NCBI GenBank assembly: GCA_963556145.1
Contig: OY744461.1
Coordinates: 2,170,001-2,234,000, forward strand
Reading direction: 5' to 3'
DNA from: Hygrocybe punicea
Taxonomy: Eukaryota > Basidiomycota > Agaricomycetes > Agaricales > Hygrophoraceae
DNA length: 64,000 nucleotides
Below, in pieces: positions 1-64,000 of this stretch (the first letter of the stretch is position 1; each line of letters begins with the position of its first letter). The notes below the pieces were generated by a model. The model was given only the letters and a program-made list of their open reading frames with translations. It did not search any database and was not told where the DNA came from. The position numbers and the translations under genes are program-made.

Positions 1-309
1 CATGACTTTTTTTGAAAAAATAAATCTTTTAAAGAACGAAGGACCATAATCGTGTGAAAGTTTCTATATATGGTAGCACTGTGAACTGGACAGTGAATGT
101 GAACTCTTTCCCATCGTTGTGGTTACTGTAGCCCCCTGTATACAATGTCAATAAAAGAATTGCTGAACATGTACAGCCCTCGTTGATATCCTCTTTGTCG
201 TCCAACATTGACTCGAGTAAAAGCTTACCAGTGTTACCATATATAGAAACTTTCTCACGATTATGGTCCTTTGTTCTTTGAAAGATTTATTTTTTCAAAA
301 AATGTCATG
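1..309. repeat. Hairpin MITE-like inverted repeat, left end cut by window
   Basis: Bases 1-82 and about 227-308 are inverted copies of each other with few mismatches, separated by a loop of about 145 bp. There is no coding potential. The arms begin at the first base of the window, so the outer end and any target duplication on the left cannot be seen. The size and fold-back structure fit a miniature inverted-repeat element; the superfamily is unknown. Confidence 0.75.
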
Positions 310-327
310 CATTTTGAAAACAGCAAT

Positions 328-634
328 AAGTCATTTCAACTTGTACAATGAATATCTTTACAAGAAATGCTTGGATTGACATGTTGTAGAGAGAAGGTTG
401 TTCTATTTTTCAAGGGCTACAAGGACCCATACCGTCTTTTTCTGTATTTTGGACTTATGTGGATTATTTTAAACAGAGGTCATTGTCATGTAATTCTCAT
501 TCAAATTTTCAAAATACAGAAAAATGTGGTATGGGCCCTTGTAGCCCTTGAAAAATAGAATAACTTTCTCTCTACAACCATGTCAATCCAAGCATTTCTT
601 GTAAGGATATTCATTGTACAAGTTGAAATGACTT
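328..634. repeat. Second hairpin MITE-like inverted repeat
   Basis: The arm at 328-457 is the reverse complement of 505-634 with a few mismatches, leaving a loop under 50 bp. The sequence is unrelated to the neighbouring hairpin at 1-309, only 18 bp away. No convincing target duplication was identified. The small ORF running through it (367-558) is a by-product of the fold-back and is not called as a gene. Confidence 0.75.
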
Positions 635-639
635 AAATC

Positions 640-3600
640 AACAATTCACCTATAACTCTCTACATACCAGATATTTTAAAAATGTAAATACAGAGAAAGA
701 TAGCACTTAGAACACAGACAAACTTTCCCTCTCAGACTATGTAATTTGCTGAAGTATTTCATGAGTTATCATTTTCACTAGGGTCTTCTTCTTCAAAATA
801 TTTGTTTTTCAAATGTAATAATACTTTGATTCATCTTACAGTAAGCTGCAACTATTCTCTCCAAACTATACAGTACTTTGCTGTAGATACAGTAAAAGTA
901 GTTAAACCAAAGGCTTGAAAGGGTATCAGTAACATTTTCCTTCATACTTTCAGCTGAATTTGAGCACAAGTATGGTAGTTTATTTCTGAATACTGTTACA
1001 ATAGTACCATGTATAAAGTTATGGTAACAATATTTAGTATACTTGTCAAGTACTTTCATGTGACATGGTATTCTATTGTGCACCCTGTGTCAGTCCCGCT
1101 TTCCATAGAAATCTACCATTGGCAGGCTATCCCGGGCCTCTAGGTCCAAACCCACGACATCCTTTGAGGCCCTCAAATCCGCAAAAATCCGGACAGACAT
1201 CTGGGCAGCTTCAATCACGGATTGTGCAATGGCCTGCTCGGAGGAAACGTCAGATTAACTTTCAGGATAACTGTCTATGTAGGGAAAGATCAAGGGTTGT
1301 GAGACGCCCATTTTCGTTCGCAGCTGGCAATGGACAGCATACCTTCCGACTCAACTTCACGTTCCAATCTCTGCTCGGCCTATCCATCTGAGACACGACG
1401 TGTAATTTGAATAAACTCGATTCATACCAAAAAAAAACGCATTGTCGACTCGTAAAGTTTCAAAGAAAAGTTAGGTTTGAGCGTGTCAGCGAATTCGAAA
1501 CGTTGACGTAAAATAATGTGCCCGAATGGAGAGGCCAGACCGATCAGAAGACACCCACGGCTATTGTTCAGGCAAGTCTGTCCCTACGCAATGGAGAATT
1601 CACCAAAAGGACAGGGAATAATCACGCTCGTGATCATCAGGGACGCGAACCTAGATTATCTCCCTTGCCGTGTGAGGCGGAAGCAAATTGCCGAACACTA
1701 CTCAGGGGATTTGTCTGGGGGCTGTGACGAAATTTCATGCCCTCGGGGAGGCGTGTGTGAGCCTACATCTTGAACAGATATTATAATAGGAATATTCGGA
1801 CCGGCTGAGGTGTCGGTCATTGCACTCTCCGGAATAATCCCATAACAAACTCTCAGAAACGAAGAGGAGATAACCCTATCTACGTCCATGCCAGTGTGAA
1901 TGACGGGTTTATTGAGAGCTGACATACATACCTTATTAATAAGGACCATGCGATAAGATAAAACGTTGCCGGCGGACGACTTGGATGGTTGAGGGGCCGA
2001 AGATGGAGAACAGGTGCTAGCAAAAGATCCAGGTTTTGTAGAACAGGAATTTGGTCTGCTGCACTACTTTTTGACACTGAGAGGGAAATGTGTGCCGCGG
2101 CGTTCTCCACATTGATGGAGGCGAAATCTACATTCGAACGATGCCTCATCTGAATTCAGGATCAGGTTTAAAGCATGAAGGTCCGCCTTATGGCCGGCCT
2201 ATCACAAGCTCATACTCCGCTAGACTCAGGCACAAATTCAGCAGTACGACTGAGAGGGAAATCAAAATGAACAACAAAAATATATTCCCCCGTTAGCGTC
2301 GGGCGCAGAGATTAAGCACCTATAGGGAAGAGTTCGCAAGACATAAGAAAGACAATAACCAAAGCGATAACACTGTGGGATACTTTCGACGGCGCCGCAT
2401 CTGACGCTCTGACGATGACACGCAAGTAAGTAGTCCTTTCATTTCATATCGGAGACATCGCCACCTATCCAGATCATGAACGCATGACATTCGGATTCTG
2501 GGAGGCCACAGAATGAAATGAAAACAATCCTGGTACACGGAACACGATGGACAAAATGGTGATAAATACCGGACGGGTTGTCACTTGGCAACCGGGAAGC
2601 GATCCGTTCCTCTGCGGCCAACGAAGGCCGGACTTGAATTCATCTTCAATACCAACAGAATAACTAGGAAGACAATGCTGAGAAGACAATGTAGAATGGA
2701 GGACAAGTAGTACCTGCGATAGGAACAGAAAGTCAGAGCCTAATAGAAAAATACATTTGGGGGAATATTACCAACGACGCTCAACTTAAGCTTCGGAAAT
2801 GAAGCGGCGAGCTGGATGAACAGGTGACTTCGGCTACAAAAAGCAGTGTCAAAGGGAAGTGACATACTTACAGAGAATCGTAGAATCTCGGTATTAACAA
2901 AGGAACACTATACGGACCATCCGTGGAACTACAACTGCCCGGTCCGACTGCTAGCCGGAGGCTAGCATTGGTGGTGATGGGAAAGGATTGTCTGGCCACA
3001 TGTACATGGAATAACCAGCCGTGGGCGGGCGGGAGTTGAGTGCATTCCAGGGCTGTTTACGCAAGCTTGGATTGCACACACCAGCCAAATATTGCCACAT
3101 ACAACCTCGGGCCTGAATCTGGGATCCCCTTCACCTCAACTGCGAACGTCCTTGAAAACAGGTTCGGGTATGGAAGATGGTTCTCTTTCAAGGCCAAAAA
3201 ATACCGCTTATCTTTCGCTCTTTGTTTCCTTAAGCGGATCCGCCATATCTCGCTCGACCGATGATACTTTTCACCGACTGCTCGTTGGTCCGGGGAATTG
3301 CCGTGCTAGACAGGTGCTGGATGTATCTGACGCGGCCGATCCAATTGTCTGCCCAGCGAGTGGTGCCTTGTCCATCTAGCAAACGGGCTCACATATCTTC
3401 TTCACACCACCAGGTAGGTATTGTAACCGGCTAGTCTCTGTACATTTCCCTGATCGCTGTGGGAACGCTCAGAATCGCGGCGGCCTCGATTCCAAGTCTA
3501 TCGTGCTTGATCGCGTTCAACTACTGTAAATTACTCCAGCGCGAGGCACTCGCGACTGCGGCCAAATTATTCTTTCGCAACAGCGTGGATTCGTCACCAA

Positions 3601-6230
3601 GGAATTCTGAATCGAATGCCGGTGGGCAAAGCTGAATTCTACTAGCATGTACGTACATAAACCATACTCCTAGTGGAGCCTCAACTTCGGTAGGAGATCA
3701 TGGTGGATTTTAACATGCGTGCAACATGAGTTGAGTCGCGTGGCGCTTGAGGAGATCCTGTCGTGTTCGGAATAAAAAGCGAGTTTTTTGCCGGTGTAGC
3801 ATTGTTAGTTCAAATGTCTAGGCCTTTGAGTACGTAGAGAACACAAGCCACGCTGCAACTTAGACAAACACACCTTTGGTCGTTTACCTCAACGCTCAGG
3901 CCCACCATCGAATCCTGCGCTAGCCTTATGATCCGATTTGAGGCGAACAGGGATCCTTTGAGAGATCCACGAGGACGTCGAGCAATGGCCAGCCAGGAAA
4001 AACCTCTCTGCAAACGCTGAAAATGGGTAGTTACTATGCACCGGACATGATCCTCTGGAACTTCTCGGTCCGTAGTTCGTTGATGCGATTGGCTGGGAAT
4101 ACTTTACATTTTTCCGGGCGTCATTTCACGATATTTGTCGACAGGAGTCACTGTGACAATTGGAGTTATGAGATGAATTATTGGCGGTGCCTGGGATGGC
4201 GTTGATGATTCCCCGAGCTCGAGTTCATCGAAAGAACACCACTGGGATTCCAGGGGGGATTAAGCATGCAGTATCTCTGACTCGACGCGTCGCCACGGTC
4301 ACGACATGTGAATCAATATCCTGCACGCTCTCGAAGTTCTCATGTGCACGCGACGCCCGTCTCGAGGTTATCGCCATATGAAAAGCATAATCCGCACAAC
4401 TGGGAGCGAATTTCCGGCTACGTGGTCCGCTAAATGGCCAACGTGCGTCTGCTTCTCATTTCCGTCTGTTTGAGGTTGAGTCACCGGTCAGGCTTCCTTA
4501 GATAAATTTTGTTGCAAGAACTGGTCGGGATCCCTCGCTGGCGACGCAAATGAGACGTGACGCGCCTTAACAGTTCAAGTCATTAGGAATAGTGATTCTA
4601 CTTGACTCGTTAGTGTTCTCATCTTTTCACTAGTGACTCGTTGGTCGTTAAATCTGCGTCAGTAATACTCGGTATTGATTGCCCCATTGTTTCTGACTCT
4701 GCGTAGTCACGGACGCGTTCGAGGCTTTCTATCACATACGATCGTCATCCCTGAACGGCTGCAGTTAGAATAGTGCTTCCATTGTTCCTCACTGAAGTCA
4801 CACCTGTGGGCCTGCACATTGTCCAACAGTGGTACTAACATTGCATCATCGCGGTTGTACTCTAACAGGTATCTTGTCCGCGGGTGCTTGTCCTGATCGA
4901 TCTCAGCTTCAGTGAGACTCGACTTATCTAGTTCTCTTTAATTAAGATTGCTCATCCCCTGCAGGTTTATCTAGTCAATTGTTCTGTTGTCAAGGGGCTT
5001 TCACATCGACCGAGTCGGTTTTATCTTCCGCGCGACTCCCACCGCGACAGAGTTTATCCTGCCATTGTTGCCTATACCTGCGCCTTCGCTCTCACTCATG
5101 AAATGAGTCTGCCGCTATCGAGTCAGCGCATCGGCACAGTATTTGGCTGCGAATTTCGATGTGCAAAGGTGTAATTTGCGCTTTGAGAGATTGATCTCGT
5201 CTTGTGGTGATCGCTGAGCTTGAGAAAAGTAAGATCGATCTTGCCTTTGCCTTGTCCGGCAATCTCGTCTGACTCGATAATCCAATTCAGGTCGACAATG
5301 GCCCACCCTAACCCTAGGATCAGTGTCGCCAACATTCTCTGTCTTCATCGAAGAAGAGCTGTATTACTCGACTTTCTCAGCAAATTGTGTCACAAACCAT
5401 CAACCATCAACTCTGCAAGCCAGGGACAAGTTCGGCCGACTATGCCGGGCCTCGGTAAAATCGAATTGTCATAGCGTTCACGTGTCCTGCGCGCTGATCT
5501 TGCTCCATCACACTGGTGTCTTAGATCATAATTTCACCGTCAAATGGACTCGGAGCATACTGTGGATAGATCATAAGATAAATAAAATTTTGGTCAGGAC
5601 GAATAGCGAGAAGATATGAATGAGTCAAATCGCCGTCGGTAAGATAATCGTGTCAGAATGAACAATCGCGATGTGAGGAACACAGCCACATGAGCTGAGA
5701 TCAGTGATTGCCTTTCCTGCAGTTTTGTCCGGGACGAGTGGACGGGTCTTGGTTGCCAAAACCAGTATCCTCAAGACAAATCAGCACACGATTGCAAGCG
5801 CAATAAAATGCCGCTCGAATGTCGGGCGGACCATCATCGTTCACGTCGAAAATGCAGGCCATCACCTGGCACCGACGGTGCACGAGCCGTCACCCATCGA
5901 GCAGGATTAACGTCGACAACCACGTCCGCGGTGCAAAAGGCAGTGATCCAGAAGGGTTGATGTTACGTGGGGTCACGGTGAGTTATGAAAAAGATAAGAG
6001 AATTGGGCATTGACGGAAACAATAATAAGGTTCTTCAGGAACCCACCAACCTGGCCTCGAGACAATAGCCCAGTCCGTTGTTTGGCGAGCCAATGGAAAT
6101 AGGTCAGCCCCGATCTGGTCCATGTCTCCTCTTAGGTGCAGACAATGAATGGGTTAGGCTGTCCCCCCTTACGAAATCAGGACTCGTGCACCACTCGGCG
6201 GAACCTTTCCACGAGCCCCCAGAGCCTGCT
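640..6230. other. Long region without a confident gene
   Basis: 640-1080 is AT-rich with nothing recognisable. From about 1090 composition changes to CpG-retaining, roughly balanced DNA like the host genes further right. Many short ORFs exist but none matches a known family. Canonical intron-like pieces occur on the minus strand between 3060 and 1690 (for example a GTAAGT...TTTTGTAG pair near 2840-2880), and short hydrophobic segments appear there, so a poorly conserved multi-exon gene is possible. I could not build one consistent model. The stretch may also be the long upstream region of the HMG-box gene. Confidence 0.4.
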
Positions 6231-6233
6231 ACA

Positions 6234-6240
6234 CTATAAA
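6234..6240 (+). promoter_or_regulatory. Putative TATA box of the HMG-box gene
   Basis: CTATAAA lies about 265 bp upstream of the HMG-box start codon. It is followed by a strong C/T-rich tract (about 6350-6450), the usual arrangement of fungal core promoters, which places transcription initiation near the end of the pyrimidine tract. Assigned by motif and position only. Confidence 0.5.
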
Positions 6241-6501
6241 GCTGACGCCCTGGTATTGTTTCTTTCGTGCCCCGCTTGTGCAATTGTTCTACCCGATTGC
6301 GCTGCACTCCCGAGACAAAGAAAACGCCCAGCAACCCTCCTTCAAGCGACGCTTTATTCTCCTCCTCTTCCTCCATCCTCTTCACGACACCTCCCATTCT
6401 TTCGCTTCCCATTATCCATTATCCATTATCCTCCATCCACCGCTTACGATCGAGCTTGCTCACCCGCATTTCTCATTGTCCGCTCTATCTAAAGAACAAT
6501 C

Positions 6502-8140
6502 ATGCCCGCCCAACGCACTCGCGATACCCCTTCCTATTGTCAGTCGTTCTCCCCTTATCGCCAAATCCATCGCTCACATCTCTCCCATCTAGCACTCGAA
6601 GTGATCACAGACGGACCACAAAACCCAACCTTATCCATCATATCCCCTACGCCACGCGCTTTCACCTTCCCTATCAACCACAGCGTTACCGACAGTCCTT
6701 TCTCCTCACCGTCCAGTTCTCCCTTCGATCCTGATTTGCGTCCACTCGCTATAACATGTACTCCACCAGCCACACTCATTCGCACTCACTCCCCCATCAC
6801 GTCCACCGAGTCTGCTTCCCCGTCAGCAGTATTCCCCCAGAAGCGACGCAAGTCCTCTTGCAGTGCTGATGTCGAACGCAGGCCAAAAAAGGGCGACGAG
6901 GACTACGTCAAGAGACCCGAGAACGCCTTCATCCTTTTCCGCCGCAAGTGCTGTGAAGATCGCCAACAAGCAGCCGAGGCAGTCGAAGGTCTCGGTAGGA
7001 AGCAGCGACAGGCAGATCTTTCCAAGACGATCAGCCAGCAGTGGAAGGGCTTGTCCCCCGAGGAGCGCCAGTACTGGGAGGAGCTCGCCAAGGAGAAGAA
7101 GAAAGAACACGAGCAGATGTACCCCAATTACGTTTATCGCCCACAGCGATCCAAGGATAAGGACGGTCGGTCCAAGAATAGGAAAAACAAGGGAGTTCGG
7201 GGCGAGTATGAGCATGAGACGGATTCGGAAAGCCTTTCATTTGTTTTACCGTTTCCTAATACCCCCTTTACTCGTCGCCACGGTCGTTCCGCGTCAGCGC
7301 CGACCCCTCCCTTGCCTTATCAATCCATTCAGCTCCCGAATGTCTACATGCCATCTTGCCCGGCGTCACCTTCTCTTCTTCCAATGATCCGCCGGCGGGC
7401 TTCGCATCCACATCACCCGCATGCGTCTATCGCTCATTTCGATTATCTCCCAAATAACCTTATGCCCCCATCTTTTGGTCAGGTCGGTGAATTTGAAGCG
7501 AGTCTTCAGGTATGCTTCAAACTTTTGGACTTGTCAACGATTAATGTTTTTTCGATGCTAGTCGACCGAATTTTACCCAGAAATGTTCATGAACAACAGG
7601 AGCTTGCCGTCGCAGCCCCTGAATTTGAGTCAAGATCAGTCGTTACTCCTCCCATCGCATCAAATCGTCTCGCCTTCGTCGTCTATCGGAACTGGTTCCC
7701 CTACTCCTTCGTCTCCCGGCTCTGGACCGTTCACGCCAACGCAAGCCATGTTATCCTCCTTTTCGCAACTTTGCGCTTCCGATTTCGGCCAGCTCCCTAA
7801 CGTCGACTGCTTCCAGGCACCTCAGACGCAAATCGACACGGAACTGCAGTCGGAACTCCAGTTGCAGCAGGACCTTTATTCGTCCTTCTCTTGGGAGAAC
7901 AACTCCATTTGGCCGAGCGGTGGGGAGATGCTTCTCGGCGACGATTTCGATCTCGGTTCGATTCCGCCCATTGAACTTGGGCTGCCGAAATTTGGCGACG
8001 ACATGAACATGACGGCGACGCATTTGTCCTCCGAGGTCGCCCATGAATTCGCTCACGGGATGGAGATTGCGCCATATCACGACGGGAACCAGAACTTCGA
8101 CGGCATGTACGGATTTGATGAGATGATGCACGGTTTCTGA
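6502..8140 (+). CDS. HMG-box (MATA_HMG-type) transcription factor
   Basis: Two exons, 6502-7509 and 7562-8140, joined across a 52-bp GT-AG intron; the exons are in phase and give 528 residues. The HMG box spans about residues 134-212. It opens with the basidiomycete signature KRPENAFILFRR, continues through QADLSKTISQQWK, and ends in KEHEQMYPNYVYRPQR followed by a basic Lys/Arg stretch likely to act as a nuclear signal and minor-groove clamp. The flanks are Ser/Pro-rich (N-terminal half) and Gln/acidic (C-terminal end), typical of activation regions. The family binds DNA in the nucleus; basidiomycete members include regulators of mating and fruiting. I cannot assign a specific orthologue. The start is the first ATG after a CT-rich leader with an in-frame box downstream. 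The gene is intact and retains CpG, unlike the transposons to its right. Confidence 0.9.
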
Positions 8141-8328
8141 GCGATTGATGCACGCCGGACGTCATTGATTCGGTTGGTGCATTGATTGAGTGCATCAATG
8201 TCGTGGACTTGGTTGTATTCTGCGCTCTCCTCGGTGAAGCGCTGTATTTGTTTATTCGCCCTCTTCGGCCCCCCACTGTAGTCATAGTCGCCATTCATTC
8301 TTGCTCCCCACATTCACCCACGCCCACT

Positions 8329-8371
8329 AGGATGGTCTAGACGATCATTCCCGATGGTCTCGAAGACCATC
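8329..8371. other. Short triple palindrome downstream of HMG gene
   Basis: GATGGTCT occurs at 8331-8338 and again at 8353-8360, and its reverse complement AGACCATC follows at 8364-8371. The last two form an 8-bp stem with a 3-base loop. It lies about 190 bp after the stop codon, so it could fold in the 3' UTR. Function unknown. Confidence 0.4.
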
Positions 8372-8379
8372 CTCGTTAT

Positions 8380-10580
8380 ATCATCTCACGCGCGACACGC
8401 TGATTCATTTGATTCATGACTGCTCATTCCTTTGACGACTCGACTTCATACCACTCTCTCCGATTTATACCCAAATCCTTCTAACCGTTATTGTGTTTGC
8501 CATATTTTGTGCATATTCACTAACGTATTTTTCCATCACGCAATCACGTTTTGCTATCAGCCTTGTATGTAGCGATCCAGTGGTATTTTGTATTTCATGT
8601 TACCCCCAGATACTGGCAAATGAGGGAAGACTTCAACGTCTCCAAATAAAACGGCCGAAATAAAACTGTCGAAAGGAACACGACGCACGACTTACGTTTT
8701 ACGTCTTATTGTGCCAGTGGGCGGAAATGAATACCTTTTTTTAGCTAGCAGCATGGGAATATCCGTGTCATCAATCAACACCATCCAGGGTTGACCAACC
8801 CTTTTAGGGTCTCACAAGCCCCCACCCGTCAGGAGTGATCGCACCTGCCAGAGTCGTCGATTATCAGCCTCCGTCCCCGCATGTTGCTGAAGCACAACCC
8901 TTATACCTTGGCGCCGGTGACACCGTGGACTGCCACCTGGTGCAGGGTCGGCGGCGTTACTGGGACACGCAGTGTTTCAACCATGACATGAGACAGGTTG
9001 GAGGGTGATGTACCGGATAAGAGGCCTGGTAGGACCTAGCCCATCATGGGGAAGTGAAGTTTGTTCTGATACGCCAGGAAGAACATTGGAAATGAATAAT
9101 TCAGTACCCAAAAGAATAGAGAAACTCGTGATGAGGACGTGGACTCGCATTCCTTCCGGTAAGTTAATATTAGTAATCGCCGAGTTTGAGATGGTTTGGT
9201 AGATCTAACAAGTAAAGGCGGAAGACGAGTAGATGGAGAGCAAAACCATGCAACCAATAAGAGGCTAAACGGATTCCCGTGAATACCCAATGTGCGGGGA
9301 ACCGAAGGTGTAATTACCTTTGAGGGTCCTAAACGACAAGCACACAGCGTGATCATGAGATTGTGACTGACCGGATGGAAGCACTGATCGTTTAGCATTA
9401 CGACTGTCTTGCAACGGCAAAAGGATAGGAAATTAGCAGCACAGAACGGTGTGGTAGAGGGTACGTGGGGTACTGGCTTGAAGGATTGGATGGAAGCTCA
9501 GCTACTTCCAGCCAACTACTTGATTGATTGCCGCAGTCAAGTAATGGGCATAGAAGAACTAAAGTCGCTTCGCAGCCATCGAATCTGGTGGCGGCCGGGA
9601 TAGAAGACCTGTAGTAGTGGCGGCGGAAGCCCTGGTTGAATAGAATGAGATTGACAGTAAGCTGCAAGTGTCCTTCCAGAACAGACAGATGGCCAGTACA
9701 TCCAGGATCGATAGACAATGAAATTCCCGGCAAAAGTAGAAGCAGAATAAAATAGATCGACCGTCGGAACCGGGCAGAGCGTACATGTGAGGCAGCGAGA
9801 AAGGCTGAAGGGAGGAGGGGAAGAAGGGGGGGAAGAAGGGGATTAAAGCAACACCGCCTGAAGGGAGAAGGGCTTTATAGCATCCTACCTTAGGTTATCA
9901 AAACGCGTGGAACATGCGGCAAATGTGATTTATGAAATTGACGGCAATAGGCCTTGCATTCTAACAAAAGGAATAATTGATCAGTCGACACTGTCAGTAA
10001 ACGCCGAGTATGTCTCTCCCACGACACGACTTGTTGAGAGGTTGACAGGCATTCGCCATGCAAGCAATGTGGAGTGACTTTCCCAAGGGGAAGGGTTAAT
10101 GTTCAAGTATTCGTTGTCTCCGTATGCCAGCTTATTGTTATACGGACTTTGTCAATGTGCCTCCGGTATCACGAGAGGTATTATATCGTTAACGTTGCGG
10201 CCCACATGCGGAGCGCCACAAGGGTGCAAAGTGAACTTGATATCGGTACCCTTCGTAAGGGCGCGGGGGAGGTGAGCACGCCAACTCCCATCCCAAGGTA
10301 GACGTTACGAATAGGCGACCAATGATCCACCGGAGAGCTCTCGCGTTTTCAAGGAGAATCGGGGTGTCGCGGGAAGAATTTTGAGGTTTAGAGGACTCAG
10401 ATCTGAACGGCAGCTGAGATCTATCGCTGCCAGTGAGGACCTAAGACCAGCGACCGACTCCGAGTCGGAGGTTTGAGAAAAATACCTTTGGTCATGTGAC
10501 CACGTTCGTCACGTACAACCGTGACGGTGACATTTGTTCTGAATCATTTCAAGTTCGCCTATATTTTACGGGCTCTCGAT
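8380..10580. other. Intergenic region, no gene recognised
   Basis: About 2.2 kb between the HMG-box gene and BUB3. It includes a purine-rich G/A tract at about 9790-9850. Short ORFs on both strands (such as 9036-9398 minus) have no recognisable domain and no supporting intron structure. It presumably holds the 3' end of the HMG transcript and the BUB3 promoter. Confidence 0.5.
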
Positions 10581-10588
10581 TGTAAGCT

Positions 10589-11951
10589 ATGCATGGTAAC
10601 CTTCAATCTCTACACGCTCGGGGCCTGTTTGATGTTCCTTCAGATCAACTTGTGTCGGATCCGCCGTTTGACAGTATATCCTCCATCAAGTTTTCGCCCA
10701 CCAATCCTGATCATTTACTGGTCTCGTCTTGGGATGCGGTAAATTCATTTTCGACACCCTGGTTCACCTTCTGACGTCGTGTAATATCTGTAGACCGTTC
10801 GATTCTATGATATCGCAAAGAACGAACAGAAGTTGAAATTCGACCACAGGGCCGCTGTATTGGCTTGCTGTTTTTCCGACACACTACATGGTTACAGTGG
10901 TGGTCTTGATACCTCTATTCGCGAGTAAGATATCTCGCTTTTTGGTACTTTACAATAACTCCATTGATCTGCAGATTGGATCTGGAAACCGAAAAAATCC
11001 ATCATCTTGGGGAACACTCCGACTCCGTCTCTAGCATGAACTATTCGCAACAAACCCGTCCGTTTTTCAATCCTCGTTGTTGTTGTACGTCACTCAGTTG
11101 TATGATAGACTCCTTAATAACGGGTTCGTGGGATTGCACGCTGCGATTCTGGGATCCTCGCGCGTCATCTCCACAGCAGTCTTCGCATACTGTCCCGGAG
11201 CGTGTTTACCATATGGATCTAGTCAACAGCACTCTCGTAGTTGCTATGGCAAGCAGGCTTTTCCACATCTACGACATTCGAAAAATGGACCAGCCTGAAC
11301 AAACGAGAGAAAGTAGTCTCAAGTTTATGACCAGGTCGTTGGCCTGTATGGTGGACGGCGAGGGTGAGTCCTTTTCAGCGATAAATACCTTGTTTATTTT
11401 CACTTCGGTCACCGGATCTCGTATTGTAGGTTACGCGACGGCTTCGACAGAGGGTCGAATTGCCATCGAATACTTCGACCCTAGTCCTGTCGCTCAAAAA
11501 AAGAAATACGCTTTTAAATGTCACCGCCAAACTATCGAGGATGTGGATCACGTATGGCCCGTCAACGCCCTAGCTTTCCATCCGATGTATATTCTTCCCT
11601 ACATAATTTTCTCCCTTTGGTGACGATTATTGCTTGCAGCTACAACACATTCGCATCAGCGGGTTCGGACGGTACGCTTTCGATCTGGGACCATAAAGTG
11701 ACCAAACGGCTCCGTCAATATCCTAAATATAACAATTCTATCTCGTCAATCGCTTTCAATTGTGATGGAACGAAACTTGCCGCTGGTGTCAGCTATACGT
11801 GGGATGATGGTGAGGAAGGCTCAAAAACAGCGGAACGACCTGCCATCTCCGTGAAGAAATTGGGGGATGAAGTTAAAGTAAGTTCGATGTCCCACCCATC
11901 CAGTGAAGGTATTCAATGAATTTCTAGCCGAAGGGTTGGACTGAGAACTGA
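10589..11951 (+). CDS. BUB3: Spindle-checkpoint WD40 protein BUB3
   Basis: Seven exons: 10589-10738, 10794-10924, 10975-11057, 11109-11363, 11430-11586, 11640-11877 and 11928-11951. All phases agree and give 345 residues, the usual BUB3 length. WD40 blades are visible (SSWDATVRFYD, GLDTSIRELDLE, ITGSWDCTLRFWDPR, SAGSDGTLSIWD). BUB3-specific segments include STEGRIAIEYFDPS, KKKYAFKCHR and the C-terminal DEVKPKGW, which separate it from the related RAE1/GLE2. BUB3 brings BUB1 and MAD3/BUBR1 to kinetochores and is part of the mitotic checkpoint. Two introns are multiples of three (11058-11108 and 11364-11429) and would read through; both are called introns because removing them restores the exact blade spacing of BUB3. 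The first starts GTCCGT, a weak donor. The gene is intact. Confidence 0.95.
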
Positions 11952-13190
11952 AATGTAATGGCCATGTAAACTATTGTTGTTTTTCGGCGGGTGAAATAAT
12001 TACTTTCTCAACAAAATTCCAATTCAGTCCCAGGTAATTCAGAGCTGAAATTCACTAGGGACCATATTCATTAGGGTTTCCCTGGGCAGTCCCTAGGGAA
12101 CATTTTTCCAGGGAATTCATGAGATCTGGCCTGATACTGGTGTGTTGCAGAAAAGAAAAAAAATTTAAATTTTTTAAAAATTGCTTTTACCTGGGGGTTC
12201 AGACTTTGCATGGCATGCAACTAAATTCCTATAAAATTGTAGCAGATTGTCCACATATTCTGCTACAGCTTTGCCTGCAAACACTAAGGATTTCAAGCTA
12301 AATTGGAATCATGGTTGAATCCCAGTGACAAGTTGCAAGGTTTAGAAAGATTTATATAAAATCATTATTTTTATCTCGTTTTGGAAATGATAAGAAGCTC
12401 AACCTTGACTGCCCAAATTGACAGTCTTGAACAGTCCCGAATTCGGAATTCATCACATGTGACTTGGTTGCCAAATAAGATAAACATTCTTCTCTTTGAA
12501 GCATGTGCTGTGGTCAAGTGTTAACCATGCTGATGCACAGTATTCATCCCTATAACAGAATCATTGATATTGGAGTCAGAGTTAATTGGACAGTATATGA
12601 CTCCTAACACAATCCAGACACTCGTGCAATATTTCTGACACCTCCAAGACCTTTGACAGTCTCATGACACATTGTGATGACCTCCACAACATCAGGTGAC
12701 ATCTCACATCACTTTAGACAATACATGTGATACTGTGGAACCCTTCAACATTGATTACCAGTCATCAACACCCTCCTATGTCATTTATATCACTTCCATA
12801 CCCTCAAAACCACTTCTTCCTCATTGGCTTCACCACATGTAGCCAATCTGATTTTATCCTTTTCTTATTACTATTTTCATCACAATTGCTAAACATTTCA
12901 TGTCTACAGTTTTTCAAAATATGTCATGGAAACTGTTTCATGTCCTTATTCCCCCTATTCCTGGCATGAGTATATCTGAAATCATTCCAATTATTTCATA
13001 TTATTCCTTCATTTCAATTCCTTCATTTCTTCATATAAATAGTGTTTTATACATCCTATAATGACAAGAAAATTTGTTCCCATTCATCTAAAAAGCTACG
13101 TTTAAGTTCTAAACTACCATCTACTGCAACCTTCATCTCACACAATTGTGTACACCCCTGAAACTCGACCATTACATCCTGTGATATTGC
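11952..13190. other. AT-rich, CpG-poor repeat DNA
   Basis: Immediately after BUB3 the sequence turns AT-rich and almost loses CpG. No gene, terminal repeat or target duplication was recognised. It marks the border between the host gene island and the transposon territory to the right. Confidence 0.5.
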
Positions 13191-13255
13191 ATATCTACTC
13201 CATCCTCATTCCTTGTCTTCATATACAGTCATGTTAGGATTCTGCACTGCCACAC

Positions 13256-15526
13256 TAGTGTTGGGGAAGTTCAGTTCAGTCCAGTTTTGGGCCTTTTTGC
13301 CCCAAACTGAAACCGAACCATTCAGTTCCTGCAAAAAAATCCCAAACCAAAACCAAAACCAATGTAAACGGTTTACATTGGTTTGGTTTTGGTCCAAATG
13401 TGGTCTAGACCACAAACCGTGTGGGCTGGGGGCCCTCACTCCCATCTGACCTTGCAAGAGTGCCATACACATCAATTGACATGGCCAGCCTCATTATGAG
13501 GTGGGATTGGAGATTGGGTGGGCTGCACGGCCCTGTCCTAGTGAAACACACATGTCAAACACGTGTGTTCCACCTCAGCTGTTGTTGATTGGATGTGGTG
13601 GTGGTGGTGGTGGTGGTGATGCCCTGACACATCAGACGCATTGTGCATGCGATGACGGGCATGTTGGTCCTGTGTTGGTCCTGTGTTGGTCCTGTGTTGG
13701 TTGTTTTTGGCAGATGCGTGGTGGTGGCATATGAGCCTCTCTGTGTGGGTCGATGTGTCATGCGTGTTGTACACATGATGACAGGTGAGTTGACCCCATG
13801 TTGGCTGCATTGGTTGTTTTTGGTGGTGGTGGTGGTGGTGGTGGTGGTGGTGTTGCATGGTGGTGATGGTGATGGTGGTGGTGTGGTGCCGCATTCTGTT
13901 ATATATGAATAAAATCAATAAACAAACCAACAAAAAAAACATACCACGAAGGAGTGGGGGTGGATGCACCACCCCCCACTGCTTGTTCCATCTCATTGTG
14001 ACTCCCACTCCACCCTGTTCACATGTGCATGTGTCTAGTGAATGGCGCAGGTAACCCCTGGGTAATTCCAGGGGTACCCATACTCGTACCCATTGAAAAC
14101 CCATACCTGCCCTGGGGGTATGGGTTTTCAACAGGTCCCTGATTTCTGACCCTAGGGTCACCTGGGACCCGCACCCGCAGGTCTCACCCACTTATTGCCC
14201 TGTCCACATCACCATTTGACCTCACAACAACGGACATGCATCAATTGATGCAATGCCGGTGGATGCGAGGTGAAGGGGGTGGTGGTCTTTGGGCACTCTG
14301 GCCCATCGTGGACTGGTATGCGGGGGGCCTGGGATGAGTCTTGAGCCTCGGAAATGGGAGCACGGGTATAGCCCATGCTCCCCTTGTCCTGCTTGGTGCC
14401 GTTGTCCTTCTTGGTGCCAGTCCTTCTTGGTGCCTACCTCGCGAACGACGTCTACATGTCATGGCGTGTTCACAAGGTATTGTGGCAGCCTGTTCATTCA
14501 AGAATTAGCTTGGTTCATGGGATGGGGACACATACCGAGAGGAGGTAGTGGGTGCACCCCCACCTGGCCACTGCCCTCATTCACGGTTGTCCACCTTGTG
14601 CCCTGATTGCATTGGGGTTCTTGGTGGTTGTAGTAATGGTCATGGTCATGGTCATGGCCATGGTCATTATTGCCATTGCCGTCTTTGTGGCCATTGCCAT
14701 TGTTGTTCACCTGCCACCATCCTTGTTTTCGTCCTTGTTTTGATTCGCGTAGTTATAATTTACCTGTCAGATTCATTAGAATAATATAAAAAACTCCATA
14801 AAACAGAGAAACTTACCTGCTGGTGTTGGTTGAGCAATGCGTTGAAGCTTGTGTCAACTGTGTGACTTAAAAGGCACAGGTAACTTGTCACAGGTACAGG
14901 TATAGCCACGGGTCACAAAAGTGTGACCCAGACCCGAACCCATGGCTATACCCATGGCAATACCCAAGGGTTTACCCATACCCATGCCATTCACTACATG
15001 TGTCTTGGACACATTGTTGTTGGCATCTGACATGGCCATCATGGTGGTTGTCGCTGTCGTGGTGGTTTCAGCCATTGTGGTGGCAATTGTTGTCATTGTT
15101 GTTGTTGTAGTAGTGGTGGTGGTGGCTGTGGTGGCTGTTGACAGTAACTTCCTGTAAATGTGAGTTAGTGTCGAATGAATAAAATAAATAAAATGAAATG
15201 TATGTGGGTGGCAGGGAGTACCCTGCTGCCCATTTTGTCCACCTCAGGTGTTCTGTCATCCTCATTTGGCATACATTGTGGGCATTGTCAGTGGTTGCAG
15301 AAGGCACTTTGGTGACTTTGGAAGTCAGCCAAATGGCTGACTTGGGACTGTCAGTTTGTGGTTCAAACTCACTTTGAAACCATTTCAGCCTGCAGCCAAA
15401 TCCCCAAGCCGGAGACTGAACCATTCGGTCTCAGCCAAAAATTCCCAAACTGAAACTGCAACCACTGGTTTTGGTTCAGTCTAAACTGGGTCTGGTTTGG
15501 TCTGAGACTGAACTTCCCCAACACTA
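13256..15526. mobile_element. Non-autonomous hAT-like element, 8-bp TSD TGCCACAC
   Basis: Inverted ends TAGTGTTGGGGAAGTTCAG (left) and its complement (right) are flanked by a perfect 8-bp direct repeat TGCCACAC at 13248-13255 and 15527-15534. An 8-bp duplication with TAGTG ends points to the hAT superfamily. Subterminal regions hold clustered GGTTTGG/CCAAACC motifs, likely transposase sites. The interior has GGT/GTT microsatellites, an AATAAAATAAATA-type tract and a TGGATGCACCACCC module, but no transposase. It inserted into the left arm of the inverted-repeat element (the right arm carries the uninterrupted sequence near 21235). Without its nested passenger it is about 1.3 kb. A related, 5'-truncated copy lies at 59692-60537. 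Confidence 0.9.
14036..14996. mobile_element. Nested hAT-like element, 8-bp TSD CATGTGTC
   Basis: Ends TAGTGAATGGC and complement bound 961 bp inside the larger hAT-like element, flanked by CATGTGTC at 14028-14035 and 14997-15004. Subterminal arrays are of the GGTACCC/ACCCATA kind, different from the host element. A GCATCAATTGATGC palindrome lies at 14230-14245. The related element near 60060 lacks this insertion and serves as an empty-site control. No transposase gene is present. Confidence 0.9.
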
Positions 15527-16317
15527 TGCCACACGTTCCTTTACAGTCCTTTTTGTTTCTTTTTCCTCCTTGCTTTGTTCCTTCTTTCCTTTGTCTTTCC
15601 TTTGTCATCATTCATATCCCCACAACACACACTCATTTATTCCTACATTCCCATTGGCAGCACCCATTCCTTTTTCAGACAACGCGCTTTGCCCTTGTTC
15701 TATTTTTCACCTCTTTCTTCTAGAACAATCTTGACCAACCATGGACACATCCCACATGACCTTGCTATACCCAAATAGTCCCCTTGCCAATGGATGTGAC
15801 TTGCATTGTCTTTTGCCATATGACATACTGTCTTCCCACAAAGTACAAGAAACCGATACACAATGGCTATCCTCACCAAACAGTTCATAACATCATTGGT
15901 GCCATAGCAATCACCTTCCTGATTGGCTTCTATGTCATCATGATTTGCCTTTGGAAAAGGCAACCTTCTTTCATTGATGATACCGACATCCACCTCAACA
16001 GTGTACCAACATGTAATTAACAATTTCCATTCCCAGATATTTGGTTTCCACTTTCATGTCCTGTGCCTATCATTATCCTCCTTGACAATCTGATGACATT
16101 CTTTACCTGCATGTGACTGTGAACAATCACTGATCATAATACATTCCATTGCTCTCTCTAATCCGACAATCTCCATACTGCACTCTTCAGACTGCAGCCA
16201 CAGACAATATGGTCTCCCACTGCAGGATACAATTCTTATTGTTTATTGTTCACATGTCATCGCCTCATGCAGTACTGGACTACACATCTCCCACAGCTTG
16301 CCACCTGTGCCCATGAC

Positions 16318-16605
16318 TTGAATGGCCTTGTGCCAGTGATGCTTTATTCAAATATCTGCCCTATCAACTTTCAATGGTAGGATAGAGGCCTACCATGGTT
16401 TCAATGGGTAATGGGGAATAAGGGTTCAATTCCGGAGAGGGAGCCTGAGAAACGGCTACCACATCCAAGGAAGGCAGCAGGCATGCAAATTACCCAATCC
16501 TGACATGGGGAGGTAGTGACAATAAATAACAATATAGGGGCCCATTTGGGTCATATAATTGGAATGAGTACAATTTAAATCCCTTAATGAGGATTCATTG
16601 GAGGG
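16318..16605 (+). pseudogene. 18S rRNA gene fragment, CpG-decayed
   Basis: About 290 bp match the universally conserved 5' part of eukaryotic 18S rRNA, from the GGCCTTGTGCC segment through TCTGCCCTATCAACTTTC, AGGGAGCCTGAGAAACGGC and GGTAGTGACAATAAATAAC to about TTGGAATGAGTACAATTTAA. Plus strand is rRNA sense. It sits in the left arm of the inverted-repeat element; the right arm lacks it, so it was inserted later. Differences from the conserved sequence are mostly C-to-T or G-to-A at former CpG sites (for example TTTCGATGG now TTTCAATGG, AACGGGTAACGGGG now AATGGGTAATGGGG, GGCGCGCAA now GGCATGCAA). It is far too short to be a working rRNA gene. Confidence 0.93.
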
Positions 16606-17239
16606 TGGACACAATCATTCCATACATAGGACAGGACATTGCCCCTCAATATGTCATCAACACAGACATCATCTGACACAGCTTAAGCTGTTCACATGTC
16701 TAACCTCAACTATCCCACTATCCCAGTTGGTTTTCTCCCAACACACTCTTTTGTTTTATCTTATGCTGACTTCACTGCTACACCCACACTACCTCAAGAC
16801 ACTCCCTTCACCAATCCCACACTGGATGATGCCTCTCTCAAACCCGACTGATGCAATGCACTTGCCAGAACACCTACTTGCCCATTACAGCAGGTGTATG
16901 CCCAAAATTAGCAGTTCTGCATATCACATGATCTGATGACAAATCATCCACATCATCCGGACCTCTTCTAACTCTCAATGAACATTGACATGAGGACATC
17001 TCATGTCTGCCTCATGGTCAACACATGGTGTAGTTGGACATGCTGCAGCCTCATTATTGGACTTCCATTGACTGCCCTCAAGACAGTCACTATATCTACT
17101 GTTCATGTAGTTGGTATGGACTTTTTCTTCTTTTCCCTTCCTTATGTTTAGTCTGGTTCTTGGGGCAGACCCTCTTGTCTTGGGTAACCCCCATGGTTCG
17201 CAAGCTAGAATCCCCCCATAGCAGCATTGTCTTAGGTGC

Positions 17240-19310
17240 TAGTCCTATGTAAAGCAATATGAAAGCTGCTATTCCTCTTCTTGAAAATGACCCCCTGTTA
17301 AGTTGATTGTTGCCGGAGCACATTGTAGAAGCAATCTGTAACAAGTTGTGCTACACTGTGACTCCTTCAACATTGTTGCACATCTTCACACTTCATTGCA
17401 CAGTGTTGTGTTAGTTTAGAGAGTGTCCCCAAGCCTAACTTGCCTTATTTTTACAGTCCTCATTTGTTTTCACTTCCCCAAAGGTATACACATGGTACCA
17501 ATATTAATGCACCCAATGGAAGTGGTTGACCTCCTTGCCATTGTCAAAACTGGAACATATTCACAGTAACACCTACATAAATGATTCACAGTCATGCTGG
17601 TAAATGCACTCCACTTGGCCAGCCCAGCCAGCATCAGTCAGGATATTGAGTGCCATGAAAGGCAAGGTCCCAGTGCATTCTGTTCCACTTGGTCAATCAC
17701 AGCCATACAAATTGGCAAGATAAAAATCATTCAAAACCCCCTTGTTGTCATTGGCCTTATCATACATCAGATTTTTCATGCTGATGTCATTATGCTCGAC
17801 TTTGAATTCCCAGAGGTGAAAATGACCTATTGCAGTGCTCAGCCTTTAATGAGACGCTGATCATCTCTAAGCTCACAATGGAAGCAATGCTGAAAAGCTT
17901 GCCAAATGTCATCTTCAACCAGATCAGTGATGGGATACAGCTTGCAAAATGGTGTAGCTCAGGGCACATGATGGCTGGTCTGATTTCTTTCACTTTTGTT
18001 GGTGGAGAGAAGTTGTCAGATGAGAGCTGTCAAGTATTGTTCAAAGTTGAAGGACCGTGAGGAAAAAAAGGGTTACATTGGCCATGAATGGAAGAGGTGA
18101 AGGTGAAGAATGGCATGAGGCAAGGGTGGGCTGAGTGCCCTGCCCTTGAGTTCATTTATTTTAACACATACAGTTGAATATCTCATAATACATAGTATCT
18201 GTTCCACCCCTGAGTTAATGCATTATGAAGTTTATGCATTATAAGGTGCCATTTGGGCAGGCAAATCAAGTTTTGTATACCCCCTAATCCTATGCAATAT
18301 GAGATTTATGCAATACTACCTTATGCATTATGAGATATTCAACTGTAAATACATGGATTATTACTGGGAACATGTGATGAGTCACACCCAAGCCACTGTG
18401 CATGACATGTCACAAGTGTGAAAGTCTTGATTTAAGGCAACACACATTAATAAAATCATGTCAAAAGAAGTCAATCACATGATCACATGTGTGGCTATGG
18501 TTTGTTGATATGCCTGATTTAGCCAGGCCATCTATAAAAGGCAGCAGTGTTGTCTTTGGCCCCTTTATCCTCTATCATTATTGATTACTGCTGTGATGCT
18601 TTGACATGAATTGCGACATGTTAAAGGACTACAGTAAAGGTGATTGTAGTTGGTTGAGAATTGATAAATGCCATTATTCTTTCTTTATTTTGCATTGCTT
18701 ATTCAAGTTATAGATGTTATCATGAGGGGCAAAGGATCTGTTCCATGACTGTCTATTGTGCTTGAGTACTGGGAGATTGTGCCTGCCAGCTTTCTGTGCA
18801 GCACCATTGGGACTGTGGGCTATGTTGAGTGTCTGCCAGCTTCCTGTGCGACACAATTGATATTATGTTGACTTCATGCCATCTCATGGTGTATAGCACA
18901 GTGTTTCATCTCAAAGACTGGCTAGGGTCTGACTTTGGATAATAGGAACTTTACTTCACCTGTTGGTTCAACACTTCTCATGACTGGTATATGTGTTTTA
19001 TTGTTGCTAAGTGTTGATTTTCTCTCTTTTGTGAACTCAAGTGACATGCTGATCAATATGATTCTTTTGCTTTGTCTGGAGTTACCATAGAGGCAAGCCC
19101 CTATTGGTTTGTAGCTATGGTATCTTCCTTTAGGATAGGGAGGATGGAGGAGAAGTGGGCTGGCTGGTGGTTTTTTGTTATGGATCACTTCTGCAGCAGG
19201 CTTCGATAACAATCAACTTAACTAGGGAGTTGGTTTCCAGCTCTGAGGAGAGAACAGCAGTTTTCATTGTTGCTTACAACTAAGACAACACTGCTAAGAG
19301 AGGGGGGGTC
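17240..19310. other. Spacer of the inverted-repeat element, no gene recognised
   Basis: About 2 kb between the arms. Two short plus-strand ORFs (17594-17860 and 17830-18060) overlap and look like a decayed coding stretch, but I recognise no domain. A mariner-type MITE lies at 18171-18345. The remainder is AT-rich with almost no CpG. Confidence 0.4.
18171..18345. mobile_element. Tc1/mariner-type MITE, TA target duplication
   Basis: A 175-bp fold-back element with inverted ends CAGTTGAATATCTCATAAT at both termini, flanked by TA on each side (18169-18170 and 18346-18347). CAGT ends plus a TA duplication are the hallmark of Tc1/mariner. There is no coding sequence. Internal ATGCATTATGAGA-like repeats extend the terminal motif. 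Confidence 0.85.
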
Positions 19311-21529
19311 ATGGTCTAATGTCATTGCGAGCCGTGGGGGTTACCCAAGACAAGAGGGTCTGCCCCAAGAACCAGACTAAACGTAAAGAAGAGAAAAGAA
19401 GAAAAAGTCTGAACCAACAACAAGAACAGTAGATATAGTGACTGGTCTTGAGGGGAGGTAAATGGAAATCCAACCATGAAGCTACAGCAAGTCCAACCAC
19501 ACCATGTGTTCATCATGAGGTGGACATCAGGTGTCCTCATGTTGATGTTCTCGCAATCCAACTGGAGGTCCAGATTTCATTGAGGGAAAGAAGAGGTCTG
19601 GATAACTCAGATGATTTGTCATCAGATCATGTGATATGCAGAATTGCCTATTTGGGGTCTACACTTACTGTAATGGGCAAGTCTGCAGTCTGGCAAGTGC
19701 ATTGCATGGTCAGGTTGAAGAGAGGTATTGTCCAGTGTGGGATTGGTGAAGAGAGTGTCTTGAGGTAGTGTGGATATAGCAACAAGGTTGGTATGAAAGA
19801 AAACAAAGGAATGTGTTAGGGGAAAACCAACTAGGACAATGAGATAGTTGAGGTCAGAGCATAAGCGGTACCGGATGACAATATCTGTGTCAATGACATA
19901 TCAAGGAGTGATGTCTTGTCCTGGTGTGGAACAATAACATCCACTGATGTTGGTATTCTTTCAAGAAAGGGTATTGTTGTACACGACTGTGGGTGGTATC
20001 AAGGTTACAGATGGAAAGGGATAAATGAATGTGGGTCTAGGTTTCCAGTCATGGCACAGGTGAGAGGCTGTGGGAATAAGTCATTGGATACTGCATTGAA
20101 GTGATGACATGAACAATACACAATAGGGGTTGGTTCACTGTATTGGGAAGTCGTATGGTCTGTGGTTGAAGTTCAAAAGAATGTGCTTCGGTGATGATTG
20201 GATTGGAAGGAACAGTGAAATGTCTTGTGATCGAGGATTGTTCAGAGTATACATGCAGGTGAGGAATGTCATCGGATGATCAGGGAGGATAATGGTAGGC
20301 ATGGAATACGAAATTGGAAACCATATATCCGGGAATGGCAATTGTCAATTTCGTGGTAAGATATTGTCAAGGTGGAAGTTGGACGTATCCATGGCAGAAG
20401 GGTTTCCATGCTGATGCCAAAGATAGATCATAAATGTAGAAACCAATAAGGAAAGTGATGGCAATGCTGCCAATGATGATTATGGTATTTAGCTGTGTTG
20501 GGAGTACACCCATTGTGTATCGGTTTGTTATGAGATGAAGTAAACAGTATGTCAAGGTAAGGTAGCCGCAACTCATGTGCATCTAATGTCACATGACCAA
20601 CCGTGATAAAGCGTGACAAAACATGAAGAAATCAAGATGCTGATTAATTAAGACATTCTGCTCAAATTGTGCTTGCAACAGAATTTTAGATTATTTTAAT
20701 CAAAAATATTGGCACGGACGAAATGTTGATACAACATCTGAGCAAGCTGGCATCTAGTTTTGAGGCCAGAGAGAATTTTGCATGATTTCCCAAATTGGGT
20801 AGACACAAGTTAGCATGAGTGAAAAAAACAACCTCCAACTCCATCAATGGAGAAACCAAGCAAATGTTTCATGTATATTAAACACAGGTATAGGTTAACC
20901 AGTCATTATTTGCCTACTATTGACACAAGGAAAGTAACAAGCTTTGTGGTGCACTTAACAAAAAATGCTAACTTCAATGGTCACAACAATGTCACAGCAC
21001 ATGACATTGGATGCGCATGGAATATGGCTACCTTAAGAGAAAAGACAATGGCGATGATGTCTGTCAGCAAGGAGACTGTTCAGGTACAGCAAGGTCACAT
21101 GGGGATGTGTCTACGGTTGGTCTGGATTGTTCTATAAGAAAGGATAAAAAGGAAACAAGAACAAGAATAAACAACGATGTCCAAAAGAAGACAAAAGGCA
21201 AAAGGAAATGAAAAAAGGAAGGTGTGGTAATGTGGAATCGTCATGGCAGGTATTGGAGTTGGAATTGGAGTTGCGGAGTTGAAAAATGTAACAAGACCCA
21301 ACTGTTGGACTTTTGGATGACCCAGGCCAATATTCAGACTTCATGTTCATCAGTGCCAAGGTTCTGCTGTTTGGCAATAAACAAGCAATTCCAAGCAAAG
21401 ACCAATGGACTGATATCATTGTCTGGTAATTCCAACAAATTCTAACAGATATCTGAGACACTGTGGTAAATGCTGAGCTCATGGATCTTGGCACTGATTC
21501 ATGGGGACAAGTATATTGGGAACATTTCT

Positions 21530-22500
21530 ATGTATTTATACAAATAGCAAAAGCCTTCTGTGCTTGGGTGGTGAATTGATCCCATAAAGCTACCTGTCTT
21601 GCAGCATAAGACTGTTTTTCTTGTACTCCAGGGCCAGTCACCAATTCCATGAGAGTCCTCCAGTCATCAGTTTTTTTCTGGACAGTTTGGATAGTCCACC
21701 TCATTTCTTTCTTTACCCTCTCAAATTTTACCCTCTCAAATTCCTCCTTCCATCAACTGAAATTTGCTTTGGACCTGAGTCAATGCACTTCTCAAGGATG
21801 TCAGAGCTAGGAACATGAAATTGCAAGGTTAGCTCACATTCTTCCATCCATCTGTTACCAGCCACATGACGGTCCACATCCATGTTCCAAAACCAAGCTA
21901 GTGCTTTATTGTATTGCCCAGGTTGTTTTGGATCCAACAACACTGTCATTGCATTGAGTTCATCATGCCAGAGCACCTGGTAAGTTGCCAACATCTTTTT
22001 CAATGCCCCAAGATGGATGAGTGTTCTTGGAGCTAAACGATAGACCTGTGCATGGTGCCTTACTTGAGCTTTGACTGAATAAACCTCTTTCCATGCTCTT
22101 GTTTTTTGCTTCATCCCAGTCACAAGCCAGACATTTTTCTGAAACAAGGATGCTTTATGGTCAAGGCAAATTCATTTGATAAAGGACATTTGCAGCCTAA
22201 CATTCTCTCAATTTCAATTCAGCGAAACATAATTTGTTGCCTGGGGTGTCAACAGCCAATCAATAGAGGTTGGAAGGGAGATGTAAGTTGGTATAGATTG
22301 GTGAATGGTCATCAGATTGCCTCAGAAATTGGCAGCTAATAAACAGATTCTTGCTGTCATCCTCCTGATCATCACTGTCATCATCATCTGGTTTGGCAGT
22401 GTCTACATCATCTGATGCATCAGTGTCCAATGTTGAATCCTTGTTGTTCATACATGAATCCATGAATTTGGAGGACAACTTGTTGAACTGGGTGATTCTG
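21530..22500 (-). pseudogene. C-terminal fragment of a KDZ transposase
   Basis: On the minus strand, reading from about 22480 down, the acidic and linker region leads to RAWKEVYSVKAQVRHHAQVYRL, then ALAWFWNMD and NRWMEE, then QSYAARQVALWDQFTTQAQKAF. This is the C-terminal tail order of CxC2-type KDZ transposases, as in the fuller copy at 31924-35488. The N-terminal zinc cluster and catalytic core are missing, and the reading frame changes near 22260 and again near 21800. It lies just upstream of the cysteine-rich gene that the large element split. A segment near 22600-22700 matches 54830-54930 at the nucleotide level, linking it to the KDZ debris on the other side. Confidence 0.75.
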
Positions 22501-22821
22501 TTTGATAATCAGCATCTTTTTTCTCCAAAGCAAGCAATGCCGAAGCTCTGGGGTTCCGGCCGAGTTTTCTCTCTTCATCAGCAAATGGCAGTCTGAAATA
22601 CAAATTAATCAAGACCAATGTTGGTGCTCCCCCATTGAACAGAAAATTCGTGGATTGGAAAATCCGGCTCTAACTCCGGCGATTACTACGGCGGCAGATG
22701 TGGCGGCATGTCACCGGAGTTGTAAATGATTGTAGTATGTAGTGCATGATAAACCTTATCGCCTTATCATCTCACATCCAACCCTCCATCCCCTCTTGCG
22801 TCACCTCCCTCCCTCTAAGGC

Positions 22822-23080
22822 ATGCCACACGATATCAGTGGCGAGAACAAGTGCCCAACATGTCAGGCATTCCTCCCAGTCAAACTTGCGAAGCCAGGGA
22901 CACAGGCACCCAACTCTGGCCACCACTACCTTCGTGTAAGTTGGATTGTACTTGGGTCCCACTTTAGCTCACTTCCCATCCAAGTGCGCTTCATGTAAAT
23001 ACTTTTATGCCTTCCCACTTTCTGCGTCTGCCTCACTCCCCTCCCTTACTGTACCCTTGCTGAGCCAACCAGCACTGTCC
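22822..23080 (+). pseudogene. 5' part of a cysteine-rich family gene, split by the 27.6-kb element
   Basis: Exons 22822-22935 and 22985-23080 with a canonical 49-bp intron (GTAAGT...CCAAG). The ATG at 22822 opens a zinc-ribbon-like start: NKCPTCQAFLPV, then after the intron CASCKYFYAFPL and a Ser/Pro/Leu-rich stretch. The reading frame stops being meaningful at 23080, exactly at the ACTGTCC target duplication of the inserted element. It resumes in the same frame at 50685. The family (short Cys pairs, a low-complexity linker, a second Cys cluster, then conserved C-terminal domains) is multi-copy in Agaricomycetes and of unknown function. Cellular role not known. Confidence 0.75.
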
Positions 23081-23581
23081 CACACCTTACAGCATATCTT
23101 TTCCACAAGACATGGCTCAGCCGAGAGGGACAATTCCCACTCTGAGTGGGCCAGCCAATCTCGGCCGACCAATATCTTTCTCCAGGGGAGATGGCTTGGC
23201 CGAGGGGTCTATGTTCTGAGGGACATGAGTTGGCCGAAGCAGGGGGATATATTGGCCAACCGGTCTGGATATTTTGGCTAGCCATGGGAGATGGATTGGC
23301 CGACCGGTCTGGGTATCTTGGCAGGCCATGGAAGATGGATTGGCCGACAGCCCAGGGTAATTTGGCTGGCCATGAAAGGTGGATTGGCCGACATGTCTGG
23401 GTATTTCAGCTGGCCATGGAACATGGATTGGCCGACGGGTCTGGGTATGTCGGCTGGCCATGAAAGGTGGATTGGCCGACGGGTCTCGATATGTCGGCTG
23501 GCCATGGAACGTGGGTTGGCTGACGGGTCTGGGTATGTCGGCTGGCCATGAAACGTGGATTGGCCGACAGGTCTGGGTATG
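23081..23581. repeat. Left terminal module and 44-bp minisatellite of the large element
   Basis: 23081-23245 is the terminal module (CAGCATATCTTTTCC, GGACAATTCCCACT, ATATCTTTCTCCAGG). From there to 23581 runs a tandem array whose 44-bp unit contains GGCTGGCCATGAAAGG and TTGGCCGAC. Because 44 is not a multiple of three, all frames of the array stay open and yield spurious Gly/Trp-rich or Pro-rich ORFs. The array is interrupted at 23581 by the nested palindromic element and resumes at 31481. Confidence 0.9.
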
Positions 23582-25387
23582 GAGCCCTTTCAGCATATCT
23601 TTTCCATGATACATGGGTCAGCCGAGATGGACAATTCCCACTCCAAGTGGGCTGGCTTATCTCGGCCGACCAATATCTTTCTCCAGGGCAGATGGCTTGG
23701 CCGAGGGTTCCATGTTCGGAGAAGCATGGGTTGGCCGAAGCAGAGGGATATATTGGCTGGCCATGGAACATGGATTGGCCGACCTGGCTGGGTATTTCGG
23801 CTGGCCATGGAACGTGGATTGGCCGACGGGTCTGGGTATTTCGGCTGGCCATGGAATGTGGATTGGCCGATCTGGCTGGGTATCTTGGCTGGCCATGGAA
23901 CATGGATTGGCCGACCTGGCTGGGTATCTTGGCTGGCCATGGAACATGGATTGGCCGACCGGGCTGGGTATCTTGGCTGGCCATGGAACATGGATTGGCC
24001 GACTTCCCTGGGTATCTCGGCTGGCCATGGAACATGGATTGGCCAACCAGTCTCGGTATTTCACTTGGCCATGGAACATGGGTTGGCCAAATGGTCTGGG
24101 TATTTTGGCTGGCCATGGGAGATGGATTGGCCAACAGGTCTGGGTATTTAGGCTATGGATTGGCCGATGGTCTGGGTATTTTGGCTGGACATGGAACATG
24201 GATTGGCTGACCTCTGTTCGTTTATTGGCTGGCCATGAGACATGGATTGGCTGACTGTACTGGGTGTAGCCATGGAACATGGGTTGGCGAAAGCTTTGGT
24301 CATATGACATGGCCATAGCACCTGGGTTGGCCAAAGCTCCAGCTACATTGGGATGGCCACAGCTCTAATTACATCAGCTGTCAACATGATATGCATTGGC
24401 CAACACTCAGAATACATTGGCTGGTCATGGCACATTGGTTGGCTGTTCCTAATGGGTCTCTGGCTGGTTGTGGGTCATGGATTGACCAGTGCCAGGGATA
24501 TAATGGCCAGCCATGATACGGCTGACCTTGTGACATAGGGTTAGGGTTTACACCGATAAAATGCAATAAATTCCTTCTCAGACATTAACAGCTTAACATT
24601 ACAACAAGTACTGCTACTGTGTCACAAATGCCTCTGAAAGGATAACAAGCAAGACACCAACGCCATTCAGTCTTGATCTCAAAGGAGGAGCTCTTCTCCT
24701 TCTTGATCAAGACTGACTGACAAAGAAAATACTAACAAAAATTTTGCGAACAAATAACCAAAAATGGATACTGAAATCAACTAAACTAACAATATTACCT
24801 GGTCTCAATGTCACTAAAGGGAGGCTTAAAAGTAATAGTGAGACTTACCTGGTCAACTTTCAATGATGACACCAGGCCCACTACAAGTAGGTTGCCCGGC
24901 AAGGAAATCAGGGGGATTCACCCGCCCTTTCATTCCTGAAGACCTGTACAGTGACAAGCACTCATTTCTGAGGACCAGACACCAACAGTTGGCACGCAGA
25001 GATGCCACAATGTTCATTCAAGTTGAACAGATAACTTCAACAAAAGATACTGTCAGTAATGGGGTAATACAAATTAATCACTCATCTGGATGCAAACATA
25101 CCAAAGAAGATACCTGACGGTGAAAAAGAAGAACATACCACAATAATCAAGTAGTCCTGTGAAGTGAACAGACGTCAGCAACAAAGCCTGAGGAAATCAC
25201 CTACCAGTTAAGACTATGACACTACAGAATCTCTGGTTGTTGCCCGGTACAATAACCAAGGATCCTGTAGTGTCATCAAAAGTGGTAGTGGTGGTTGTGA
25301 GGTAAGGAGAAAATCTCAACCGTGTTTGATGGGCTTGTACTTATTTGTTCATGTGACTTAACGTGTTTGTTGACCACATGTCACAAA

Positions 25388-25427
25388 GTGTGATGTCACG
25401 TTGGGCCGTCCAAACGTTACATCACAC
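25388..25427. repeat. 40-bp palindrome with TGATGTCACGTT core
   Basis: A near-perfect inverted repeat around GGGCC. The same structure lies in the other arm (29283-29322) and, with base changes, in the large element between two genes (47266-47305). It contains CRE-like TGATGTCA/TGACATCA half-sites, so it could be a regulator-binding site or a structural signal. Function not known. Confidence 0.6.
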
Positions 25428-25725
25428 TTGTGACATGTCGCATCTCATCAATCATGTGACCTGTCGCGTTGCATTAATCATGTGACACGTGAGTGGTAAT
25501 AATCATCATATTCCGAGGGCAGGAATCCTGCCCTCGTCTCACTATGTATAATAGGTACAAAATACAATAATAATGATATAACGAGGGCAGGGAATCACCC
25601 TGCCCTCATCTCATTGCTGAGCCACCCCGACGGTCGGGTTCATTACCACCGCTGCTGCTGCCGTTGCTGTTGCCGTTGTCGTGTCTGCTGCTGCTGCTGC
25701 GGTTCATGCTGCCGTTGCCGTTGCC

Positions 25726-25757
<32 letters not shown>

Positions 25758-27171
25758 TGCTGTTGCCGTCGCTGCTGTTGCTGCCGTCGTCGTCGCTGCT
25801 GCTGCTGCTACCGTTGCCGTTGTCATTGTCATGTCTGCTGTTGCTGATGCTGCAGTTCGTGCTGCTGCCGTTGCTGTTGCCGCCGTTGCCATTGCCATCG
25901 CGGCTGCTGCTGCTGTTCACGCTGCTGGTGCTGCTGCCGTGGCCGGTGCGGCTGCTGTTGCCGTTCCCGGTCCCGGTCCCGCTGCTGCTGCCGTTCCCGC
26001 TCCTGGTCCTGGTCCTGGTCCTGGTCCTGGTCCTGCCGCTGCCTCGCCATCTTTGTTGCTGTCCTCATTGTTGTCATTGCCGTCCACGCTGTCGTCATTG
26101 CCGTCCACACTGTCGTCGTTCCTGTGCTTGCTGTCATCGTTGCTGTCCCCGTGGTTGTCGTTCCGGTCCCCATGGTTGTCGTTCCGGTACTCGTGGTTGT
26201 CGTTCCGGTCCCCTGCCGCTGCTGCTGCTGTTCGGGCTGCTGCTGCTCTTGCCATTGCCGTTGCCGTTGCAGGCTTCGCCTCGGCGCAGTAACGACTGCA
26301 AGGCATTAGTAGTACATAAAATAAGCAAAAAATCACTGATGACTTACCGTTGTCATCCTTTTCTTCCTCACCGTCATCCGCGTCTGGGTCTTCGTCGTCT
26401 GGGTCTTCGTCATCGTCGTCCGCGTCCGCATCTGCGTCAACCCTGTCTTTGTCTCTGCCAACCCGGTCTCCATCGTCCGTGCCATCCCCATACCGTTGTG
26501 GATCCCGTCTCCCATTGTCGTCCTCGTTCTCGTTGTTCCAGTCCCCATGTCCGTCATTGCCGTCCCCGTTCTCGTCGCTCCGGTCTGTCATTCCGGTCCC
26601 CATTCCGTTCTCATCGTTGCCGTCCCCCCTCTCTTCGTTCCGGTCCTCGTTGTCGTCGTTCCGGTCCTCGTTGTCGCCGTTCCCGGAACCATGGTTGTTG
26701 CCCTCTTATGGGCCTCGTGTCGTTGGCTGTCGATGTTGATGTGGTAATGTTCACAGTCATCTGACGTGACGTTGCTGGAAAAGACCTAAAAAGTACATGG
26801 AATTAGTTAATAAAAATAAATCAAACAAACTTAAAATGAAACTTAGCCTGGTGCTCTTCCGCAGCCTTGTGTCTGTGATCGTGGTTGCAAAGAAAGAGTG
26901 ACGTGGCTTGAACTCGCGCGAGAATTTCAACCGGCGTTTGCCGATTTCCTAAACGGGGGCCGAATTGCCATATTGGTACAGGTGGCTGGATTTTCTTATT
27001 GCTATTACATGCTGTATAACACCTCAATGGCCAGGGCAAGACCCTGAAGGGATGTAAGTATCCCATACCCACAAGTATGGTAAATTTTGTATTTTATTTG
27101 AGCCTACAGAGAGAGCTATTCACAATGTATTTGAGCCCTCTGCCAAAATTGGACCCTTAAACACCCAACTT

Positions 27172-27271
27172 NNNNNNNNNNNNNNNNNNNNNNNNNNNNN
27201 NNNNNNNNNNNNNNNNNNNNNNNNNNNNNNNNNNNNNNNNNNNNNNNNNNNNNNNNNNNNNNNNNNNNNNN
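27172..27271. other. Assembly gap (100 N) near the palindrome centre
   Basis: Exactly 100 N, the conventional placeholder for unknown size. The last bases before it (CACCCAACTT) match the complement of 27540, and the first bases after it are the complement of 27443-27481. The missing sequence should therefore be the complement of about 27482-27539, near 58 bp. Confidence 0.95.
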
Positions 27272-27952
27272 TTCATTGTTACAATAAGTGCCTGGCAGTT
27301 AGTAGTCCAGTAAATGTGTTGTAGGACAAATGTGTGTGGAACTTCACATTAATAAATTATTGGCTGTTCAATCAAAGTCCCGTTATTTGGATTCAAGTCA
27401 CGCAACTCACAGCTTTACCATTTGTTGGCTACAGCACATTTCCTGGACTACTAACTGCCAGGCACTTATTGTAACAATGAAGCACACATCACCTAGTACT
27501 GCTAGAATTAATTTTAGATTTTCTAGATGTATACTCGCAAAGTTGGGTGTTTAAGGGTCCAATTTTGGCAGAGGGCTCAAATACATTGTGAATAGCTCTC
27601 TCTGTAGGCTCAAATAAAATACAAAATTTACCATACTTGTGGGTATGGGATACTTACATCCCTTCAGGGTCTTGCCCTGGCCATTGAGGTGTTATACAGC
27701 ATGTAATAGCAATAAGAAAATCCAGCCACCTGTACCAATATGGCAATTCGGCCCCGTTTAGGAAATCGGCAAACGCCGGTTGAAATTCTCGCGCGAGTTC
27801 AAGCCACGTCACTCTTTCTTTGCAACCACGATCACAGACACAAGGCTGCGGAAGAGCACCAGGCTAAGTTTCATTTTAAGTTTGTTTGATTTATTTTTAT
27901 TAACTAATTCCATGTACTTTTTAGGTCTTTTCCAGCAACGTCACGTCAGATG

Positions 27953-28881
27953 ACTGTGAACATTACCACATCAACATCGACAGCCAACGACACGAGGCCC
28001 ATAAGAGGGCAACAACCATGGTTCCGGGAACGGCGACAACGAGGACCGGAACGACGACAACGAGGACCGGAACGAAGAGAGGGGGGACGGCAACGATGAG
28101 AACGGAATGGGGACCGGAATGACAGACCGGAGCGACGAGAACGGGGACGGCAATGACGGACATGGGGACTGGAACAACGAGAACGAGGACGACAATGGGA
28201 GACGGGATCCACAACGGTATGGGGATGGCACGGACGATGGAGACCGGGTTGGCAGAGACAAAGACAGGGTTGACGCAGATGCGGACGCGGACGACGATGA
28301 CGAAGACCCAGACGACGAAGACCCAGACGCGGATGACGGTGAGGAAGAAAAGGATGACAACGGTAAGTCATCAGTGATTTTTTGCTTATTTTATGTACTA
28401 CTAATGCCTTGCAGTCGTTACTGCGCCGAGGCGAAGCCTGCAACGGCAACGGCAATGGCAAGAGCAGCAGCAGCCCGAACAGCAGCAGCAGCGGCAGGGG
28501 ACCGGAACGACAACCACGAGTACCGGAACGACAACCATGGGGACCGGAACGACAACCACGGGGACAGCAACGATGACAGCAAGCACAGGAACGACGACAG
28601 TGTGGACGGCAATGACGACAGCGTGGACGGCAATGACAACAATGAGGACAGCAACAAAGATGGCGAGGCAGCGGCAGGACCAGGACCAGGACCAGGACCA
28701 GGACCAGGAGCGGGAACGGCAGCAGCAGCGGGACCGGGACCGGGAACGGCAACAGCAGCCGCACCGGCCACGGCAGCAGCACCAGCAGCGTGAACAGCAG
28801 CAGCAGCCGCGATGGCAATGGCAACGGCGGCAACAGCAACGGCAGCAGCACGAACTGCAGCATCAGCAACAGCAGACATGA
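27953..28881 (+). other. Low-complexity gene-like block in the right arm, mirrored at about 25831-26759 minus
   Basis: A block of CAG/GAC/ACGACA-type repeats contains a textbook intron at 28363-28414 (GTAAGT, branch-like TACTAAT, TTGCAG). Splicing joins an Asp/Glu/Gly-rich part (VDADADADDDDEDP) in frame to a Gln/Arg/Thr-rich part (repeated DQDQDQ, GTTTT). The same arrangement stands in the other arm on the opposite strand with identical translation. All other frames are also open because of the repeats, so coding is not certain. No domain is recognisable. It could be a transcribed remnant of an element gene. Confidence 0.3.
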
Positions 28882-28952
28882 CAATGACAACGGCAACGGT
28901 AGCAGCAGCAGCAGCGACGACGACGGCAGCAACAGCAGCGACGGCAACAGCA

Positions 28953-28984
<32 letters not shown>

Positions 28985-31480
28985 GGCAACGGCAACGGCA
29001 GCATGAACCGCAGCAGCAGCAGCAGACACGACAACGGCAACAGCAACGGCAGCAGCAGCGGTGGTAATGAACCCGACCGTCGGGGTGGCTCAGCAATGAG
29101 ATGAGGGCAGGGTGATTCCCTGCCCTCGTTATATCATTATTATTGTATTTTGTACCTATTATACATAGTGAGACGAGGGCAGGATTCCTGCCCTCGGAAT
29201 ATGATGATTATTACCACTCACATGTCACATGATTAATGCAACGCGACAGGTCACATGATTGATGAGATGCGACATGTCACAAGTGTGATGTAACGTTTGG
29301 ACGGCCCAACGTGACATCACACTTTGTGACATGTGGTCAACAAACACGTTAAGTCACATGAACAAATAAGTACAAGCCCATCAAACACGGTTGAGATTTT
29401 CTCCTTACCTCACAACCACCACTACCACTTTTGATGACACTACAGGATCCTTGGTTATTGTACCGGGCAACAACCAGAGATTCTGTAGTGTCATAGTCTT
29501 AACTGGTAGGTGATTTCCTCAGGCTTTGTTGCTGACGTCTGTTCACTTCACAGGACTACTTGATTATTGTGGTATGTTCTTCTTTTTCACCGTCAGGTAT
29601 CTTCTTTGGTATGTTTGCATCCAGATGAGTGATTAATTTGTATTACCCCATTACTGACAGTATCTTTTGTTGAAGTTATCTGTTCAACTTGAATGAACAT
29701 TGTGGCATCTCTGCGTGCCAACTGTTGGTGTCTGGTCCTCAGAAATGAGTGCTTGTCACTGTACAGGTCTTCAGGAATGAAAGGGCGGGTGAATCCCCCT
29801 GATTTCCTTGCCGGGCAACCTACTTGTAGTGGGCCTGGTGGCATCATTGAAAGTTGACCAGGTAAGTCTCACTATTACTTTTAAGCCTCCCTTTAGTGAC
29901 ATTGAGACCAGGTAATATTGTTAGTTTAGTTGATTTCAGTATCCATTTTTGGTTATTTGTTCGCAAAATTTTTGTTAGTATTTTCTTTGTCAGTCAGTCT
30001 TGATCAAGAAGGAGAAGAGCTCCTCCTTTGAGATCAAGACTGAATGGCATTGGTGTCTTGCTTGTTATCCTTTCAGAGGCATTTGTGACACAGTAGCAGT
30101 ACTTGTTGTAATGTTAAGCTGTTAATGTCTGAGAAGGAATTTATTGCATTTTATCGGTGTAAACCCTAACCCTATGTCACAAGGTCAGCCGTATCATGGC
30201 TGGCCATTATATCTCTGGCACTGGTCAATCCATGACCCACAACCAGCCAGAGACCCATTAGGAACAGCCAACCAATGTGCCATGACCAGCCAATGTATTC
30301 TGAGTGTTGGCCAATGCATATCATGTTGACAGCTGATGTAATTAGAGCTGTGGCCATCCCAATGTAGCTGGAGCTTTGGCCAACCCAGGTGCTATGGCCA
30401 TGTCATATGACCAAAGCTTTCGCCAACCCATGTTCCATGGCTACACCCAGTACAGTCAGCCAATCCATGTCTCATGGCCAGCCAATAAACGAACAGAGGT
30501 CAGCCAATCCATGTTCCATGTCCAGCCAAAATACCCAGACCATCGGCCAATCCATAGCCTAAATACCCAGACCTGTTGGCCAATCCATCTCCCATGGCCA
30601 GCCAAAATACCCAGACCATTTGGCCAACCCATGTTCCATGGCCAAGTGAAATACCCAGCCAGGTCGGCCAATCCATGTTCCATGGCCAGCCAAGATACCC
30701 AGCCAGGTTGGCCAATCCATGTTCCATGGCCAGCCAAGATACCCAGCCCGGTCGGCCAATCCAAGTTCCATGGCCAGCCGAAATACCCAGACCCATCGGC
30801 CAATCCATGTTCCATGGCCAGCCAAGATACCCAGCCCGGTCGGCCAATCCACCTCCCATGGCCAGCCGAAATACCCAGACCGGTCGGCCAATCCATGTTC
30901 CATGGCCAGCCGAGATACCCAGGGAAGTCGGCCAATCCATGTTCCATGGCCAGCCAAGATACCCAGCCCGGTCGGCCAATCCAAGTTCCATGGCCAGCCA
31001 AAATACCCAGACCCATCGGCCAATCCATGTTCCATGGCCAGCCAAGATACCCAGCCCGGTCGGCCAATCCAAGTTCCATGGCCAGCCGAAATACCCAGAC
31101 CCATCGGCCAATCCATGTTCCATGGCCAGCCAAGATACCCAGCCAGGTCGGCCAATCCATGTTCCATGGCCAGCCAAGATACCCAGCCAGGTCGGCCAAT
31201 CCAAGTTCCATGGCCAGCCAAAATACCCAGACCCGTCGGCCAATCCACGTTCCATGGCCAGCCGAAATACCCAGCCAGGTCGGCCAATCCATGTTCCATG
31301 GCCAGCCAATATATCCCTCTGCTTCGGCCAACCCATGCTTCTCTGAACATGGAACCCTCGGCCAAGCCATCTGCCCTGGAGAAAGATATTGGTCGGCCAA
31401 GATAAGCCAGCCCACTTGGAGTGGGAATTGTCCATCTCGGCTGAGCCATGTCTTGTGGAAAGGATATGCTGTAAGGTGTG

Positions 31481-31840
31481 GGGTATGTCAGCTGGCCATG
31501 AAAGGTGGTTTGGCCGACCACACTGGGTATTTCGGTTGGCCATGGAACATGGATTGGCCGATGGGTCTGGGTATTTTGGTTGGCCATGGAACGTGGGTTG
31601 GCCGACGGGTCTCGGTATGTCGGCTGGCCATGGAATGTGGGTTGGCCAACGGGTCTGGGTATGTTGGCTGGCCATGGAACATGGATTGGCCGACAGGTCT
31701 GGGTATGTCGGCTGGCCATGAAAGGTGGATTGGCCGACAGGTCTGGGTATTTTGGTTGGCCATGGATTGGCCAATCCTGGTTAGTATACCGTCAGCCATG
31801 GGACATGGGTTGGCAAATACCATATATTGGCTTGCTGGTC
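31481..31840. repeat. Remainder of the left 44-bp minisatellite
   Basis: The array interrupted at 23581 continues here in the same orientation (GGTATGTCAGCTGGCCATGAAAGG and related units), starting with the second copy of the GGGTATG duplication. It ends about 85 bp before the 3' end of the KDZ transposase gene. Open frames through it are artefacts of the 44-bp period. Confidence 0.85.
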
Positions 31841-31923
31841 ATTCTTGGCAGATGGTTATGGTCCAGTTGGTTAAAAATATATTACTTTCTTCTGTTCAAC
31901 TATATCTTCTCTAATAATATGTA

Positions 31924-34900
31924 TTACTCCATCTTGTTGGAAAAGGCAGTTTCTGCTTGTGCTATCATATTCCTCCACATTACCATTTGTTTTTCCGCAT
32001 AACAGATGTGCCCCCTCAGTCCCAGACCAACTTTGTCATGACGTGCTTCCCATTGCATCTTCTGGTGTTGCAGCCAACAAATCACGTTACCCATTTCTGA
32101 CTTGACGCTTTGCAATTCTTCAGACCACCGATCATATCTGGCCTTGCCACGGAGCCAGTTTACACGATACACTGTATAGCAGTAAGATCTTCCATGAATT
32201 GCTGTAGCAGAACCATTCACCTTCTTGCATCCAATCGTTGTCACCAGTATTATTCCTTTCTTTCCTCCGCCAGATCCAGGGCAGCTTGTGACTCCTCTGG
32301 CCCACTCTATTCTCCTCAAGCATATCACCACTCATCTTGATATCCTCCTGCCTCAACACTTTGAAACGATCCAAAATGTCTGCATTCCCCCCCTAGATTG
32401 ACCAATGCTCGCCGAGCCTGCCTGTAGCTGGTGGCATATTTACCAACCTTTTGCTGGATGGCATGTATGTTGTCCCATGCTCAAGTCTTCTTCTTCTGGC
32501 TGTTTGCTCCACGAACAGAGGTTCGAAAGATTACCATTTTCTCACCCAGTGTCATCCTCAAGTTTTCCAAACAATCGTTTGCTTGGCCCACCCTGAGTTC
32601 CACCTCCTGAGCCACCAAATTTTCCAAACCCAGCCGAGCACATTCCTCCACTCCTAAGGTCGATGGCATTGTGAGTCGGCAATTTTCTGGCCATTCTGCA
32701 ACATGGTCATCATCTTCTTCGTCTACCCCACCCTCCTCATCCACATCCACAATCCAGTCATCAGCAGTGGGATCATAATTGACCAGATTACACTCATCCA
32801 CATCTTCACCAAGTATTCCATGTATTTTTCTGTGGAACGAGTCGATCCAAGACTGCAGTCTATTTCGCCAATCCTCCAGATTTGCCTTGTCTGTGAAACT
32901 GCCCGTTTTTTGAACAGCACGAGCCGTTGTTTTCAGAGTATTCCTGTAGGGTAAACAAATGTCAAAGAGACGATCGATGAGAATGAGGATACATCCTACT
33001 GTGCTTGTTCTATGTTTATTCCTTCATTTAAGATGGTCACCCGACCAGCCATTACATCTTTGGGATTCCCTGTCATCAGTCTCAACCTGATCTCAGCCTG
33101 CAATGGTGCTGGTGAAACATCATTACCGTGTCCAAAACACCAACACTTTACAAGACAAACCTTTCTCCATTCTGACGTCGAATACCCTCAAGTAGTCACC
33201 ATGGAAATCCATTGCCCTTCTTTCTTCTTCCTTCCACTCCGCCAGCACTTGCTCATCCACAGTTTCAGAAAGCTCCTCAAAGGCTGCCTTCATTTCCTGC
33301 ATTCCATCTACTGCTTTATCATATCGTTTCAACAAAGACCGAACTGTGTGACAGCTATGGTGATGATATGTATTGATGACATGCCTATGAATCACCTACC
33401 CATTCTTACCAACTTCTTCCAATTTGAATCCCTCATAAGGTCATCCAAGATCTCACATCGTTGGGATTTTGACATGAAACGAATAAAACTGGAAATCTTG
33501 TTGATGATAGCCCACAGTGTCTCCAAAATTTCACCATCCTGCTGACCAGCACCACGAACGAAGTTGAGACTGAATAGGGCAAAACACTTGGCAACATGTG
33601 CACCAAGATGAAACTTGCCCACAGCCCCAATGATCTCAAGCGCTTCAGGGAGAGTGAGGTGGTCGGAATTGGAAACCCTTTTAGCAAAATTGATCAGCCA
33701 ACTGCAGGCAATATCATATTCCACCAGTGCTTGGGTGATACCACTGTGGCACAGCCTATTGAGAGTGTTGCATATCAAATAATCAACGTTCATGTGTCTG
33801 GTGCAGGCTCTTTAATAAATTTGTCACGATTCATAGCTCAAAATACATGACTAACCGTTCACCCTTCTGGAAGTCGACGACACTGTGGGGTACAAAGCAA
33901 CCATGCTTGGCACATGCACATGCACCGATGCCAGTAGCGTATAAGTTATGACGATTGGTGTTTGCTTGGTTGACGGCCTTGTGATTGGAGCACTGTGACC
34001 TCTGATACATGATCATTGATTTAGCATTCACGAAATTCACAATTCGATAAATACCTCTTTGGACTCCAGGGAAGCTGCCAGATGAGCACGATAAGGTGCA
34101 TCCTCAACCATATAGCCTTGTCCATCAATAAGCCCAACGTCGTCATCAGGCTTCCGCATGTTAATCTGCTCAGCTTTGAAATTGCCGTCGACGACGATGC
34201 TGGGCCTGTAAAGCCACCTGTTTCCCTGTTTGGTGTGGAACTACATGAAAGCTGATCAGAATGACCCACTGATGCGGTCTATCCATCCAGTTCTGCGGAA
34301 GATTTATCCCTGGCTGGGGACATGCAGGGCAAAACAATGCCAGATCGCCATTACCAGGCTCCCTCTCAGTGTCATGCCCAAAGCCGAATCGTTTCTTGAG
34401 GTGCAAGTATCGCCACTGTCTTGACACCCTCATTAGCTCACGATAACGATCCTGAACACCATAACTCAGTACTCCATTCTGTATGCACAATGTAACAAAA
34501 CAAGTAGTATATCACGAACCGGCAATGTATCTGGAAATGCATTGGAAGACAGTCTCCTTAACTTGTTATAAAAGTTGTTTGCAGACGTTTTGCACTCCAT
34601 CGAATCAATGTAGAAATGATCCAGGAGCTGGAAAGTGAATGCTGATGATGGCCGTTTTGCTGTTGCAGGATACAAATGCATTCGAAGTAGTTGAATATCT
34701 CGAGTGGGGGCATCTGGGCAGGAGCACCATCGGATTCGACGTCGGTAAATTCCATTCGTATGAGTGACAGTTATGATATCTTCCTTGGCGTGAACTGCCA
34801 AAGCCGGATCCAAATCGTCCTCCTCACCACCACCTGACATAAGAACATCATGCAGATATGTATCTTCGACAGATGGCTGGGGGCCATCTTTTCTGTATGA

Positions 34901-35488
34901 CGGACAATTGCCTCCACCATGGCCAAGACGCATGACCAGGCCAATCGTATTAAGGTCATGTTTCAGGAAACATCTGCCATTCCATATCTCAATTCTGTGG
35001 AATGGATTATGAATGTGTGTCTGCAAACAACCACGCTGGCAGAACGAAGGGCAACCATAGCAATCAGGGCAACGAATGGTGATATCAGCCATCAGACATG
35101 ACTGGCATGTAACATCGGAAGGGGGGGCCTCAGATGATAAGAGTTCGGAGAGGTATTGCTTGTGAATCGCTTTCCAGGCTTCCATTTCATCATTCTGTGT
35201 CTAATTGACATGCAATCAAAATCAAGTCGTACAGATAATAGTTGTGTCAACCTTTCCACGCTTATTGCGATGTCTCCGTGTCTGAGGGTCCTCCTCTTCC
35301 ACAAACGATGTTGAGGGCAAGGGAAGATCTTCACTCCTATGTGATTGTTTTACAGGACTTGGCGGACGAATAACTGGATGAGCCTTGACTGTCTTTCCAC
35401 CTCGTTTCTTTTCCACCACCATAAATTCAACCTCTCTGGCAAATTCCTTTTTTTTTCCCGACTGGGAAATGACTTTTGATTTCGGCAT
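31924..35488 (-). pseudogene. KDZ-family transposase with CxC2 zinc cluster, nearly intact
   Basis: Ten exons can be joined: 35488-35252, 35200-34520, 34451-34266, 34225-34055, 34001-33856, 33797-33396, 33354-33161, 33108-33000, 32943-32221 and 32171-31924. They total 3097 nt, one more than 1031 codons plus stop. Order of parts: basic N-terminus; CxC2 cysteine cluster (CQSC...CPDCYGCPSFCQRGCLQTH); YIDSMECKTSANNFY; GNGDLALFCPACPQPGINLP; SIVVDGNFKAEQINM; the core with YDIACSW (Asp near residue 502), GKFHLGAH and GAGQQDGEILETLW; and the tail ALPWIW-like, RVNWLRGKARYDRW, YAEKQMVMW. The enzyme would move the element in the nucleus. Two lesions: TGA at 32481-32483 where the family has an Arg-like position (CGA to TGA), and one extra G in the G7 run at 32387-32393. 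The 40-bp intron at 34226-34265 is the least certain. Confidence 0.9.
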
Positions 35489-35631
35489 GGATGAACAATA
35501 GTTAGATGAGTGTGGGAAAAGTGAGAAAATGACACGCCTTATAAAGACCAATACACGAGGCAAAACACATGGATAATAATAAAGATTATTACATCACTTG
35601 ATATACAAATACATTTGAGGACAGGAAAATG

Positions 35632-37460
35632 TTACAAATCCGATGAACTGTCAGAATCTGATACCATAGTTGGGGCCTCAAACCAACCGGGGACCAATTT
35701 AACATCACCGGATGAACCCTCCTTTCCTTCCAATACAACCCTTTCCAGCGCATCACCCTGAATGCAATTACGAACAGCTTGCCTGCGCAACGCCCCCTGG
35801 AGTTCCTGATGGAGCATGGGTATCCGCCCGTCTTGCCATGGATCTTTGGCAGCTCTGATAGCAATCTCGTCACCCAGCATGATGTTCATCATTTCTATTG
35901 GGTTTTCTAAGAAGATTCAGAGGAAGTGCAGCATGTAGATGCCGCAATCATCAAAATTCAGCTGGACAGGTACCTGAAAACAAATGTTCAAGTCATTCAC
36001 AACACGGAGGTTAGACGTGGTTCACCTTGGGGGTGATTCTCTTGATAGGTGCCAGCTTTTTCACCTGTCTGGTGTTCTTCGCAATGCAGGCTAGCCACGC
36101 ATGAACCAGGGATATATCTTTTTGATGGTGTGCTGGGGGCAGTGAATCGAGAACAAATGTTACGCTAACTGACGATGAGTAAGTTCAATGCAAAGCTGAA
36201 ATGAATAACTACGTGTGTAGTCCATCAGGAGGATTTTCTAACAAACATGCAGCAGGATTTGCCACGATAATCAAATACCCGTGGTCACTGATGGTGAAGT
36301 GAGATGTTGCCTTCACGAAAACTGACTACACTCACCCAGTGGGCACAGGAAAGACCAAGTATGGGAGCGAAAATATGTCGATTGCCTTTGTCCACCTCTT
36401 CAAAGTCTTCACCCTGTTCTTCCTATGACCAGATTTAGAGGAAATGAAGTTATATGAACAACCAAGCAACGTGCACCTCAATTTCTCCATGAAAAAAGTA
36501 ATGAATATGTGTATGTTTGCCGGCAACTCCGACTGATGGATTGCTGCTTGCTGCAGAGCGTAACTGAAACGGGGAATAAGCTACTGCACTGGAGGGTTGA
36601 AATGTACCTACTGGGTACCGAAATTAATCAGTTCGTCATCTAGCCAATCCTTTTCCAAACGTTGATATGACATCCATGGAACAGCACCCCGCTCTGAGTA
36701 TTTTGCAACAGTACACGTGTTTTCAAACCTAGAACACCTGAGGTGAGTGACGGGCCTGGCCATGGCAATGTGATGTACATGACCGCATCTGGCCTTTCAT
36801 TCAACTGCAAAAATCGGCCATTGGTTTCGATGTCATTTCTGTTGAAGTAGAGATTAGTTGTGGTATGATGAATGTGTGATACTCACTGTAAATACTTGAT
36901 GCTACTTTCGCCCAGTGTACTGGTGAGCAAACTGAGCAAATCCGCATACATATCTGATGTCCAGGATGCATGCTCGTTGTCGAAATAAATGCCAATTTGA
37001 TGTTTTGAAACAATCTCTGAGTATCAATTGCAGTCACATGTAAGCTTATTGAAATGGTGGCGTACCATTGTTCTCTCTGCCTAAAAACACACATGTGGCT
37101 TTATCCACATGCCGAGAAACAAGCACATGCAATACCAAGCCGCGTATCTGCTCTTCATTTGGTTTGGTGGCCTACAAAATTACTTGAATATCAAGGGTGG
37201 GCTGTTGAAGACTGACAATCACCTGGCAACTGACAACATCGCATTCCACCAATAGTTGCATGGTCACAGAGCTGTCCTCTGTCAAAATACAACAAACACT
37301 TGTATACGACAGTGAGTGATGATTAGGATGCTGAACATGATGACTTACCATGATCCTTTGCATTCAAACTCGACAGATGTGGTCCCTTCCGGAGATTTGT
37401 GGTAGGTGTTTCCACCAGAGACCGTGAAAAGGACGGGGAGTAGGAGAGATGGCATATTCG
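35632..37460 (-). pseudogene. Ulp1/SENP-like C48 cysteine protease
   Basis: A multi-exon gene whose spliced pieces stay in one frame: ...LNAKDH | EDSSVTMQLLVECDVVSCQ | ATKPNEEQIRGLVLHVLV... | EIVSKHQIGIYFDNEHASW | ... RLEKDWLDDELINF | ... KRWTKAIDIFSLPYLVFPVPTG | DHGYLIIVANPAAC | TFVLDSLPP... | VPVQLNFDDCGIYMLHFL. The catalytic set of C48 peptidases is present: His in DHGY, Asp in VLDSL, Gln in PVQ, Cys in DDCG. WLDDELI is the usual domain opening. Members cut SUMO or similar modifiers. An in-frame TGA at 35917-35919 just after the catalytic Cys motif (HFL*IF) is best explained by CGA to TGA. The first exon is unresolved, as no ATG in this frame was found near 37460. It is tandem with the KDZ gene, with about 140 bp between them. 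Confidence 0.82.
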
Positions 37461-37469
37461 ATTGATGTG

Positions 37470-39950
37470 AGGTTATGCACGTGATGGTTGAGAACAAAGA
37501 GGCTGTTCAATCATGTGATGCCGGGTCACATGTAATGTGGTCCCGTGACATCACACATGCGTGATGTCACACTGCTGTTGGACACATTTAACGCAGTAGG
37601 GAAATTGGATAGCAAAGAAGAGGTAATAGCAGTGCTGCACAAATTGCACATCCTCTATGAGATTGCTCATTCCCCACGTAGCCATTATTCTATTTTTTCT
37701 AGTAGATATGATACCCTAAAATGGGCATTTGTTTTTATTTGGTCAGAAATCACCTTATTCCATCACATCCTGAGTCGCACCATCAACGTTGGCCAAGGTA
37801 ATTTCTCTTGATTCCAACACACTACCATCTTGCTGCATGGCAATAATCACTGGTATGGCAGCAAATGACAGTGCCGTTGTATCCTTGGTAGGGCGCTGTA
37901 CCAGGGAAATGTGGAATGCCACATTTACGGCGGTTCTTGTTGACGTGCGGCCTGGTAAAGCTGCTGCTTTTCACGACATTGAATGCTTCCCCCAGTGTGT
38001 TTACAACATTACACTGACCCCACTTTTGATTGTTTAGGATGTGCCTGAAATCTATTCGTGTCTTTTCATGCGGCCGTCACTGAACAAGAACAATATTCTG
38101 TCCGATGGCTCGGCATGATGCAGGCCATGCACAAATGTCGTTCCTGAAAGGAGGCTGGCCACACATGTTTGGTGTGGACGAAAATGTTCGTATGCGTATG
38201 GGATATTTTGTTCACCTAGCCACTAGGTTTGTTGCAGGTGTGCTACATCCCTTGATTGTCGGTGAAACCTGTGAATGTTAATTTTCACCAACCGCCCACA
38301 TATACAGTTGAAATCAAGGCAAAGGTGTTCATTATTCGGGAGCGACGCTGTAATTAAACGTCTGTGCAACAAAGTGCCATTCACAAGCTTCCTGCCCAGA
38401 GCATGAATTTCAAATGTAACAATATACAGTACTGACGTTTCCGTAACTACGGGCCTTTGCAACACTGCCATTTATGACTTTCCTAGCCAGTATATGAATG
38501 CACACAACAATGAGTCACGGACATGACTTGTCACCATCCAAACTTGGCCACATCATGTGAGTCAAGTCATTTCACGTGATGAAAACCAACCGCGTTTGTC
38601 ACGTGAACAAATACAACCAATCACAAGTGCTGATTGAATTTTTTTTCCCATCCTTTGTTGTTTCCCCCTCATCATTGTACATCCCACACTGCGAGATTGT
38701 TGTACCGGGCAACAATCTCGCATTATGGGATGCCACGCACTTTAGGTTACATATCATTCTTCTACCCGAATGGTGAGTGGTTTGTTATGTCTCTGCTGAA
38801 TGCCATTCACTTAGAATATTCGTAAGTGACTGATTGTTTGTCACTGCGATTGATCTTCTACAGCTTCCTGCCAAGGTTTCCACATGCATTAATTGTGGAA
38901 TCAGTACGTGCCAAACCGATGGTGGCCGGTCCTTGGACATGGGTGCTTGCTGCTGCCAGTCAACCTGGAATGAAAAGGTGGGTGAATCTCACCGATTTGC
39001 TTGCCAGGCAACCTTCTTGCAACAGGCCTGGCGGTATACCCGTTTGCATCCAAGGTGTGTGTCTTCTCATTTTAATATTGCGCTTTTAGTAGTGATTCAC
39101 TTTCATTACAGCTGCTCTTTCCATCATGTTTTGTGGTGGTGAATAGGCTTACTGACAATTTTACTGCGTTCAGATAAGTTATCCATGAGCGCGAGTTGTG
39201 GCATCAGTGCGTGCCAAACCGGTGGTGGCAGGTCCTCAGACATGGGCGCTTGCTGCCGCCGGTCAACCTGGAATGAAAGGGCGGGTGAATCCCCCTGATT
39301 TCCTTGCCGGGCAACCTCCTTGCAGCGGGCCTGGCGGTATTCCTGGCTACAACTGAGGTGTGTGTCTGCTCATTTTAATATTACCCATGTTGACAGGTTG
39401 ACTCACAGGTAATATACGTCGTCTTATAGTAGTGATTCCCTTTCATTACAGCTGCTCTGTCCATCATGTTTTGTCGCGGCGAATAGGCTTGCTGACAATT
39501 TTACTTATTTCAGACCACTCCTTCATAGCGCAAGTTGTGGCATCAGTGCGTGCCAAACCGGTGGTGGCCCGTCCTCAGAAATGGGCGCTTGCCACTGCCG
39601 GTCAACCTGGAATGAAAGGGCGGGTGAATCCCCCTGATTTCCTTGCCAGGCAACCTCCCTGTAGTGGGCCTGGTGGCCTTGTTGACGTCAAGAAAAGTAA
39701 GTCTTGCTGTACTTTTGACTATTCTATCATTCACCAAACGGCACAGGTATCAATCAGCTTATAAATGTGCATGGTCTGTATATGTATATACACTGAATCT
39801 GCTCGGCATTGCCATTTTTTGTGCTATATTGTGTGTTATATCATAGTTGGTCGTTCTTGTGACATGGCGAAATTGCTGTATGCAGCAAATTATTAAATGC
39901 TAAAAGTTCTAACCATAATAACACCTTATTAAATTATACCACCTCGAGGC
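37470..39950. other. Intergenic core of the large element with palindromes and a triplicated module
   Basis: The space between the divergent protease (-) and TET/JBP (+) genes. A palindrome GTGACATCACACATGCGTGATGTCAC lies near 37546-37571. Another CACGTGA-rich part at 38500-38610 precedes TTGTACCGGGCAACAA (38700), which recurs in the nested palindromic element. A module of about 155 bp occurs three times (38889-39045, 39191-39345, 39532-39685). No complete gene was recognised, although pieces such as GQPGMKGRVNPPDFLARQPP are bounded by splice-like CAG and GTAAGT. Both neighbouring promoters should lie here. Confidence 0.55.
38889..39685 (+). repeat. Three copies of an exon-like module, about 300-340 bp apart
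   Basis: Each copy runs from a GTGGCATCAGTGCGTGCCAAACC-like start to GCGGGCCTGGCGG and can encode SVRAKPVVA...WALA.AGQPGM.GRVN..DFLARQP. Intervening DNA is also repeated: TTTCATTACAGCTGCTCT at about 39105 and 39446, 340 bp apart. A fourth and fifth relative, in the arms of the nested palindrome (near 24870-24950 and 29760-29840), carry the same GGGCGGGTGAATCCCCCTGA block. Whether the module is translated is not known. Confidence 0.65.
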
Positions 39951-40009
39951 CACCATGTGTACTAAAACTGACCTTCCCAATTCTCAACCAATCTCACTTC
40001 TCAACCATT

Positions 40010-41570
40010 ATGTATGCCAACAGAATTCCCTCAAAGAATGCACAATCCAAGGCAATGGAAGCCTCGCTTTCCGTCAACATGAAAACAAAGGATTGTGGTC
40101 TCGCTCCAAATCTAAAGAAACATATGTGGACGAGGCTGAGAAGAATCCTCTCAAACACTACATCGTATTATAGGAAGTCGGGCATGCGCCCTCCGAAGTC
40201 TCCTGTAGAGGAATGCAAACGGCTGAGGTCAGATCCATGCTGCTTCAATGTCATATCTTACATGTTTTGTAGATCACGTTTGATGATGCTGAGGGATCAG
40301 CTTCCAGTTAGCAAGGTCTTGGGAGATTCGGCCCCAGATTGCGAAACATTCTCCAAGTCGGAAATGGTCTCAGAATCTGAACTGGAGAGGGTTCTCCTCA
40401 CTGTGGCAGCCGCGATTTTGAACCCTAGTACGTTGCTGCCATGAAAGTCGGCATATTTAGACTGACATCTTGCCTCAAAGTAATTTTGCCCTTGGATGCG
40501 AATAGACTGGCAAATCGAGTGAAGAATATCAAGGACACTTCGGATGCTGACAATGAAAACCTACTCAGGTTTTTTCAGGAGATTCACATTGGACATGTGA
40601 ATGAACCAGCTACAGTAATCGACACGTGTGGTTCAATTTTGGTCTGGTATCTACCTGATGTTGTAACTCCAAGACGTATTGTGAGTCACTTGCCCCCCAG
40701 AAATATGGTTTTTGACAGTACCCACTGCGACACAGGAGGAATTGAATGTCAGTGCTGAAATGATAATCGAAATTCTGGAAGAATCCTATTCAGAGTCCCT
40801 CAAAAAACTTGAGAAAGGGAAAGATCCGTAATGGAGGAAAGATCCAAACATTTTCTTTCCACCTCCAAACCCACGATTTCACCCAGGATCAGTGGATTTC
40901 GCCGCAGCATGGTTTGCTCAGGGTAGAGAGGTAACACCTTTAGTTAGTCATCTGTTTTACATGAGCTGACCACCTGTTTTTTCAGCGACTTACCGATAGG
41001 TTGATCACGTTGACAACTCTTCGAACAACTGAAGCCACCATGTGGATGGCTGCAATTGAACCCAGCAAGCTGATCTTCAACGCAATTACTGCGTTAACCC
41101 ATCAGTCATTGTACACAGCTGGCCTTCTGGCTGTGACGAAAATCCGGGACGGCGAAACGATCGAGAACGTGGAAACACACGAAAATGCTAAGGAGTGGAC
41201 ATCTGTTTACACTGGAATTGCCGTTATCGTTAACAGGATTACAGCTCGACACAGAGATGCTGGAGGGTGTCCAGAATGGTATGATTTGCTGGCAAGTTGT
41301 GGGACACATACGAACGCGGAACTAGCCATCCCTGAGTTGGATGCTACGTTCTCTTATTCGCCAGGAACCATCATCGAAATTTGTGGCAAGGTTCTCAGTC
41401 ACAGTGTAGGCAGATGGGAGGGCGGTGAAAGAATATGCATGGCGCATTATATGCGAAACATGGTACATGACCGTCTCAACATTGACAAGCCCACCTGGAG
41501 CCGACACAATGTGTTTGCAAGGGAGATGAATGCCGAGTTTTGGGCATCACAGGAATGGAGATGGAATTAG
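40010..41570 (+). pseudogene. TET/JBP-family 2-oxoglutarate/Fe(II) dioxygenase
   Basis: Four exons in agreeing phases: 40010-40427, 40481-40680, 40736-40930 and 40986-41570; 465 residues. After an unrecognised N-terminal part comes PATVIDTCGSILVWYLPD, then the segment ending FAAAWFAQGRE, then the double-stranded beta-helix. Catalytic residues are complete: HRD (His360, Asp362; codon at 41250), distal His410 in VLSHSV and Arg420 in GERICMAHYMR for 2-oxoglutarate, with the fungal FSYSPGT motif between. Family members oxidise methylated bases in DNA (5-methylcytosine in TET, thymine in JBP); fungal TET/JBP genes are known to travel with KDZ elements. One TAA at 40829-40831 breaks the frame before the catalytic core; a 14-nt GTAATGGAGGAAAG there is too short to be an intron. 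ATG at 40010 is chosen because its frame stays open to the first donor. Confidence 0.87.
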
Positions 41571-41961
41571 CTATTGTGCCAAGGGAGATATCATCCTAAT
41601 GTAAAAGTACGATGGCTACCGTTGCATGCTTTGTACGACTGTAGTCAGAAACCTCTGTGGAACTAAATCTCGTTATCCTCATTCACGGACGACAAAGGCC
41701 TATGAGTTTCAACTAACAGATAGCTAGACAGTGTTAGACAGTGTTCGGAGAATTTCCATGGCTTTACATTGATAACTCTGTCACATTGACAACTCAGTCA
41801 ATTCGAAATGTGTACTTAAATGTGGCAATTCACATGATGTGGTCACACGTGATCACAGTAAACCATGACGCATCATTTTTTTTTACCTTCTGCACCCTTA
41901 TCATCTAGCCTCAGCCTCTCTTGAATTGCTCTCAGATACACTCGAATTGAACATTTTGGCA

Positions 41962-44147
41962 ATGTCGTCATCAGCAAGCACCTCGGCGCCGTCAATCGCT
42001 TCTCTACATGCGTCTGTCATGTCTGGCAGTAATTTCCGAAGCATGAATGTGTTCCAGGACTTCCCGTGGGTCAATGGCACGCCTCTTGCTGAAGATTCAC
42101 TTGAGAAGGCTATCGTAACCTTAATTGGCAATCAGTCTGCTCTAGGAAACACACTGTCCACCTTGGCTGTGATGGTGCGTCAAATCTCCCACCTTGTAAC
42201 ATTGACGGTCAACTTGTCTGCTAGGCCCTGGCAAAGCAATTGGATTATGTGAATCCCACAGGTGAAATCTCACGTAAAGCCCAAACCATCCAAGAATACC
42301 TCTCTGCTGATGGCTCTGCTATGCGTGATGTGGCAAGGTGGACTACTGTGTACCGGAATGACCTCCTGGTAGCGGCTCACTCAATCCTTCGCTATACCTT
42401 GCTCGATAAGCTCATGGACGCTGTTGGGTTGCCTCGTCATCCAAGTTTCAAAGTAATTTGGAGATCAGCGAAACCAGAGATGAGCGAGAAGTTGACCAAG
42501 GTGAGTTCACCATTCACATTTGGGCAGACGTTTTAAGTTGACGTTTGCACACCGTCTTGAAGCTCTACAAATTTCTGAGAGACTGGAGTAAGCCGATCAC
42601 GAAGCTTCGTATGACATGCAAAAGTCTATTAATCACGCAACAAGATCAAGAAGTGGTGGGTGTTTCAGCCGTGGCAGTGCCGCAGAAAGTGGTGTCCAGT
42701 ATGGACACCATCCCTATCTTTGCAGTCGCTCTCCCAGCACACTTGACACCAGCCCAAAAAGAAGTAGAAATGAACATCCGGATCCTTTACCGTGCATCTG
42801 TCAACCTCGAATCCTCCGACATCAACCAGATCCTCCTCAATCTAGAGCTTCTTGCATTCTCATTCACGTGGTTTGGCCAGGTATGTGACGTATGTCCTAT
42901 ATGAAACGTGTGTCAGATTTTGTACAAAAACAGGGCAACTCATATGTAGACTGCGACTTCACAACATGGGTGGAGAAGCTACAGAGGTTGGGATTGCGTT
43001 ACAATCACATTACGCCTGCCGCAAATAAATAATTCACATGGTTTCAGGATGGCCAAGAGTGTTGATCTACTGTTGCAAGACTCATTTGTCAATGCCCTCA
43101 CCACCAAGTCTTTCGGAGGTTTAATGTATGATCGGATGAGAAATCTATTCCACCTAAGCCTCACACTGTCACCCATAATTACTCTTCTCCCATGACGTTT
43201 CAATCATGAATCTCATGCACGGCCATCTCTCATGGCAGTGAGTCCATTATTTGTGCCAACTTGGACGTAGTTGACATAAGGAAAAGATCACGTTTGCCTT
43301 GGGCAATGAAAGGCCTCCATTCCTTGCCAAAACGGAGAGGGCGCTTTGGAGGGCCATTACAAGAATATGTTTAGGATCTTCGGCGATGCAGGAGCTGAAT
43401 GTATTCCTCCAAGAATACAATTTGTTGGAGGACAGCGTCCAGGGAACGGAACAGGACTTCAGTTGGTTTTGTTTTGACAGTACGCCGCCTGTCTCTACAT
43501 TTATCGCTGGGACTGACAACAGATGTTGCAAGATAAGGAAGTGGATGACCTGACCAACTCTGCTAGTCAGCTTACGGTGGCAACAAAACAAAATGTTCCA
43601 ACAGACCCCAAGGCAAAGAATGACAAGCCTGCATCAGGCAACCCTCTGTCCAGCGATGATGAACCGCTTCAATTGAAATTAACAAGGAAGAAGAGGGGTG
43701 GACCATCGAAGGAGCTTGCTTCAGGTGGACAGAGCTCCATGTTGACCCGAAGCCAGGCCAAAATGTTGGACAAGGTTGGGGACTCTTCGAAAGGCAAGGA
43801 GAAGCAGAAGGCAGAGAAAGTCCAGAAGGAAGAGAAAGTCGTGGTTGCGCCGGGGAGGTCCTATCGGAGGAAGAAAAGATCCACTCGCTGGTCGACAAGA
43901 AGTTATCCCAAGTCCAAGAAACGTGATGATCTTGAGGATGAAGATGACGATGATGACGAGGATGACTATAAGAAAGCGCCAGAGAAAGTGAACATGATCA
44001 TCGACCTTACCAGAGATGTAAGTGATTCAAGAACGTGTCATTTGTCATGAATGAATATTTTGATAGGATTATGGGGAACCTGATTTGCTCAGCCGTCCAG
44101 CACCCATTGTGTGTCTTTTGTTGTTTGATAACGTGCCACCCCACTGA
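41962..44147 (+). CDS. Unknown protein of the large element, basic/acidic C-terminus
   Basis: Starts ATG at 41962 (MSSSASTSAPS). Exons I can place are 41962-42174, 42225-42500, from 42563 to about 42880, and the last two, up to 44017 and 44067-44147; junctions between 42880 and 43523 are uncertain. No known domain was recognised. The middle is mostly helical and hydrophobic (NIRILYRASVNLESSDINQILLNLELLAF). The end has LTRSQAKMLDKVGD, Lys-rich runs (RRKKRSTRWSTR, PKSKKRDD) that look like nuclear localisation signals, and a DDDDDEDD acidic stretch, then MIIDLTRDDYGEPD, which resembles a SUMO-interacting motif (IIDLT followed by acidic residues). It sits between TET/JBP and the JmjC-like gene on the same strand. 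A chromatin role is only a guess. No certain inactivating lesion was seen. Confidence 0.6.
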
Positions 44148-44186
44148 TGATTCATAAAGCGAGCATCAGAGGGTGTTCATCTCACG

Positions 44187-47086
44187 ATGTATGATGGTGA
44201 CGCTGTACACGAACCCGTTGAACATGTGCACTATTCACCATCCGTCGTTGTACGCTGATGTCTGATTTTTGTACCGTTTGATTGTTAACTGGTAAGCACG
44301 ATACAGGCAAAAGTGGAACATGCATTGTTGCGGGAAACATATGAAATGATCCAATCCAGTTACATTGATGGGGTTCCTCCATATTGGCTGCCCAGTGCAA
44401 GAGAACAAATGTATGATCCTCATGCATCATGTGTGTTCGTGGTGGAATGGAACATCTTCAAGTCGATGGATGCTGCAACAATTCAAGGAATCTTTCATCA
44501 TCGTCACATCCTCGTGCTCAATGCCCCTGTAGAAACAGTGGAGTTTGATAGGGAAGGTTTGGAGACATTGGGGTCTTTGTCGTCCATTCGTTCAGTGCAA
44601 GGTCCATTTCCGGAGCGATGTCTGGGCATAGTGACTAAAGTGCCTTTGTTAGTTGCTGAATTGCGATTGGTGCCTAATATCGAGAATATGAACAAACCTG
44701 GCACATTAGAGACATTATATCAGCTTGCGCTTGACCCTGACAACGAAAGGGTTTTCAATTTCCTTGACCTTCCCATGGGTCATATGACGTTGGACCCACC
44801 TCCAAAATTTCGGTGAGCAACCTTGTTATGAAGATCGAACACGAGATTTACCTGTCTATTCGTGAAAAGGTCCTTTTCATCATCTGAGGTTGCTTGGCAC
44901 GAAACCCGCGGCTGACCGGGGTTTGTCCGCGAGCAGCCTTTAAACGACGATTTGGCTTGGGGAACGGCAGCGACAGCTCGAGCCATTTCTTGGACACACG
45001 TAGATGATGATGGCTTTGGCACGGTGGTTATTGTCAGGACTGGCGCAAAGTACTGGGTCATCATGAGGCCTTGAAGGGATGCCGAATGGGATCGCAAGGC
45101 GGGCAATCTTGCGACTAACAAGGCCTATCCTCAGGAGTGGGAGCCGAGAAAACATAGTGGGAAAGGCTTGTGGGAAGCAGAAGGATTACTGCTCACAAAG
45201 GGTTCAGTGCTGTAAGTGGGAATATATTTCGTGACAACTCGGATGTGTGCTGAAACACACAGTTACATGAGGCCATGCACCCCACATTATGTCCTCGGTG
45301 TGGAGCACTCCATTGTGAATGGGCGTCATCTCTATGTGACGTCAACTATACGGGATACCTGTTATGGGATTATCCATACTTTCGTGATGAGTCATACCAT
45401 CACAAACGCGGAGCATAATGTGACACGTACATTTCTGTGCCGACTTCTCACCATGTGGATGGAGTACTTCACAGGGAACCACGAATCATCATGTGAGCTA
45501 CTTTGGGCAAGGTTTACAAATTCCTGAAGATTAAAATGCTCACTGCACAGCTACTGTCTTCACCAAGTCTCATATGCCCAAGATCGAAACTGAAGATGGC
45601 TTCCTCGACCTTGTGATTGTGGGAAACCTGATCGAGCTTGCGGATATCATCAACAGGAAGTTCTACACCCATACCATATCAGCTGACATGCATGAGGAAC
45701 AGAATATTGCACGATGCAGATATAGACGTTTCCAAATCTGGTTTGCGGAACATTTTGTTGTCTTCATGGAAGACCACTGGATCAGCCCCTCTTACATTTT
45801 CCAACGAAGTCTTTTGGAACTATCTGCTGTGATTGTTGGGTATAAATGGGACAAGGATGGGGTTGTGAAGGCACCAGCACATTGCACAGCGAAAGCTGTT
45901 GAGTCAGCGGTCCGCCGACATTTTCAAAACGATTGGCCAGATTTGGTGCCAAAGCTGAATGAGCTGCTTCAGATCCCACCATCGGAATTCTTCTGGACCG
46001 GCCCCAAAATACACATTCAGACCCGTCCAGTGGAACCCATCAGTCCCATTCTTGTTGAATGCTTAGATTTTCCACCTCATCCAATTCTGCTCGTCAACGC
46101 AACTACTGGTGAAGGCGAGGTACAGGATGACACAGATACACGGGAAAAGGCGAAAGACAATGAGCGCGACAAAGGGGAGGGCACCGATGGTGAGGAAGAG
46201 GCGGATGATCCATCTAGGAAGGTGGGAGATTTAGTGGATGCAGCTGGCGAAGAGGTAGCCACAGAGGAAAACCAGGATCCACCTGCAACGGTTGGATGTT
46301 CAAACGACATGGCTGTGGACACTGAGAGGGAAGAGGATCCACCTGTAACGGTGGGAAATTCAGCCGACATGGCTGGGGAAGATGCGGGAGAAGAAATGGA
46401 TGTCGCTGGCCCGAATGAGGAGGATCCACCTGAGCAGGTGGGAAATTCAAATGACGCAGCTTCGTGGAATGAGGATGGTCTAATCATGCCCCTGGGTATG
46501 TCAAATGAGGAAGATGTAGACCGTGATGAGGGGAAGCAGCAGGAAAAGAAGGGGGGGGAGGAGGGCGCGGTGCAGGGCAAGGGGGTGGAGGCGGGGGAGG
46601 TGCAGGAGGAGGGGGAGGAGGAGGAGGAGGGGGAGGAGGAGGAGGAGGGGGAGGAGGAGGAGGAGGGGGAGGAGGAGGAGGAGGGGGAGGAGGAGGAGGA
46701 GGGGGAGGAGGAGGAGGACAGGGAGCTGCAGGACGAGGAGGGGGAGGAGGAGGAGGAGGGGGAGGGGGAGCTGCAGGAAGAGGAGGAGGAGACAGATGGG
46801 GATGGGGCAGAGGAGGATCGAAATGAGATGGTGGGGAAGTTAAATGCCCAGAGTGTGGACAGTGACGAGGGAGAGGATGACGATCAAATGGACATCTCAT
46901 CTGGCAGTGATGCAGTGTATAATGATTTCGATGGATCACCCCAACCCCCGACACCCCCTGTGAAACGTCCTCAGAGGGAAGACTCGGGTACGATAAATTG
47001 CCTCAACAGCTTGTATATACACTGATATGATCATTCACACAGATTCACCAATACGTTCCACAGACCTGAAACGCCGTCGTAAGTAG
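44187..47086 (+). pseudogene. JmjC-like 2-oxoglutarate dioxygenase with long acidic tail
   Basis: Six exons: 44187-44246 (least certain), 44307-44812, 44870-45211, 45263-45492, 45551-46987 and 47043-47086. They total 2619 nt, 872 residues. N-terminal part has FDREGLETL; the cupin part has LAWGTAATARAISWTHVDDDGFG with His232 and Asp234 as iron ligands, GAKYWVIMRP, then MRPCTPHYVLGVEHSI with His311 as distal ligand and TSTIRDTCYGIIHTFV. This is the layout of the JmjC-like proteins expanded in Agaricomycetes. Classical JmjC enzymes demethylate histone lysines; the substrate here is unknown. The tail has three DPPxxVGxSxD-type repeats (about 46270-46460), a pure Glu/Gly run (46600-46790) and a basic KRRRK end. 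Two in-frame TGA codons (44913-44915 and 45072-45074) each fit CGA to TGA; both fall in or next to the catalytic domain. Confidence 0.8.
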
Positions 47087-47265
47087 CCGGGAGGATCATA
47101 TCATTCATACTGCTTCCTACTCATGTATATTCCTGACATCGCAATGCATCATCTGCCTCCTCTGCTGTTAAATGTATTCCTTGTAATAAACACCGAACCA
47201 TTGAGAGGCATGGGTAGAGGAAAATGTTATGTCACGTTGGGCCTTGCACAAGTGACATGTCACAA

Positions 47266-47305
47266 GTGTTATGTCACGTTGGGTCGTCCAAACGTGACAT
47301 AACAC
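47266..47305. repeat. 40-bp palindrome with TTATGTCACGTT core
   Basis: Near-perfect inverted repeat (GTGTTATGTCACGTTGGG and complement) between the 3' ends of the JmjC-like and coiled-coil genes. It corresponds base for base, apart from a few changes, to the palindromes at 25388-25427 and 29283-29322 in the nested element, supporting common ancestry of the two elements. Confidence 0.65.
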
Positions 47306-47397
47306 TGGTGACATGTGACGTTGGACCGTCTTGACACAAGTCTTATATATTTATGATTTATTCCACATATCACCTTTTTAGGCACATTCAACAAAGC

Positions 47398-49851
47398 CTA
47401 TTTCCGCCATGTAGAACGTCGCAAGGGTTGACTGCTTGTGGTAATGCAAATTGTGAGCTGCATCCCCACAAATGGGATAGCTTTACCTCGCATTTTTACC
47501 AGCATTTCTTGAGCTGTCCAACTTCCCTGGGCGTCTTTGTTGTGCAACATCACTCTCCCGTGCCTCGTTTGTCTCCCTCTCCCATGCCTCTCATGCCTCC
47601 CTCTCCTGGGCGTCTCGTGCCTCTTTCTTCCTGGACTCCTCCTGGCCCTTTCGTGCGTCCCTCTCCTGTGCCTCTCGTGCCTCCCGTTCCGCCCTCTCCC
47701 GCGCCTCTCGTGCCTCCCTGTCCTGTGCCTCTCGTGCCTCGCGTGCCTCCCCTTCAGCCCTCTCCCGCGCCTCCGTGCCACCTTCTCCTGGGTGTCTCGT
47801 GCCTCTTTCTTCCTGGCCTCCTCCCGGCCCTTTCATGCATCCCTCTCCTGTGCCTCTCGTGCCTCCCGTTCTGCCCTCTCCCGCGCCTCTCGTGCCTCCC
47901 TGTCCTGTGCCTCTCGTGCCTCGCGTGCCTCCCCTTCAGCCCTCTCCCGCGCCTCTCGTGCCTCCCTCTCCTGGGCCTCTCACGTCTCCCGCTCTTGTAC
48001 TTCTTGTAACTGTCTTGCCATCTCTCGGTTCTGTGCTGCTACCCGTTCTGCTTGCTCCTTTTGCTTTGCTTGTCTCTCCATCTTCTTTTTCGTACACAGA
48101 AGCTTCAATGTCGATGTATCGTCATCCATCTCGCTGTCGCCACCACGTCCATCAAAGCTACCACTACTTGCACTCTCGTCACTCCAACTATCGTCGCCCT
48201 CTTCGCTACTGACTGCTTTCTGTTTTCCCTTGCTGGAATTGGTGGCATTTTCTGTTTTCTTCTTGGGGTGGACTGTCTTTAATGCTGGAACATTCGATTT
48301 GGATCTGCGAGGTCCGATAGCATTCGATTGTGCAGCTCCCATAGCACTCGATTGTGCAGCTCCGGCAGGAATAGATGTCGTTTCCCTACTGGAGTTTGAT
48401 GGCGCCGAACAATCGGTCCTGGCCAAAGCAGCAGCAGCATGGAACTTCTTCTTTTTTTGCACGAATGCATTTGGTGCTCGCTGGTCGGTCTTCAGGACGG
48501 TTTTAAATCGGAATGGTTTTTCACCGAGTTTCTGCCGTTGCAACCAAAATTGGTGGACGGTCCGAAGTTCATCGAGTTTCATTTTCCATGGTTCCTGTAG
48601 TTCTACGTGAGAGGGAAAGTAGATGTCCTCGATGTATTGGTTTCGATTTTGTCCAATTTTTCCCCATGGAACAGCGACGACGCTGTTGTTGCACATCTGA
48701 CCTTAAAATGAATATGAGTACAGTAAGCTTGGCCAACGTCGAGGTACGTACGATATGACATGGTCATCAGTGATCTAAACATGTTTCTTACATCGACCAA
48801 TGACATAGTTGACACATTCGGTACCATAGGAAAACCATCCTCATCGATCTCAAGCTTGAACGGCAGGCTTTTGTCATATCTGGTCATTGGACCACCATCA
48901 TCGTCTTCACTGTCAGTCTTCGCTCCATCGGATTCATCTGAAACACATTACATGGGAAAGATGGAACAATGGCTAATCGTACCATCATGATTAAAAAGGG
49001 ACCCCAAATGTTCATCCCATTTGGTCCCAATGTCATCCCCGTTATTTTTGAAGACGCTGATGAACTTCTTGTGTACCGGGGCCGGTGTCTCGAACCTCAC
49101 AGGAAGGGAAGATAAGTACGTGATTGACACAAAGCAGGAATCGACCCACTTTCCTTTGGTTACAGTCCCATCTTCGTCTTCATATCCCACCAACATGAAT
49201 ATTTTTACTCCCATCTGCTCATCTATGTCCTTCATAAACTTCATCGCCGTCTTACCGAAATCTTTTGCTGCTCGGCTGGATAAGGTAGAAGATTAGCATC
49301 ATGCAGACGAAAGAAGATTATTAGTACCGTCATTTGACTTCCAAGGGTGGACCTTGCTGGTTCCAGGCATTGGCAAGAGCTTCAAATTCTTGTTTTTTCT
49401 CTTCGGTCAAGGAACCGTAAATATCACTCCATGCTTTGCCATAGTGCTTGATGTAGCCAGGCTTTCCTCCGGTTTCTCCAGACAGCTCCACCGTCCTAGC
49501 GTCGATTTCCTTGGTCATCTTTTCTCTTGTAACCAACCTTGCATTCCACTTCTTTGTATATTTCGGAGCATCCTCAGTGTCGCTCTCCAATTTTGACCAA
49601 TGATTGTGGTACCAAGTTTGAATTTTCTGTATTCATGGTATAATGCTGTTAGGCTTATCTGAAGGGTAGTATTAGAATATACAGACCTGTTGCATATTTG
49701 GGGGCCATTGTGTGTTGGTTTGTTGTGCCGATTTTTTTAAAAGTTTCCTGATCCCTTTCAGGACACGAATACAATCTTCACCAGTGGATCTCCTAAAATC
49801 AGGATAACCGTCCTCGAGGATCTTAGTAAATTCTGGGGTGATCCACTTCAT
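47398..49851 (-). pseudogene. Unknown protein with Glu/Ala/Arg coiled-coil tail
   Basis: ATG at 49851 opens MKWITPEFTKILEDGYPDF, followed in later exons by KYTKKWNARLVTREKMTKEID, WNQQGPPLEV, MKFMKDIDEQMGVKIFMLVGYEDEDG, YDKSLPFKLEIDEDGFPMVP and VAVPWGKIGQN. The WNxQGPP motif and overall order recall a protein family that is multi-copy in Agaricomycetes, of unknown function. A Lys-rich, Ser/acidic region follows, then a long EREAREAQEREAR-type coiled coil encoded by a minisatellite (about 47530-48000). The frame is broken by TGA at 47980-47982 and 47833-47835, both CGA to TGA, and by a 1-nt deletion near 47775. The gene is convergent with the JmjC-like gene and is the last gene before the right terminal repeat. 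Confidence 0.65.
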
Positions 49852-50223
49852 TTAGGCAAAAACTGAGGAGAATGAAGGCAAATGTCGTTGTCTGGAACAA
49901 AGGCAGAACGTCGTTGTCCGGAACAATGGAAGAATGCCTCGTGGTGAACATGAGGTGATGACAAATCACGTGATTGATGGCAACAAATAGCAATGTGGAT
50001 TACAAGTAGATGACTCAGGGGATTGCAAGTCGGTGCAGGATGTGATTAGGAGAATATGATGAATTGTGAATATTGATAAATTCCAGAACACAAGGATAGA
50101 GGAGCAAGTACCAAATCTGTGGCACATGGCAAGGGGTGGGTAAGAGTCCAAAGATGTAAGGTGGGTATGTTCAGAGCAGGCTGAGTGAACAGATACAACC
50201 CACCTGTTGCATTTGTGGCAACA

Positions 50224-50677
50224 CTGTTCCATGGCCAGCCAAAATACCCAGACCTGTTGGCCAATCCACGTTCCATGGCCAGCTGATATACCCAGCCAGG
50301 TCGGCCAATCCATGTTCCATGGCCAGCCAAAATACCCAGACCCGTCGGCCAATCCACGTTCCATGGCCAGCCGAAATACCCAGCCAGGTCGGCCAATCCA
50401 TGTTCCATGGCCAGCTGAAATACCCAGACCCATCGGCCAATCCACCTTTCATGGCCAGCCAAGATACCCAGCGCAGTCGGCCAATCCATGTTCCATGGCC
50501 AGCCGATATATCCCTCTGCTTCGGCCAACCCATGCTTCTCCGAACATGGAACCCTCGGCCAAGCCATCTGCCCTGGAGAAAGATATTGGTAGGCCGAGAT
50601 AAGCCAGCCCACTTGGAGTGGGAATTGTCCATCTCGGCTGACCCATGTATCATGGAAAAGATATGCTGAAAGGGCTC
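50224..50677. repeat. Right 44-bp minisatellite and terminal module of the large element
   Basis: 50224-50500 is the same 44-bp array in inverted orientation (CCATGGCCAGCCGAAATACCCAG). 50500-50677 is the terminal module ending GGAAAAGATATGCTGAAAGGGCTC, followed at once by the second ACTGTCC. The module is closer to the left end of the nested palindrome (23582-23760) than to the outermost left module (23081-23245). Confidence 0.9.
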
Positions 50678-50684
50678 ACTGTCC

Positions 50685-52320
50685 AGCACACATGGTGCTG
50701 GTGACCGCTGCATCCATCCCAACTGTCGCAAGGCCCGCCATTGGACGTGCAACCGTCAGATGTGCAAACAAGATTGCATCTCCAATGGCGGCTGCCTCTG
50801 CCCTGGCCACAACCAATCCAGTCTCTCAGCACGACAACAAGCAAAGCTACAGGCGCAGCCTCCTGCTATCACTACACCCACTGTCCCTTCCACCTATCCC
50901 CAACTAAAACCATTCTTCAAATCAGAGTCTGACTGGGAGCAGCTGCGGTGGTCAGTGCCCTCTTCCTGGGAGGCACCTATTGAATCAAACGGGGAGAGCG
51001 AGTGTCAATTCCAGAAAGAGCTTCGCCAAGTCATGGAGACATCTGTATCCCCAAATGTCCTCCAGAGCCCACTGCTACTGCCTCCGTTTCCTCCTCTGAC
51101 ACACCCTGGGCTGCCTTTGAGCCATCGTGGATGAGCCCCCCAACGCCTACAACATGGGCAAGTGCCTCGTCATCGACCAATATGAGCACCCCAACGCCTA
51201 CGACATGGGCGAGCACGCAGAACACAGCCCTTGGTGCCTTGTCATCGACCAATCCCCAGCCTGCCCCTGCTGTCCACCGCAAACCAGTCATAACTAAGCA
51301 GATGTCTGACATATGGTTCCGCGAGTATGAGGACAACACGTTGGGCCTCAAGAAGAGGCCCAATGCACCACGCATGCAGTCGCACACCTTTGTTCTTGTC
51401 TTCTGGAACAAGGATGGCGAGAGTCCAGCCATACACTGTGTGCAGAACATCCCCAACTGGCCCCTTTGGAAGCTTGGCAACAATCCGGACCTCATGCAAC
51501 TACTGGGCTCAGATATCATGGCTGTGGATGTCTACGACATCAAGACATGGTTCTGGATGTCGATCTCTCTCATGCACATTCACTCACTCACTCCCAACTG
51601 TCGAATCTTCCTACGTCGTCGTCCAGTCAAGGATTGCATTGACTTGGATCAACTCGTCTTCCAACTAACCGAAAAGGGAAATCACCTCCGTCAGAACATG
51701 CGTGGGGCTCGGGATGGGATTCGCCAGACCTTGCAGCGACGTCAGCTCGCATCTCCAATCTCTGTTAAAGATTCCAGTGACTCCGAGATCGAAGTAGTCA
51801 GTATTACCATGGTGCCCAAGCGGAAGATCAAGGAAGAACCAGATGACACCAGCGATGTGTTTCATCGTGCACGGCGTCCACGCCTCGCACCCCTTGTGAT
51901 CCCATCCTCAGATTTGCCTCCAGATCGTCCACACCTTCGTCCACACCTTCCCTTGTGTCAAGCTCAGGGTTGACTCCTGTCACGCCATCCAGGTCAATGC
52001 CACTCACACCATCCCCACTCTCCTCAACACCGCTGATCTCTCCAATCACGGCATCTGGTCTTTGGCCAGCAGGATTGTACATGGTGGACATGGTTGAAGG
52101 CTTTCAAAAGATGGATGGAGCCTCACTTCGTGGACTGACAATTCCAGACCAGTTTGAATCTGTCTTCAAGTGCCCCTGGCGTGGCTTGACATACTTTGAC
52201 CAACGTGCGAGATGGAAAAAAGTAACGACAAGCCAGCGTCAGGCCGCCTTGGATGCTGGATGGATGGCAGCAGGAAAATGGTCTGTATTTGCTGGATCCA
52301 TTCCGTTGAAAAAGAAGTAG
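50685..52320 (+). pseudogene. 3' part of the cysteine-rich family gene
   Basis: Directly after the ACTGTCC duplication the frame of exon 2 (22985-23080) continues: a Cys cluster CIHPNCRKARHWTCNRQMCKQDC and NGGCLCPGH; a low-complexity linker; a conserved region with VFWNKDGESPAIHCVQNIPNWPLWKLGN, VYDIKTWFWMSI and IFLRRRPVKDCIDLDQ; and the C-terminal domain WPAGLYMVDMVEGFQKMD...RARWKKV...GKWSVFAGSIPLKKK, stop at 52318-52320. This is the domain order of a large uncharacterised Agaricomycete family. The frame changes near 51000-51070 (a short intron or an indel) and near 51930 (probable indel), so the copy may have decayed apart from the insertion. KIKEEPDD is a sumoylation-like motif. Confidence 0.75.
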
Positions 52321-52511
52321 AGCATCCATGTATTTTTCTCATCCCTCTCCTGCCACTCACTTTGTCTATTCAATCTTTGCTATGTCCTCGCAGTCTACTG
52401 TCCTTCTGTCCACCGCCTTTCATTTTTACCTACTTGTTTTGTACATCCTAGCACTTGTTTTGTAACTGAGTCAACAAAAATATTTTCATTCACGTAAATG
52501 AGTACATGGCA

Positions 52512-54753
52512 CTACATAGAAACCTCAGAGGGTGCATGGTGAGGGTTATGGCCAGCAGCGGCCAAGGAAGCAACTGTGAGTGCATTCTGACGGCGGATCA
52601 TTTCATCCAAAAAAAAATCATACTTCCTCGGTAACATCTCCCGGCACATTGAATGATATCCCCCCAGCCAAACGTTGGTCTGTTCTGCAATCGAGGTGTT
52701 GAAGAACCAGTTCCCATCATCACTCATGAGCTCCGGGTACATGGCTGGGTTGCAGTTCTGTTGGCCGAACGTGTGTGTGACCTTGTGCTTGTTGAGGAAG
52801 TGGAATACATCGACGCACATCCCCATGTCGTAAAAATATGGGTCTGACCGAGCCTGCTGCTTGGCGTCACAGTTTGTGTCGTATATGAGGTGCTCCGGCT
52901 TGTGTGCACCTGGAACAGAAAAAGCATTCTTAACAAACGCCTGTCCCATCTTCAACCAAAGAAATCATTAGATACTGATTGATAGACTCACCAGAACATT
53001 GGACACCGCCTCGGCACCGAAGAATGTTGCACGAGCGAATATAATCCCACAAGGTCTCACCAATGTCTGCTCATTGTGTGTTCATCAATGGCCAAATTGT
53101 GCTTTGATCTTGCAGTTGCCAAGTGCCGACTTGGACGACTCACAGGGCAGGACAGCCTCACTGTCAGCATCGCCTACACCAACAGAGCCCTGATTGGGTG
53201 CAACAAACATATGAACATCTTCACCTTCAACCTCAAACCACCCAATGTTCTCTTCAAGATCGTCTGGCAAGGCACCAGTGCTCACTGTGGAATCATTTGG
53301 ATGGGAGACTCGGGCATGCTGGTAACGTTCCTTGAGCGTGAATGCTGCCTTATCACGCTCTGTATTGATCTTTTCCATCTTGCAATGCAATGGCATCGTA
53401 CAGGTCTTTGATCCTACAACAACAGGGAGGATGCAATCACGTATGGCACAAATGTTGTGCTGTGCGAAGTGAGTGGCGCAATACTGATGGCGATTATTTT
53501 GAAGGGGTTCAACACAGCGGAACACAGCACAGCATGGACGGCCCATGCTGAGGCCATCACATACAATCGGTTGACACTTCCCTGTCAATGCTATCAGTGA
53601 TGCATGGTTCATGTAGAGTACTTTCACTCACGATATGTGCCATCATCCACTTTGAACACACGCAGACATTTGTGACAATAGTGCGGCACCTCAAACTGGC
53701 CGTTGAGCACGATCCACTCGTTCCGGCCATCCATTGCATCGTTGAACCGATTGTGCTGAGACCCAGTGTGGGGGACCTGTAGCCGAGAGTGGTGTTGCAG
53801 GTGGTCTTTGAGGAGCGAGAGAATGAGGAATCCATCCCAGACGTGATCAGTTGTGAGCTTGCCGCCAAATTGCCAACTGGCACTTTCGAGATCGGCCTTC
53901 TCAGCCAGGGTCATGTCGTACAGTCGGGAAGCGTTGGTAGCAGAGAACCTACGAAAAGAAATGTGAGTAGGGTGGGAAGAAACTGACAGAAGCCAACTTA
54001 CCAGCCAAGAATCATCAGACCGACCCACATCTCCACTAACTTCCTCTGCACAAATTGGTGTTCCCCAACTTGTATGTAGTCTGGGACATTTTCGTAATAA
54101 GTATGCATGCCCTGGTGAACTGAATAGTTGTGGTGGTAGTTTGTGTTACAGTCTGCAAGTGCAAATTAGCGGTGGAAAAGTATCAACAGAGTGAGGCAGA
54201 ACTTACCAGGGCAGAACAGGTGAATCGACCATGCAGGATGGACACCCCTTCCTATGGTGTAGCAAACAACTTGGTGCTGCTGTTCTTTCTTCAGAGGGAT
54301 CTCTCACGAGCATCCCGGATTCGTACACATCTGACTGGGCGGATATAAAGTAAGTGCAGCTACAGGAAGAGTGTGAGTGAGATGAGGGTGAGTGCAGGAG
54401 TATTCAGGCGACTTACTGAACCCAAGTTGCCATCCATACAGGCGATACAGGTCCTCATCTTCCTCCGAGACCAGACCACAAATTGGTGGTGAATCCCACA
54501 CATCGTCCTTGAGTAGATCCCACAGAGGTTCCACAGCCAGAAGGGGTATCCCAATGGCCAGGCTCAGAAAGATTACGACCGCCTCTGGGAGGACATCGGG
54601 TGCACTATCAGTTGTCTGTGCAAGCGGTTGGGGAAGAAGGATATCACGCTTGAGGTGGGCAGCGAGGCGGATAAACGTGGTGAGCTGTTCGAGGTGAAGG
54701 TCATGGAGAAGTGGTTGTTCACGCAATGCTTGCAGAACGTCGGCCAGCGCCAT
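52512..54753 (-). pseudogene. KDZ-family transposase of the CxC5/CxC6 type
   Basis: Start ATG at 54753: LADVLQALREQPLLHDLHLEQLTTFIRLA, PDVLPEAVVIFLS, EDEDLYRLYGWQLG, then LYPPSQMCTNPGC, the CxC5-like start. Later come WFSATNASRLYD, a CxC6-like cluster (RPCCAVFRCVEPLQNNRHQYC...CAIRDC...TCTMPLH), RATFFGAEAVSNV, and the C-terminal core with YDTNC, GMCVDVFHF, NTSIAEQTNVWLGGYHSMCREM and FFLDEMIRRQN. This subfamily differs from the CxC2 copy in the large element. Lesions: TGA at 54304-54306 right after CTNPGCS (TCG CGA to TCG TGA), and two consecutive TGA at 53082-53087 where the family signature reads FGRRRTHNEQ and the copy reads FGH**THNEQ, i.e. CGT CGA CGA became CAT TGA TGA. It lies just downstream of the split gene. 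Confidence 0.85.
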
Positions 54754-55414
54754 ACGGCAATGTTGGACAACTTAGTGTTGTGTCGAGGCTGACCACTCAG
54801 TGTTGTTTAAGCTCCGCCTCAAAGCAAAAGCAACCGCCGGACTAGCCGGATTGATCACCGGAGTGTCAGCAGCCGGATTTTCCATTTCACGAATGTCCTC
54901 CCATTGAATATCACCTACTGTAATTCTTGAATTTTGACTCAATTGGATAACCATGCGATAGTGCCATTCACCAAACCATCGGTCCTTTCACGCATCATTA
55001 ACTCCAGGATGGTTTCCTCCTTTGCTGGTCCTAGGAAACGAGTTCAGATATTGTTCAATTGTATGTAAAATGCATACCTTTTGATGCTTTCGCATCATAT
55101 ATGTCCATTGCTATCTTGTCAAGTTCTCGGTTCTTTTGGGCTTTTTGCTCCTCTTGTGTCCACTTCTGAATCATGTTTGCATCAGCTGTCAACTTGAGAT
55201 CCTCCAGTGCTGAACAGCTGCTGTCTAACCCAATGGTGGCTTTCTGAAATCTTTTCATGAGGGTCAGCACTGAGGAATTCATTAGCAGAAATTGGCTGAC
55301 AATGGTAAAATTTTATAGACCAATTCTGATCAGTTTCTTGAAATTGGAGTCATTCATATGTCCATCAATTATTTCTTGATGGGATGCTGCTGTCATAGTC
55401 CTAGTGCTCCTGGC

Positions 55415-56449
55415 TAAGGCACGGCACGGGTATACCGCGGGTCAGAATTCCCGACACCGCACCCGTACCCATGGAAACCGTACCCGCTCCGATGATGGGT
55501 ACAACCCGTACCCGTTATCTGCGGGTACCCGCCGTGTTCCATCCTAACTACCTCGCGAACAACGGGGACGCGTCAATTGATGCGCTCCGTCTGTTTTCGC
55601 GAGGTTGGGTTGGGGCCAGGGACTTTCCATGGGCGTCCCCGCGTGTTAACTACCTCGCGAACAACGGGAGCACGTCAATTGACGTGCTCCGTCTGTTTTC
55701 GCGAGGTTGGATGGGGCCGGGCACTTTCCATGGGCGTCCACACGTCTAATGACGCGGCCAGGGTGTTTTCGCGAGGTGGGACCGTTTTCGCGAGGTTGGA
55801 TGGGGCCGGGGACTTTCCATGGGCATCCGCACATGCTAACTACCTCGCGAACAATGGGGGCGCGTCAATTGACACGCTCCGTCTGTTTTTGCGAGGTTGG
55901 ATGGGGCTGGGGACTTTCCATGGGCGTCCGCACGTCAATTGACGCGGCCGGAGCGTGTTCGCGAGGTGGGACCGTTGTTGCTGTGTCCGTCTTCGTCCTC
56001 CCCTCGTCCATTCCCCTCGTTAGCCAATGTCATTGGGACTGGATTGGGGGGACGTACCTGGGCCGGTAGGTGGGCGCACCACCCTCCCGGCTTTCCTTTC
56101 TATCGTTGTCGTCGCCGTCGCGACTTTGGTGGTTCGTTTTTGGCGTGCGGGGTTGTCGTTGTCGTTCGTGGGTTTTCTTGTTGTTGTTGTTGTTGTGTTT
56201 GCGCTTGTCACGGTTGTGGTAGCAAATATCACGCGAACTTAGCAAAAGTAGAGAAATTAATGTGAAAAATAAAGTAAATAACAAAGAAAAAACCTACCTG
56301 GGGCTTGGGTTGACAGACCCATGAAAACCCGTCACATGCGGATAACGGGTACGGTTTTGACAAGGTGTGCAAACCGAAACACCGTACCCGAACCCGAATT
56401 ACCCGTTTTGGAATAACCGCGGGTAAACCCGTACCCGTGCTGTGCCCTA
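55415..56449. mobile_element. hAT-like element, 8-bp TSD CTCCTGGC
   Basis: Inverted ends TAAGGCACGGCACGGGTA and TAGGGCACAGCACGGGTA bound 1035 bp, flanked by CTCCTGGC at 55407-55414 and 56450-56457. Subterminal tracts are dense in ACCCGTA/CGGGTAC motifs. The interior has a roughly 100-bp tandem repeat (55551-55975), a GTT-rich tract and an AATAAAGTAAATAAC tract, but no transposase gene. It interrupts an exon of the KDZ fragment. CpG is still frequent here, so the insertion is recent compared with the 13-21 kb elements. Confidence 0.93.
55551..55975. repeat. Tandem repeat with CGTCAATTGACG palindrome
   Basis: About four imperfect units of roughly 100 bp, each with CTCGCGAACAA, CGTCAATTGA, CTCCGTCTGTTTTCGCGAGG and GGGGACTTTCCATGGGCGTC. 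Unit lengths vary because one carries an extra GACGCGGCCAGGGTGTTTTCGCGAGGTGGG segment. Open frames across it are not genes. Confidence 0.8.
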
Positions 56450-57049
56450 CTCCTGGCAATATGGTCAAATGGAGACCATAATGATTTCAAATTTCTGGCC
56501 TGCCCCTTCTATAAACTGAGGGCTATATTGAGGATAACAAGAGTCTTGATGTCCCATGATGTGAAGCAAACTGATTGCCTTCTTGATATGTAAACCATCA
56601 GATATCTCCAGGTAAGACCCTTCGGTCAATCTCTTGGTCAAGGATTTACCATATTGGCACATGACATCATAGATGAGCAAGATTGTTTTGAAACTAGACA
56701 CGTGTTTGAGTACTTCTGAGACTGCATAGTCAATGTTCATGGGTCTGGAAGAAAGGTCATGTTATCATCAGCATTGGCATCAGCATTGACATCAGCATCA
56801 GCATCGGCGTGCCCATTGGCATTGCCATTCACATAGGTGTTGACATCTCCACTGGTAAAATTGGTTCACACACCTTTCACCCTTTTGAAAGTTCACAATG
56901 GAGTGTGGAATGAAGCATCCATGATGCACACAAGCGACAACACAAATGCCAGTAACGTTGATATGCAATCAGCCATCCTGAGCTCGGATTTTATATATTT
57001 TGCAATTCCTTGTGATTTGATGTGACTTACCACTCTTCAACCTTCTGAT

Positions 57050-58435
57050 CACATCGTGAGTATTGCAATCTTCTGCAACTTTGGTTATTGCACTTTGAAG
57101 TATTTCCTTTGTTCTCTTTGTTCTCTATTTTCATTTATTGTTCTCTCTACCTATCCTTGCTTCTATATGCCCTTTATCTCACATATCTCCTTTTAGTATT
57201 ATCCTTTCATCCCTTTTCTTTGTCCTTACAGCTTATTTACCTGCCTGTATGAGCCACTAGACAGAACCCCCAGAGAATCAAGACAGATGTCATTCCCCCT
57301 TCATCTCAGAGCTTCCCCTTCCTCCTAGTTCCATTCTCTTCCATTCTCTTCACATTCTATCATGTTCTCTTACTGTCCGACCCTTCAATCTCACTGCGAA
57401 TTTTGATTTTATCACAACTCTTTGATTTTGATTGCACCACTTCAATTTTGATCACAGCACTTCTATTGAGTTTTGCATATACTTATATTCCTTCTCTTTC
57501 CTTTCCTATACTAGTGTAGGCTTTCCAAAGCTTCCTTGCACCTTTTCACCTTAGTAGTTATAGGATTCTCTTCTTATAGCATATCAACATCCAAATGTTG
57601 TTTTCAGCTGTTGGCTTGATTGATGGCCCGATGTTTATTGCATGTGGATTTCTATCAATTTTCAAACTTTCAACATCTTACCAAGGTGGATATACCAATA
57701 TTGAGCTTATGCTTTTCACTTCCTTCAATGCCTGATGTGCTGCATATATCTCTTGTCCCCTACCATAAACCCATGACCATCAGAGATTGGGATGTCATCA
57801 AGGGGTCAACACATCTTCATATGGTTGGCTTTGAAATTGCCATCCATCATGAATGAAGGAATTACAACCCCAGATTCCTCTTCTGTTGGTGTCCAGTCAT
57901 CTGAAGATTGACACCAGGCATCAGACACACCAGGCAGGTCACTGTCAGTTGGCCGAGGCTGGGTTCATGAATCATGATCATGTCAATGGCCAAATCCATT
58001 CCACTTCCAGTGTTTCAGATTCCTCCATTGTCATGTCACCCTTTGCAATTCATGATAACGAGTCTATGCATGTGTTAATTTCACATGGCTAATGGCTCAA
58101 AAAATATAACATACAGGGACTGTGTGAAAATTGTGAACATGTGAGATGGAGCAGTTTGGAGTGGAATGTCCGACATGCCATCTTACATTCTAAGTTGTCA
58201 ATCAGAAATTAATCCAAGACTTGGAACATAAACAGGGTTCAGGGTTTTTTGGATGTGGCAGGGTATAAGCTGATATCGAGCAGTTGACAATCAGGCCAAG
58301 CAGTGGCCCTACATTGACACCATCTGACAGCCAGCTGATGGATCCCCAAGCTATCAACCACTACCCAGTGGATGCAGTCATTTCAGTCAACCTAATTGCA
58401 GCAAGAGCTGTGAATGGTAGGTACACATAGCACAG
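57050..58435. other. AT-rich region without a recognised gene
   Basis: CpG-poor DNA with C/T-rich tracts. A plus-strand ORF at 57620-57856 and a following one at 57853-58092 have no recognised domain. No terminal repeats found. Probably old transposon remains. Confidence 0.4.
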
Positions 58436-58439
58436 CACC

Positions 58440-58930
58440 TTGCTGGAGGGTAGGTTAACCCAAAGGGCAGCTCTTGCTGTGGAAATGTTGTGGGGTAGGT
58501 TGATCCAGGGACAGCTCTTGCTGATAAATAGGTGCTGGGTGGGTCAACCTGCTGTCAGCAATACCATGGGCCAGGTTAACCCAGGGCAGCAATTCCTGTA
58601 TGTATGGGTTGACCCAGGTCCAGCTGTTCATACAATGTGGGTTGACCTGGCTTCAGCTATTGCTGCAGGGTTGGGTTGACCCTGACCCAGCTCCTGCTGC
58701 AGGATTGAGTTGACCAGGGTCCAGCACTTGCTGTAGCACTGGGTTAACCTGGGACCAGCACTTGTTGCAGGGTAGGTTGACCTGGGTCCCGCTATTGCTG
58801 CAGCACCAGGTTGACTGGGGTCCAGCACTTCCTGCAGGATCAGGTTGACCCAGGCCCAGCTCTTGCTGCAGGATTGGGTTGACCAGGGTCCAGCTCTTGC
58901 TGCAATGTGGGCCCATGTTGGTCCACAGGC
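58440..58930. repeat. 34-bp minisatellite
   Basis: About 14 imperfect units of roughly 34 bp built on GGTTGACC.GGGTCCAGC.CTTGCTGCAG. The unit differs from the 44-bp array of the large element. It is responsible for the open minus-strand frames here. Confidence 0.8.
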
Positions 58931-59199
58931 CACAGGATTGAGTCACGTACCACTCTGCCTGTGTGTATTTGATGTTGACAACATTAACAGAGCTCACAAC
59001 TGCTCCAGCCAATATTTATTCAGAAACTGTGATATAAAGTAAAGCAAATGTGTTAGTCCATTCATCACACAAATGTACAATGTAATATAATTTGAAATGC
59101 AATTATTCAAAGCACAGGGAATACCAAAATTACCAAAATTATTATTTTGAAAATGCACAATATCTCACTTTTAGCTTCATCCCTCACAGGAGCTGCTTA

Positions 59200-59465
59200 T
59201 TCTCCTGTATGTCACACTCTACCATGCATTCCTCAGGACTCCTCAGGGACTCCTCAGGGACCCAGGAATTCTTAAGGAGTCCTCAAGGAGTCCTCAAGAA
59301 AATTTCATATACTTGATCAATAAACCATTATTTTGTAATGAAGTCCTCAAGGACTCCTTTGGGACTCTTTGAGAACTGCTTGAGGACTCCTTGGGGCCTC
59401 CTTATAGACTCAATCAATAAACCAATATTTTGTCATGGAGTCCTCAAGGATGCCTATAAGTTTTG
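59200..59465. repeat. Short-repeat region rich in CTCAAGGACTCCT
   Basis: Direct and inverted copies of AGGACTCCT/AGGAGTCCT, plus a direct repeat of ATCAATAAACCA.TATTTTGT.ATG.AGTCCTCAAGGA at about 59318 and 59412 (about 93 bp apart). Perhaps a MITE or a decayed tandem array. No ends were identified. Confidence 0.5.
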
Positions 59466-59691
59466 ATATTCTTTTATAGAATGTGGTTTGTACAAGTATT
59501 TCAACAGTTATTGTCAAAATACTCAAAAAAAGCTGGTGAAATTTTTGTAAAATTGTCACTAGTTGAAACACAAACAAGTGTAAGGATGAAACCAGAGTGT
59601 CAAAGGCTTGAAACACAAGTTTCCAAGCATTTGCAAGACATGCCCACATTTGTTAAAAGTGCTTCAAAATGTTTGACCTTCAAACATCACA

Positions 59692-60138
59692 AGGTGGGAT
59701 TGGGGGGCAGGTGAGCTGCTATGCCCTGTTGTTACTCCATCTGACCTCGCAGGAGAGCCATGCATGTCAATTGATGTGGCTGGCATCTTCACGAGGTGGG
59801 ATTGGGGGGTGGCCTGCCTGTGGTTACTCCATCTGACCTCGTGAGAGACCTGCAGCCGCATTAGTGTTTTTCAGTGGTAGTGGTTGTGTGGTGGTGGTGG
59901 TGGTACGGTGCCACATTCTGTTATATACAATAGAATCAATAAAAAAAATCAATAAAAAAAGTGTACCAGGAAGGAGTGGGGGTGGATGCACCAACCCCTG
60001 CTGCTCATTCCATCTTGTGGACTCCAACACCATCCTGTTCACATTCATTTGCATGCATGCATGTCTTGGATGTGTTTGATGTGGCTGTTGTTGGCGTCCG
60101 ATGTGGCTGTCCTGGTGATTGTGGCCATCATGGTGGCA

Positions 60139-60170
<32 letters not shown>

Positions 60171-60537
60171 AGTGGTGATGGTGGTGGTGTGGGTGTTGAC
60201 AGGTAACTGAGAGTGTTAGTTAGTGTTGAATAAAATAAAATAAAACATACATGGGTGGTGGGGGTTCCTGCCACCCGTTTTGTTGACCTCGGGTGCTCCG
60301 TTGTCCTCGTTTGGTGTATGTTGTGGGCATTGTTAGTGGTTGCAGAGGTGTTTGGTGACTGTCGGTTTGCAGTTCAAACTGAGTTTGAAACCATTTCAGC
60401 CTGTCACCAAATCTCCCAAACCGAAACTGAATGGTTTGGTGTCTGCTGGAAATTCCCAAACCAAAACCAAGACCAGCAGTTTTGGTTCAGTCTAAACTGG
60501 GTTGGGATTGGTCTGAGACCAAACTTCCCCAACACTA
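59692..60537. mobile_element. 5'-truncated hAT-like element related to 13256-15526
   Basis: The right end CTTCCCCAACACTA at 60537 and the internal order (GTGCCACATTCTGTTATATA, AATCAATAAA, GGAGTGGGGGTGGATGCACCA, GTT microsatellite, GGTTTGG-type subterminal motifs) match the element at 13256-15526. The left end is missing; similarity begins near 59692 at AGGTGGGATTGGGG, and no target duplication of GTTTGCAT is found. At about 60060 it shows the uninterrupted sequence where the other copy holds a nested element. Confidence 0.8.
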
Positions 60538-61416
60538 GTTTGCATCACTGCTAGTGGGAGAAAATATCACTGACCTGGCTTCAAAGCAACTTGATAAATT
60601 TTCAATGCATCCCCATGCTGTGATTCAGTAAAATTTTGGCTTTCACTCCACTTTTTCATCAATGCAGGATCCAATGAACTGGATAAATCTTCATATGCCT
60701 CCTTGCTTTCTTATTTGACCCTGATGGCTGTTTTATGCTTTGCTATCAACATTTTTACTATTCAGAGGATGAGTATCAAACCAGGAGAATGATGATGGTT
60801 GTTGCTTACTCATTCCAACCAACTTTTTCCAGTTTGAATGTCTCATCATGTCATCCAAAATCTCCTGCTGGTGAGCCTTTGTCATGTAATTTGTGATGTG
60901 TGAGATCAAGTCGATGATCACCCACAGAGTTTCCATCTGTTCTCCATCCAGCTGCCCAGCACCACAAATAAAGTTGGGTGAGAATTTTAGAAAGCAGTCA
61001 TCCTTGTGAGCATATAAATGGAATTTTCCAATACCAAAGATCAATTCCATGGTAGGTGCATCCAAAAAACTACTCTGCTTCACACGTCTCCCAAAATTCA
61101 TCACCCACTCACATACCACATCATAGAACAAGAGAGCTAGCTGTATTCCTTCAGTGTTGTACTTGAGGGCTTCGCATTATTGAGTAATCTATGTTCATTT
61201 GCCTGACAAGGATTTCAGGTCACCTCAAGGACACTCTAATCTAACATTGTTACCTTTCACCCTTCTGAAAATCCACCATGCTGTGTGGAATGAAGCATCC
61301 ATGCATTGCACAGGCACAGGAACAAACCTGTGCATTCCAGGTTCTTGTTATTTGCATTGCTCTGGGAGACTGCTCTGTGCTTGGAACATGATGGTTTCTA
61401 ATGCAAGTTTGACAAG

Positions 61417-63305
61417 TAGTGTTGCCGAAGTTCAGTTCGGTCCGGTTTTTCACTATTTTTGAAAAACCAGAACTGGAACCGGCAGTTTGGTTCAGCCAAA
61501 TGGCAAACCGGAACCGGAACTGCGTCGAACGGTTTCAAGGCGTTTGGTCTGCATTCACATGTGGTTCGAACCGCGAACCATCCTCCAAATACCTCACACA
61601 GGCCAGACGTGGCTGTCACCCTCGCAAGGTAGATGGGGGTGCCTCATGTGAGGCCATGACCCTTAACCCGCCGGTTTCCATGACTTGGGGCACCACATAC
61701 CTCACACGGGCCAGACGCGCATCAATTGACGTGGTTGTCACCCTTGTGAGGTAGATGGGGGGCCATCCTCATTGCCATCGTTGTTGAATGTGGGGCCATC
61801 ATTGGTCGGGCTGTTGGTGTCCATTGGGGGAACATTGTTGTTGTTGTTGTTGTTGTTGTTGTGTTGGTGTTGGTGTTGTAAGTCGTGGTGGAGGCAGCAG
61901 TGGTCGCGATCATCAGCATTGGAGGCAGCAGGTTGCTGCTGCCACCGGTGTTGCTCTGCTGCTGCTGCTGCTGTTGCCATTGCCACTGCTGCTGCTGCAG
62001 TTGCCATTGCCGCTGCTGCTGCTGCTGCAATTGCCATTGCCGCTGCCGCTGCTGCCACTGCTGTTGCCATTGCCATTGCTGCTGCTGCTGTTGCTGTTGC
62101 GGTTGCAGTTGCTGTCACTGGGGGTCATTTGGCCATCATCGTCATTGTCGTCGGGGTGGTGGCATTGGTGGTGTTGCCACTGCCATTGCTGCTGCTGCTG
62201 CTGCTGCTGCTGCCATCGATGTAGAGGCTCCAGGCCATCTGGACCCGAATCCTCTTCATATCCCACTTCATCCCCGTCCATTCCCATTCACGTATCGTCG
62301 ATTCCGCCCGATTCCGGTCCTCTCTGTCGATTCCGCTCCGGATTCCGCCTCCGGATTCATTCCTACATGCATTGCAATGTCCCTAACGACCCGGAATCAC
62401 TACGCATATAGTCATATATCATGTATCTACGTTTCCCATCTCCCTAGTACATAGCATTCCTCCACTCCACTCCACTCCTATCAGTTACAGCCTTCAGTTG
62501 TAGTACATAGTTACTACAGCACAGGATCACTCGCAGTAGTATAAAAGATGTACCCTTATACTACAACCATATCACATTGCATCCTATCATATTACATCCC
62601 TTCAGTTCTATTTCTTAGTCCTCGCTTTGTATCGTCTCCATATTAGTCTTCGTACTCCACTCCCTTCACTTCCCCTCTGATCCAGAACCCTGGATTCGGG
62701 TTGGATTGACTAGACACTACAGAAAGACTTTACTCCTCTGATCACTTCTTAGCTGATCACCACTTTCGTAGATTCCCATTCCAGGTCTACAACAGAACTC
62801 GCCGTCACATCAATTCACTCTGACTCGTGTTCCAACGCAAGGGAGGTTGTTGGGTGGAGTTGACCGCAGGCACCTTTATGCGGTCAAGGTGGGCCACAGG
62901 GGGCTGTTCTATGTAAAAAAATGTCAGTAAATTATGAAATGAAGCCATTACTTACCGTGGTTGTTGAGTAACGTTAGTGTTGAGTTGAAATTGAAGTCTT
63001 GCGCATGTATGTTTAAGGTCACATGACCTAAGTTCATGTGACTGCATACAAAAAATTGCGAAAAATTGAGTATCTAAATGAGTATCTACATAGGTAAATA
63101 TATATTACAGTTCGCGGTTTGAACCACGTTTGAACGTGGTTTGAACTACGTTTGAACATGGTTTGAACCGCATGTCAGTGCCAGAACCGCAAACTGAACC
63201 AGCGGTTCGGTTCAGCCAAATGGCTGAACCAGAACTGAACTTCTGGTTCGGTTCGCAGTTCAAACCGGGTTCGGATCAGTTCTGAACCGAACTTCGGCAT
63301 CACTA
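61417..63305. mobile_element. hAT-like element, 8-bp TSD TTGACAAG
   Basis: Ends TAGTGTTGCCGAAGTTC and TAGTGATGCCGAAGTTC (inverted) bound 1889 bp, flanked by TTGACAAG at 61409-61416 and 63306-63313. Both ends carry arrays of GGTTTGAACC/GAACCGAAC motifs. A GCATCAATTGACG palindrome near 61708 lies before GAGGTAGATGGGG. The interior has GTT and CTG microsatellites. No transposase gene. It sits in an intron of the KDZ copy, so the insertion need not have killed that gene. Confidence 0.93.
62230..62880. other. CpG-retaining insert-like segment inside the hAT-like element
   Basis: In contrast to the flanking microsatellite DNA, this piece has varied sequence with many CpG sites. It includes GATTCCGCCCGATTCCGG-type motifs, a TATA-like GTATAAAAG at about 62540 and a C/T-rich tract. 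It could be a captured promoter fragment or a solo LTR, but I found no matching target duplication or certain ends. Confidence 0.35.
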
Positions 63306-64000
63306 TTGACAAGACCACAACAAATAAATTTTGTACCTGTTTGACCTCAACTGCTTCCTTGATGTGCTCTTTGTAGGGAGCTCTTTCCACAAAATACCCA
63401 GTCCCATTTGTAAGCTGCACATCATCACTCAGATTCCTCATATGCATGTGTTCTGCAGTGATATTTCCATTGACCACCAGGCTTCTCCGATACAACCACT
63501 TGTGAAAATGTTAATTTCAATAAAAATTGGCAGGCCTATTTTACTGATGGGTTAGGCAATTCCTTCCAGTCATCAGAGAGGTTGATGCCTGGCTGCAGGC
63601 ACGCTGGGCAGAGGAAAGCAAGGTCACTGTTGCCTGGTTCTTTGTTGGTGTCATGGCTATAACCAAACCATTTCTGTACTTTGATGTCATGCCATTGCTG
63701 TGAGACTCTCATGAGCTCTCTATAGTGGTCCTATTTGACAGGGCCATTCCACTGTCACCATCCATAAATACAGCCTTGAAGATGGAGACTCACTGATACA
63801 GTGTGAAGAAAGGCATTATTGGTAAGCTGGCACAGTTTTGAGTAGAAATTGTTCACAGAAGTTTTACGTTCAACCTGATCAATATGAAAGTAATCCAACA
63901 CTTGAAAGGTAAATGCTAAGTGAGGATGTTTGAATGTTGCTGGAAAGAGCCCCATCTTGAACAGTTGCCATTGACACTCATCTTTTGATGGACAATGACA

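Follow-up and report, generated by a model that had tools for sequence, protein, structure and literature searches.

Evidence for three nested DNA transposons in Hygrocybe punicea, with a TET-bearing Kyakuja-like KDZ element and palindromic relatives

TET-bearing Kyakuja elements of Agaricomycetes have been described from Laccaria, where they make 7-bp target duplications, have CA..TG at their ends and lack inverted repeats (Kojima 2025; PMC12730594). The CA..TG ends are given there for two Laccaria families and not as a definition of the whole lineage (PMC12730594). TET-bearing KDZ elements are thought to counter DNA methylation in mushrooms, and Zisupton and a Dileera family make 8-bp duplications (PMC12730594). 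Outside this group, Tetris is a non-autonomous foldback-type element with tandem repeats within its arms, which are possibly homogenised (PMC4079207), and arm-to-arm differences have been tabulated for single copies of Galileo (PMC2775673).

We analysed a window of 64,000 bp from Hygrocybe punicea (C1:2170001-2234000) and searched the genome of 92.2 Mb in 42 contigs. KDZ transposons that carry a TET gene and make 7-bp duplications, as the one in this window does, are of an already known kind, Kyakuja (PMC12730594). We conclude with high confidence that three DNA transposons are nested here: an element with an 8-bp duplication contains a 19.7-kb KDZ element, which in turn contains a 7.9-kb palindromic relative.

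Nested elements in the window

The outermost DNA transposon (22640..54900) was delimited by its inverted ends (25/30 positions match; the inverted partner ends at 54900), an 8-bp target duplication and two 98% paralogs (L125 and L126). The duplication, CCATTGAA, was read in the flanks at 22632..22639 and 54901..54908. This transposon measures 4,657 bp once the KDZ insertion and one copy of its 7-bp repeat are subtracted, and it carries an ORF with a CxC6 cysteine cluster on the minus strand (53088..53627; PF18721, E=3.3e-23). A 472-nt query lacking the insertion gave full-length 98% matches at C3:5073385-5073856 and C39:4005161-4005632, and each of these uninterrupted paralogous loci has a single ACTGTCC. 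The empty site that the first-pass annotation had predicted is thus present, at two paralogs in the same genome rather than in related strains, and in both the flanks are joined at the predicted junction and at no other point. Its claim that the joined flanks stay in frame (...SQPALS-STHGAGDRCIHPN...) was also borne out, and the paralog frame is open across 292 aa. The left boundary of the outermost transposon is exact and common to the window copy and both paralogs, while the flanks differ; since three copies have the same exact left boundary in different flanks, the target itself is mobile. The paralogs have exact 8-bp duplications (by eye), AAGGATTG and GAACCCAG, so that such duplications are found in 3/3 copies examined. 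About 1.07 kb of the window copy is absent from both paralogs. The insertion had been placed in a cysteine-rich gene, but that gene sits inside another DNA transposon, and a disrupted host gene was rejected on this ground.

The KDZ element with a TET/JBP gene lies at 23081..50677 (plus strand) and was delimited by its tips, a 7-bp duplication and colinear copies. Its L tip, CACACCTTACAGCATATC (23081..23098, plus strand), and R tip, GAGCCCTTTCAGCATATC (50660..50677, minus strand), were identified by tip reading and a genome tip search, and the target duplication ACTGTCC was read in the flanks at 23074..23080 and 50678..50684. Together with the transposase domain match, these tips support the earlier proposal of a KDZ transposon with exact ends and a 7-bp duplication. 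An 18-nt inverted terminus is also present as proposed, with CAGCATATC following nine bases at both 23081 and 50677, and a 44-bp minisatellite was found near each end of the interval. Repeat calls placed this minisatellite at 23251..24154 (the array as called crosses the left boundary of the nested element), at 31481..31766 (the rest of the left array) and at 50225..50510 (the right end). At the window site the target repeat happens to reach 8 bp (CACTGTCC); an 8-bp duplication for the KDZ element was rejected, since in other pairs the two flanks generally do not have the eighth base in common. The element is 27,597 bp as found; taking out the nested element leaves 19,698 bp, or 19,691 bp if one copy of the nested GGGTATG repeat is also dropped.

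Core exons of a KDZ transposase gene were located at 33410..35488 on the minus strand (PF18758, E=5.6e-46; PF18803 CxC2, E=3.8e-26). The hand-made splice model covers the core exons and includes one intron of 25 bp; the gene runs 3' to about 31924. Because it has the PF18758 domain with a CxC2 cysteine cluster N-terminal to it, membership of the element in the KDZ superfamily is a near certainty. The catalytic exon of a TET/JBP dioxygenase (PF12851, E=3.2e-13) lies at 40965..41567 on the plus strand. Its best solved relative is CcTET (7vpn, E=1.8e-19), and in the alignment, by eye, the HRD motif is kept, as are the G and D positions that PMC12730594 discusses for that protein. In two of the other four full copies, this exon contains a single stop. 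Upstream of it, sequence comparison identified three tandem copies of a segment of about 150 bp (38893..39739, plus strand), which also occurs in most palindromic relatives and had no Rfam match at the gathering threshold. The sole Rfam match in the window at that threshold is an rRNA fragment, outside this segment. The ORF listing further contained two uncharacterised genes, one at 41869..47025 (plus strand), partly acidic and of low complexity, and one at 47980..49852 (minus strand; start at 49852 by eye); a Pfam scan of four ORFs from each gave no match.

The nested element (23582..31480, minus strand; 7,899 bp) was recognised by its own R and L tips and a GGGTATG duplication, read in the flanks at 23575..23581 and 31481..31487. 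Its R tip starts at 23582 and its L tip ends at 31480, and it sits in the left minisatellite of the KDZ element in the reverse orientation. Alignment defined a left arm (23727..27171, plus strand) and a right arm (27540..30983, minus strand). On its inner side the left arm abuts a run of 100 N (27172..27271), and 17.2 units of the 44-bp minisatellite were called on the right side of the nested element (30556..31313). The first-pass annotation overlooked this second R tip and second L tip, and its single 27.6-kb element is a 19.7-kb element plus the nested relative.

Tips, pairs and copies across the genome

Distinct L and R tips overlie common sub-terminal sequence. The outer nine bases, which had been called variable, fall into two classes with few variants: an L signature (CACACCTTA), an R signature (GAGCCCTTT) and close variants of these, as seen in an initial set of 38 loci, some of them overlapping. 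Four of these nine positions tell L from R. The left end is CA, and the right end is GGGCTC, with GGGCTT in two tips among the copies read. Bases 10–25 and much of the next approximately 150 bp are inversely common to both ends. When 24 distinct L ends were compared with 23 distinct R ends, all six diagnostic columns fell inside the outer 28 bp. The corresponding tree has a split with support 0.999 that holds 21 of the 24 L ends and none of the R ends; the remaining three L ends are placed on the R side.

Genome-wide, the tip core CAGCATATCTTTTCCA is matched 122 times, against 0 for the reversed control, and with one mismatch allowed there are 106 L tips and 151 R tips, the controls giving 0. 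Pairing was based on 201 tips, namely 100 of the 106 L and 100 of the 151 R tips as listed, together with a single manually added L tip. Among these listed tips, at least 51 convergent L/R pairs lie up to 60 kb apart, versus 8 convergent same-type pairs. Forty-nine of the 51 L/R pairs were checked: the 7-bp duplication is exact in 35, while the flanks match at 6/7 in 8 pairs and at no more than 3/7 in 6. One of the six negative pairs (C1:5217597-5225779) has 6 bp in common with the register off by one base. Two of the 43 positive pairs use the same R end, giving at most 42 distinct elements. When flanks were mis-paired among 47 pairs, 6/7 or better was reached in 7/2162 comparisons. A chance origin of the tips and duplications is excluded by the 122 core matches against 0 in the control and by 43/49 duplications against 7/2162. 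The expectation that other loci would have the same ends with 7-bp duplications has thus been confirmed, and the opposite outcome, that no other locus would have them, did not occur. No clear motif was found in the 35 exact 7-bp duplications.

The 43 duplicated pairs span 124 bp to 53.9 kb; ten are 5.5–8.9 kb, 17 are 18.5–23.5 kb and nine are 25–54 kb. The smallest copy, of 124 bp, consists of little beyond two tips. Besides the window copy, we read four full copies (18.5–19.8 kb), which are 4 of the 17 at about 18.4–23.6 kb and were selected by length. All four are colinear with the KDZ element of the window (95–98%), and the differences are indels up to about 0.7 kb and minisatellite length. 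Pairwise identity among the five full copies is 97.2–98.3% over long blocks.

Palindromic relatives and alternative readings

Twelve small copies of 2.6–8.9 kb were read, or 13 counting the nested copy. A 7-bp duplication of at least 6/7 flanks 11 of the 12, the exception being L100. They have mainly the ends in common with the full element; in a six-frame protein comparison, the palindrome arms were similar to the full element in several frames. The 150-bp segment is present in 12 of the 13 small copies (nested included) and occurs twice in 11 of the 13. The nested copy has nearly identical arms (98.8% over 3,445 bp), as do L099, L102 and L105 (99.1–99.5%); arm identity reaches 96% in L106 and L107, and the arms are diverged in L100, L101, L103 and L104 (70–84% among the matches listed). 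The nested copy is a member of this palindromic non-autonomous group.

Identity within copies was compared with identity between them in a 2.2-kb arm segment. Within a copy it is 99.9–100% in the nested copy, L099, L102 and L107 (about 1 kb only in L107) and 99.6% in L106 (partial); between copies of the main group it is 95.0–99.1%, with the top values coming from partial arms. In L105, identity within the copy is only 95.8% in this segment; part of the segment is missing from its left arm, and the alignment of two windows gives 75–81%. In a sliding comparison with L100 and L103, the outer arm parts of the nested copy are 99–100% identical to the R-type arm and 84–88% to the L-type arm, while its inner arm parts are 79–99% identical to the L-type arm and 44–84% to the R-type arm. 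As far as these alignments go, such a switch from R-type to L-type would be compatible with exchange between arms or between copies. Arms of palindromic copies can match at 99.9–100% inside while the tips remain L and R.

Near-perfect palindromes could also be assembly artefacts, in which one arm was duplicated across a gap. Four of the ten 6–9-kb copies (nested, L099, L102 and L106) indeed contain 100–200 N, and three of these four are among the most perfect palindromes. We nevertheless regard an artefact as unlikely, because two copies without N are also palindromic, L105 with arms 99.5% identical over 2,286 bp and L107 with arms 96.3% identical over 2,225 bp, and because the tips remain L and R. 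Moreover, the arms of the nested copy change from R-type to L-type, and L099 and L105 match this copy at 98–100% on the R-type side, which would not be expected from repeated independent errors. Palindromic structure as a property of the elements is the reading we retain. For the window itself, the outer tips and ACTGTCC taken by themselves would also suit one undivided transposon of 27.6 kb, in which the left end is complex and the inner tip pair arose by internal duplication and not by a separate insertion. The inner R and L tips, however, have their own exact 7-bp repeat at their flanks, and omitting the inner block with one repeat brings back the phase of the 44-bp minisatellite (by eye). 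The inner block is also absent from 4/4 other full copies read, and similar blocks occur independently, most of them with their own duplication as described above. We consider it extremely improbable that there was only one insertion, and the single element was rejected on account of the separate duplication around the inner tips.

The extra length of some copies raises the question of cargo. Starships are giant transposons whose copies have differing captured host genes between constant ends. A comparable capture of host genes here would suit the range of 124 bp to 53.9 kb among duplicated copies and the gene regions without Pfam matches in the 19-kb element. The four copies of about 19 kb that were read (of 17) are colinear, with indels of no more than about 0.7 kb, and this speaks against variable cargo for that size class only; among those copies it was rejected. 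In one large copy, foreign DNA lies 33 bp inside the L tip, which suggests that later insertions contribute to the extra length. Cargo capture of this type is accordingly quite improbable, and the description of the KDZ element as having many cargo genes is misleading for the class of about 19 kb, the same colinear content being present in 4/4 other copies read. Larger or variable content may nevertheless occur elsewhere in the family, among the copies of 25–54 kb.

Proposed mechanism and comparison with known systems

We propose the following order of events from the nesting. The outermost transposon, with its inverted ends and CxC6-type cluster, would have inserted first, duplicating CCATTGAA. 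The 19.7-kb TET-bearing Kyakuja-like KDZ element would next have entered it at ACTGTCC, producing the 7-bp duplication, and the 7.9-kb non-autonomous palindromic relative would have come last, in reverse orientation, at GGGTATG in the left minisatellite. There is good support for insertion of the KDZ element by cut-and-paste. As to strand chemistry, we infer that the KDZ transposase likely cuts and pastes with one L tip paired with one R tip. If foldback elements are a guide, the arrays of the minisatellite may provide extra transposase-binding sites (PMC4079207). Oxidation of methylated cytosine is the probable activity of the dioxygenase and would relieve silencing, a role taken from PMC12730594, which itself states that there is no experimental validation.

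The accessible text of PMC12730594 gave no account of how KDZ transposases recognise their ends. It is possible, and we hold it with somewhat less than even confidence, that KDZ transposition needs one L tip paired with one R tip. RAG recombination, with its 12/23 pairing, offers a comparison for such a rule of unequal ends. In all 43 duplicated pairs, the outermost 18 bp are of L type on one side and of R type on the other. The palindromic relatives serve as a natural experiment, since exchange between their arms would have made much of the inside nearly identical, and the outermost 18 bp are still L and R. Two same-type pairs (C1:257123-265309 and C8:4074390-4093765) have flanks matching at 3/7 and 4/7, with no duplication (by eye). 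These were the sole same-type pairs with neither end in a duplicated L/R pair and were the two tested; in the other six, both ends (five pairs) or one end (one pair) already belong to one. We rate the rule lower because the statement on all 43 pairs rests on 18 bp, not 28, and because of selection: L/R pairs were those systematically checked, and the listed tips include only 8 same-type pairs. The copies also share descent, and tip conversion may simply be rare. With tens of exact-ended copies, a 124-bp copy, empty sites and palindromic relatives, the end-recognition rule could be tested with small synthetic elements.

In its sequence features, the element is Kyakuja-like, fitting most but not all of those tested. 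It resembles Kyakuja in its KDZ transposase, AG-type TET/JBP gene, 7-bp duplications and left end CA (PMC12730594). As to the lack of inverted repeats in Kyakuja, the outer tips here differ between L and R, but the bases that follow them are inversely common to both ends. It differs in its right end, GGGCTC or GGGCTT here versus TG in two Laccaria families, and in that much of the first 170 bp or so and the 44-bp minisatellite are inversely common to both ends (PMC12730594). Palindromic non-autonomous relatives are a further difference; in the main text of PMC12730594, the string "palindrom" appears once, about TET gene borders. Among the best-ranked open-licence papers, judged by title and the opening of the abstract, none reported palindromic derivatives of KDZ elements.

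Zisupton and Dileera belong to the same KDZ group of transposases, but make 8-bp duplications where the KDZ element in the window makes 7 bp, and terminal inverted repeats are described for Zisupton (PMC12730594). KDZ1-KDZ3 of Cryptococcus, where mobility has been demonstrated, also combine a KDZ transposase with a cysteine cluster (PMC12810828). Those elements are about 9–11 kb, have inverted repeats of 139–241 bp and make duplications of 8 bp (KDZ1) or 4–8 bp (KDZ2 and KDZ3); their cluster is CxC1, whereas it is CxC2 here, and a TET gene is not mentioned in the accessible text (PMC12810828). The palindromic relatives share long inverted arms with the foldback-type elements Tetris and Galileo, which are Drosophila elements with other transposases (PMC4079207, PMC2775673). 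What is new here is the palindromic derivatives and, possibly, a constraint to one L and one R end: in contrast to Tetris and Galileo (PMC4079207, PMC2775673), the outermost tips differ here even though the inner arms can be identical.

A segment shared by the full element and its small relatives

Upstream of the TET/JBP catalytic exon, three repeats of a segment of approximately 150 bp occupy window 38893–39739 of the KDZ element. This segment is also present in 12 of the 13 small copies, at 73–85%, and is located in the arms of L099–L107, L109, L110, and the nested copy (7,899 bp, window 23582–31480). It is often followed by GTAAGT. Judged from sequence, the segment is conserved between the KDZ element and the small copies.

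Copies reduced to, or altered at, their ends

The shortest of the copies with a 7-bp duplication, L069 (124 bp, C7:3419101–3419224), consists of the L and R ends and little else, and is flanked by an exact 7-bp duplication, GTCTGCA. In the 39.7-kb copy L012 (C1:2122267–2161985), the L tip is broken 33 bp in by approximately 1.3 kb of other DNA. On C2, a single R tip (ending at 3013273) pairs with two L tips, at 2977174 and 3006817; because these have an identical left flank and this R tip in common, a local duplication is suggested.

Other features of the window

To the left of the KDZ element, the window contains an ORF with an HMG box (6493–7797, + strand) and a fragment matching eukaryotic small-subunit rRNA (16112–16624, + strand), the match being limited to model positions 33–595 of 1831. 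To its right, a segment of approximately 1 kb (about 55410–56450) has, by eye, inverted ends GGCACGGCACGGGTA and GTACCCGTGCTGTGCC, and CTCCTGGC seems, also by eye, to stand on either side. This segment looks like a hAT-type miniature element.
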